Assembly: GCA_020055645.1 (NCBI GenBank)
Contig: JAECZT010000008.1
Coordinates: 558,001-622,000 of the forward strand
DNA: 64,000 bases
Direction: 5' to 3'
DNA from: Tomocerus qinae
Taxonomy: Eukaryota > Arthropoda > Collembola > Entomobryomorpha > Tomoceridae
Position 1 is the first letter of the stretch. The number at the start of each line of letters is the position of its first letter. Shown here piece by piece: positions 1 to 64,000 of the stretch. Below the pieces are notes generated by a model that saw only the letters and a list, made by a program, of their open reading frames with translations, made no database searches and had not been told where the DNA came from. Both the position numbers and the translations under genes were made by a program.

Positions 1-3000
1 ATTTTTCAAGAGTTGAAATTCAAGATTTAATGCTTGTACGAGCCAAAAAATTTAAAAATAACATTTAGCAGTTTTAATTGATTTTTTTTGAAACCTGTAG
101 GAGCCAATAAGCTTAAAAAATAATTTTGAACAGTTGAAATTCATGATTTAATACTTGTACGAGCCAAAAAGCTTAAAAAATAATTTTCAAGAGTTGAAAT
201 TCATGATTTAATACTTGTACGAGCCAAAAAGCTTAAAAAAATAATTTTCAAGAGTTGAAATTCATGATTTAATACTTGTACGAGGCAAAAAGCTTAAAAA
301 ATAATTTTCAAGAGTTGAAATTCATGATTTAATACTTGTACGAGCCAATAAGCTTAAAAAATAATTTTGAAGAGTTAAAATTCATGATTTAATACTTGTA
401 CGAGCCAAAAAGCTTAAAAAATAATTTTCAAGAGTTGAAATTCATGATTTAATACTTGTACGAGCCAAAAAGCTTAAAAAATAATTTTCAAGAGTTGAAA
501 TTCATGATTTAATACTTGTACGAGGCAAAAAGCTTAAAAAATAATTTTCAATGGTTGAAATTCATGATTTAATACTTGTACGAGCCAAAAAGCTTAAAAA
601 ATAATTTTCAACAGTTGAAATTCATGATTTAATACTTGTACGAGCCAAAAAGCTTAAAAAAATAATTTTCAAGAGTTGAAATTCATGATTTAATACTTGT
701 ACGAGGCAAAAAGATTAAAAAATAATTTTCAAGAGTTGAAATTCATGATTTAATACTTGTACGAGCCAAAAAGGTTAAAAATATTATTTAGCAGTTGTAA
801 TTGATTTTTTTGAAACTTGTACGAGGCAAAAATCTTAAAAAATATTTTTCAAGAGTTGAAATTCAAGATTTAATGCTTGTACGAGCCAAAAAATTTAAAA
901 ATAACATTTAGCAGTTTTAATTGATTTTTTTTGAAACCTGTAGGAGCCAAAAAGCTTAAAAAATAATTTTCAAGAGTTGAAATTCAAGATTTAATACTTG
1001 TACGAGCCAAAAAGCTTAAAAAATAATTTTCAAGAGTTGAAATTCATGATTTAATACTTGTACGAGCCAATAAGCTTAAAAAATAATTTTGAACAGTTGA
1101 AATTCATGATTTAATACTTGTACGAGCCAAAAAGCTTAAAAAATAATTTTCAAGAGTTAAAATTCATGATTTAATACTTGTACGAGCTAAAAAGCTTAAA
1201 AATAACATTTAGCAGTTTTAATTGATTTTTTTGAAACGTGTACGAGCCAAAAAGCTTAAAAAATAATTTTCAAGAGTTGAAATTCATGATTTAATACTTG
1301 TACGAGGCAAAAAGCTTAAAAAATAATTTTGAAGAGTTAAAATTCATGATTTAATACTTGTACGAGCCAAAAAGCTTAAAAAATAATTTTCAAGAGTTGA
1401 AATTCATGATTTAATACTTGTACGAGGCAAAAAGCTTAAAAAATATTTTTCAAGAGTTGAAATTCAAGATTTAATGCTTGTACGAGCCAAAAAATTTAAA
1501 AATAACATTTACCAGTTTTAATTAATTTTTTTGAAACTTGTACGAGCCAAAAAGTTTAAAAATAACATTTAGCAGTTTTATTTGATTTTTTTTGAAACCT
1601 GTAGGAGCCAAAAAGCTTAAAAAATAGTTTTCAAGAGTTGAAATTCATGATTTAATACTTGTACGAGCCAAAAAGCTTAAAAAATAATTTTCAAGAGTTG
1701 AAATTCATGATTTAATTTTGTACGAGCCAATAAGCTTAAAAAATCATTTTGAAGAGTTGAAATTCATGATTTAATACTTGTACGAGCCAAAAAGCTTAAA
1801 AAATAATTTTCAACAGTTGAAATTCATGATTTAATACTTGTACGAGCCAAAAAGCTTAAAAAATAATTTTCAAGAGTTGAAATTCATGATTTAAGACTTG
1901 TACGAGCCAAAAAGCTTAAAAAATAATTTTCAAGAGTTGAAATTCATGATTTAATACTTGTATGAGGCAAAAAGCTTAAAAAATAATTTTGAAGAGTTGA
2001 AATTCATGATTTAATACTTGTACGAGCCAAAAAGTTTAAAAAATATTTTTCAACAGTTGAAATTCATGATTTAATACTTGTACGAGGCAAAAAGCTTAAA
2101 AAATAATTTTCAATGGTTGAAATTCATGATTTAATACTTGTACGAGCCAAAAAGCTTAAAAAATAATTTTCAACAGTTGAAATTCATGATTTAATACTTG
2201 TACGAGCCAAAAAGCTTAAAAAATAATTTTCAAGAGTTGAAATTCATGATTTAATACTTGTACGAGGCAAAAAGATTAAAAAATAATTTTCAAGAGTTGA
2301 AATTCATGATTTAATACTTGTACGAGCCAAAAAGCTTAAAAATATTATTTAGCAGTTTTAATTGATTTTTTTGAAACTTGTACGAGCCAAAAAGCTTAAA
2401 AAATAATTTTCAAGAGTTGAAATTCATGATTTAATACTTGTACGAGGCAAAAAGCTTAAAAAATAATTTTGAAGAGTTAAAATTCATGATTTAATACTTG
2501 TACGAGCCAAAAAGCTTAAAAAATAATTTTCAAGAGTTGAAATTCATGATTTAATACTTGTACGAGGCAAAAAGCTTAAAAAATATTTTTCAAGAGTTCA
2601 AATTCAAGATTTAATGCTTGTACGAGCCAAAAAATTTAAAAATAACATTTACCAGTTTTAATTAATTTTTTTGAAACTTGTACGAGCCAAAAAGTTTAAA
2701 AATAACATTTAGCAGTTTTATTTGATTTTTTTTGAAACCTAAAGGAGCCAAAAAGCTTAAAAAATAGTTTTCAAGAGTTGAAATTCATGATTTAATACTT
2801 GTACGAGCCAAAAAGCTTAAAAAATAATTTTCAAGAGTTGAAATTCATGATTTAATACTTGTATGAGGCAAAAAGCTTAAAAAATAATTTTGAAGAGTTG
2901 AAATTCATGATTTAATACTTGTACGAGACAAAAAAATTAAAAAATAATTTTCAATGGTTGAAATTCATGATTTAATACTTGTACGAGCTAAAAAGCTTAA

Positions 3001-3840
3001 AAATAACATTTAGCAATTTTAATTGATTTTTTTGAAACTTGTACGAGCCAATAAGCTTAAAAAATAATATTGAAGAGTTGAAATTCATGATTTAATACTT
3101 GTATGAGGCGAAATGCTTAAAAAATAATTTTCAAGTGTTGAAATTCATGATTTAATACTTGTACGAGGCAAAAAGCTTAAAAAATATTTTTCAAGAGTTG
3201 AAATTCAAGATTTAATGCTTGTACGAGCCAAAAAATTTAAAAATTACATTTACCAGTTTTAATTAATTTTTTTGAAACTTGTACGAGCCAAAAAGTTTAA
3301 AAATAACATTTAGCAGTTTTATTTGATTTTTTTTGAAACCTGTACGAGCCAAAAAGCTTAAAAAATAATTTTCAAGAGTTGAAATTCATGATTTAATTTT
3401 GTACGAGCCAATAAGCTTAAAAAATAATTTTCAAGAGTTGAAATTCATGATTTAAGACTTGTACGAGCCAAAAAGCTTAAAAAATAATTTTCAAGAGTTG
3501 AAATTCATGATTTAATACTTGTATGAGGCAAAAAGCTTAAAAAATAATATTGAAGAGTTGAAATTCATGATTTAATACTTGTATGAGGCGAAATGCTTAA
3601 AAAATAATTTTCAAGTGTTGAAATTCATGATTTAATACTTGTACGAGGCAAAAAGCTTAAAAAATATTTTTCAAGAGTTGAAATTCAAGATTTAATGCTT
3701 GTACGAGCCAAAAAATTTAAAAATTACATTTACCAGTTTTAATTAATTTTTTTGAAACTTGTACGAGCCAAAAAGTTTAAAAATAACATTTAGCAGTTTT
3801 ATTTGATTTTTTTTGAAACCTGTAGGAGCCAAAAAGCTTA
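1..3840 (+). repeat. Related higher-order block (repeat distance about 4.98 kb)
   Basis: Bases 1 to about 2820 recur at 4977 to about 7796 with a constant offset of 4,976 bp, including a run with one extra A at 236 and 5212. After about 3000 the offset becomes 5,094 bp, because two monomers present at 7800-8040 are missing here. This makes a third, older or rearranged version of the block described at 5639 and 12781. Its left end lies outside the window. Confidence 0.85.
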
Positions 3841-5638
3841 AAAAATAATTTTCAAGAGTTGAAATTCATGATTTAATACTTGTACGAGCCAAAAAGCTTA
3901 AAAAATAATTTTCAAGAGTTGAAATTCATGATTTAATACTTGTACGAGGCAAAAATCTTAAAAAATATTTTTCAAGAGTTGAAATTCAAGATTTAATGCT
4001 TGTACGAGCCAAAAAATTTAAAAATAACATTTAGCAGTTTTAATTGAACCTGTAGGAGCCAATAAGCTTAAAAAATAATTTTGAACAGTTGAAATTCATG
4101 ATTTAATACTTGTACGAGCCAAAAAGCTTAAAAAATAATTTTCAAGAGTTGAAATTCATGATTTAATACTTGTACGAGGCAAAAAGCTTAAAAAATAATT
4201 TTCAAGAGTTGAAATTCATGATTTAATACTTGTACGAGGCAAAAAGCTTAAAAAATAATTTTCAAGAGTTGAAATTCATGATTTAATACTTGTACGAGGC
4301 AAAAATCTTAAAAAATATTTTTCAAGAGTTGAAATTCAAGATTTAATGCTTGTACGAGCCAAAAAATTTAAAAATAACATTTAGCAGTTTTAATTGATTT
4401 TTTTGAAACCTGTAGGAGCCAAAAAGCTTAAAAAATAATTTTCAAGAGTTGAAATTCAAGATTTAATACTTGTACGAGCCAAAAAGCTTAAAAAATAATT
4501 TTCAAGAGTTGAAATTCATGATTTAATACTTCTACAAACCAATAAGCTTAAAAAATAATTTTGAACAGTTGAAATTCATGATTTAATACTTGTACGAGCC
4601 AAAAAGCTTAAAAAATAATTTTCAAGAGTTGAAATTCATGACTTAATACTTGTAGGAGCCAAAAAGCTTAAAAAATAATTTTCAAGAGTTAAAATTCATG
4701 ATTTAATACTTGTACGAGCTAAAAAGCTTAAAAATAACATTTAGCAGTTTTAATTGATTTTTTTGAAACTTGTACGAGCCAAAAAGCTTAAAAAATAATT
4801 TTCAAGAGTTGAAATTCATGATTTAATACTTGTACGAGGCAAAAAGCTTAAAAAATAATTTTGAAGAGTTAAAATTCATGATTTAATACTTGTACGAGCC
4901 AAAAAGCTTAAAAAATAATTTTCAAGAGTTGAAATTCATGATTTAATACTTGTACGAGGCAAAAATCTTAAAAAATATTTTTCAACAGTTGAAATTCAAG
5001 ATTTAATGCTTGTACGAGCCAAAAAATTTAAAAATAACATTTAGCAGTTTTAATTGATTTTTTTTGAAACCTGTAGGAGCCAATAAGCTTAAAAAATAAT
5101 TTTGAACAGTTGAAATTCATGATTTAATACTTGTACGAGCCAAAAAGCTTAAAAAATAATTTTCAAGAGCTGAAATTCATGATTTAATACTTGTACGAGC
5201 CAAAAAGCTTAAAAAAATAATTTTCAAGAGTTGAAATTCATGATTTAATACTTGTACGAGGCAAAAAGCTTAAAAAATAATTTTCAAGAGTTGAAATTCA
5301 TGATTTAATACTTGTACGAGCCAATAAGCTTAAAAAATAATTTTGAAGAGTTAAAATTCATGATTTAATACTTGTACGAGCCAAAAAGCTTAAAAAATAA
5401 TTTTCAAGAGTTGAAATTCATGATTTAATACTTGTACGAGCCAAAAAGCTTAAAAAATAATTTTCAAGAGTTGAAATTCATGATTTAATACTTGTACGAG
5501 GCAAAAAGCTTAAAAAATAATTTTCAATGGTTGAAATTCATGATTTAATACTTGTACGAGCCAAAAAGCTTAAAAAATAATTTTCAACAGTTGAAATTCA
5601 TGATTTAATACTTGTACGAGCCAAAAAGCTTAAAAAAA

Positions 5639-8600
5639 TAATTTTCAAGAGTTGAAATTCATGATTTAATACTTGTACGAGGCAAAAAGATTAAAAAATA
5701 ATTTTCAAGAGTTGAAATTCATGATTTAATACTTGTACGAGCCAAAAAGCTTAAAAATATTATTTAGCAGTTGTAATTGATTTTTTTGAAACTTGTACGA
5801 GGCAAAAATCTTAAAAAATATTTTTCAAGAGTTGAAATTCAAGATTTAATGCTTGTACGAGCCAAAAAATTTAAAAATAACATTTAGCAGTTTTAATTGA
5901 TTTTTTTTGAAACCTGTAGGAGCCAAAAAGCTTAAAAAATAATTTTCAAGAGTTGAAATTCAAGATTTAATACTTGTACGAGCCAAAAAGCTTAAAAAAT
6001 AATTTTCAAGAGTTGAAATTCATGATTTAATACTTGTACGAGCCAATAAGCTTAAAAAATAATTTTGAACAGTTGAAATTCATGATTTAATACTTGTACG
6101 AGCCAAAAAGCTTAAAAAATAATTTTCAAGAGTTAAAATTCATGATTTAATACTTGTACGAGCTAAAAAGCTTAAAAATAACATTTAGCAGTTTTAATTG
6201 ATTTTTTTGAAACGTGTACGAGCCAAAAAGCTTAAAAAATAATTTTCAAGAGTTGAAATTCATGATTTAATACTTGTACGAGGCAAAAAGCTTAAAAAAT
6301 AATTTTGAAGAGTTAAAATTCATGATTTAATACTTGTACGAGCCAAAAAGCTTAAAAAATAATTTTCAAGAGTTGAAATTCATGATTTAATACTTGTACG
6401 AGGCAAAAAGCTTAAAAAATATTTTTCAAGAGTTAAAATTCAAGATTTAATGCTTGTACGAGCCAAAAAATTTAAAAATAACATTTACCAGTTTTAATTA
6501 ATTTTTTTGAAACTTGTACGGGCCAAAAAGTTTAAAAATAACATTTAGCAGTTTTATTTGATTTTTTTTGAAACCTGTAGGAGCCAAAAAGCTTAAAAAA
6601 TAGTTTTCAAGAGTTGAAATTCATGATTTAATACTTGTACGAGCCAAAAAGCTTAAAAAATAATTTTCAAGAGTTGAAATTCATGATTTAATTTTGTACG
6701 AGCCAATAAGCTTAAAAAATAATTTTGAAGAGTTGAAATTCATGATTTAATACTTGTACGAGCCAAAAAGCTTAAAAAATAATTTTCAACAGTTGAAATT
6801 CATGATTTAATACTTGTACGAGCCAAAAAGCTTAAAAAATAATTTTCAAGAGTTGAAATTCATGATTTAAGACTTGTACGAGCCAAAAAGCTTAAAAAAT
6901 AATTTTCAAGAGTTGAAATTCATGATTTAATACTTGTATGAGGCAAAAAGCTTAAAAAATAATTTTGAAGAGTTGAAATTCATGATTTAATACTTGTACG
7001 AGCCAAAAAGTTTAAAAAATATTTTTCAACAGTTGAAATTCATGATTTAATACTTGTACGAGGCAAAAAGCTTAAAAAATAATTTTCAATGGTTGAAATT
7101 CATGATTTAATACTTGTACGAGCCAAAAAGCTTAAAAAATAATTTTCAACAGTTGAAATTCATGATTTAATACTTGTACGAGCCAAAAAGCTTAAAAAAT
7201 AATTTTCAAGAGTTGAAATTCATGATTTAATACTTGTACGAGGCAAAAAGATTAAAAAATAATTTTCAAGAGTTGAAATTCATGATTTAATACTTGTACG
7301 AGCCAAAAAGCTTAAAAATATTATTTAGCAGTTTTAATTGATTTTTTTGAAACTTGTACGAGCCAAAAAGCTTAAAAAATAATTTTCAAGAGTTGAAATT
7401 CATGATTTAATACTTGTACGAGGCAAAAAGCTTAAAAAATAATTTTGAAGAGTTAAAATTCATGATTTAATACTTGTACGAGCCAAAAAGCTTAAAAAAT
7501 AATTTTCAAGAGTTGAAATTCATGATTTAATACTTGTACGAGGCAAAAAGCTTAAAAAATATTTTTCAAGAGTTGAAATTCAAGATTTAATGCTTGTACG
7601 AGCCAAAAAATTTAAAAATAACATTTACCAGTTTTAATTAATTTTTTTGAAACTTGTACGAGCCAAAAAGTTTAAAAATAACATTTAGCAGTTTTATTTG
7701 ATTTTTTTTGAAACCTAAAGGAGCCAAAAAGCTTAAAAAATAGTTTTCAAGAGTTGAAATTCATGATTTAATACTTGTACGAGCCAAAAAGCTTAAAAAA
7801 TAATTTTCAAGAGTTGAAATTCATGATTTAATTTTGTACGAGCCAATAAGCTTAAAAATAATTTTCAAGAGTTGAAATTCATGATTTAATACTTGTACGA
7901 GCCAAAAAGCTTAAAAAATAATTTTCAAGAGTTGAAATTCATGATTTAATACTTGTAAGAGGCAAAAAGCTTAAAAAACAATATTCAAGAGTTGAAATTC
8001 ATGATTTAATACTTGTACGAGACAAAAAAATTAAAAAATAATTTTCAATGGTTGAAATTCATGATTTAATACTTGTACGAGCTAAAAAGCTTAAAAATAA
8101 CATTTAGCAATTTTAATTGATTTTTTTGAAACTTGTACGAGCCAATAAGCTTAAAAAATAATATTGAAGAGTTGAAATTCATGATTTAATACTTGTATGA
8201 GGCGAAATGCTTAAAAAATAATTTTCAAGTGTTGAAATTCATGATTTAATACTTGTACGAGGCAAAAAGCTTAAAAAATATTTTTCAAGAGTTGAAATTC
8301 AAGATTTAATGCTTGTATGAGCCAAAAAATTTAAAAATTACATTTACCAGTTTTAATTAATTTTTTTGAAACTTGTACGAGCCAAAAAGTTTAAAAATAA
8401 CATTTAGCAGTTTTATTTGATTTTTTTTGAAACCTGTAGGAGCCAAAAAGCTTAAAAAATAATTTTCAAGAGTTGAAATTCATGATTTAATACTTGTACG
8501 AGCCAAAAAGCTTAAAAAATAATTTTCAAGAGTTGAAATTCATGATTTAATTTTGTACGAGCCAATAAGCTTAAAAAATAATTTTCAAGAGTTGAAATTC

Positions 8601-10524
8601 ATGATTTAAGACTTGTACGAGCCAAAAAGCTTAAAAAATAATTTTCAAGAGTTGAAATTCATGATTTAATACTTGTATGAGGCAAAAAGCTTAAAAAATA
8701 ATTTTGAAGAGTTGAAATTCATGATTTAATACTTGTACGAGACAAAAAAATTAAAAAATAATTTTCAATGGTTGAAATTCATGATTTAATACTTGTACGA
8801 GCTAAAAAGCTTAAAAATAACATTTAGCAATTTTAATTGATTTTTTTGAAACTTGTACGAGCCAATAAGCTTAAAAAATAATATTGAAGAGTTGAAATTC
8901 ATGATTTAATACTTGTATGAGGCGAAATGCTTAAAAAATAATTTTCAAGTGTTGAAATTCATGATTTAATACTTGTACGAGGCAAAAAGCTTAAAAAATA
9001 TTTTTCAAGAGTTGAAATTCAAGATTTAATGCTTGTACGAGCCAAAAAATTTAAAAATTACATTTACCAGTTTTAATTAATTTTTTTGAAACTTGTACGA
9101 GCCAAAAAGTTTAAAAATAACATTTAGCAGTTTTATTTGATTTTTTTTGAAACCTGTAGGAGCCAAAAAGCTTAAAAAATAATTTTCAAGCGTTGAAATT
9201 CATGATTTATTACTTGTACGAGCCAAAAAGCTTAAAAAATAATTTTCAAGAGTTGAAATTCATGATTTAATGCTTGTACGAGCCAAAAAATTTAAAAATA
9301 ACATTTAGCAGTTTTAATTGATTTTTTTTGAAACCTGTAGGAGCCAATAAGCTTAAAAAATAATTTTGAAGAGTTGAAATTCATGATTTAATACTTGTAC
9401 GAGCCAAAAAGCTTAAAAAATAATTTTCAAGAGTTGAAATTCATGATTTAATACTTGTACGAGGCAAAAAGCTCAAAAAAATAATTTTCAAGAGTTGAAA
9501 TTCATGATTTAATACTTGTACGAGGCAAACAGCTTAAAAAATAATTTTCAAGAGTTGAAATTCATGATTTAATACTTGTACGAGCCAATAAGCTTAAAAA
9601 ATAATTTTGAAGTGTTAAAATTCATGATTTAATACTTGTACGAGCCAAAAAGCTTAAAATATAATTTTCAAGAGTTGAAATTCATGATTTAATACTTGTA
9701 CGAGCCAAAAAGCTTAAAAAATAATTTTCAAGAGTTGAAATTCATGATTTAATACTTGTACGAGGCAAAAAGCTTAAAAAATAATTTTCAAGAGTTGAAA
9801 TTCATGATTTAATACTTGTACGAGGCAAAAAGCTTAAAAAATAATTTTCAAGAGTTGAAATTCATGATTTAATACTTGTACGAGGCAAAAAGCTTAAAAA
9901 ATATTTTTCAAGAGTTGAAATTCAAGATTTAATGCTTATACGAGCCAAAAAATTTTAAAATAACGTTTACCAGTTTTAATTAATTTTTTTGAAACTTGTA
10001 CGAGCCAAAAAGTTTAAAAATAACATTTAGCAGTTTTAATTATTTTTTAAACTTGTACGAGCCAAAAAGCTTAAAAAATAATTTTCAAGAGTTGAAATTC
10101 ATGATTTAATACTTGTACGAGCCAAAAAGCTTAAAAAATAATTTTCAAGAGTTGAAATTCATGATTTAATTTTGTACGAGCCAATAAGCTTAAAAAATAA
10201 TTTTCAAGAGTTGAAATTCATGATTTAATACTTGTACGAGCCAAAAAGCTTAAAAAATAATTTTCAAGAGTTGAAATTCATGATTTAATACTTGTACGAG
10301 CCAAAAAGCTTAAAAAAATAATTTTCAAGAGTTGAAATTCATGATTTAATACTTGTACGAGGCAAAAAGCTTAAAAAATAATTTTCAAGAGTTGAAATTC
10401 ATGATTTAATTTTGTACGAGCCAATAAGCTTAAAAAATAATTTTCAAGAGTTGAAATTCATGATTTAATACTTGTATGAGGCAAAAAGCTTAAAAAATAA
10501 TTTTCAAGAGTTGAAATTCATGAT
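5639..10524 (+). repeat. Large higher-order block, copy 1 (repeat distance about 7.14 kb)
   Basis: This stretch of about 81 monomers is repeated almost base for base at 12781-17669, at an offset of 7,141-7,145 bp. Rare private variants are shared at the same relative positions: the TTATTTAGCAGTTGTAATTG monomer (5759 and 12901), the AACGTTTACC monomer (9963 and 17104), GAGGCGAAATGC monomers, and the AAACCTAAAGGAGCC junction (7706 and 14847). Differences are few, for example a GGGCC versus GAGCC change near 6520, a handful of substitutions at 7860-8040, and a B monomer 4 bp shorter at 10021. Agreement continues up to the gap at 17670, so the second copy may be longer than what is visible. Such identity implies recent amplification by unequal exchange or gene conversion. 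Confidence 0.9.
8041..9200 (+). repeat. Nested 720-bp duplication (12 monomers)
   Basis: The series with TTTTCAATGG, GAGCTAAAAAGC, a B monomer with AGCAATTTTAATTG, and GAGGCGAAATGC begins at 8041 and again at 8761, exactly 720 bp later. The same nested pair is present in the sister block at 15181 and 15901, so the 720-bp duplication predates the copying of the 7.14-kb block. Confidence 0.85.
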
Positions 10525-12780
10525 TTAATACTTGTACGAGCCAAAAAGCTTAAAAAATAATTTTGAAGAATTGAAATTCATGATTTAATACTTGTACGAG
10601 GCAAAAAGCTTAAAAAATAATTTTCAAGAGTTGAAATTCATGATTTAAGACTTGTACGAGCCAACAAGCTTAAAAAATAATTTTCAAGAGTTAAAATTCA
10701 TGATTTAATACTTCTATGAGGCAAAAAGCTTAAAAAATAATTTTCAAGAGTTGAAATTCATGATTTAATACTTGTACGAGCCAATAAGCTTAAAAAATAA
10801 TTTTGAAGAATTGAAATTCATGATTTAATACTTGTACGAGGCAAAAAGCTTAAAAAATAATTTTCAAGAGTTGAAATTCATGACTTAATACTTGTAGGAG
10901 CCAACAAGCTTAAAAAATAATTTTCAAGAGTTAAAATTCATGATTTAATACTTCTATGAGGCAAAAAGCTTAAAAAATAATTTTCAAGAGTTGAAATTCA
11001 TGATTTAATACTTGTACGAGCCAATAAGCTTAAAAAATAATTTTGAAGAGTTGAAATTCATGATTTAATACTTGCACGAGTTAATAAGCTTAAAAAATAA
11101 TTTTCAAGAGTTGAAATTCATGATTTAATACTTGTACGAGGCAAAAAGATTAAAAAAAAATTTTCAATGGTTGAAATTCATGATTTAATACTTGTACGAG
11201 CTAAAAAGCTTAAAAATAACATTTAGCAGTTCTAATTGATTTTTTTGAAACTTGTACGAGCCAAAAAGCTTAAAAAATAATTTTCAAGAGTTGAAATTCA
11301 TGATTTAATACTTGTACGAGGCAAAAATCTTAAAAAATATTTTTCAAGAGTTGAAATTCAAGATTTAATGCTTATACGAGCCAAAAAATTTAAAAATAAC
11401 ATTTAGCAGTTTTAATTGATTTTTTTTGAAACCTGTAGGAGCCAAAAAGCTTAAAAAATAATTTTCAAGAGTTGAAATTCAAGATTTAATACTTGTACGA
11501 GCCAAAAAGCTTAAAAAATAATTTTCAAGAGTTGAAATTCATGATTTAATTTTGTACGAGCCAATAAGCTTAAAAAATAATTTTGAAGAGTTGAAATTCA
11601 TGATTTAATACTTGTACGAGCCAAAAAGCTTAAAAAAATAATTTTCAAGAGTTGAAATTCATGATTTAATACTTGTACGAGGCAAAAAGCTTAAAAAATA
11701 ATTTTCAAGAGTTGAAATTCACGATTTAAGACTTGTACGAGCCAACAAGCTTAAAAAAATAATTTTCAAGAGTTGAAATTCATGATTTAATACTTGTACA
11801 AGGCAAAAAGCTTAAAAAATAATTTTCAATGGTTGAAATTCATGATTTAATACTTGTACGAGCTTAAAAGCTTGAAAATAACATTTAGCAGTTTTAATTG
11901 ATTTTTTTGAAACTTGTACGAGCCAAAAAGCTTAAAAAATAATTTTCAAGAGTTGAAATTCATGATTTAATACTTGTACGAGGCAAAAAGCTTAAAAAAT
12001 ATTTTTCAAGAGTTGAAATTCAAGATTTAATGCTTGTACGAGCCAAAAAATTTAAAAATAACATTTACCAGTTTTAATTAATTTTTTTGAAACTTGTACG
12101 AGCCAAAAGGTTTAAAAATAATATTTAGCACTTTTATTTGATTTTTTTTGAAACCTTTAGGAGCCAAAAAGCTTAAAAAATAATTTTCAAGAGTTGAAAT
12201 TCATGATTTAATACTTGTACGAGCCAAAAAGCTTAAAAAACAATTTTCAAGAGTTAAAATTCATGATTTAATACTTGTACGAGCTCAAAAGCTTAAAAAA
12301 TAATTTTGAAGAGTTGAAATTCATGATTTAATACTTGTACGAGCCAAAAAGCTTAAAAAATAATTTTCAAGAGTTAAAATTCATGATTTAATACTTCTAT
12401 GACGCAAAAAGCTTAAAAAATAATTTTCAAGAGTTGAAATTCATGATTTAATACTTGTACGAGCCAATAAGCTTAAAAAATAATTTTGAAGAATTGAAAT
12501 TCATGATTTAATACTTGTACGAGGCAAAAAGCTTAAAAAATAATTTTCAAGAGTTGAAATTCATGACTTAATACTTGTAGGAGCCAACAAGCTTAAAAAA
12601 TAATTTTCAAGAGTTAAAATTCATGATTTAATACTTCTATGAGGCAAAAAGCTTAAAAAATAATTTTCAAGAGTTGAAATTCATGATTTAATACTTGTAC
12701 GAGCCAATAAGCTTAAAAAATAATTTTGAAGAGTTGAAATTCATGATTTAATACTTGCACGAGTTAATAAGCTTAAAAAA

Positions 12781-15700
12781 TAATTTTCAAGAGTTGAAAT
12801 TCATGATTTAATACTTGTACGAGGCAAAAAGATTAAAAAATAATTTTCAAGAGTTGAAATTCATGATTTAATACTTGTACGAGCCAAAAAGCTTAAAAAT
12901 ATTATTTAGCAGTTGTAATTGATTTTTTTGAAACTTGTACGAGGCAAAAATCTTAAAAAATATTTTTCAAGAGTTGAAATTCAAGATTTAATGCTTGTAC
13001 GAGCCAAAAAATTTAAAAATAACATTTAGCAGTTTTAATTGATTTTTTTTGAAACCTGTAGGAGCCAAAAAGCTTAAAAAATAATTTTCAAGAGTTGAAA
13101 TTCAAGATTTAATACTTGTACGAGCCAAAAAGCTTAAAAAATAATTTTCAAGAGTTGAAATTCATGATTTAATACTTGTACGAGCCAATAAGCTTAAAAA
13201 ATAATTTTGAACAGTTGAAATTCATGATTTAATACTTGTACGAGCCAAAAAGCTTAAAAAATAATTTTCAAGAGTTAAAATTCATGATTTAATACTTGTA
13301 CGAGCTAAAAAGCTTAAAAATAACATTTAGCAGTTTTAATTGATTTTTTTGAAACGTGTACGAGCCAAAAAGCTTAAAAAATAATTTTCAAGAGTTGAAA
13401 TTCATGATTTAATACTTGTACGAGGCAAAAAGCTTAAAAAATAATTTTGAAGAGTTAAAATTCATGATTTAATACTTGTACGAGCCAAAAAGCTTAAAAA
13501 ATAATTTTCAAGAGTTGAAATTCATGATTTAATACTTGTACGAGGCAAAAAGCTTAAAAAATATTTTTCAAGAGTTAAAATTCAAGATTTAATGCTTGTA
13601 CGAGCCAAAAAATTTAAAAATAACATTTACCAGTTTTAATTAATTTTTTTGAAACTTGTACGAGCCAAAAAGTTTAAAAATAACATTTAGCAGTTTTATT
13701 TGATTTTTTTTGAAACCTGTAGGAGCCAAAAAGCTTAAAAAATAGTTTTCAAGAGTTGAAATTCATGATTTAATACTTGTACGAGCCAAAAAGCTTAAAA
13801 AATAATTTTCAAGAGTTGAAATTCATGATTTAATTTTGTACGAGCCAATAAGCTTAAAAAATAATTTTGAAGAGTTGAAATTCATGATTTAATACTTGTA
13901 CGAGCCAAAAAGCTTAAAAAATAATTTTCAACAGTTGAAATTCATGATTTAATACTTGTACGAGCCAAAAAGCTTAAAAAATAATTTTCAAGAGTTGAAA
14001 TTCATGATTTAAGACTTGTACGAGCCAAAAAGCTTAAAAAATAATTTTCAAGAGTTGAAATTCATGATTTAATACTTGTATGAGGCAAAAAGCTTAAAAA
14101 ATAATTTTGAAGAGTTGAAATTCATGATTTAATACTTGTACGAGCCAAAAAGTTTAAAAAATATTTTTCAACAGTTGAAATTCATGATTTAATACTTGTA
14201 CGAGGCAAAAAGCTTAAAAAATAATTTTCAATGGTTGAAATTCATGATTTAATACTTGTACGAGCCAAAAAGCTTAAAAAATAATTTTCAACAGTTGAAA
14301 TTCATGATTTAATACTTGTACGAGCCAAAAAGCTTAAAAAATAATTTTCAAGAGTTGAAATTCATGATTTAATACTTGTACGAGGCAAAAAGATTAAAAA
14401 ATAATTTTCAAGAGTTGAAATTCATGATTTAATACTTGTACGAGCCAAAAAGCTTAAAAATATTATTTAGCAGTTTTAATTGATTTTTTTGAAACTTGTA
14501 CGAGCCAAAAAGCTTAAAAAATAATTTTCAAGAGTTGAAATTCATGATTTAATACTTGTACGAGGCAAAAAGCTTAAAAAATAATTTTGAAGAGTTAAAA
14601 TTCATGATTTAATACTTGTACGAGCCAAAAAGCTTAAAAAATAATTTTCAAGAGTTGAAATTCATGATTTAATACTTGTACGAGGCAAAAAGCTTAAAAA
14701 ATATTTTTCAAGAGTTGAAATTCAAGATTTAATGCTTGTACGAGCCAAAAAATTTAAAAATAACATTTACCAGTTTTAATTAATTTTTTTGAAACTTGTA
14801 CGAGCCAAAAAGTTTAAAAATAACATTTAGCAGTTTTATTTGATTTTTTTTGAAACCTAAAGGAGCCAAAAAGCTTAAAAAATAGTTTTCAAGAGTTGAA
14901 ATTCATGATTTAATACTTGTACGAGCCAAAAAGCTTAAAAAATAATTTTCAAGAGTTGAAATTCATGATTTAATTTTGTACGAGCCAATAAGCTTAAAAA
15001 ATAATTTTCAAGAGTTGAAATTCATGATTTAAGACTTGTACGAGCCAAAAAGCTTAAAAAATAATTTTCAAGAGTTGAAATTCATGATTTAATACTTGTA
15101 TGAGGCAAAAAGCTTAAAAATAATTTTGAAGAGTTGAAATTCATGATTTAATACTTGTACGAGACAAAAAAATTAAAAAATAATTTTCAATGGTTGAAAT
15201 TCATGATTTAATACTTGTACGAGCTAAAAAGCTTAAAAATAACATTTAGCAATTTTAATTGATTTTTTTGAAACTTGTACGAGCCAATAAGCTTAAAAAA
15301 TAATATTGAAGAGTTGAAATTCATGATTTAATACTTGTATGAGGCGAAATGCTTAAAAAATAATTTTCAAGTGTTGAAATTCATGATTTAATACTTGTAC
15401 GAGGCAAAAAGCTTAAAAAATATTTTTCAAGAGTTGAAATTCAAGATTTAATGCTTGTATGAGCCAAAAAATTTAAAAATTACATTTACCAGTTTTAATT
15501 AATTTTTTTGAAACTTGTACGAGCCAAAAAGTTTAAAAATAACATTTAGCAGTTTTATTTGATTTTTTTTGAAACCTGTAGGAGCCAAAAAGCTTAAAAA
15601 ATAATTTTCAAGAGTTGAAATTCATGATTTAATACTTGTACGAGCCAAAAAGCTTAAAAAATAATTTTCAAGAGTTGAAATTCATGATTTAATTTTGTAC

Positions 15701-17669
15701 GAGCCAATAAGCTTAAAAAATAATTTTCAAGAGTTGAAATTCATGATTTAAGACTTGTACGAGCCAAAAAGCTTAAAAAATAATTTTCAAGAGTTGAAAT
15801 TCATGATTTAATACTTGTATGAGGCAAAAAGCTTAAAAAATAATTTTGAAGAGTTGAAATTCATGATTTAATACTTGTACGAGACAAAAAAATTAAAAAA
15901 TAATTTTCAATGGTTGAAATTCATGATTTAATACTTGTACGAGCTAAAAAGCTTAAAAATAAAATTTAGCAATTTTAATTGATTTTTTGAAACTTGTACG
16001 AGCCAATAAGCTTAAAAAATAATATTGAAGAGTTGAAATTCATGATTTAATACTTGTATGAGGCGAAATGCTTAAAAAATAATTTTCAAGTGTTGAAATT
16101 CATGATTTAATACTTGTACGAGGCAAAAAGCTTAAAAAATATTTTTCAAGAGTTGAAATTCAAGATTTAATGCTTGTACGAGCCAAAAAATTTAAAAATT
16201 ACATTTACCAGTTTTAATTAATTTTTTTGAAACTTGTACGAGCCAAAAAGTTTAAAAATAACATTTAGCAGTTTTATTTGATTTTTTTTTGAAACCTGTA
16301 GGAGCCAAAAAGCTTAAAAAATAATTTTCAAGCGTTGAAATTCATGATTTATTACTTGTACGAGCCAAAAAGCTTAAAAAATAATTTTCAAGAGTTGAAA
16401 TTCATGATTTAATGCTTGTACGAGCCAAAAAATTTAAAAATAACATTTAGCAGTTTTAATTGATTTTTTTTGAAACCTGTAGGAGCCAATAAGCTTAAAA
16501 AATAATTTTGAAGAGTTGAAATTCATGATTTAATACTTGTACGAGCCAAAAAGCTTAAAAAATAATTTTCAAGAGTTGAAATTCATGATTTAATACTTGT
16601 ACGAGGCAAAAAGCTTAAAAAATAATTTTCAAGAGTTGAAATTCATGATTTAATACTTGTACGAGGCAAACAGCTTAAAAAATAATTTTCAAGAGTTGAA
16701 ATTCATGATTTAATACTTGTACGAGCCAATAAGCTTAAAAAATAATTTTGAAGTGTTAAAATTCATGATTTAATACTTGTACGAGCCAAAAAGCTTAAAA
16801 TATAATTTTCAAGAGTTGAAATTCATGATTTAATACTTGTACGAGCCAAAAAGCTTAAAAAATAATTTTCAAGAGTTGAAATTCATGATTTAATACTTGT
16901 ACGAGGCAAAAAGCTTAAAAAATAATTTTCAAGAGTTGAAATTCATGATTTAATACTTGTACGAGGCAAAAAGCTTAAAAAATAATTTTCAAGAGTTGAA
17001 ATTCATGATTTAATACTTGTACGAGGCAAAAAGCTTAAAAAATATTTTTCAAGAGTTGAAATTCAAGATTTAATGCTTATACGAGCCAAAAAATTTTAAA
17101 ATAACGTTTACCAGTTTTAATTAATTTTTTTGAAACTTGTACGAGCCAAAAAGTTTAAAAATAACATTTAGCAGTTTTAATTGATTTTTTTTGAAACCTG
17201 TAGGAGCCAAAAAGCTTAAAAAATAATTTTCAAGAGTTGAAATTCATGATTTAATACTTGTACGAGCCAAAAAGCTTAAAAAATAATTTTCAAGAGTTGA
17301 AATTCATGATTTAATTTTGTACGAGCCAATAAGCTTAAAAAATAATTTTCAAGAGTTGAAATTCATGATTTAATACTTGTACGAGCCAAAAAGCTTAAAA
17401 AATAATTTTCAAGAGTTGAAATTCATGATTTAATACTTGTACGAGCCAAAAAGCTTAAAAAAATAATTTTCAAGAGTTGAAATTCATGATTTAATACTTG
17501 TACGAGGCAAAAAGCTTAAAAAATAATTTTCAAGAGTTGAAATTCATGATTTAATTTTGTACGAGCCAATAAGCTTAAAAAATAATTTTCAAGAGTTGAA
17601 ATTCATGATTTAATACTTGTATGAGGCAAAAAGCTTAAAAAATAATTTTCAAGAGTTGAAATTCATGAT
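12781..17669 (+). repeat. Large higher-order block, copy 2, cut by the gap
   Basis: Second copy of the block at 5639-10524, with the same order of monomer variants. Its start is recognisable because the preceding monomers (12541-12780) instead match 10861-11100, at an offset of about 1.68 kb. The copy boundary is therefore a switch between two different higher-order registers. The copy ends at the 100-base gap. Confidence 0.88.
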
Positions 17670-17769
17670 NNNNNNNNNNNNNNNNNNNNNNNNNNNNNNN
17701 NNNNNNNNNNNNNNNNNNNNNNNNNNNNNNNNNNNNNNNNNNNNNNNNNNNNNNNNNNNNNNNNNNNNN
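17670..17769. other. Assembly gap (100 N)
   Basis: Exactly 100 undetermined bases, the customary length for a gap of unknown size. The sequence on the left is the forward 60-bp array; on the right is the 78-bp family in opposite orientation. The true distance and relative orientation of the two sides are therefore not proven by this sequence. Confidence 0.99.
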
Positions 17770-18682
17770 CTCGTAAAAGCTCAAAAAAATGATTTTTTTC
17801 AAGTGTCTAGTCTTTATAAATGTTATATTACAAAAATTATTTTTCGCCTCGTACAAGCTCAAAAAAATGATTTTTTTCAAGTGTCTAGTCTTTATAAATG
17901 TTATATTACATAAAATTATTTTTCGCCTCGTACAAGCTCAAAAAAATGATTTTTTTCAAGTGTCTAGTCTTTATAAATGTTATATTACAAATGTTTTTGG
18001 TCCCCTCGTACAAGCTCAAAAAAATGATTTTTTTCAAGTGTCTAGTCTTAATAAATGTTATATTACAAATGTTTTTGGTCCCCTCGTACAAGCTCAAAAA
18101 ATGATTTTTTTCAAGTGTCTAGTCTTTATAAATGTTATGCTACAAAAATTATTAGTCCCCTCGTACAAGCTCAAAAAAAATGATCTTTTTCAAGTGTCTA
18201 GTCTTTATAAATGTTATATTATAAAAATTATTTTTCGCCTCGTACAAGCTCAAAAAAATGATTTTTTTCAAGTGTCTAGTCTTTATAAATGTTATATTAC
18301 AAATGTTTTTGGTCCCCTCGTACAACCTCAAAAAATGATTTTTTTCAAGTGTCTAGTCTTTATAAATGTTATATTTTAAAAATTATTTTTCGCCTCGTAC
18401 AAGCTCAAAAAATGACTTTTTTCAAGTGTCTAGTCTTTATAAATGTTATATTGTAAATGTTTTTGTTCCCCTCATACAAGCTCAAAAAAATGATTTTTTT
18501 CAAGTGTTTAGTCTTTATAAATGTTATATTACAAATGTTTTTGGTCCCCTCGTACAAGCTCAAAAAAATGATTTTTTTCAAGTGTCTAGTCTTTACAAAT
18601 GTTATATTACAAAAATTATTAATCCCCTCGTAAAAGCTCAAAAAAATGATTTTTTTCAAGTGTCTAGTCTTTATAAATGTTA
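17770..18682 (-). repeat. 78-bp satellite sharing the 10-bp box, inverted
   Basis: Nearly twelve tandem units of 77-79 bp, starting at 17770, 17848, 17927, 18005, 18083, 18160, 18239, 18317, 18394, 18471, 18549 and 18627 (last one partial). On the plus strand each unit reads CTCGTACAAGCTC, an A-run, TTTTTTTCAAGTGTCTAG, TCTTTATAAATGTTATATTA, then one of two endings: CAAAAATTATTTTTCGC, or CAAATGTTTTTGGTCCC (a few intermediate). The reverse complement of CTCGTACAAG is the CTTGTACGAG box of the 60-bp monomers, so this family lies in reverse relative to its neighbours. The rest of the unit is not alignable with types A or B by eye. Because 78 is 26 codons, open frames of up to 196 codons arise on both strands. 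They read through repeats and are broken by 77- and 79-bp units, so I do not call them genes. Confidence 0.95.
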
Positions 18683-18754
18683 AAAAATAATTTTCAAGAG
18701 TTGAAATTCATGATTTAATACTTGTACGAGGCAAAAAGCTTAAAAAATAATTTT

Positions 18755-19580
18755 CAAGAAATGAAATTCATGATTTATTACTTGTACGAGGCAAAAAGCT
18801 TAAAAAATAATTTTCAAGATTTGAAATTAAATATTTAATGCTTGTACGAGCCAAAAAATTTAAAAATAACATTTACCAGTTGTAATTAATTTTTTTGAAA
18901 CTTGTACGAGCCAAAAAGTTTAAAAATAACATTTAGCAGTTTTAATTGATTTTTTTGAAACCTGTAGGAGCCAAAAAGCTTAAAAAATAATTTTCAAGAG
19001 TTGAAATTCATGATTTAATACTTGTACGAGGCAAAAAGCTTAAAAAATAATTTTCAAGAGTTGAAATTCATGATTTAATACTTGCACGAGTTAATAAGCT
19101 TAAAAAATAATTTTGAAGAGTTGAAATTCATGATTTAATACTTGTACGAGCCAAAAAGCTTAAAAATAACATTTAGCAGTTTTAATTGATTTTTTTTGAA
19201 ACTTGTACGAGCCAAAAAGCTTAAAAAATAATTTTCAAGAGTTAAAATTCATGATTTAATACTTGTACGAGCCAATAAGCTTAAAAACTAATTTTCAAGA
19301 GTTGAAATTCATGATTTAATAATTGTATGAGGCAAAAAGCTTAAAAAATAATTTTCAATGGTTGAAATTCATTATTTATTACTTGTACGAGCCAATAAGC
19401 TTAAAAAATAATTTGCAAGAGTTGAAATTCATGATTTAATACTTGTACGAGGCAAAAAGCTTAAAAAATAATTTTGAAGAAATGAAATTCATGATTTAAT
19501 ACTTGTACGAGGCAAAAAGCTTAAAAAATAATTTTCAAGACTTGGAATTCATGATTTAACACTTGTACGAGCCAAAAAGC
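18755..19580 (+). repeat. Duplicated segment, repeat distance 3.84 kb (copy 1)
   Basis: The series beginning with CAAGAAATGAAATTCATGAT and including the unusual monomer CAAGATTTGAAATTAAATAT (18814) recurs at about 22599-23425 at an offset of 3,844-3,845 bp. Differences are minor (CAAGAG versus CAAGTG near 22850, one T-run length). Confidence 0.8.
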
Positions 19581-19740
19581 TTAAAAAATAGTTTTCAAGA
19601 GTTGAAATTCATGATTTAATACTTGTACGAGCCAAAAAGCTTAAAAAATAATTTTCAAGAGTTGAAATTCATGATTTAATACTTGTACGAGGCAAAAAGC
19701 TTAAAAAATAATTTTCAAGAGTTGAAATTCATGATTTAAT

Positions 19741-21840
19741 ACTTGTACGAGGCAAAAAGCTTAAAAAATATTTTTCAAGAGTTGAAATTCAAGATTTAAT
19801 GCTTGTACGAGCCAAAAAATTTAAAAATAACATTTACCAGTTTTAATTAATTTTTTTGAAACTTGTACGAGCCAAAAAGTTTAAAAATAACATTTAGCAG
19901 TTTTATTTGATTTTTTTGAAACCTGTAGGAGCCAAAAAGCTTAAAAAATAGTTTTCAAGAGTTGAAATTCATGATTTAATACTTGTACGAGCCAAAAAGC
20001 TTAAAAAATAATTTTCAAGAGTTGAAATTCATGATTTAATTTTGTCCGAGCCAATAAGCTTAAAAAATAATTTTGAAGAGTTGAAATTCATGATTTAATA
20101 CTTGTACGAGCCAAAAAGCTTAAAAAATAATTTTCAAGAGTTGAAATTCATGATTTAATACTTGTACGAGCCAAAAAGCTTAAAAAAATAATTTTCAAGA
20201 GTGTAAATTCATGATTTAATACTTGTACGAGGCAAAAAGCTTAAAAAATAATTTTCAAGAGTTGAAATTCATGATTTAAGACTTGTACGAGCCAACAAGC
20301 TTAAAAAATAATTTTCAAGAGTTGAAATTCATGATTTAAGACTTGTATGAGGCAAAAAGCTTAAAAAATAATTTTCAATGGTTGAAATTCATGATTTAAT
20401 ACTTGTACGAGCTAAAAAGCTTAAAAATAACATTTAGCAGTTTTAATTGATTTTTTTGAAACTTGTACGAGCCAATAAGCTTAAAAAATAATATTGAAGA
20501 GTTGAAATTCATGATTTAATACTTGTACGAGCCAAAAAGCTTAAAAAATAATTTTCAAGAGTTGAAATTCAAGATTTAATGCTTATACGAGCCAAAAAAT
20601 TTAAAAATAACATTTACCAGTTTTAATTAATTTTTTTGAAACTTGTACGAGCCAAAAGGTTTAAAAATAACATTTAGCAGTTTTAATTGATTTTTTTTGA
20701 AACCTGTAGGAGCCAAAAAGCTTAAAAAATAATTTTCAAGAGTTGAAATTCATGATTTAATACTTGTACGAGCCAAAAAGCTTAAAAAATAATTTTCAAG
20801 AGTTGAAATTCATGATTTAATACTTGTACGAGCCAAAAAGCTTAAAAAATAATTTTCAAGAGTTGAAATTCATGATTTAATACTTGTACGAGCCGAAAAG
20901 CTTAAAAAATAATTTTCAAGAGTTGAAATTCATGATTTAATACTTGTACGAGCCAAAAAGCTTAAAAAATAATTTTCAAGAGTTGAAATTCATGATTTAA
21001 TACTTGTACGAGCCAAAAAGCTTAAAAATAACATTTAGCATTTTTAATTGATTTTTTTGAAACTTGTAGGAGCCAAAAAGCTTAAAAAATAATTTTCAAG
21101 AAATGAAATTCATGATTTAATACTTGTACGAGCTAAAAAGCTTAAAAATAACATTAAGCAGTTTTAATTGATTTTTTTGAAACTTGTACGAGCCAAAAAG
21201 CTTAAAAAATAATTTTCAAGAGTTGAAATTCATGATTTAATACTTGTACGAGGCAAAAAGCTTAAAAAATAATTTTCAAGAGTTGAAATTCATGATTTAA
21301 TACTTGTACGAGGCAAAAAGCTTAAAAAATATTTTTCAAGAGTTGAAATTCAAGATTTAATGCTTGTACGAGCCAAAAAATTTAAAAATAACATTTACCA
21401 GTTTTAATTAATTTTTTTGAAACTTGTACGAGCCAAAAAGTTTAAAAATAACATTTAGCAGTTTTATTTGATTTTTTTTGAAACCTGTAGGAGCCAAAAA
21501 GCTTAAAAAATAGTTTTCAAGAGTTGAAATTCATGATTTAATTTTGTCCGAGCCAATAAGCTTAAAAAATAATTTTGAAGAGTTGAAATTCATGATTTAA
21601 TACTTGTACGAGCCAAAAAGCTTAAAAAATAATTTTCAAGAGTTGAAATTCATGATTTAATACTTGTACGAGCCAAAAAGCTTAAAAAAATAATTTTCAA
21701 GAGTGTAAATTCATGATTTAATACTTGTACGAGGCAAAAAGCTTAAAAAATAATTTTCAAGAGTTGAAATTCATGATTTAAGACTTGTACGAGCCAACAA
21801 GCTTAAAAAATAATTTTCAAGAGTTGAAATTCATGATTTA
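19741..21840 (+). repeat. About 1.50-kb higher-order repeat, two copies
   Basis: Private variants TTTTGTCCGAGCC (20041 and 21543) and GAGTGTAAATTC (20209 and 21711) are both spaced by 1,502 bp. One extra type-A monomer follows the tttgattttttttgaaacc-type B monomer in the first copy only, just before the TTTTGTCCGAGCC variant. Confidence 0.75.
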
Positions 21841-22598
21841 ATACTTGTTCGAGCCAATAAGCTTAAAAAATAATTTTCAAGAGTTGAAATTCATGATTTA
21901 ATACTTGTACGAGCCAATAAGCTTAAAAAATAATTTTCAAGAGTTGAAATTCATGATTTAATACTTGTACGAGCCAAAAAGCTTAAAAATATAATTTTCA
22001 AGATAGGAAATTCATGATTTAATACTTGTACGAGGCAAAAAGCTTAAAAAATGATTTTCAATGGTTGAAATTCATGATTTAATACTTGTACGAGCTTAAA
22101 AGCTTAAAAATAACATTTAGCAGTTTTAATTGATTTTTTTTGAAACCTGTAGGAGCCAAAAAGCTTAAAAAATAATTTTCAAGAGTTGAAATTCATGATT
22201 TAATACTTGTACGAGGCAAAAAGCTTAAAAAATAATTTTCAAGAGTTGAAATTCATGATTTAATACTTGTACGAGGCAAAACGCTTAAAAAATAATTTTC
22301 AAGAGTTGAAATTCATGATTTAATACTTGTACGAGGCAAAAAGCTTAAAAAATAATTTTCAAGAAATGAAATTCATGATTTATTACTTGTACGAGGCAAA
22401 AAGCTTAAAAAATAATTTTCAAGAGTTGGAATTCATGATTTAATACTTGTACGAGGCAAAAAGCTTAAAAAATATTTTTCAAGAGTTGAAATTCAAGATT
22501 TAATGCTTGTACGAGCCAAAAAATTTAAAAATAACATTTACCAATTGTAATTAATTTTTTTGAAACTTGTACGAGCCAAAAAGTTTAAAAATAATTTT

Positions 22599-23425
22599 GA
22601 AGAAATGAAATTCATGATTTATTACTTGTACGAGGCAAAAAGCTTAAAAAATAATTTTCAAGATTTGAAATTAAATATTTAATGCTTGTACGAGCCAAAA
22701 AATTTAAAAATAACATTTACCAGTTGTAATTAATTTTTTTGAAACTTGTACGAGCCAAAAAGTTTAAAAATAACATTTAGCAGTTTTAATTGATTTTTTT
22801 TGAAACCTGTAGGAGCCAAAAAGCTTAAAAAATAATTTTCAAGTGTTGAAATTCATGATTTAATACTTGTACGAGGCAAAAAGCTTAAAAAATAATTTTC
22901 AAGAGTTGAAATTCATGATTTAATACTTGCACGAGTTAATAAGCTTAAAAAATAATTTTGAAGAGTTGAAATTCATGATTTAATACTTGTACGAGCCAAA
23001 AAGCTTAAAAATAACATTTAGCAGTTTTAATTGATTTTTTTTGAAACTTGTACGAGCCAAAAAGCTTAAAAAATAATTTTCAAGAGTTAAAATTCATGAT
23101 TTAATACTTGTACGAGCCAATAAGCTTAAAAACTAATTTTCAAGAGTTGAAATTCATGATTTAATAATTGTATGAGGCAAAAAGCTTAAAAAATAATTTT
23201 CAATGGTTGAAATTCATTATTTATTACTTGTACGAGCCAATAAGCTTAAAAAATAATTTGCAAGAGTTGAAATTCATGATTTAATACTTGTACGAGGCAA
23301 AAAGCTTAAAAAATAATTTTGAAGAAATGAAATTCATGATTTAATACTTGTACGAGGCAAAAAGCTTAAAAAATAATTTTCAAGACTTGGAATTCATGAT
23401 TTAACACTTGTACGAGCCAAAAAGC
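22599..23425 (+). repeat. Duplicated segment, repeat distance 3.84 kb (copy 2)
   Basis: Second copy of 18755-19580 with the same succession of variants, including the TTGCACGAGTTAATAAGC monomer, the AAAAACTAATTTTC monomer and the CAAGACTTGGAATTC monomer. After about 23425 the two copies diverge. Confidence 0.8.
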
Positions 23426-25199
23426 TTAAAAAAATAATTTTCAAGAGTTGAATTTCATGATTTTAGTACTTGTACGAGGCAAAAAGCTTAAAAAATAATT
23501 TTCAAGAGTTGAAATTCATGATTTAATACTTGTACGAGCCAAAAAGCTTAAAAATAACATTTAGCAGTTTTAATTGATTTTTATTGAAACTTATACGAGG
23601 CAAAAAGCTTAAAAAATAATTTTCAAGAGTAGAAATTCATGATTTAATACTTGTACGACCCAAAAAGCTTAAAAAAATAATTGTCAAGAGTTGAAATTCA
23701 TGATTTAATACTTGTACGAGGCAAAACGCTTAAAAATAACATTTAGCAGTTTTAATTGATTTTTTTTGAAATTTGTACAAGGCAAAAAGCTTAAAAAATA
23801 ATTTTCAAGAGTTGAAATTCATGTTTTAATACTTGTACGAGCCAATAAGCTTAAAAAATAATTTTGAAGAGTTGAAAATTATGATTTAATACTTGTTCGA
23901 GCCAAAAAGCTTAAAAAATATTTTTCAAGAGTTGAAATTCAAGATTTAAAGCTTGTACGAGCCAACAAATTTAAAAATAACATTTAGCAGTTTTAATTGA
24001 TTTTTTTGAAACTTGTACGAGCCAAAAAGTTTAAAAATAACATTTAGCATTTTTAATTGATTTTTTTGAAACTTGTAGGAGCCAAAAAGCTTAAAAAATA
24101 ATTTTCAAGAGTTGAAATTCATGATTTAATACTTGTACGAGGCAAAAAGCTTAAAAAATAATTTTCAAGAAATGAAATTCATGATTTATTACTTGTACGA
24201 GGCAAAAAGCTTAAAAAATAATTTTCAAGAGTTGGAATTCATGATTTAATACTTGTACGAGGCAAAAAGCTTAAAAAATATTTTTCAAGAGTTGAAATTC
24301 AAGAGTTAATGCTTGTACGAGCCAAAAAATTTAAAAATAACATTTACCACTTTTAATTAATTTTTTTGAAACTTGTACGAGCCAAAAAGTTTAAAAAATA
24401 CATTTAGCAGTTTTAATTGATTTTTTTGAAACCTGTAGGAGCCAAAAAGCTTAAAAAATAATTTTCAAGAGTTGAAATTCATGATTTAATACTTGTACGA
24501 GGCAAAAAGCTTAAAAAATAATTTTCAAGAGTTGAAATTCATGATTTAATACTTGTACGAGGCAAAACGCTTAAAAAATAATTTTCAAGAGTTGAAATTC
24601 ATGATTTAATACTTGTACGAGGCAAAAAGCTTAAAAAATAATTTTCAAGAAATGAAATTCATGATTTATTACTTGTACGAGGCAAAAAGCTTAAAAAATA
24701 ATTTTCAAGAGTTGGAATTCATGATTTAATACTTGTACGAGGCAAAAAGCTTAAAAAATATTTTTCAAGAGTTGAAATTCAAGATTTAATGCTTGTACGA
24801 GCCAAAAAATTTAAAAATAACATTTACCAATTGTAATTAATTTTTTTGAAACTTGTACGAGCCAAAAAGTTTAAAAATAACATTTAGCAGTTTTAATTGA
24901 TTTTTTTTTGAAACCTGTAGGAGCCAAAAAGCTTAAAAAATAATTTTCTAGAGTTGAAATTCATGATTTGATACTTGTACGAGTCAGAAAGCTTAAAAAA
25001 TAATTTTCAAGAGTTGAAATTCATGATTTAATACTTGTACGAGGCAAAAAGCTTAAAAAATAATTTTCAAGAGTTGAAATTCATGATTTAATACTTGTAC
25101 GAGCCAATAAGCTTAAAAAATAATTTTGAAGAGTTGAAATTCATGATTTAGTACTTCTACGAGCCAAAAAGCTTAAAAAAAACATTTAGCAGTTTTAAT

Positions 25200-28100
25200 T
25201 GATTTTTTTGAAACCTGTAGGAGCTAAAAAGCTTAAAAAATAATTTTCAAGAATTGAAATTCATGATTTAATACTTGTACGAGCCAATAAGCTTAAAAAA
25301 TAATTTTCAAGAGTTGAAATTCATGATTTAATAATTGTACGAGGCAAAAAGCTTAAAAAATAATTTTCAATGGTTGAAATTCATTATTTAATACTTGTAC
25401 GAGCCAATAAGCTTAAGAAATAATTTTGAAGATTTGAAATTCATGATTAAAGACTTGTACGAGCCAACAAGCTTAAAAAATAATTTTCAAGAAATGAAAT
25501 TCATGATTTATTACTTGTACGAGGCAAAAAGCTTAAAAAATAATTTTCAAGAGTCGGAATTCATGATTTAATACTTGTACGAGGCAAAAAGCTTAAAAAA
25601 TATTTTTCAAGAGTTCAAATTCAAGATTTAATGCTTGTACGAGCCAAAAAATTTAAAAATAACATTTACCAGTTTTAATTAATTTTTTTGAAACTTGTAC
25701 GAGCCAAAAAGTTTAAAAAATACATTTAGCAGTTTTAATTGATTTTTTTGAAACCTGTAGGAGCTAAAAAGCTTAAAAAATAATTTTCAAGAATTGAAAT
25801 TCATGATTTAATACTTGTACGAGCCAATAAGCTTAAAAAATAATTTTCAAGAGTTGAAATTCATGTTTTAATACTTGTACGAGCCAATAAGCTTAAAAAA
25901 TATTTTTCAAGAGTTAAAATTCAAAATATAAAGCTTGTACGAGCCAACAAATTTAAAAATAACATTTAGCAGTTTTAATTGATTTTTTTGAAACTTGTAC
26001 GAGCCAAAAAGTTTAAAAATAACATTTAGCATTTTTAATTGATTTTTTTGAAACTTGTAGGAGCCAAAAAGCTTAAAAAATAATTTTCAAGAGTTGAAAT
26101 TCATGATTTAATACTTGTACGAGGCAAAAAGCTTAAAAAATAATTTTCAAGAAATGAAATTCATGATTTAATACTTGTACGAGGCAAAAAGCTTAAAAAA
26201 TAATTTTCAAGACTTGGAATTCATGATTTAACACTTGTACGAGCCAACAAATTTAAAAATAACATTTAGCAGTTTTAATTGATTTTTTTGAAACTTGTAC
26301 GAGCCAAAAAGTTTAAAAATAACATTTAGCATTTTTAATTGATTTTTTTGAAACTTGTAGGAGCCAAAAAGCTTAAAAAATAATTTTCAAGACTTGAAAT
26401 TCATGATTTAATACTTGTACGAGGCAAAAAGCTTAAAAAATAATTTTCAAGAAATGAAATTCATGATTTATTACTTGTACGAGGCAAAAAGCTTAAAAAA
26501 TAATTTTCAAGAGTCGGAATTCATGATTTAATACTTGTACGAGGCAAAAAGCTTAAAAAATATTTTTCAAGAGTTCAAATTCAAGATTTAATGCTTGTAC
26601 GAGCCAAAAAATTTAAAAATAACATTTACCAGTTTTAATTAATTTTTTTGAAACTTGTACGAGCCAAAAAGTTTAAAAAATACATTTAGCAGTTTTAATT
26701 GATTTTTTTGAAACCTGTAGGAGCTAAAAAGCTTAAAAAATAATTTTCAAGAATTGAAATTCATGATTTAATACTTGTACGAGCCAATAAGCTTAAAAAA
26801 TAATTTTCAAGAGTTGAAATTCATGATTTAATAATTGTACGAGGCAAAAAGCTTAAAAAATAATTTTCAATGGTTGAAATTCATTATTTAATACTTGTAC
26901 GAGCCAATAAGCTTAAGAAATAATTTTGAAGAGTTGAAATTCATGATTTAAGACTTGTACGAGCCAACAAGCTTAAAAAATAATTTTCAAGAGTTGAAAT
27001 TCATGATTTAATACTTGTACGAGGCAAAAAGCTTAAAAAATAATTTTCAAGAAATGAAATTCATGATTTAATACTTGTACGAGGCAAAAAGCTTAAAAAA
27101 TAATTTTCAAGACTTGGAATTCATGATTTAACACTTGTACGAGGTAAAAAGCTTAGAAAATAGTTTTCAAGAGTTGAAATTCATGATTTAATACTTGTAC
27201 GAGCCACAAAGCTTAAAAAAATAATTTTCAAGAGTTGAAATTCATGATTTTAGTACTTTTACGAGGCAAAAAGCTTAAAAAATAGTTTTCAATGGTTGAA
27301 ATTCATGATTTAATACTTGTACGAGGCAAAAAGCTTAAAAAATAATTTTCAAGAAATGAAATTCATGATTTATTACTTGTACGAGGCAAAAAGCTTAAAA
27401 AATAATTTTCAAGAGTCGGAATTCATGATTTAATACTTGTACGAGGCAAAAAGCTTAAAAAATATTTTTCAAGAGTTCAAATTCAAGATTTAATGCTTGT
27501 ACGAGCCAAAAAATTTAAAAATAACATTTACCAGTTTTAATTAATTTTTTTGAAACTTGTACGAGCCAAAAAGTTTAAAAAATACATTTAGCAGTTTTAA
27601 TTGATTTTTTTGAAACCTGTAGGAGCTAAAAAGCTTAAAAATAATTTTCAAGAATTGAAATTCATGATTTAATACTTGTACGAGCCAATAAGCTTAAAAA
27701 ATAATTTTCAAGAGTTGAAATTCATGTTTTAATACTTGTACGAGCCAATAAGCTTAAAAAATATTTTTCAAGAGTTAAAATTCAAAATATAAAGCTTGTA
27801 CGAGCCAACAAATTTAAAAATAACATTTAGCAGTTTTAATTGATTTTTTTGAAACTTGTACGAGCCAAAAAGTTTAAAAATAACATTTAGCATTTTTAAT
27901 TGATTTTTTTTAAAACTTGTACGAGCCAAAAAGCTTAAAAATAATTTTCAAGAGTTGAAATTCATGATTTAATGCTTGTACAAGCCAAAAAGCTTAAAAA
28001 ATAATTTTCAAGAAATGAAATTCATGATTTAATACTTGTACGAGGCAAAAAGCTTAAAAAATAATTTTCAAGACTTGGAATTCATGATTTAACACTTGTA

Positions 28101-29100
28101 CGAGCCAACAAATTTAAAAATAACATTTAGCAGTTTTAATTGATTTTTTTGAAACTTGTACGAGCCAAAAAGTTTAAAAATAACATTTAGCATTTTTAAT
28201 TGATTTTTTTGAAACTTGTAGGAGCCAAAAAGCTTAAAAAATAATTTTCAAGACTTGAAATTCATGATTTAATACTTGTACGTGGCAAAAAGCTTAAAAA
28301 ATAATTTTCAAGAAATGAAATTCATGATTTATTACTTGTACGAGGCAAAAAGCTTAAAAAATAATTTTCAAGAGTCGGAATTCATGATTTAATACTTGTA
28401 CGAGGCAAAAAGCTTAAAAAATATTTTTCAAGAGTTCAAATTCAAGATTTAATGCTTGTACGAGCCAAAAAATTTAAAAATAACATTTACCAGTTTTAAT
28501 TAATTTTTTTGAAACTTGTACGAGCCAAAAAGTTTAAAAAATACATTTAGCAGTTTTAATTGATTTTTTTGAAACCTGTAGGAGCTAAAAAGCTTAAAAA
28601 ATAATTTTCAAGAATTGAAATTCATGATTTAATACTTGTACGAGCCAATAAGCTTAAAAAATAATTTTCAAGAGTTGAAATTCATGATTTAATAATTGTA
28701 CGAGGCAAAAAGCTTAAAAAATAATTTTCAATGGTTGAAATTCATTATTTAATACTTGTACGAGCCAATAAGCTTAAGAAATAATTTTGAAGAGTTGAAA
28801 TTCATGATTTAAGACTTGTACGAGCCAACAAGCTTAAAAAATAATTTTCAAGAGTTGAAATTCATGATTTAATACTTGTACGAGGCAAAAAGCTTAAAAA
28901 ATAATTTTCAAGAAATGAAATTCATGATTTAATACTTGTACGAGGCAAAAAGCTTAAAAAATAATTTTCAAGACTTGGAATTCATGATTTAACACTTGTA
29001 CGAGCCAAAAAGCTTAAAAAATAGTTTTCAAGAGTTGAAATTCATGATTTAATACTTGTACGAGCCAAAAAGCTTAAAAAAATAATTTTCAAGAGTTGAA
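25200..29100 (+). repeat. 0.90-0.96-kb higher-order repeats
   Basis: The diagnostic variant GAGTCGGAATTC occurs at 25551, 26511, 27413 and 28372, that is at spacings of 960, 902 and 959 bp (16, 15 and 16 monomers). The first and third, and the second and fourth, share more flanking variants than neighbours do, which suggests a composite unit of about 1.86 kb. A monomer with CATTATTTAATACTTG and TTAAGAAATAATTTTG marks the second half of the unit. Confidence 0.82.
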
Positions 29101-32100
29101 ATTCATGATTTTAGTACTTTTACGAGGCAAAAAGCTTAAAAATTAGTTTTCAAGAGTTGAAATTCATGATTTAATACTTGTACGAGCCAAAAAGCTTAAA
29201 AATAATATTAAGCAGTTTTAATTGATTTTTTTTGAAACTTATACGAGGCAAAAAGCTTAAAAAATAATTTTCAAGAGTTGAAATTCATGATTTAATACTT
29301 GTACGAGCCAAAAAGCTTAAAAAAATAGTTTTCAAGAGTTGAAATTCATGATTTAATACTTGTACGAGGCAAAAAGCTTAAAAAATAATTTTCAATAGTT
29401 GAAATTCATGATTTAATACTTGTACGAGCCAAAAAGCTTAAAAATAACATTTAGCAGTTTTAATTGATTTTTTTTGAAATTTGTACAAGGCAAAAAGCTT
29501 AAAAAATAATTTTCAAGAGTTGAAATTCATGTTTTAATACTTGTACGAGCCAATAAGCTTAAAAAATATTTTTCAAGAGTTGAAATTCAAGATATAAAGC
29601 TTGTACGAGCCAACAAATTTAAAAATAACATTTAGCAGTTTTAATTGATTTTTTTGAAACTTGTACGAGCCAAAAAGTTTAAAAATAACATTTAGCATTT
29701 TTAATTGATTTTTTTGAAACTTGTAGGAGCCAAAAAGCTTAAAAAATAATTTTCAAGAGTTGAAATTCATGATTTAATACTTGTACGAGGCAAAAAGCTT
29801 AAAAAATAATTTTCAAGAAATGAAATTCATGATTTAATACTTGTACGAGGCAAAAAGCTTAAAAAATAATTTTCAAGACTTGGAATTCATGATTTAACAC
29901 TTGTACGAGCCAACAAATTTAAAAATAACATTTAGCAGTTTTAATTGATTTTTTTGAAACTTGTACGAGCCAAAAAGTTTAAAAATAACATTTAGCATTT
30001 TTAATTGATTTTTTTGAAACTTGTAGGAGCCAAAAAGCTTAAAAAATAATTTTCAAGACTTGAAATTCATGATTTAATACTTGTACCAGGCAAAAAGCTT
30101 AAAAAATAATTTTCAAGAAATGAAATTCATGATTTATTACTTGTACGAGGCAAAAAGCTTAAAAAATAATTTTCAAGAGTTGGAATTCATGATTTAATAC
30201 TTGTACGAGGCAAAAAGCTTAAAAAATATTTTTCAAGAGTTGAAATTCAAGATTTAATGCTTGTACGAGCCAAAAAATTTAAAAATAACATTTACCAGTT
30301 TTAATTAATTTTTTTGAAACTTGTACGAGCCAAAAAGTTTAAAAATAGAATTTAGCAGTTTTAATTGATTTTTTTTGAAACCTGTAGGAGCCAAAAAGCT
30401 TAAAAAATAATTTTCAAGAGTTGAAATTCATGATTTAATACTTGTACGAGGCAAAAAGCTTAAAAAATAATTTTCAAGACTTGAAATTCATGATTTAATA
30501 CTTGTACGAGCCAATAAGCTTAAAAAATAATTTTCAATAGTTGAAATTCATGATTTAATAATTGTACGAGGCAAAAAGCTTAAAAAATAATTTTCAATGG
30601 TTGAAATTCATTATTTAATACTTGTACGAGCCAATAAGCTTAAAAAATAATTTTGAAGAGTTGAAATTCATGATGTAAGACTTGTACGAGCCAACAAGCT
30701 TAAAAAATAATTTTCAAGAGTTGAAATTCATGATTTAATACTTGTACGAGGCAAAAAGCTTAAAAAATAATTTTCAAGAAATGAAATTCATGATTTAATA
30801 CTTGTACGAGGCAAAAAGCTTAAAAAATAATTTTCAATAGTTGAAATTCATGATTTAATACTTGTACGAGCCAAAAAGCTTAAAAATAACATTTAGCAGT
30901 TTTAATTGATTTTTTTTGAAATTTGTACAAGGCAAAAAGCTTAAAAAATAATTTTCAAGAGTTGAAATTCATGTTTTAATACTTGTACGAGCCAATAAGC
31001 TTAAAAAATATTTTTCAAGAGTTGAAATTCAAGATATAAAGCTTGTACGAGCCAACAAATTTAAAAATAACATTTAGCAGTTTTAATTGATTTTTTTGAA
31101 ACTTGTACGAGCCAAAAAGTTTAAAAATAACATTTAGCATTTTTAATTGATTTTTTTGAAACTTGTAGGAGCCAAAAAGCTTAAAAAATAATTTTCAAGA
31201 GTTGAAATTCATGTTTTAATACTTGTACGAGCCAATAAGCTTAAAAAATATTTTTCAAGAGTTGAAATTCAAGATATAAAGCTTGTACGAGCCAACAAAT
31301 TTAAAAATAACATTTAGCAGTTTTAATTGATTTTTTTGAAACTTGTACGAGCCAAAAAGTTTAAAAATAACATTTAGCATTTTTAATTGATTTTTTTGAA
31401 ACTTGTAGGAGCCAAAAAGCTTAAAAAATAATTTTCAAGAGTTGAAATTCATGATTTAATACTTGTACGAGGCAAAAAGCTTAAAAAATAATTTTCAAGA
31501 AATGAAATTCATGATTTAATACTTGTACGAGGCAAAAAGCTTAAAAAATAATTTTCAAGACTTGGAATTCATGATTTAACACTTGTACGAGCCAACAAAT
31601 TTAAAAATAACATTTAGCAGTTTTAATTGATTTTTTTGAAACTTGTACGAGCCAAAAAGTTTAAAAATAACATTTAGCATTTTTAATTGATTTTTTTGAA
31701 ACTTGTAGGAGCCAAAAAGCTTAAAAAATAATTTTCAAGACTTGAAATTCATGATTTAGTACTTGTACGAGGCAAAAAGCTTAAAAAATAAGTTTCAAGA
31801 GTTGGAATTCATGATTTAATACTTGTACGAGGCAAAAAGCTTAAAAAATATTTTTCAAGAGTTGAAATTCAAGATTTAATGCTTGTACGAGCCAAAAAAT
31901 TTAAAAATAACATTTACCAGTTTTAATTAATTTTTTTGAAACTTGTACGAGCCAAAAAGTTTAAAAATAGAATTTAGCAGTTTTAATTGATTTTTTTTGA
32001 AACCTGTAGGAGCCAAAAAGCTTAAAAAATAATTTTCAAGAGTTGAAATTCATGATTTAATACTTGTACGAGGCAAAAAGGTTAAAAAATAATTTTCAAG

Positions 32101-33075
32101 AAATGAAATTCATGATTTAATACTTGTACGAGGCAAAAAGCTTAAAAAATATTTTTCAAGAGTTAAAATTCATGATTTAATACTTGCACGAGTTAATAAG
32201 CTTAAAAAATAATTTTGAAGAGTTGAAATTCATGATTTAATACTTGTACGAGCCAAAACGCTTAAAAAACAATTTTCAATGGTTGAAATTCATTATTTAT
32301 AACTTGTACGAGCCAATAAGCTTAAAAAATAATTTTGAAGAGTTGAAATTCATGATGTAAGACTTGTACGAGCCAACAAGCTTAAAAAATAATTTTCAAG
32401 AGTTGAAATTCATGATTTAATACTTGTACGAGGCAAAAAGCTTAAAAAATAATTTTCAAGAAATGAAATTCATGATTTAATACTTGTACGAGGGAAAAAG
32501 CTTAAAAAATATTTTTCAAGAGTTAAAATTCATGATTTAATACTTGCACGAGTTAATAAGCTTAAAAAATAATTTTGAAGAGTTGAAATTCATGATTTAA
32601 TACTTGTACGAGCCAAAAAGCTTAAAAATAACATTTAGCAGTTTTAATTGATTTTTTTGAAACTTGTACGAGCCAAAAAGTTTAAAAATAACATTTAGCA
32701 TTTTTAATTGATTTTTTTGAAACTTGTAGGAGCCAAAAAGCTTAAAAAATAATTTTCAAGAGTTGGAATTCATGATTTAATACTTGTACGAGGCAAAAAG
32801 CTTAAAAAATATTTTTCAAGAGTTGAAATTCAAGATTTAATGCTTGTACGAGCCAAAAAATTTAAAAATAACATTTACCAGTTTTAATTAATTTTTTTGA
32901 AACTTGTACGAGCCAAAAAAATTAAAAATAACATTTAGCAGTTTTAATGAAACCTGAAGGAGCCAAAAAGCTTAAAAAATATTTTTCAAGTGTTGAAATT
33001 CAAGATTTAATACTTGTACGAGCCAAAAAATTTAAAAATAACATTTACCAGTTTTAATTAATTTTTTTGAAACTT

Positions 33076-33120
33076 GTACGAGCCAAAAAGTTTAAAAATA
33101 ACATTTAGCAGTTGAAACCT
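33076..33120 (+). repeat. Shortened 45-bp B monomer (landmark variant)
   Basis: This B monomer reads AGCAGTTGAAACC where others read AGCAGTTTTAATTG followed by a T-run and GAAACC; about 15 bp have been lost between two GTT/TTG repeats. The same short form is found near 35682, 38061, 41801, 57551 and 61681. It marks descent of these higher-order units from one ancestor and explains why their period is not a multiple of 60. Confidence 0.85.
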
Positions 33121-36100
33121 GTAGGAGCCAAAAAGCTTAAAAAATAATTTTCAAGAGTTAAAATTCATGGTTTAATACTTGTACGAGCCAAAAAGCTTAA
33201 AAAATAATTAACAAGAGTTGAAATTCATGATTTAATACTTGTACGAGCCAAAAAGCTTAAAAAATAAATTTCAAGAGTTGAAATTCATGATTTAATACTT
33301 GTTCGAGGCAAAAAGCTTAAAAAATATTTTTCAAGAGTTGAAATTCAAGATTTAAAGCTTGTACGAGCCAACAAATTTAAAAATAACATTTAGCAGTTTT
33401 AATTGATTTTTTTGAAACTTGTACGAGCCAAAGAGTTTAAAAATAACATTTAGCATTTTTAATTGATTTTTTTGAAACTTGTAGGAGCCAAAAAGCTTAA
33501 AAAATAATTTTCAAGAGTTGAAATTCATGTTTTAATACTTGTACGAGCCAATAAGCTTAAAAAATATTTTTCAAGAGTTGCAATTCAAGATATAAAGCTT
33601 GTACGAGCCAACAAATTTAAAAATAACATTTAGCAGTTTTAATTGATTTTTTTGAAACTTGTACGAGCCAAAAAGTTTAAAAATAACATTTAGCATTTTT
33701 AATTGATTTTTTTGAAACTTGTAGGAGCCAAAAAGCTTAAAAAATAATTTTCAAGAGTTGAAATTCATGTTTTAATACTTGTACGAGCCAATAAGCTTAA
33801 AAAATATTTTTCAAGAGTTGAAATTCAAGATATAAAGCTTGTACGAGCCAACAAATTTAAAAATAACATTTAGCAGTTTTAATTGATTTTTTTGAAACTT
33901 GTACGAGCCAAAAAGTTTAAAAATAACATTTAGCATTTTTAATTGATTTTTTTGAAACTTGTAGGAGCCAAAAAGCTTAAAAAATAATTTTCAAGAGTTG
34001 AAATTCATGATTTAATACTTGTACGAGGCAAAAAGCTTAAAAAATAATTTTCAAGAAATGAAATTCATGATTTAATACTTGTACGAGGCAAAAAGCTTAA
34101 AAAATAATTTTCAAGACTTGGAATTCATGATTTAACACTTGTACGAGCCAACAAATTTAAAAATAACATTTAGCAGTTTTAATTGATTTTTTTGAAACTT
34201 GTACGAGCCAAAAAGTTTAAAAATAACATTTAGCATTTTTAATTGATTTTTTTGAAACTTGTAGGAGCCAAAAAGCTTAAAAAATAATTTTCAAGACTTG
34301 AAATTCATGATTTAGTACTTGTACGAGGCAAAAAGCTTAAAAAATAAGTTTCAAGAGTTGGAATTCATGATTTAATACTTGTACGAGGCAAAAAGCTTAA
34401 AAAATATTTTTCAAGAGTTGAAATTCAAGATTTAATGCTTGTACGAGCCAAAAAATTTAAAAATAACATTTACCAGTTTTAATTAATTTTTTTGAAACTT
34501 GTACGAGCCAAAAAGTTTAAAAATAGAATTTAGCAGTTTTAATTGATTTTTTTTGAAACCTGTAGGAGCCAAAAAGCTTAAAAAATAATTTTCAAGAGTT
34601 GAAATTCATGATTTAATACTTGTACGAGGCAAAAAGCTTAAAAAATAATTTTCAAGAAATGAAATTCATGATTTAATACTTGTACGAGGCAAAAAGCTTA
34701 AAAAATATTTTTCAAGAGTTAAAATTCATGATTTAATACTTGCACGAGTTAATAAGCTTAAAAAATAATTTTGAAGAGTTGAAATTCATGATTTAATACT
34801 TGTACGAGCCAAAAAGCTTAAAAAACAATTTTCAATGGTTGAAATTCATTATTTATAACTTGTACGAGCCAATAAGCTTAAAAAATAATTTTGAAGAGTT
34901 GAAATTCATGATGTAAGACTTGTACGAGCCAACAAGCTTAAAAAATAATTTTCAAGAGTTGAAATTCATGATTTAATACTTGTACGAGGCAAAAAGCTTA
35001 AAAAATAATTTTCAAGAAATGAAATTCATGATTTAATACTTGTACGAGGGAAAAAGCTTAAAAAATATTTTTCAAGAGTTAAAATTCATGATTTAATACT
35101 TGCACGAGTTAATAAGCTTAAAAAATAATTTTGAAGAGTTGAAATTCATGATTTAATACTTGTACGAGCCAAAAAGCTTAAAAATAACATTTAGCAGTTT
35201 TAATTGATTTTTTTGAAACTTGTACGAGCCAAAAAGTTTAAAAATAACATTTAGCATTTTTAATTGATTTTTTTGAAACTTGTAGGAGCCAAAAAGCTTA
35301 AAAAATAATTTTCAAGAGTTGGAATTCATGATTTAATACTTGTACGAGGCAAAAAGCTTAAAAAATATTTTTCAAGAGTTGAAATTCAAGATTTAATGCT
35401 TGTACGAGCCAAAAAATTTAAAAATAACATTTACCAGTTTTAATTAATTTTTTTGAAACTTGTACGAGCCAAAAAAATTAAAAATAACATTTAGCAGTTT
35501 TAATTGATTTTTTTTGAAACCTGAAGGAGCCAAAAAGCTTAAAAAATATTTTTCAAGTGTTGAAATTCAAGATTTAATACTTGTACGAGCCAAAAAATTT
35601 AAAAATAACATTTACCAGTTTTAATTAATTTTTTTGAAACTTGTACGAGCCAAAAAGTTTAAAAATAACATTTAGCAGTTGAAACCTGTAGGAGCCAAAA
35701 AGCTTAAAAAAATAATTTTCAAGAGTTAAAATTCATGGTTTAATACTTGTACGAGCCAAAAAGCTTAAAAAATAATTAACAAGAGTTGAAATTCATGATT
35801 TAATACTTGTACGAGCCAAAAAGCTTAAAAAATAAATTTCAAGAGTTGAAATTCATGATTTAATACTTGTTCGAGGCAAAAAGCTTAAAAAATATTTTTC
35901 AAGAGTTGAAATTCAAGATTTAAAGCTTGTACGAGCCAACAAATTTAAAAATAACATTTAGCAGTTTTAATTGATTTTTTTGAAACTTGTACGAGCCAAA
36001 GAGTTTAAAAATAACATTTAGCATTTTTAATTGATTTTTTTGAAACTTGTAGGAGCCAAAAAGCTTAAAAAATAATTTTCAAGAGTTGAAATTCATGTTT

Positions 36101-39100
36101 TAATACTTGTACGAGCCAATAAGCTTAAAAAATATTTTTCAAGAGTTGCAATTCAAGATATAAAGCTTGTACGAGCCAACAAATTTAAAAATAACATTTA
36201 GCAGTTTTAATTGATTTTTTTGAAACTTGTACGAGCCAAAAAGTTTAAAAATAACATTTAGCATTTTTAATTGATTTTTTTGAAACTTGTAGGAGCCAAA
36301 AAGCTTAAAAAATAATTTTCAAGAGTTGAAATTCATGATTTAATACTTGTACGAGGCAAAAAGCTTAAAAAATAATTTTCAAGAAATGAAATTCATGATT
36401 TAATACTTGTACGAGGCAAAAAGCTTAAAAAATAATTTTCAAGACTTGGAATTCATGATTTAACACTTGTACGAGCCAACAAATTTAAAAATAACATTTA
36501 GCAGTTTTAATTGATTTTTTTGAAACTTGTACGAGCCAAAAAGTTTAAAAATAACATTTAGCATTTTTAATTGATTTTTTTGAAACTTGTAGGAGCCAAA
36601 AAGCTTAAAAAATAATTTTCAAGACTTGAAATTCATGATTTAATACTTGTACCAGGCAAAAAGCTTAAAAAATAATTTTCAAGAAATGAAATTCATGATT
36701 TATTACTTGTACGAGGCAAAAAGCTTAAAAAATAATTTTCAAGAGTTGGAATTCATGATTTAATACTTGTACGAGGCAAAAAGCTTAAAAAATATTTTTC
36801 AAGAGTTGAAATTCAAGATTTAATGCTTGTACGAGCCAAAAAATTTAAAAATAACATTTACCAGTTTTAATTAATTTTTTTGAAACTTGTACGAGCCAAA
36901 ATGTTTAAAAATAGAATTTAGCAGTTTTAATTGATTTTTTTGAAACCTGTAGGAGCCAAAAAGCTTAAAAAATAATTTTCAAGAGTTGAAATTCATGATT
37001 TAATACTTGTACGAGGCAAAAAGCTTAAAAAATAATTTTCAAGACTTGAAATTCATGATTTAATACTTGTACGAGCCAAAAAGCTTCAAAAATATATTTC
37101 AAGAGTTGAAATTCATGATTTAATACTTGTATGAGCCAATAAGCTTAAAAAATAATTTTCAATAGTTGAAATTCATGATTTAATAATTGTACGAGGCAAA
37201 AAGCTTAAAAAATAATTTTCAATGGTTGAAATTCATTATTTAATACTTGTACGAGCCAATAAGCTTAAAAAATAATTTTGAAGAGTTGAAATTCATGATG
37301 TAAGACTTGTACGAGCCAACAAGCTTAAAAAATAATTTTCAAGAGTTGAAATTCATGATTTAATACTTGTACGAGGCAAAAAGCTTAAAAAATAATTTTC
37401 AAGAAATGAAATTCATGATTTAATACTTGTACGAGGCAAAACGCTTAAAAAATATTTTTCAAGAGTTAAAATTCATGATTTAATACTTGCACGAGTTAAT
37501 AAGCTTAAAAAATAATTTTGAAGAGTTGAAATTCATGATTAAATACTTGTACGAGCCAAAAAGCTTAAAAATAACATTTAGTAGTTTTAATTGATTTTTT
37601 TGAAACTTGTACGAGCCAAAAAGTTTAAAAATAACATTTAGCATTTTTAATTGATTTTTTTGAAACTTGTAGGAGCCAAAAAGCTTAAAAAATAATTTTC
37701 AAGAGTTGGAATTCATGATTTAAAACTTGTACGAGGCAAAAAGCTTAAAAAATATTTTTCAAGAGTTGAAATTCAAGATTTAATGCTTGTACGAGCCAAA
37801 AAATTTAAAAATAACATTTGCCAGTTTTAATTAATTTTTTTGAAACTTGTCCGAGCCAAAAAAATTAAAAATAACATTTAGCAGTTTTAATTGATTTTTT
37901 TTGAAACCTGTAGGAGCCAAAAAGCTTAAAAAATATTTTTCAAGTGTTGAAATTCAAGATTTAATACTTGTACGAGCCAAAAAATTTAAAAATAACATTT
38001 ACCAGTTTTAATTAATTTTTTTGAAACTTGTACGAGCCAAAAAGTTTAAAAATAACATTTAGCAGTTGAAACCTGTAGGAGCCAAAAAGCTTAAAAAAAT
38101 AATTTTCAAGAGTTAAAATTCATGGTTTAATACTTGTACGAGCCAAAAAGCTTAAAAAATAATTAACAAGAGTTGAAATTCATGATTTAATACTTGTACG
38201 AGCCAAAAAGCTTAAAAAATAAATTTCAAGAGTTGAAATTCATGATTTAATACTTGTTCGAGGCAAAAAGCTTAAAAAATATTTTTCAAGAGTTGAAATT
38301 CAAGATTTAAAGCTTGTACGAGCCAACAAATTTAAAAATAACATTTAGCAGTTTTAATTGATTTTTTTGAAACTTGTACGAGCCAAAGAGTTTAAAAATA
38401 ACATTTAGCATTTTTAATTGATTTTTTTGAAACTTGTAGGAGCCAAAAAGCTTAAAAAATAATTTTCAAGAGTTGAAATTCATGTTTTAATACTTGTACG
38501 AGCCAATAAGCTTAAAAAATATTTTTCAAGAGTTGAAATTCAAGATATAAAGCTTGTACGAGCCAACAAATTTAAAAATAACATTTAGCAGTTTTAATTG
38601 ATTTTTTTGAAACTTGTACGAGCCAAAAAGTTTAAAAATAACATTTAGCATTTTTAATTGATTTTTTTGAAACTTGTAGGAGCCAAAAAGCTTAAAAAAT
38701 AATTTTCAAGAGTTGAAATTCATGATTTAATACTTGTACGAGGCAAAAAGCTTAAAAAATAATTTTCAAGAAATGAAATTCATGATTTAATACTTGTACG
38801 AGGCAAAAAGCTTAAAAAATAATTTTCAAGACTTGGAATTCATGATTTAACACTTGTACGAGCCAACAAATTTAAAAATAACATTTAGCAGTTTTAATTG
38901 ATTTTTTTGAAACTTGTACGAGCCAAAAAGTTTAAAAATAACATTTAGCATTTTTAATTGATTTTTTTGAAACTTGTAGGAGCCAAAAAGCTTAAAAAAT
39001 AATTTTCAAGACTTGAAATTCATGATTTAATACTTGTACCAGGCAAAAAGCTTAAAAAATAATTTTCAAGAAATGAAATTCATGATTTATTACTTGTACG

Positions 39101-39454
39101 AGGCAAAAAGCTTAAAAAATAATTTTCAAGAGTTGGAATTCATGATTTAATACTTGTACGAGGCAAAAAGCTTAAAAAATATTTTTCAAGAGTTGAAATT
39201 CAAGATTTAATGCTTGTACGAGCCAAAAAATTTAAAAATAACATTTACCAGTTTTAATTAATTTTTTTGAAACTTGTACGAGCCAAAAAGTTTAAAAATA
39301 GAATTTAGCAGTTTTAATTGATTTTTTTTGAAACCTGTAGGAGCCAAAAAGCTTAAAAAATAATTTTCAAGAGTTGAAATTCATGATTTAATACTTGTAC
39401 GAGGCAAAAAGCTTAAAAAATAATTTTCAAGACTTGAAATTCATGATTTAATAC

Positions 39455-39460
39455 TTGTAC
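39455..39460 (+). repeat. Target site duplication TTGTAC, left
   Basis: TTGTAC immediately before the element repeats TTGTAC at 40808-40813 immediately after it. Uninterrupted satellite copies with the same flanks (about 37060, 59732, 60692) have a single CTTGTACGAGCC, confirming a 6-bp duplication. The site lies inside the conserved 10-bp satellite box. Confidence 0.93.
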
Positions 39461-39827
39461 GGGCTAAATCCTAGTATACCGACGCTCCATGGAATAGACT
39501 GATATATAGCTCATTCGAAAGATCTCGTCGAGTACATTACGAATATGGTATTGGTTTTTGGGGCAACCCCCCAAATAAGAAAGTTATGGTCGGTTAAAGT
39601 TGAAAAAATGACTATTTCGATGCCTACGTTTTCAGAAAACGAAGAGTTACAAGTTCTTCAGGACATCGTTGTTTTGCTCTTCATGTTGAAGTTACTTGTA
39701 ACTATGGCAACGTAGCTAATAAGATTATTTAGGTTTGGTTTTGTAAAATTCTTAATTGCACTTTAACTTCTATTTTCGGTTTCTTCATTGTTCTAACTTC
39801 AATTTTCGTCATTTTTGATTTGGTTAG
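39461..39827 (+). repeat. Left terminal inverted repeat, 367 bp
   Basis: Starts GGGCTAAATCCTAGTATACC and ends TTTTGATTTGGTTAG. Compared by eye with the reverse complement of 40441-40807 it shows 15 mismatches and no indel, about 96% identity. Mismatches concentrate in the outer two thirds, with four of them in the first eight bases; the inner 130 bases differ at only one. Internally it holds a GC-rich short dyad, GGGGCAACCCCCC. It has no other recognisable feature. Confidence 0.93.
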
Positions 39828-40440
39828 TTTTTAAAAAATGCTAATTGTGACCACGTCCCTTATTCGATTTCTTTCAATTTTAATTATGTTAGGTTTAAAA
39901 ATTGCTAATTGTGACCAAGTGCGATGTTTAATTTTCATCAATTTTAATTAGGTTAGGTTTTAAAAAAATGATAATTGTGACCACGTCCCATGTTCGACTT
40001 CCATCAATTTTATTTAGGTTAGGTTTAAAAAATGCTAACTGTGACCACGTGCCATGTTCAGTTTCCATTAGTATTAATTAGGTTAGGTTTTAAAAAAATG
40101 CTAATTGTGACCACGTCCATGTTCGATTTCTATTAATTTTAATTAAGTTAGGTTTTAAAAAAATGCTAATTGTGACCATGTCTATTGTTCGATTTTCGTT
40201 AATTTTAATTAGGTAAGGTTTATAAAAGCTAATTGTGACCACGTGCCATGTTTAATTTTCATCAATTTTAATTAGGTTAGGTTTTAAAAAATGCTAATTG
40301 TGACCACGTCCCATATTCCATTTCCATCAGTTTTAATTAGGTTAGGTTTAAAAAATGCTAACTGTGACACGTGCCATGTTCAATTTCAATTAATATTAAT
40401 TAGGTTAGGTTTATAAAATGCACATTGTGACCGCGTGCCA
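39828..40440. repeat. Internal tandem repeats of about 65 bp with TTAGGTTAGG motifs
   Basis: About ten degenerate units anchored by TTGTGACC (or CTGTGACC) at 39845, 39909, 39975, 40039, 40105, 40170, 40233, 40298, 40362 and 40425, giving spacings of 63-66 bp. The general unit is ATTAGGTTAGGTTT, an A-run, ATGCTAATTGTGACCACGT, then CCATGTTC and a T-rich part. Six units contain a perfect TTAGGTTAGG, two copies of the arthropod telomere unit; others have one or a mutated version. Units differ from each other much more than the surrounding satellite monomers do, so this core is older than the insertion. Confidence 0.9.
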
Positions 40441-40807
40441 CTAACCAAATCAAAAATGACAAAAATTGAAGTTAGAACAATGAAGAAACCGAAAATAGAA
40501 GTTAAAGTGCAATTAAGAATTTTACAAAACCAAACCTAAATAATCTTATTAGCTACGTTGCCATAGTTACAAGTAAATTCAACATGAACAGCAAAACAAC
40601 GATGTCCTGAAGAACTTGTAACTCTTCGTTTTCTGAAAACGTAGGCATCGAAATAGTCATTTTTTCAACTTTAACCAACGATAACTTTCTTATTTGGGGA
40701 GTTGCCCCAAAAACCAATACCATATTCGTGATGTACTTGACGAGATCTTTCGAATGAGCTATATATCGGTCTATTCCGTTGAGCGTCGGTATACTAGGAA
40801 TGTTCCC
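40441..40807 (-). repeat. Right terminal inverted repeat, 367 bp
   Basis: Reverse complement of the left repeat (about 96% identity). On the minus strand it begins GGGAACATTCCTAGTATACC. A 96-codon open frame covers 40553-40843 on the minus strand, but its first 12 or so codons are satellite sequence outside the element. The equivalent frame in the left repeat has a TGA where this copy has CGA. The two versions differ by both silent and amino-acid-changing substitutions, so I see no sign of selection for a protein and do not annotate a gene. Confidence 0.93.
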
Positions 40808-40813
40808 TTGTAC
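40808..40813 (+). repeat. Target site duplication TTGTAC, right
   Basis: Matches TTGTAC at 39455-39460. It continues into GAGCCAAAAAGCTTCAAAAA, exactly the sequence that follows CTTGTAC in the uninterrupted copies at about 37060 and 60692. Confidence 0.93.
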
Positions 40814-43800
40814 GAGCCAAAAAGCTTCAAAAATATATTTCAAGAGTTGAAATTCATGATTTAATACTTGTATGAGCCAATAAGCTTAAAAAATAATTTT
40901 CAATAGTTGAAATTCATGATTTAATAATTGTACGAGGCAAAAAGCTTAAAAAATAATTTTCAATGGTTGAAATTCATTATTTAATACTTGTACGAGCCAA
41001 TAAGCTTAAAAAATAATTTTGAAGAGTTGAAATTCATGATGTAAGACTTGTACGAGCCAACAAGCTTAAAAAATAATTATCAAGAGTTGAAATTCATGAT
41101 TTAATACTTGTACGAGGCAAAAAGCTTAAAAAATAATTTTCAAGAAATGAAATTCATGATTTAATACTTGTACGAGGCAAAAAGCTTAAAAAATATTTTT
41201 CAAGAGTTAAAATTCATGATTTAATACTTGCACGAGTTAATAAGCTTAAAAAATAATTTTGAAGAGTTGAAATTCATGATTTAATACTTGTACGAGCCAA
41301 AAAGCTTAAAAATAACATTTAGTAGTTTTAATTGATTTTTTGAAACTTGTACGAGCCAAAAAGTTTAAAAATAACATTTAGCATTTTTAATTGATTTTTT
41401 TGAAACTTGTAGGAGCCAAAAAGCTTAAAAAATAATTTTCAAGAGTTGGAATTCATGATTTAAAACTTGTACGAGGCAAAAAGCTTAAAAAATATTTTTC
41501 AAGAGTTGAAATTCAAGATTTAATGCTTGTACGAGCCAAAAAATTTAAAAATAACATTTACCAGTTTTAATTAATTTTTTTGAAACTTGTACGAGCCAAA
41601 AAAATTAAAAATAACATTTAGCAGTTTTAATTGATTTTTTTTGAAACCTGTAGGAGCCAAAAAGCTTAAAAAATATTTTTCAAGTGTTGAAATTCAAGAT
41701 TTAATACTTGTACGAGCCAAAAAATTTAAAAATAACATTTACCAGTTTTAATTAATTTTTTTGAAACTTGTACGAGCCAAAAAGTTTAAAAATAACATTT
41801 AGCAGTTGAAACCTGTAGGAGCCAAAAAGCTTAAAAAAATAATTTTCAAGAGTTAAAATTCATGGTTTAATACTTGTACGAGCCAAAAAGCTTAAAAAAT
41901 AATTAACAAGAGTTGAAATTCATGATTTAATACTTGTACGAGCCAAAAAGCTTAAAAAATAAATTTCAAGAGTTGAAATTCATGATTTAATACTTGTTCG
42001 AGGCAAAAAGCTTAAAAAACATTTTTCAAGAGTTGAAATTCAAGATTTAAAGCTTGTACGAGCCAACAAATTTAAAAATAACATTTAGCAGTTTTAATTG
42101 ATTTTTTTGAAACTTGTACGAGCCAAAGAGTTTAAAAATAACATTTAGCATTTTTAATTGATTTTTTTGAAACTTGTAGGAGCCAAAAAGCTTAAAAAAT
42201 AATTTTCAAGACTTGAAATTCATGATTTAATACTTGTACCAGGCAAAAAGCTTAAAAAATAATTTTCAAGAAATGAAATTCATGATTTATTACTTGTACG
42301 AGGCAAAAAGCTTAAAACATAATTTTCAAGAGTTGGAATTCATGATTTAATACTTGTACGAGGCAAAAAGCTTAAAAAATATTTTTCAAGAGTTGAAATT
42401 CAAGATTTAATGCTTGTACGAGCCAAAAAATTTAAAAATAACATTTACCAGTTTTAATTAATTTTTTTGAAACTTGTACGAGCCAAAAAGTTTAAAAATA
42501 GAATTTAGCAGTTTTAATTGATTTTTTTGAAACCTGTAGGAGCCAAAAAGCTTAAAAAATAATTTTCAAGAGTTGGAATTCATGATTTAATACTTGTACG
42601 AGGCAAAAAGCTTAAAAAATAATTTTCAATGGTTGAAATTCATTATTTAATACTTGTACGAGCCAATAAGCTTAAAAAATAATTTTGAAGAGTTGAAATT
42701 CATGATTTAAGACTTGTACGAGCCAACAAGCTTAAAAAATAATTTTCAAGAGTTGAAATTCATGATTTAATACTTGTACGAGGCAAAAAGCTTAAAAAAT
42801 AATTTTCAAGAGTTGAAATTCATGATTTAATACTTGTACGAGGCAAAAAGCTTAAAAAATAATTTTCAAGAAATGAAATTCATGATTTAATACTTGTACG
42901 AGGCAAAAAGCTTAAAAAATATTTTTCAAGAGTTAAAATTCATGATTTAATACTTGCACGAGTTAATAAGCTTAAAAAATAATTTTGAAGAGTTGAAATT
43001 CATGATTTAATACTTGTACGAGCCAAAAAGCTTAAAAATAACATTTAGCAGTTTTAATTGATTTTTTTGAAACTTGTAGGAGCCAAAAAGCTTAAAAAAT
43101 AATTTTCAAGAGTAGGAATTCATGATTTAATACTTGTACGAGGCAAAAAGCTTAAAAAATATTTTTCAAGAGTTGAAATTCAAGATTTAATGCTTGTACG
43201 AGCCAAAAAATTTAAAAATAACATTTACCAGTTTTAATTAATTTTTTTGAAACTTGTACGAGCCAAAAAGTTTAAAAATAACATTAAGCAGTTTTGATTG
43301 ATTTTTTTTGAAACCTGTAGGAGCCAAAAAGCTTAAAAAATAATTTTCAAGAGTTGAAATTCATGATTTAATACTTATACGAGGAAAAAAGCTTAAAAAA
43401 TAATTTTCAAGACTTGAAATTCATGATTTAATACTTGTACGAGCCAAAAAGCTTCAAAAATATATTTCAAGAGTTGAAATTCATGATTTAATACTTGTTT
43501 CAGCCAATAAGCTTAAAAAATAATTTTCAATAGTTGAAATTCATGATTTAATAATTGTACGAGGCAAAAAGCTTAAAAAATAATTTTCAATGGTTGGAAT
43601 TCATTATTTATTACTTGTACGAGCCAATAAGCTTAAAAAATAATTTTGAAGAGTTGAAATTCATGATGTAAGACTTGTACGAGCCAACAAGCTTAAAAAA
43701 TAATTTTCAAGAGTTGAAATTCATGATTTAATACTTGTACGAGGCAAAAAGCTTAAAAAATAATTTTAAAGAAATGAAATTCATGATTTAATACTTGTAC

Positions 43801-44259
43801 GAGGCAAAAAGCTTAAAAAATATTTTTCAAGAGTTAAAATTCATGATTTAATACTTGCACGAGTTAATAACCTTAAAAAATAATTTTGAAGAGTTGAAAT
43901 TCATGATTTAATACTTGTACGAGGCAAAAAGCTTAAAAAATAATTTTCAATGGTTGAAATTCATTATTTAATACTTGTACGAGCCAATAAGCTTAAAAAA
44001 TAATTTTGAAGAGTTGAAATTCATGATTTAAGACTTGTACGAGCCAACAAGCTTAAAAAATAATTTTCAAGAGTTGAAACTCATGATTTAATACTTGTAC
44101 GAGGCAAAAAGCTTAAAAAATAATTTTCAAGAAATGAAATTCATGATTTAATACTTGTACGAGGCAAAAAGCTTAAAAAATATTTTTCAAGAGTTAAAAT
44201 TCATGATTTAATACTTGCACGAGTTAATAAGCTTAAAAAATAATTTTGAAGAGTTGAAA

Positions 44260-47200
44260 TTCATGATTTTATACTTGTACGAGCCAAAAAGCTTAAAAAT
44301 AACATTTAGCAGTTTTAATTGATTTTTTTGAAACTTGTACGAGCCAAAAAGTTTAAAAATAACATTTAGCATTTTTAATTGATTTTTTTGAAACTTGTAG
44401 GAGCCAAAAAGCTTAAAAAATAATTTTCAAGAGTTGAAATTCATGATTTAATACTTGTACGAGGCAAAAAGCTTAAAAAATAATTTTCAAGAAATGAAAT
44501 TCATGATTTATTACTTGTACGAGGCAAAAAGCTTAAAAAATAATTTTCAAGAGTTGGAATTCATGATTTAATACTTGTACGAGGCAAAAAGCTTAAAAAA
44601 TATTTTTCAGGAGTTGAAATTTAAGATGTAATGCTTGTACGAGCCAAAAAATTAAAAATAACATTTACCAGTTTTAATTAATTTTTTTGAAACTTGTACG
44701 AGCCAAAAAGTTTAAAAATAACATTTAGCAGTTTTAATTGATTTGTTTTGAAACCTGTAGGAGCCAAAAAGCTTAAAAAATAATTTTCAAGAGTTGAAAT
44801 TCATGATTTAATACTTGTACGAGGCAAAAAGCTTAAAAAATAATTTTCAAGACTTGAAATTCATGATTTAATACTTGTACGAGCCAAAAAGCTTAAAAAA
44901 TAATTTTCAAGAGTTGAAATTCATGATTTAATACTTGTACGAGCCAATAAGCTTAAAAAATAATTTTCAATGGTTGAAATTCATGAATTAATAATTGTAC
45001 GAGGCAAAAAGCTTAAAAAATAACTTTGAAGAGTTGAAATTCGTGATTTAAGACTTGTACGAGCCAACAAGCTTAAAAAATAATTTTCAAGAGTTGAAAT
45101 TCATGATCTAATACTTGTACGAGGCAAAAAGCTTAAAAAATAATTTTCAAGAAATGAAATTCATGATTTAATACTTGTACGAGGCAAAAAGCTTAAAAAA
45201 TATTTTTCAAGAGTTAAAATTCATGATTTAATACTTGCACGAGTTAATAAGCTTAAAAAATAATTTTCAAGAGTTGAAATTCATGATTTAATAATTGTAC
45301 GAGGCAAAAAGCTTAAAAAATAATTTTCAATGGTTGAAATTCATTATTTAATACTTGTACGAGCCAAAAAGCTTAAAAATAACATTTAGCAGTTTTAATT
45401 GATTTTTTTTGAAACTTGTACGAGCCAAAAAGCTTAAAAATAACATTTAGCAGTTTTAATTGATTTTTTTTTAAACTTGTACGAGCCAAAAAGCTTAAAA
45501 AATAATTTTCAAGAGTTGAAATTCATGATTTAATAGTTGTACGAGCTAATAAGCTTAAAAAATAATTTTCAAGAGTTGAAATTCATGATTTAATAATTGT
45601 ACGAGGCAAAAAGCTTAAAAAATAATTTTCAATGGTTGAAATTCATTATTTAATACTTGTACGAGCCAAAAAGCTTAAAAATAACATTTAGCAGTTTTAA
45701 TTGATTTTTTTTGAAACTTGTACGAGCCAAAAAGCTTAAAAAATAATTTTCAAGAGTTGAAATTCATGATTTAATACTTGTACGAGCCAATAAGCTTAAA
45801 CAATAATTATGAAGAGTTGAAATTCATGATTTAATACTTGTACGAGCCAAAAAGCTTAAAAATAACATTTAGCAGTTTTAATTGATTTTTTTTGAAACTT
45901 GTACGAGGCAAAAAGCTTAAAAAATAATTTCCAAGAGTTGAAATTCATGATTTAATACTTGTACGAGCCAAAAAGCTTAAAAAATAATTTTCAAGAGTTG
46001 AAATTCATGATTTAATACTTGTACGAGCCAAAAAGCTTAAAATATAATTTTCAAGAGTTGAAATTCATGATTTAATACTTGTACGAGCCAAAAAGCTTAA
46101 AAAAATAATTTTTAAGAGTTGAAATTCATGATTTAATACTTGTACGAGGCAAAAAGCTTAAAAAATAATTTTCAAGTGTTGAAATTCATGATTTAATACT
46201 TGTACGAGGCAAAAAGCTAAAAAAATAATTTTCAAGTGTTGAAATTCATGATTTAATACTTGTAAGAGCCAAAAAGCTTAAAAATAACATTTAGCAGTTT
46301 TAATTGATTTTTTTTGAAACTTGTACGAGCCAAAAAGCTTAAAAAATAATTTTCAAGAGTTGAAATTCATGATTTAATACTTGTACGAGCTAATAAGCTT
46401 AAAAAATAATTTTCAAGAGTTGAAATTCATGATTTAATAATTGTACGAGGCAAAAAGCTTAAAAAATAATTTTCAATGGTTGAAATTCATTATTTAATAC
46501 TTGTACGAGCCAAAAAGCTTAAAAATAACATTTAGCAGTTTTAATTGATTTTTTTTGAAACTTGTACGAGCCAAAAAGCTTAAAAAATAATTTTCAAGAG
46601 TTGAAATTCATGATTTAATACTTGTACGAGCCAATAAGCTTAAACAATAATTATGAAGAGTTGAAATTCATGATTTAATACTTGTACGAGCCAAAAAGCT
46701 TAAAAATAACATTTAGCAGTTTTAATTGATTTTTTTTGAAACTTGTACGAGGCAAAAAGCTTAAAAAATAATTTTCAAGAGTTGAAATTCATGATTTAAT
46801 ACTTGTACGAGCCAAAAAGCTTAAAAAATAATTTTCAAGAGTTGAAATTCATGATTTTAGTGTTTGTACGAGGCAAAAAGCTTAAAAAATAATTTTCAAG
46901 AGTTGAAATTCATGATTTAATACTTGTACGAGCCAAAAAGCTTAAAAATAGCATTTAGCAGTTTAAATTGATTTTTTTTTGAATATTGTACGAGCCAAAA
47001 AGCTTAAAAAATAATTTTCAAGAGATTGAAATTCATGATTTAATACTTCCACGATTTAATAAGCTTAAAAAATAATTTTGAAGAGTTGAAATTCATGATT
47101 TAATACTTGTACGAGCCAAAAAGCTTAAAAAATAATTTTCAAGAGTTGAAATTCATGATTTAATACTTGTACGAGCCAAAAAGCTTAAAATATAATTTTC

Positions 47201-50200
47201 AAGAGTTAAAATTCATGATTTAATACTTGTACGAGCCAAAAAGCTTAAAAAAATAATTTTCAAGAGTTGAAATTCATGATTTAATACTTCTACGGGCCAA
47301 AAAGCTTAAAAAATAATTTTGAAGAGTTGAAATTCATGATTTAATGCTTGTACGAGCCAAAAAGCTTAAAAATAACATTTAGCAGTTTTAATTGATTTTT
47401 TTTAAACTTGTACGAGCCAAAAAGCTTAAAAAATAATTTTCAAGAGTTGAAATTCATGATTTAATAGTTGTACGAGCTAATAAGTTTAAAGAATAATTTT
47501 CAAGAGTTGAAATTCATGATTTAATAATTGTACGAGGCAAAAAGCTTAAAAAATAATTTTCAATGGTTGAAATTCATTATTTAATACTTGTACGAGCCAA
47601 AAAGCTTAAAAATAACCTTTAGCAGTTTTAATTGATTTTTTTTGAAACTTGTACGAGCCAAAAAGCTTAAAAAATAATTTTCAAGAGTTGAAATTCACGA
47701 TTTAATACTTGTACGAGCCAATAAGCTTAAACAATAATTATGAAGAGTTGAAATTCATGATTTAATACTTGTACGAGCCAAAAAGCTTAAAAATAACATT
47801 TAGCAGTTTTAATTGATTTTTTTTGAAACTTGTACGAGGCAAAAAGCTTAAAAAATAATTTTCAAGAGTTGAAATTCATGATTTAATACTTGTACGAGCC
47901 AAAAAGCTTAAAAAATAATTTTCAAGATTTGAAATTCATGATTTAATACTTGTACGAGCCAAAAAGCTTAAAATATAATTTTCAAGAGTTGAAATTCATG
48001 ATTTAATACTTGTACGAGCCAAAAAGCTTAAAAATAACATTTAGCAGTTTTAATTGATTTTTTTTGAAACTTGTACGAGGCAAAAAGCTTAAAAAATAAT
48101 TTTCAAGAGTTGAAATTCATGATTTAATACTTGTACGAGCCAAAAAGCTTAAAAAATAATTTTGAAGAGTTGAAATTCATGATTTTATACTTGTACGAGC
48201 CAAAAAGCTTAAAAATAACATTTAGCAGTTTTAATTGATTTTTTTGAAACTTGTACGAGCCAAAAAGTTTAAAAATAACATTTAGCATTTTTAATTGATT
48301 TTTTTGAAACTTGTAGGAGCCAAAAAGCTTAAAAAATAATTTTCAAGAGTTGAAATTCATGATTTAATACTTGTACGAGGCAAAAAGCTTAAAAAATAAT
48401 TTTCAAGAAATGAAATTCATGATTTATTACTTGTACGAGGCAAAAAGCTTAAAAAATAATTTTCAAGAGTTGGAATTCATGATTTAATACTTGTAAGAGG
48501 CAAAAAGCTTAAAAAATATTTTTCAGGAGTTGAAATTTAAGATGTAATGCTTGTACGAGCCAAAAAATTTAAAAATAACATTTACCAGTTTTAATTAATT
48601 TTTTTGAAACTTGTACGAGCCAAAAAGTTTAAAAATAACATTTAGCAGTTTTAATTGATTTGTTTTGAAACCTGTAGGAGCCAAAAAGCTTAAAAAATAA
48701 TTTTCAAGAGTTGAAATTCATGATTTAATACTTGTACGAGGCAAAAAGCTTAAAAAATAATTTTCAAGACTTGAAATTCATGATTTAATACTTGTACGAG
48801 CCAAAAAGCTTCAAAAATATATTTCAAGAGTTGAAATTCATGATTTAATACTTGTACGAGCCAATAAGCTTAAAAAATAATTTTCAATGGTTGAAATTCA
48901 TGAATTAATAATTGTACGAGGCAAAAAGCTTAAAAAATAACTTTGAAGAGTTGAAATTCGTGATTTAAGACTTGTACGAGCCAACAAGCTTAAAAAATAA
49001 TTTTCAAGAGTTGAAATTCATGATCTAATACTTGTACGAGGCAAAAAGCTTAAAAAATAATTTTCAAGAAATGAAATTCATGATTTAATACTTGTACGAG
49101 GCAAAAAGCTTAAAAAATATTTTTCAAGAGTTAAAATTCATGATTTAATACTTGCACGAGTTAATAAGCTTAAAAAATAATTTTCAAGAGTTGAAATTCA
49201 TGATTTAATAATTGTACGAGGCAAAAAGCTTAAAAAATAATTTTCAATGGTTGAAATTCATTATTTAATACTTGTACGAGCCAAAAAGCTTAAAAATAAC
49301 ATTTAGCAGTTTTAATTGATTTTTTTTGAAACTTGTACGAGCCAAAAAGCTTAAAAATAACATTTAGCAGTTTTAATTGATTTTTTTTAAACTTGTACGA
49401 GCCAAAAAGCTTAAAAAATAATTTTCAAGAGTTGAAATTCATGATTTAATAGTTGTACGAGCTAATAAGCTTAAAAAATAATTTTCAAGAGTTGAAATTC
49501 ATGATTTAATAATTGTACGAGGCAAAAAGCTTAAAAAATAATTTTCAATGGTTGAAATTCATTATTTAATACTTGTACGAGCCAAAAAGCTTAAAAATAA
49601 CATTTAGCAGTTTTAATTGATTTTTTTTGAAACTTGTACGAGCCAAAAAGCTTAAAAAATAATTTTCAAGAGTTGAAATTCATGATTTAATACTTGTACG
49701 AGCCAAAAAGCTTAAAAAATAATTTTCAAGAGTTGAAATTCATGATTTAATACTTGTACGAGCCAATAAGCTTAAACAATAATTATGAAGAGTTGAAATT
49801 CATGATTTAATACTTGTACGAGCCAAAAAGCTTAAAAATAACATTTAGCAGTTTTAATTGATTTTTTTTGAAACTTGTACGAGGCAAAAAGCTTAAAAAA
49901 TAATTTCCAAGAGTTGAAATTCATGATTTAATACTTGTACGAGCCAAAAAGCTTAAAAAATAATTTTCAAGAGTTGAAATTCATGATTTAATACTTGTAC
50001 GAGCCAAAAAGCTTAAAAAATAATTTTCAAGAGTTGAAATTCATGATTTAATAATTGTACGAGGCAAAAAGCTTAAAAAATAATTTTCAATGGTTGAAAT
50101 TCATTATTTAATACTTGTACGAGCCAAAAAGCTTAAAAATAACATTTAGCAGTTTTAATTGATTTTTTTTGAAACTTGTACGAGCCAAAAAGCTTAAAAA

Positions 50201-52500
50201 ATAATTTTCAAGAGTTGAAATTCATGATTTAATACTTGTACGAGCCAAAAAGCTTAAAAAATAATTTTCAAGAGTTGAAATTCATGATTTAATACTTGTA
50301 CGAGCCAATAAGCTTAAACAATAATTATGAAGAGTTGAAATTCATGATTTAATACTTGTACGAGCCAAAAAGCTTAAAAATAACATTTAGCAGTTTTAAT
50401 TATTTTTTAAACTTGTACGAGGCAAAAAGCTTAAAAAATAATTTCCAAGAGTTGAAATTCATGATTTAATACTTGTACGAGCCAAAAAGCTTAAAAAATG
50501 ATTTTCAAGAGTTGAAATTCATGATTTAATACTTGTACGAGCCAAAAAGCTTAAAATATAATTTTCAAGAGTTGAAATTCATGATTTAATACTTGTACGA
50601 GCCAAAAAGCTTAAAAAAATAATTTTTAAGAGTTGAAATTCATGATTTAATACTTGTACGAGGCAAAAAGCTTAAAAAATAATTTTCAAGTGTTGAAATT
50701 CATGATTTAATACTTGTACGAGGCAAAAAGCTAAAAAAATAATTTTCAAGTGTTGAAATTCATGATTTAATACTTGTACGAGCCAAAAAGCTTAAAAATA
50801 ACATTTAGCAGTTTTAATTGATTTTTTTTGAAACTTGTACGAGCCAAAAAGCTTAAAAAATAATTTTCAAGAGTTGAAATTCATGATTTAATACTTGTAC
50901 GAGCTAATAGGCTTAAAAAATAATTTTCAAGAGTTGAAATTCATGATTTAATAATTGTACGAGGCAAAAAGCTTAAAAAATAATTTTCAATGGTTGAAAT
51001 TCATTATTTAATACTTGTACGAGCCAAAAAGCTTAAAAATAACATTTAGCAGTTTTAATTGATTTTTTTTGAAACTTGTACGAGCCAAAAAGCTTAAAAA
51101 ATAATTTTCAAGAGTTGAAATTCATGATTTAATACTTGTACGAGCCAATAAGCTTAAACAATAATTATGAAGAGTTGAAATTCATGATTTAATACTTGTA
51201 CGAGCCAAAAAGCTTAAAAATAACATTTAGCAGTTTTAATTGATTTTTTTTGAAACTTGTACGAGGCAAAAAGCTTAAAAAATAATTTTCAAGAGTTGAA
51301 ATTCATGATTTAATACTTGTACGAGCCAAAAAGCTTAAAAAATAATTTTCAAGAGTTGAAATTCATGATTTTAGTACTTGTACGAGGCAAAAAGCTTAAA
51401 AAATAATTTTCAAGAGTTGAAATTCATGATTTAATACTTGTACGAGCCAAAAAGCTTAAAAATAGCATTTAGCAGTTTAAATTGATTTTTTTTGAATATT
51501 GTACGAGCCAAAAAGCTTAAAAAATAATTTTCAAGAGTTGAAATTCATGATTTAATACTTCCACGATTTAATAAGCTTAAAAAATAATTTTGAAGAGTTG
51601 AAATTCATGATTTAATACTTGTACGAGCCAAAAAGCTTAAAAAATAATTTTCAAGAGTTGAAATTCATGATTTAATACTTGTACGAGCCAAAAAGCTTAA
51701 AATATAATTTTCAAGAGTTGAAATTCATGATTTAATACTTGTACGAGCCAAAAAGCTTAAAAAAATAATTTTCAAGAGTTGAAATTCATGATTTAATACT
51801 TGTACGAGGCAAAAAGCTTAAAAAATAATTTTCAAGTGTTGAAATTCATGATTTAATACTTGTACGAGCCAAAAAGCTTAAAAATAACATTTGGCAGTTT
51901 TAATTGATTTTTTTTTAAACTTGTACGAGCCAAAAAGCTTAAAAAATAATTTTCAAGAGTTGAAATTCATGATTTAATAGTTGTACGAGCTAATAAGCTT
52001 AAAAAATAATTTTCAAGAGTTGAAATTCATGATTTAATAATTGTACGAGGCAAAAAGCTTAAAAAATAATTTTCAATGGTTGAAATTCATTATTTAATAC
52101 TTGTACGAGCCAAAAAGCTTAAAAATAACATTTAGCAGTTTTAATTGATTTTTTTTGAAACTTGTACGAGCCAAAAAGCTTAAAAAATAATTTTCAAGAG
52201 TTGAAATTCATGATTTAATACTTGTACGAGCCAATAAGCTTAAACAATAATTATGAAGAGTTGAAATTCATGATTTAATACTTGTACGAGCCAAAAAGCT
52301 TAAAAATAACATTTAGCAGTTTTAATTGATTTTTTTTGAAACATGTACGAGGCAAAAAGCTTAAAAAATAATTTTCAAGAGTTGAAATTCATGATTTAAT
52401 ACTTGTACGAGCCAAAAAGCTTAAAAAATAATTTTCAAGATTTGAAATTCATGATTTAATACTTGTACGAGCCAAAAAGCTTAAAATATAATTTTCAAGA
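44260..52500 (+). repeat. About 3.93-kb higher-order repeat, two copies with internal expansion
   Basis: The rare monomer TTTTTCAGGAGTTGAAATTT occurs at 44603 and 48529 (3,926 bp apart), and GATTTTATACTTG precedes it in both. Farther right the offset grows to about 4,512 bp (TACTTCCACGATTTAATAAG at 47044 and 51556). The second copy has an additional internal duplication of roughly 0.54 kb around 49770-50313 and an extra type-A monomer. Confidence 0.82.
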
Positions 52501-52899
52501 GTTGAAATTCATGATTTAATACTTGTACGAGCCAAAAAGCTTAAAATATAATTTTCAAGAGTTGAAATTCATGATTTAATACTTGTACGAGCCAAAAAGC
52601 TTAAAAAAATAATTTTCAAGAGTTGAAATTCATGATTTAATACTTGTACGAGGCAAAAAGTTTAAAAAATAATTTTCAATGGTTGAAATTCATTATTTAA
52701 TACTTGTACGAGCCAAAAAGCTTAAAAATACAATTTAGCAGTTTTAATTGATTTTTTTTGAAACTTGTACGAGCCAAAAAGCTTAAAAAATAATTTTCAA
52801 GAGTTGAAATTCATGATTTAATACTTGTACGAGCCAATAAGCTTAAACAATAATTATGAAGAGTTGAAATTCATGATTTAATACTTGTACGAGCCAAAA

Positions 52900-55800
52900 A
52901 GCTTAAAAATAACATTTAGCAGTGTTAATTGATTTTTTTTGAAACTTGTACGAGGCAAAAAGCTTAAAAAGTAATTTTCAAGAGTTGAAATTCATGATTT
53001 AATACTTGTACGAGCCAAAAAGCTTAAAAAATAATTTTCAAGAGTTGAAATTCATGATTTAATACTTGTACGAGCCAAAAAGCTTAAAAAATAATTTTCA
53101 AGAGTTGAAATTCATGATTTAATACTTGTACGAGCCAAAAAGCTTAAAATATAATTTTCAAGAGTTGAAATTCATGATTTAATACTTGTACGAGCCAAAA
53201 AGCTTAAAAAATAATTTTCAAGAGTTGAAATTCATGATTTAATACTTGTACGAGGCAAAAAGCTTAAAAAATAATTTTCAAGTGTTGAAATTCATGATTT
53301 AATACTTGTACGAGCCAAAAAGCTTAAAAATAACATTTAGCAGTTTTAATTGATTTTTCTAAACTTGTACGAGCCAAAAAGCTTAAAAAATAATTTTCAA
53401 GAGTTGAAATTCATGATTTAATACTTGTACGAGCTAATAAGCTTAAAAAATAATTTTCAAGAGTTGAAATTCATGATTTAATAATTGTACGAGGCAAAAA
53501 GCTTAAAAAATAAATTTCAATGGTTGAAATTCATTATTTAATACTTGTACGAGCCAAAAAGCTTAAAAATAACATTTAGCAGTTTTAATTGATTTTTTTT
53601 GAAACTTGTAAGAGGCAAAAAGCTTAAAAAATAATTTTCAAGTGTTGAAATTCATGATTTAATACTTGTACGAGCCAAAAAGCTTAAAAAATAATTTTCA
53701 AGAGTTGAAATTCATGATTTAATACTTGTACGAGCCAAAAAGCTTAAAATATAATTTTCAAGAGTTGAAATTCATGATTTAATACTTGTACGAGCCAAAA
53801 AGCTTAAAAAATAATTTTCAAGAGTTGAAATTCATGATTTAATACTTGTACGAGGCAAAAAGCTTAAAAAATAATTTTCAAGTGTTGAAATTCATGATTT
53901 AATACTTGTACGAGCCAAAAAGCTTAAAAATAACATTTAGCAGTTTTAATTGATTTTTTTTAAACTTGTAAGAGGCAAAAAGCTTAAAAAATAATTTTCA
54001 AGTGTTGAAATTCATGATTTAATACTTGTACGAGCCAAAAAGCTTAAAAAATAATTTTCAAGAGTTGAAATTCATGATTTAATACTTGTACGAGCCAAAA
54101 AGCTTAAAATATAATTTTCAAGAGTTGAAATTCATGATTTAATACTTGTACGAGCCAAAAAGCTTAAAAAAATAATTTTCAAGAGTTGAAATTCATGATT
54201 TAATAATTGTACGAGGCAAAAAGCTTAAAAAATAATTTTCAATGGTTGAAATTCATTATTTAATACTTGTACGAGCCAAAAAATTTAGAAATAACATTTA
54301 GCAGTTTTAATTGATTTTTTTTGAAACTTGTACGAGCCAAAAAGCTTAAAAAATAATTTTCAAGAGTTGAAATTCATGATTTAATACTTGTACGAGCCAA
54401 AAAGCTTAAAAAATATTTTTCAAGAGTTGAAATTCATGATTTAATACTTGTACGAGCCAAAAAGCTTAAAAAATATTTTTCAAGAGTTGAAATTCATGAT
54501 TTAATACTTGTACGAGCCAAAAAGCTTAAAAAATAATTTTCAAGAGTTGAAATTCATGATTTAATACTTGTACGAGCCAAAAAGCTTAAAATATAATTTT
54601 CAAGAGTTGAAATTCATGATTTAATACTTGTACGAGCCAAAAAGCTTAAAAAAATAATTTTCAAGAGTTGAAATTCATGATTTAATAATTGTACGAGGCA
54701 AAAAGCTTAAAAAATAGATTTCAATGGTTGAAATTCATTATTTAATACTTGTACGAGCCAAAAAGCTTAAAAATAACATTTAGCAGTTTTAATTGATTTT
54801 TTTTTGAAACTTGTACGAGGCAAAAAGCTTAAAAAATAATTTTCAAGAGTTGAAATTCATGATTTAATACTTGTACGAGCCAAAAAGCTTAAAAAATAAT
54901 TTTCAAGAGTTGAAATTCATGATTTAATACTTGTACGAGCCAATAAGCTTAAACAATAATTATGAAGAGTTGAAATTCATGATTTAATACTTGTACGAGC
55001 CAAAAAGCTTAAAAATAACATTTAGCAGTGTTAATTGATTTTTTTTGAAACTTGTACGAGGCAAAAAGCTTAAAAAGTAATTTTCAAGAGTTGAAATTCA
55101 TGATTTAATACTTGTACGAGCCAAAAAGCTTAAAAAATAAATTTCAATGGTTGAAATTCATTATTTAATACTTGTACGAGCCAAAAAGCTTAAAAATAAC
55201 ATTTAGCAGTTTTAATTGATTTTTTTTGAAACTTGTAAGAGGCAAAAAGCTTAAAAAATAATTTTCAAGTGTTGAAATTCATGATTTAATACTTGTACGA
55301 GCCAAAAAGCTTAAAAAATAATTTTCAAGAGTTGAAATTCATGATTTAATACTTGTACGAGCCAAAAAGCTTAAAATATAATTTTCAAGAGTTGAAATTC
55401 ATGATTTAATACTTGTACGAGCCAAAAAGCTTAAAAAAATAATTTTCAAGAGTTGAAATTCATGATTTAATAATTGTACGAGGCAAAAAGCTTAAAAAAT
55501 AATTTTCAATGGTTGAAATTCATTATTTAATACTTGTACGAGCCAAAAAATTTAGAAATAACATTTAGCAGTTTTAATTGATTTTTTTTGAAACTTGTAC
55601 GAGCCAAAAAGCTTAAAAAATAATTTTCAAGAGTTGAAATTCATGATTTAATACTTGTACGAGCCAAAAAGCTTAAAAAATATTTTTCAAGAGTTGAAAT
55701 TCATGATTTAATACTTGTACGAGCCAAAAAGCTTAAAAAATATTTTTCAAGAGTTGAAATTCATGATTTAATACTTGTACGAGCCAAAAAGCTTAAAAAA

Positions 55801-58310
55801 TAATTTTCAAGAGTTGAAATTCATGATTTAATACTTGTACGAGCCAAAAAGCTTAAAATATAATTTTCAAGAGTTGAAATTCATGATTTAATACTTGTAC
55901 GAGCCAAAAAGCCTAAAAAAATAATTTTCAAGAGTTGAAATTCATGATTTAATAATTGTACGAGGCAAAAAGCTTAAAAAATAGATTTCAATGGTTGAAA
56001 TTCATTATTTAATACTTGTACGAGCCAAAAAGCTTAAAAATAACATTTAGCAGTTTTAATTGATTTTTTTTTGAAATTTGTACGAGGCAAAAAGCTTAAA
56101 AAATAATTTTCAAGAGTTGAAATTCATGATTTAATACTTGTACGAGCCAAAAAGCTTAAAAAATAATTTTCAAGAGTTGAAATTCATGATTTAAAACTTG
56201 TACGAGCCAATAAGCTTAAACAATAATTATGAAGAGTTGAAATTCATGATTTAATACTTGTACGAGCCAAAAAGCTTAAAAATAACATTTAGCAGTGTTA
56301 ATTGATTTTTTTTGAAACTTGTACGAGGCAAAAAGCTTAAAAAGTAATTTTCAAGAGTTGAAATTCATGATTTAATACTTGTACGAGCCAAAAAGCTTAA
56401 AAAATAATTTTCAAGAGTTGAAATTCATGATTTAATACTTGTACGAGCCAAAAAGCTTAAAAAATAATTTTCAAGAGTTGAAATTCATGATTTAATACTT
56501 GTACGAGCCAAAAAGCTTAAAAAATAATTTTCAAGAGTTGAAATTCATGATTTAATACTTGTACGAGCTAATAAGCTTAAAAAATAATTTTCAAGAGTTG
56601 AAATTCATGATTTAATAATTGTACGAGGCAAAAAGCTTAAAAAATAAATTTCAATGGTTGAAATTCATTATTTAATACTTGTACGAGCCAAAAAGCTTAA
56701 AAATAACATTTAGCAGTTTTAATTGATTTTTTTTGAAACTTGTAAGAGGCAAAAAGCTTAAAAAATAATTTTCAAGTGTTGAAATTCATGATTTAATACT
56801 TGTACGAGCCAAAAAGCTTAAAAAATAATTTTCAAGAGTTGAAATTCATGATTTAATACTTGTACGAGCCAAAAAGCTTAAAAATAACATTTAGCAGTTT
56901 TAATTGAATTTTTTTGAAACTTGTACGAGCCAAAAAGCTTAAAAAATAATTTTCAAGAGTTGAAATTCATGATTTAATACTTGTACGAGCCAATAAGCTT
57001 AAACAATAATTATGAAGAGTTGAAATTCATGATTTAATACTTGTACGAGCCAAAAAGCTTAAAAATAACATTTAGCAGTTTTAATTGACTTTTTTTGAAA
57101 CTTGTACGAGGCAAAAAGCTTAAAAAATAATTTTCAAGAGTTGAAATTCATGATTTAATACTTGTACGAGCCAAAAAGCTTAAAGATAGCATTTAGCAGA
57201 TTAAATTGATTTTTTTTGAATATTGTACGAGCCAAAAAGCTTAAAAAATAATTTTCAAGAGTTGAAATTCATGATTTAATACTTGCACGAGTTAATAACA
57301 TTAAAAAATAATTTTGAAGAGTTGAAATTCATGATTTAATACTTGTACGAGCCAAAAAGCTTAAAAATAACATTTAGCAGTTTTAATTGATTTTTTTTGA
57401 AACTTGTACGAGCCAAAAAGCTTAAAAAATAATTTTCAAGAGTTGAAATTCATGATTTAATACTTGTACGAGCTAAAAAGCTTAAAAATAACATTTAGCA
57501 GTTTTAATTGATTTTTTTGAAACTGGTACGAGCCAAAAAGTTTAAAAATAACATTTAGCAGTTGAAACCTGTAGGAGCCAAAAAGCTTAAAAAATAATTT
57601 TCAAGAGTTGAAATTCATGATTTAATACTTGTACGAGCCAAAAAGCTTAAAAAATAATTTTCAAGAGTTGAAATTCATGATTTAATACTTGTACGAGCCA
57701 AAAAGCTTAAAAAATAATTTTCAAGAGTTGAAATTCATGATTTAATACTTTTACGAGCCAAAAAGCTTAAAAAATAATTTTCAAGAGTTGAAATTCATGA
57801 TTTAATACTTGTACGAGCCAAAAAGCTTAAAAAATAATTTTCAAGAGTTGAAATTCATGATTTAATACTTGTACGAGCCAATAAGCTTAAACAATAATTA
57901 TGAAGAGTTGAAATTCATGATTTAATACTTGTACGAGCCAAAAAGCTTAAAAATAACATTTAGCAGTGTTAATTGATTTTTTTTGAAACTTGTACGAGGC
58001 AAAAAGCTTAAAAAGTAATTTTCAAGAGTTGAAATTCATGATTTAATACTTGTACGAGCCAAAAAGCTTAAAAAATAAATTTCAATGGTTGAAATTCATT
58101 ATTTAATACTTGTACGAGCCAAAAAGCTTAAAAATAACATTTAGCAGTTTTAATTGATTTTTTTTGAAACTTGTAAGAGGCAAAAAGCTTAAAAAATAAT
58201 TTTCAAGTGTTGAAATTCATGATTTAATACTTGTACGAGCCAAAAAGCTTAAAAAATAATTTTCAAGAGTTGAAATTCATGATTTAATACTTGTACGAGG
58301 CAAAAAGCTT
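52900..58310 (+). repeat. 1.27-kb and related higher-order repeats
   Basis: The variant AGTGTTAATTG occurs at 52921, 55027, 56294 and 57965. The variant AAATTTAGAAATAAC occurs at about 54281 and 55548, spaced 1,267 bp. AATAGATTTCAATGG marks the same unit at 54714 and about 55981. The spacings 2,106, 1,267 and 1,671 bp show units gaining and losing whole monomers. Confidence 0.78.
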
Positions 58311-60361
58311 AAAAAATAATTTTCAAGACTTGAAAGTCATGATTTAATACTTGTACGAGCCAAAAAGCTTCAAAAATATATTTCAAGAGTTGAAATTCAT
58401 GATTTAATACTTGTACGAGCCAATAAGCTTAAAAAATAATTTTCAATAGTTGAAATTCATGATTTAATAATTGTACGAGGCAAAAAGCTTAAAAAATAAT
58501 TTTCAATGGTTGAAATTCATTATTTAATACTTGTACGAGCCAATAAGCTTAAAAAATAATTTTGAAGAGTTGAAATTCATGATTTAAGACTTGTACGAGC
58601 CAACAAGCTTAAAAAATAATTTTCAAGAGTTGAAATTCATGATTTAATACTTGTACGAGGCAAAAAGCTTAAAAAATAATTTTCAAGAAATGAAATTCAT
58701 GATTTAATACTTGTACGAGGCAAAAAAGCTTAAAAAATATTTTTCAAGAGTTAAAATTCATGATTTAATACTTGCACGAGTTAATAAGCTTAAAAAATAA
58801 TTTTGAAGAGTTAAAATTCATGATTTAATACTTGTACGAGCCAAAAAGCTTAAAAATAACATTTAGCAGTTTTAATTGATTTTTTTTGAAACTTGTACGA
58901 GCCAAAAAGCTTAAAAAATAATTTTCAAGAGTTGAAATTCATGACTTAATACTTGTACGAGCCAATAAGTTTAAAAAATAATTTTCAAGACTTGGAATTC
59001 ATGATTTAATACTTGTACGAGCCAATAAGCTTAAAAAATAATTTTCAAGACTTGGAATTCATGATTTAATACTTGCACGAGTTAATAAGCTTAAAAAATA
59101 ATTTTAAAGAGTTGAAATTCATGATTTAATACTTGTACGAGCCAAAAAGCTTAAAAATAACAATTAGCGGTTTTATTTGATTTTTTTTGAAACTTGTACG
59201 AGCCAAAAAGCTTAAAAAATAATTTTCAAGAGTTGAAATTCATGATTTAATAATTGTACGAGGCAAAAAGCTTAAAAAATAATTTTCAATGGTTGAAATT
59301 CATTATTTATTACTTGTACGAGCCAATAAGCTTAAAAAATAATTTTGAAGAGGTGAAATTCATGATTTAAGACTTGTACGAGCCAACAAGCTTAAAAAAT
59401 AATTTTCAAGAGTTGAAATTCATGATTTAATACTTGTACGAGGCAAAAAGCTTAAAAAATATTTTTCAAGAGTTGAAATTCAAGATTTAATGCTTGTACG
59501 AGCCAAAAAATTTAAAAATAACATTTACCAGTTTTAATTAATTTTTTTGAAACTTGTACGAGCCAAAAAGTTTAAAAATAGAATTTAGCAGTTTTAATTG
59601 ATTTTTTTTGAAACCTGTAGGAGCCAAAAAGCTTAAAAAATAATTTTCAAGAGTTGAAATTCATGATTTAATACTTGTACGAGGCAAAAAGCTTAAAAAA
59701 TAATTTTCAAGACTTGAAATTCATGATTTAATACTTGTACGAGCCAAAAAGCTTCAAAAATATATTTCAAGAGTTGAAATTCATGATTTAATACTTGTAT
59801 GAGCCAATAAGCTTAAAAAATAATTTTCAATAGTTGAAATTCATGATTTAATAATTGTACGAGGCAAAAAGCTTAAAAAATAATTTTCAATGGTTGAAAT
59901 TCATTATTTAATACTTGTACGAGCCAATAAGCTTAAAAAATAATTTTGAAGAGTTGAAATTCATGATGTAAGACTTGTACGAGCCAACAAGCTTAAAAAA
60001 TAATTTTCAAGAGTTGAAATTCATGATTTAATACTTGTACGAGGCAAAAAGCTTAAAAAATAATTTTCAAGAAATGAAATTCATGATTTAATACTTGTAC
60101 GAGGCAAAAAGCTTAAAAAATATTTTTCAAGAGTTAAAATTCATGATTTAATACTTGCACGAGTTAATAAGCTTAAAAAATAATTTTGAAGAGTTGAAAT
60201 TCATGATTTAATACTTGTACGAGCCAAAAAGCTTAAAAATAACATTTAGCAGTTTTAATTGATTTTTTTGAAACTTGTACGAGCCAAAAAGTTTAAAAAT
60301 AACATTTAGCATTTTTAATTGATTTTTTTGAAACTTGTAGGAGCCAAAAAGCTTAAAAAAT

Positions 60362-62769
60362 AATTTTCAAGAGTTGGAATTCATGATTTAATACTTGTAC
60401 GAGGCAAAAAGCTTAAAAAATATTTTTCAAGAGTTGAAATTCAAGATTTAATGCTTGTACGAGCCAAAAAATTTAAAAATAACATTTACCAGTTTTAATT
60501 AATTTTTTTGAAACTTGTACGAGCCAAAAAGTTTAAAAATAGAATTTAGCAGTTTTAATTGATTTTTTTTGAAACCTGTAGGAGCCAAAAAGCTTAAAAA
60601 ATAATTTTCAAGAGTTGAAATTCATGATTTAATACTTGTACGAGGCAAAAAGCTTAAAAAATAATTTTCAAGACTTGAAATTCATGATTTAATACTTGTA
60701 CGAGCCAAAAAGCTTCAAAAATATATTTCAAGAGTTGAAATTCATGATTTAATACTTGTATGAGCCAATAAGCTTAAAAAATAATTTTCAATAGTTGAAA
60801 TTCATGATTTAATAATTGTACGAGGCAAAAAGCTTAAAAATAATTTTCAATGGTTGAAATTCATTATTTAATACTTGTACGAGCCAATAAGCTTAAAAAA
60901 TAATTTTGAAGAGTTGAAATTCATGATGTAAGACTTGTACGAGCCAACAAGCTTAAAAAATAATTATCAAGAGTTGAAATTCATGATTTAATACTTGTAC
61001 GAGGCAAAAAGCTTAAAAAATAATTTTCAAGAAATGAAATTCATGATTTAATACTTGTACGAGGCAAAAAGCTTAAAAAATATTTTTCAAGAGTTAAAAT
61101 TCATGATTTAATACTTGCACGAGTTAATAAGCTTAAAAAATAATTTTGAAGAGTTGAAATTCATGATTTAATACTTGTACGAGCCAAAAAGCTTAAAAAT
61201 AACATTTAGTAGTTTTAATTGATTTTTTTGAAACTTGTACGAGCCAAAAAGTTTAAAAATAACATTTAGCATTTTTAATTGATTTTTTTGAAACTTGTAG
61301 GAGCCAAAAAGCTTAAAAAATAATTTTCAAGAGTTGGAATTCATGATTTAAAACTTGTACGAGGCAAAAAGCTTAAAAAATATTTTTCAAGAGTTGAAAT
61401 TCAAGATTTAATGCTTGTACGAGCCAAAAAATTTAAAAATAACATTTACCAGTTTTAATTAATTTTTTTGAAACTTGTACGAGCCAAAAAAATTAAAAAT
61501 AACATTTAGCAGTTTTAATTGATTTTTTTTGAAACCTGTAGGAGCCAAAAAGCTTAAAAAATATTTTTCAAGTGTTGAAATTCAAGATTTAATACTTGTA
61601 CGAGCCAAAAAATTTAAAAATAACATTTACCAGTTTTAATTAATTTTTTTGAAACTTGTACGAGCCAAAAAGTTTAAAAATAACATTTAGCAGTTGAAAC
61701 CTGTAGGAGCCAAAAAGCTTAAAAAAATAATTTTCAAGAGTTAAAATTCATGGTTTAATACTTGTACGAGCCAAAAAGCTTAAAAAATAATTAACAAGAG
61801 TTGAAATTCATGATTTAATACTTGTACGAGCCAAAAAGCTTAAAAAATAAATTTCAAGAGTTGAAATTCATGATTTAATACTTGTTCGAGGCAAAAAGCT
61901 TAAAAAAATATTTTTCAAGAGTTGAAATTCAAGATTTAAAGCTTGTACGAGCCAACAAATTTAAAAATAACATTTAGCAGTTTTAATTGATTTTTTTGAA
62001 ACTTGTACGAGCCAAAGAGTTTAAGAATAACATTTAGCATTTTTAATTGATTTTTTTGAAACTTGTAGGAGCCAAAAAGCTTAAAAAATAATTTTCAAGA
62101 CTTGAAATTCATGATTTAATACTTGTACCAGGCAAAAAGCTTAAAAAATGATTTTCAAGAAATGAAATTCATGATTTATTACTTGTACGAGGCAAAAAGC
62201 TTAAAACATAATTTTCAAGAGTTGGAATTCATGATTTAATACTTGTACGAGGCAAAAAGCTTAAAAAATATTTTTCAAGAGTTGAAATTCAAGATTTAAT
62301 GCTTGTACGAGCCAAAAAATTTAAAAATAACATTTACCAGTTTTAATTAATTTTTTTGAAACTTGTACGAGCCAAAAAGTTTAAAAATAGAATTTAGCAG
62401 TTTTAATTGATTTTTTTTGAAACCTGTAGGAGCCAAAAAGCTTAAAAAATAATTTTCAAGAGTTGGAATTCATGATTTAATACTTGTACGAGGCAAAAAG
62501 CTTAAAAAATAATTTTCAATGGTTGAAATTCATTATTTAATACTTGTACGAGCCAATAAGCTTAAAAAATAATTTTGAAGAGTTGAAATTCATGATTTAA
62601 GACTTGTACGAGCCAACAAGCTTAAAAAATAATTTTCAAGAGTTGAAATTCATGATTTAATACTTGTACGAGGCAAAAAGCTTAAAAAATAATTTTCAAG
62701 AAATGAAATTCATGATTTAATACTTGTACGAGGCAAAAAGCTTAAAAAATATTTTTCAAGAGTTAAAAT
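60362..62769 (+). repeat. Segmental duplication, empty-site copy, cut by the gap
   Basis: Near-identical partner of 39121-42780 without the transposon. Differences from it are few: one A lost in a run at 60837, a T-run length at about 61220, AAGAATAAC at 62022, AAAATGATTTTC at 62146, and one type-A monomer fewer near 62690. It supplies a clean pre-insertion allele at about 60692. Confidence 0.9.
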
Positions 62770-62869
62770 NNNNNNNNNNNNNNNNNNNNNNNNNNNNNNN
62801 NNNNNNNNNNNNNNNNNNNNNNNNNNNNNNNNNNNNNNNNNNNNNNNNNNNNNNNNNNNNNNNNNNNNN
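62770..62869. other. Assembly gap (100 N)
   Basis: Exactly 100 undetermined bases, again the conventional size for an unknown gap. The satellite reads forward on the left and reverse on the right. Confidence 0.99.
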
Positions 62870-64000
62870 GGCTCGTTAAAGTATTAAATCATGAATTTCA
62901 ACTCTTGAAAATTATTTTTTAAACTTTTTGCCTCGTACAAGTTTAAAAAATAATTAAAACTGTTGAATGTTATTTTTAAGCTTTTTGGCTCGTATAAGTA
63001 TTAAATCATGAATTTCAACTCTTGAAAATTATTTTTTAAACTTTTTGGCTCGTACAAGTATTAAATCATGAATTTCAACTCCTGAAAATTATTTTTTAAA
63101 CTTTTTTGCTCGTACAAGTATTAAATCATGAATTTCAACTCTTGAAAATTATTTTTTAAACTTTTTGCCTGGTACAAGTTTAAAAAATAATTAAAACTGT
63201 TGAATATTATTTTTAAGCCTTTTAACTCGAACAATTATTACATCTTGAATTTCAACTCTTGAAAATTATTTTTTAAACTTTTTGCCTCGTACAAGTTTAA
63301 AAAATAATTTAAACTGTGGAATGTTATTTTTAAGCTTTTTGGCTCGTATAAGTATTAAATCATGAATTTCAACTCTTGAAAATTATTTTTAAGCTTTTTG
63401 GCTCGTACAAGTATTAAATCATGAATTTCAACTCTTGAAAATTATTTTTTAAGCTTTTTGGCCCGTACAAGTATTATATCATGATTATCAATTCTTGAAA
63501 ATTATTTACTAAGCTTTTTGCCTCGTACAAGTTTAAAAAATAATTAAAACTGTTGAATATTATTTTTAAGCCTTTTGGCTCGTACAATTACTAAATCTTA
63601 TATTTCAACTCTTGAAAATTATTTTTTAAGCTTTTTGCCTCGTACAAGTTTAAAAAATAATTAAAACTGTTGAATGTTATTTTTAAGCTTTTTGGCTCGT
63701 ATAAGTATTAAATCATGAATTTCAACTCTTGAAAATTATTTTTTAAGCTTTTTAGCTCGCACAAGTATTAAATCATGAATATCAAATCTTGAAAATTATT
63801 TTTTAAACTTTTTGCCTCGTACAAGTTTAAAAAATAATTAAACCTGTTAAAAGTTGTTTCTAAGCTTTTTGGCTCGTACAAGTATTAAGTCATGAATTTC
63901 AACTCTTGAAAATTACTTTTTAAGCTTTTTGCCTCGTACAAGTTTAAAAAATAATTGAAACTGTTATTATTTTTAAGCCTTTTGGCTCGTACAATTATTA
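62870..64000 (-). repeat. 60-bp satellite array in reverse orientation
   Basis: About 19 monomers whose plus strand reads CTCGTACAAG, the reverse complement of the usual box. Type A appears as AATCATGAATTTCAACTC. The B type is a distinct subfamily of about 57 bp, which on the minus strand reads AACATTCAACAGTTTTAATT and ends ATTTTTTAAA. Monomers here are more divergent from one another than in the main array (for example TTACATCTTGAATTTC, GATTATCAATTC, GGTTCTAAG-like changes, AAAGTTGTTTCTAAGC). That fits an older, less homogenised array edge. The array runs off the right end of the window. Confidence 0.94.

What the first reader, a model, noticed from the sequence alone, without database searches (positions are those of the whole stretch)
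1..64000. A 10-bp box, CTTGTACGAG, is the only part common to all satellite families and orientations
Types A and B of the 60-bp satellite have unrelated right halves. The 78-bp satellite shares almost nothing with either. Yet all three begin with CTTGTACGAG, which holds the palindrome GTAC. A short box preserved across otherwise different satellites is what is known for the CENP-B box of alpha satellites. Here it could be a binding site for a centromere or heterochromatin protein, or a recombination hot spot. That it is functional is my inference; the sharing is seen directly.
Basis: partly seen in the sequence, partly recalled or inferred. Interest (0 to 1): 0.72.

Follow-up and report, generated by a model that had tools for sequence, protein, structure and literature searches.

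The report
Shared block in related satellite repeats
A ten-letter DNA word really does recur in these tandem repeats of an unidentified genome, but mostly because the repeats are related to each other, and within most of the families it is no better preserved than its surroundings.

Summary
CTTGTACGAG is real: 779 exact copies in the window, 0 expected; 50,494 in the 334-Mb genome, 307 for the reversed pattern. It heads the 60-bp units (A, B), a 57-bp form B' and the 78-bp units. It is not 'the only part in common': without it, A, B and B' still align (z 3.5-6.2) and 78b aligns with all three (z 2.3-3.6), though the window's own form 78a hardly does. The families look like branches of one satellite. 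Within families the box is no island: among 10-bp windows it ranks 30 of 60 (A), 8 of 60 (B), 55 of 57 (B') and 34 of 78 (78b); 148 of 394 B' units keep it exactly. CENP-B-box likeness is at chance. Open: it is the longest invariant run across five consensus units, and one class of opposite-strand 60/78 joints, 36 copies, lies at or beside it. Verdict: a satellite superfamily of a known kind, a modest lead on a joining site, no evidence for a centromere-protein site.

The parts
1..17669 (+). 60-bp satellite, types A (238 units) and B (57 units), box on + strand
17670..17769 (.). 100-N scaffold gap; the 60(+) to 78(-) switch falls here and is not read through
17770..18682 (-). 78-bp satellite array (13 units: 78a 9, 78b 4), box on - strand
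18676..18690 (.). read-through joint between 78-bp (-) and 60-bp (+) arrays, in an A/T stretch, not at a box
18683..39469 (+). 60-bp satellite, types A (245) and B (103); counts are for 18683-39464
39470..40798 (.). dispersed inverted-repeat transposon-like insert (ends CCTAGTATACCGACGCTC...) with about ten 64-bp internal repeats; interrupts the array, not part of it
40807..62769 (+). 60-bp satellite, types A (281), B (84), B' (1); counts are for 40809-62769
62770..62869 (.). 100-N scaffold gap; the 60(+) to 60(-) switch falls here
62870..64000 (-). 60-bp satellite with A (14) and the 57-bp type B' (7), box on - strand
33..42 (+). first of 779 exact copies of the box CTTGTACGAG (761 on +, 18 on -)

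Best explanation
The window lies inside a large satellite block built of one superfamily. An A/T-rich ancestral unit beginning with CTTGTACGAG gave rise to 60-bp (A, B), 57-bp (B') and 78-bp (78a, 78b) units, which were amplified and homogenised by unequal exchange and conversion. The box is shared mainly because it belongs to an inherited block: the box plus about 35 bp to its right. It catches the eye because it lies in the most G/C-rich part of a unit of about 24% G+C. Shown: sharing, relatedness outside the box, ordinary within-family conservation in A, B' and 78b. Inferred: the single ancestor, the exchange mechanism and the heterochromatic nature. A secondary and less certain role: because the box is nearly its own reverse complement (CT-GTAC-AG), it may serve as a short homology at which opposite-strand units are joined.
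For: Units align outside the box, in 78b also over the 35 bases to its right alone (p 0.003-0.006 against A, B, B'). B' bridges A and B. Within-family rank of the box is middling or poor in A, B' and 78b. 78b's T-run flank is better kept than its box (0.991 vs 0.972). Of 50,494 boxes only 516 are preceded by C or T (control 154); the rest are preceded by A or G, as in the known families, so no further large family is evident, though one with A or G there would be missed. No enrichment outside arrays, and the 30 of 34 isolated boxes that were examined have no satellite-like flanks (median score 17, background 16, true satellite 130). Blocks lie on C1 from about 82.775 to at least 82.80 Mb, on C3 at 51.34-51.55 Mb (contig end), at the start of C4, on C8, and at the sampled starts of 8 of 16 smaller contigs.
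Against: Across the five consensus units the box is the longest invariant run (10, next longest 4), which 9 of 20,000 column shuffles reach. G/C positions inside the box vary less than those outside it in A and B (0.954 vs 0.885; 0.989 vs 0.869), and in B only 24 of 5,000 base-matched position sets do as well (A 609, B' 3267, 78b 894 of 5,000). 78a by itself is not significantly like A or B' outside the box, and the 25 bases left of the box show no significant likeness between 60- and 78-bp units (p 0.22-0.58), although B and 78 both have a T-run there.
Confidence: 0.7

Rival explanations
1. The box is a short joining site: its near-palindrome lets opposite-strand units pair or recombine, creating mixed 60/78 higher-order units.
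For: On C3 a 60-type unit on + runs into a 78-type unit on - at CTTGTACAAG, a perfect palindrome (L069, L070). The 25-base joint pattern occurs 36 times (33 at the end of C3, 1 on C87, 2 on C90), while a somewhat more permissive pattern with the unrecombined CTTGTACGAG occurs 0 times. An A at box position 8 occurs in only 22 of 1865 A units. Motif-borne joints are published for Meloidogyne satellites (PMC3694981).
Against: The joint pattern was built round the box, so joints elsewhere in the unit could not be found by it. The 36 may be amplified copies of one event. The two bases after the box (GC 19, CC 9, CA 8) resemble the 60-bp side rather than the CTC that follows in 189 of 223 matches of the scan, so the cross-over may lie in the A-run a few bases on, in a unit that already had A at position 8. 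The other two read-through switches are not at the box. The reciprocal palindrome CTCGTACGAG has only 166 sites genome-wide (control 53) and none in the fetched sequence.
Confidence: 0.2
2. The box is a binding site for a sequence-specific centromere or heterochromatin protein, working like a CENP-B box and needed in only part of the units.
For: Invariance across the five consensus units. Near-dyad symmetry suits a dimer. In 3 of 12 arrays tested box-less units avoid being neighbours (win1, win2, L047: 1, 0 and 0 of 1000 shuffles as low), and a fourth leans that way (L044: 30 of 1000).
Against: Box no better kept than its flanks, on at least one side, in A, B' and 78b. No neighbour avoidance in 8 of 12 arrays, and runs of up to 6 box-less units; higher-order repeats alone can produce avoidance. 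No CENP-B-box likeness above chance. No binding protein is known. The CENP-C profile gave no match, though that search has no insect control and no control genome passed its cut-off.
Confidence: 0.08
3. The sharing is pure chance between unrelated satellites.
For: 78a, the window's own 78-bp form, has little likeness to A or B' outside the box.
Against: 0 copies of the box expected by chance in the window; 78b is like the 60-bp units outside the box, and 78a is plainly a form of 78b (z 12.0).
Confidence: 0.01

Closest known systems
Meloidogyne chitwoodi / M. fallax satellites with Box 1 (CENP-B-box-like) and Box 2 (PMC3694981; abstract and section 13 read)
   Same: Several diverged satellites of one genome share a short box inside a wider low-variability region; simple and higher-order arrays coexist; some joints between units fall at the shared motif.
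   Different: There Box 1 has 10-12 of 17 bases of the human CENP-B box in six of the sequences and lies in a low-variability domain; here likeness to that box is at chance and the box is not the least variable part within families.
Alpha satellite with the CENP-B box (recalled; box sequence taken from a PMC9673304 passage)
   Same: Tandem units with a short box that is intact in only part of the units.
   Different: Different sequence, no known binding protein, no chromatin data.
Tribolium madens TmSat1/TmSat2 (PMC13081366; passages read)
   Same: Related satellites intermingled in opposite orientations in putative pericentromeric blocks, with conserved transition zones.
   Different: Different satellites; here two of the window's three orientation changes are at assembly gaps, and the pericentromeric position is not shown.

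Membership tests
CENP-B-box satellites | 17-bp YTTCGTTGGAARCGGGA or its essential bases (the essential set is recalled) | tested here: not met
   best 8-9 of 17 in any 17-mer holding the box; 9-10 of 17 anywhere in the unit, reached by 181-464 of 500 shuffles; essential bases 5-6 of 9, reached by 141-481 of 500
CENP-B-box satellites | box less variable than the rest of the unit within the family | tested here: not met
   window rank 30/60, 8/60, 55/57, 34/78 and, on only 13 units, 37/78 for A, B, B', 78b, 78a; only B near the top
CENP-B-box satellites | CENP-B or another protein bound to the box | not testable with these tools
   needs pull-down or chromatin profiling
Meloidogyne-type box-sharing satellites | diverged satellites share a short box conserved above the rest between families | tested here: inconclusive
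   five-way alignment 9 of 20,000 shuffles; five of the six 60-against-78 pairs tested singly: 797 to 1576 of 5,000 (B'-78a not run)
Meloidogyne-type box-sharing satellites | joints between families fall at the box | tested here: inconclusive
   one joint class of 36 copies at or just beside the box, found with a pattern built round the box; 2 of 3 read-through strand switches not at it
centromeric satellite | one block per chromosome | tested here: inconclusive
   blocks seen on C1 (interior), C3 (end), C4 (start). The two subsampling patterns found none on C2 or C5, but they also missed the known blocks of C1 and C4, so this says little; sampled ends of C2 and C5 had none
centromeric satellite | CENP-A chromatin | not testable with these tools
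   no chromatin data

The most novel reading that the evidence does not exclude
CTTGTACGAG is a near-palindromic exchange site: breaks or pairing at GTAC join 60-bp and 78-bp units of opposite strand, leaving a perfect palindrome CTTGTACAAG at the joint, and each new satellite family is founded from such a joint. This would explain why the box is identical between family consensus units although it decays within them.
Probability: 0.12. Interest if true: 0.6.

Novelty: new member of a known kind. Interest (0 to 1): 0.3.

Why it matters
It shows that a word shared by several satellites of one genome need not be a functional box: common descent explains most of it, and within-family variation is the test that tells. 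What is left (identity between family consensus units, decay within families, a joint class at or beside the box) makes a concrete case for asking whether short near-palindromes seed new satellite families.

Tried and rejected
CENP-B-box likeness: at chance. Box enrichment outside satellites: none seen on the first 82.5 Mb of C1. Mealybug hypothesis for the organism, by a biotin-synthase profile: no match. CENP-C profile: no match at E <= 1, but only 2 candidates were scored, there is no insect control and no control genome passed the cut-off, so no conclusion. Paper searches for the box and for six unit fragments: of 52 papers holding the box 40 were listed, none with a satellite subject in the title or shown abstract start; for the fragments 2 papers, 1 listed, unrelated. 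Identifying the species by assembly size: 2 papers, neither fitting; the species stays unidentified. Paper search for 60- and 78-bp insect satellites: 0 papers. Searches gave listings only, from which three papers were opened. A first cut of 78-bp units by a left anchor mis-cut some units (distances of about 46 and 109) and used 219; its counts were superseded. Search for a higher-order repeat period by lag similarity: no single clear period in the window arrays.

Rows dropped before counting (identity under 0.7 or more than 8 gaps): A 51 of 1916, B 15 of 342, B' 8 of 402, 78b 12 of 275, 78a 9 of 22. The unit models used for cutting begin with the box, which favours the box slightly; the B', 78a and 78b models were read by eye from tool outputs. 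Higher-order repeats make units non-independent, so ranks and shuffles are descriptive. The five consensus units are really about two lineages, so its 9 of 20,000 overstates significance; the pairwise tests do not reach significance for 60 against 78, and they rest on gapped alignments.
Full report
What the window is. The window is part of contig C8 (1.16 Mb) of a 334-Mb genome in 115 contigs, of which the first five have 140, 72, 52, 34 and 24 Mb. The genome holds (TTAGG)n runs (184 + 216 hits of a 30-mer, 0 in the reversed control), which fits an arthropod; I did not identify the species. Almost the whole window is a 60-bp tandem repeat, with a 78-bp array at 17770-18682 and a transposon-like insert at 39470-40798. 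There are two 100-N gaps, at 17670-17769 and 62770-62869.

The box is real. CTTGTACGAG occurs 779 times in the window against a shuffle mean of 0. In the genome it occurs 50,494 times against 307 for the reversed pattern. The spacing on the + strand is mainly 60 bp (489 intervals), then 120 (99), 121 (52) and 61 (50).

It is not the only shared part. I cut the satellite parts of the window (5 stretches) and 23 stretches from 21 fetched loci into 2,957 units with five models: A 1916, B 342, B' 402, 78a 22, 78b 275. After removal of the box, global alignment of the consensus units against 2,000 dinucleotide shuffles gives z = 3.5 (A-B), 5.9 (A-B'), 6.2 (B-B'), 2.3 (A-78b), 3.6 (B-78b), 2.8 (B'-78b) and 12.0 (78a-78b). 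It gives only 0.8, 1.9 and 0.5 for A, B and B' against 78a. The 35 bases right of the box carry the likeness of 78b to the 60-bp units (p 0.003 to 0.006); the 25 bases to the left do not (p 0.22 to 0.58). B' (consensus ...AAAAATAATATTCAACAGTTTTAATTATTTTTTAAA) is an intermediate: its right half is significantly like both A's (z 3.2) and B's (z 4.7).

Within families the box is mostly ordinary. Box / left 15 / right 15 / rest of unit: A (1865 units kept, 20 arrays) 0.963/0.969/0.941/0.957; B (327) 0.991/0.983/0.927/0.956; B' (394) 0.926/0.968/0.936/0.951; 78b (263) 0.972/0.991/0.944/0.939. Box rank among all 10-bp windows: 30 of 60, 8 of 60, 55 of 57, 34 of 78; with each distinct unit counted once 31, 11, 53 and 27. 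Exact boxes: A 1334 of 1865, B 297 of 327, B' 148 of 394, 78b 201 of 263. Frequent broken forms are CCTGTAGGAG in A (68) and CTTATACGAG in B' (103). In its favour, G/C bases in the box vary less than other G/C bases in A and B, and in B only 24 of 5,000 base-matched position sets reach the box (A 609, B' 3267, 78b 894).

Between families it does stand out. In a five-way alignment of consensus units the box is ten invariant columns, the longest run elsewhere is four, and 9 of 20,000 column shuffles give a run of ten. This overstates the case, because the five units are about two lineages. Pairwise, 797 to 1576 of 5,000 shuffles reach the run through the box in the five pairs of 60- against 78-bp units that were tested.

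Where the box is in the genome. Of the 50,494 boxes only 516 are preceded by C or T (control 154), and the one CCTTGTACGAG copy read on C3 (L069) is in a 60-type unit; so I find no sign of a further large family, though one with A or G before the box would be missed. The blocks found are on C1 from about 82.775 to at least 82.80 Mb (78b), at the end of C3 (51.34-51.55 Mb, both families), at the first bases of C4, on C8, and at the first 300-400 bases of 8 of 16 smaller contigs sampled, one of which read as N. One block per large chromosome would suit a centromere-linked satellite but is not shown. Isolated boxes are at or under chance: 34 in the first 82.5 Mb of C1 against about 76 predicted from the control. 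The 30 of these 34 that were examined have no satellite-like flanks.

Joints. In the fetched sequence, a scan for neighbouring boxes of opposite strand less than 400 bases apart gave four switches on N gaps (two in the window, one each in L031 and L043) and three that are read through: window about 18682 (78(-) to 60(+), in an A/T stretch) and two in L069 on C3. One of these, 60(+) to 78(-), falls at CTTGTACAAG, a perfect palindrome that looks like the left half of a + box fused to the right half of a - box; L070, which begins two bases before it, shows the same right side. The 25-base joint pattern has 36 copies (33 on C3, 1 on C87, 2 on C90; spacers GC 19, CC 9, CA 8). A slightly more permissive pattern with CTTGTACGAG has none. 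Since A at box position 8 is rare in A units (22 of 1865), a cross-over inside GTAC is attractive. But the pattern was built round the box, so it could not find joints elsewhere; the two bases after the box look like the 60-bp side, so a cross-over in the A-run a few bases on, in a unit already bearing A, is not excluded; and all 36 may stem from one event. The reciprocal palindrome CTCGTACGAG has 166 sites (control 53), part of them in the C3 and C4 blocks; I could not read them, and there is none in the fetched sequence.

CENP-B. The best 17-mer containing the box matches 8-9 of 17 positions of the human CENP-B box; the best anywhere in the units, 9-10, is within shuffle expectation. A role like CENP-B's is not excluded by sequence, since a different protein could be involved, but nothing here points to one.

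Known relatives. In Meloidogyne chitwoodi and M. fallax, satellites of low mutual identity share a 17-bp Box 1, and some monomer transitions lie exactly at it (PMC3694981, abstract and section 13 read). Tribolium madens has intermingled related satellites in opposite orientations (PMC13081366, passages read). The present case resembles them in layout but lacks the within-family conservation of the box. Searches for the sequence itself in the paper library showed no satellite paper among the listed results (12 of 52 and 1 of 2 papers were not listed).

Verdict. The sharing is confirmed; the claims 'only part common' and 'specially preserved' are not. Best reading: one satellite superfamily with an inherited block, ordinary in kind, with a modest open lead that the near-palindromic box is a joining site.

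Noticed in passing
39470-40798: Insert with long inverted ends (CCTAGTATACCGACGCTC...) and about ten 64-bp internal repeats; 234 such ends genome-wide at up to 1 mismatch, many of the 100 listed as inward-facing pairs 0.4-3.5 kb apart: looks like an ordinary dispersed inverted-repeat transposon.
   Followed up: partly
39460-39469 and 40799-40816: Both flanks of that insert lie within about 10 bases of a box and part of a unit is missing between them, so the insertion was not clean.
   Followed up: no
L046 about 790-2375 (contig C8): A second inverted-repeat insert (ends GGGAACAAGGGGGAATCTCGA and a near copy) beside a box-like sequence, with a possible TACAATT duplication on both sides.
   Followed up: no
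17670-17769 and 62770-62869: 100-N gaps coincide with orientation changes, so these inversions may be scaffolding artefacts; the same holds in L031 and L043.
   Followed up: yes
L031, L032 and 17770-18682: The 78-bp unit holds AAAAAAATCATTTTTTT, a 17-bp palindrome around one C close to the box; the A/T-tract flank is better conserved than the box itself.
   Followed up: partly
L038 3654-9997 (contig C8): A different 166-bp satellite, richer in G+C, sits on the same contig.
   Followed up: no
L033 2875-4847 (C1 near 82.853 Mb): A 19-bp tandem array TGGAAACTATTTCCAATCC, 99% uniform, near the C1 78-bp block.
   Followed up: no
L039-L041, L044-L048 versus the window, L037 and L043: B' (57 bp) largely replaces B (60 bp) in 8 of the 10 C8 loci cut, so A/B' and A/B arrays look like separate territories.
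   Followed up: partly
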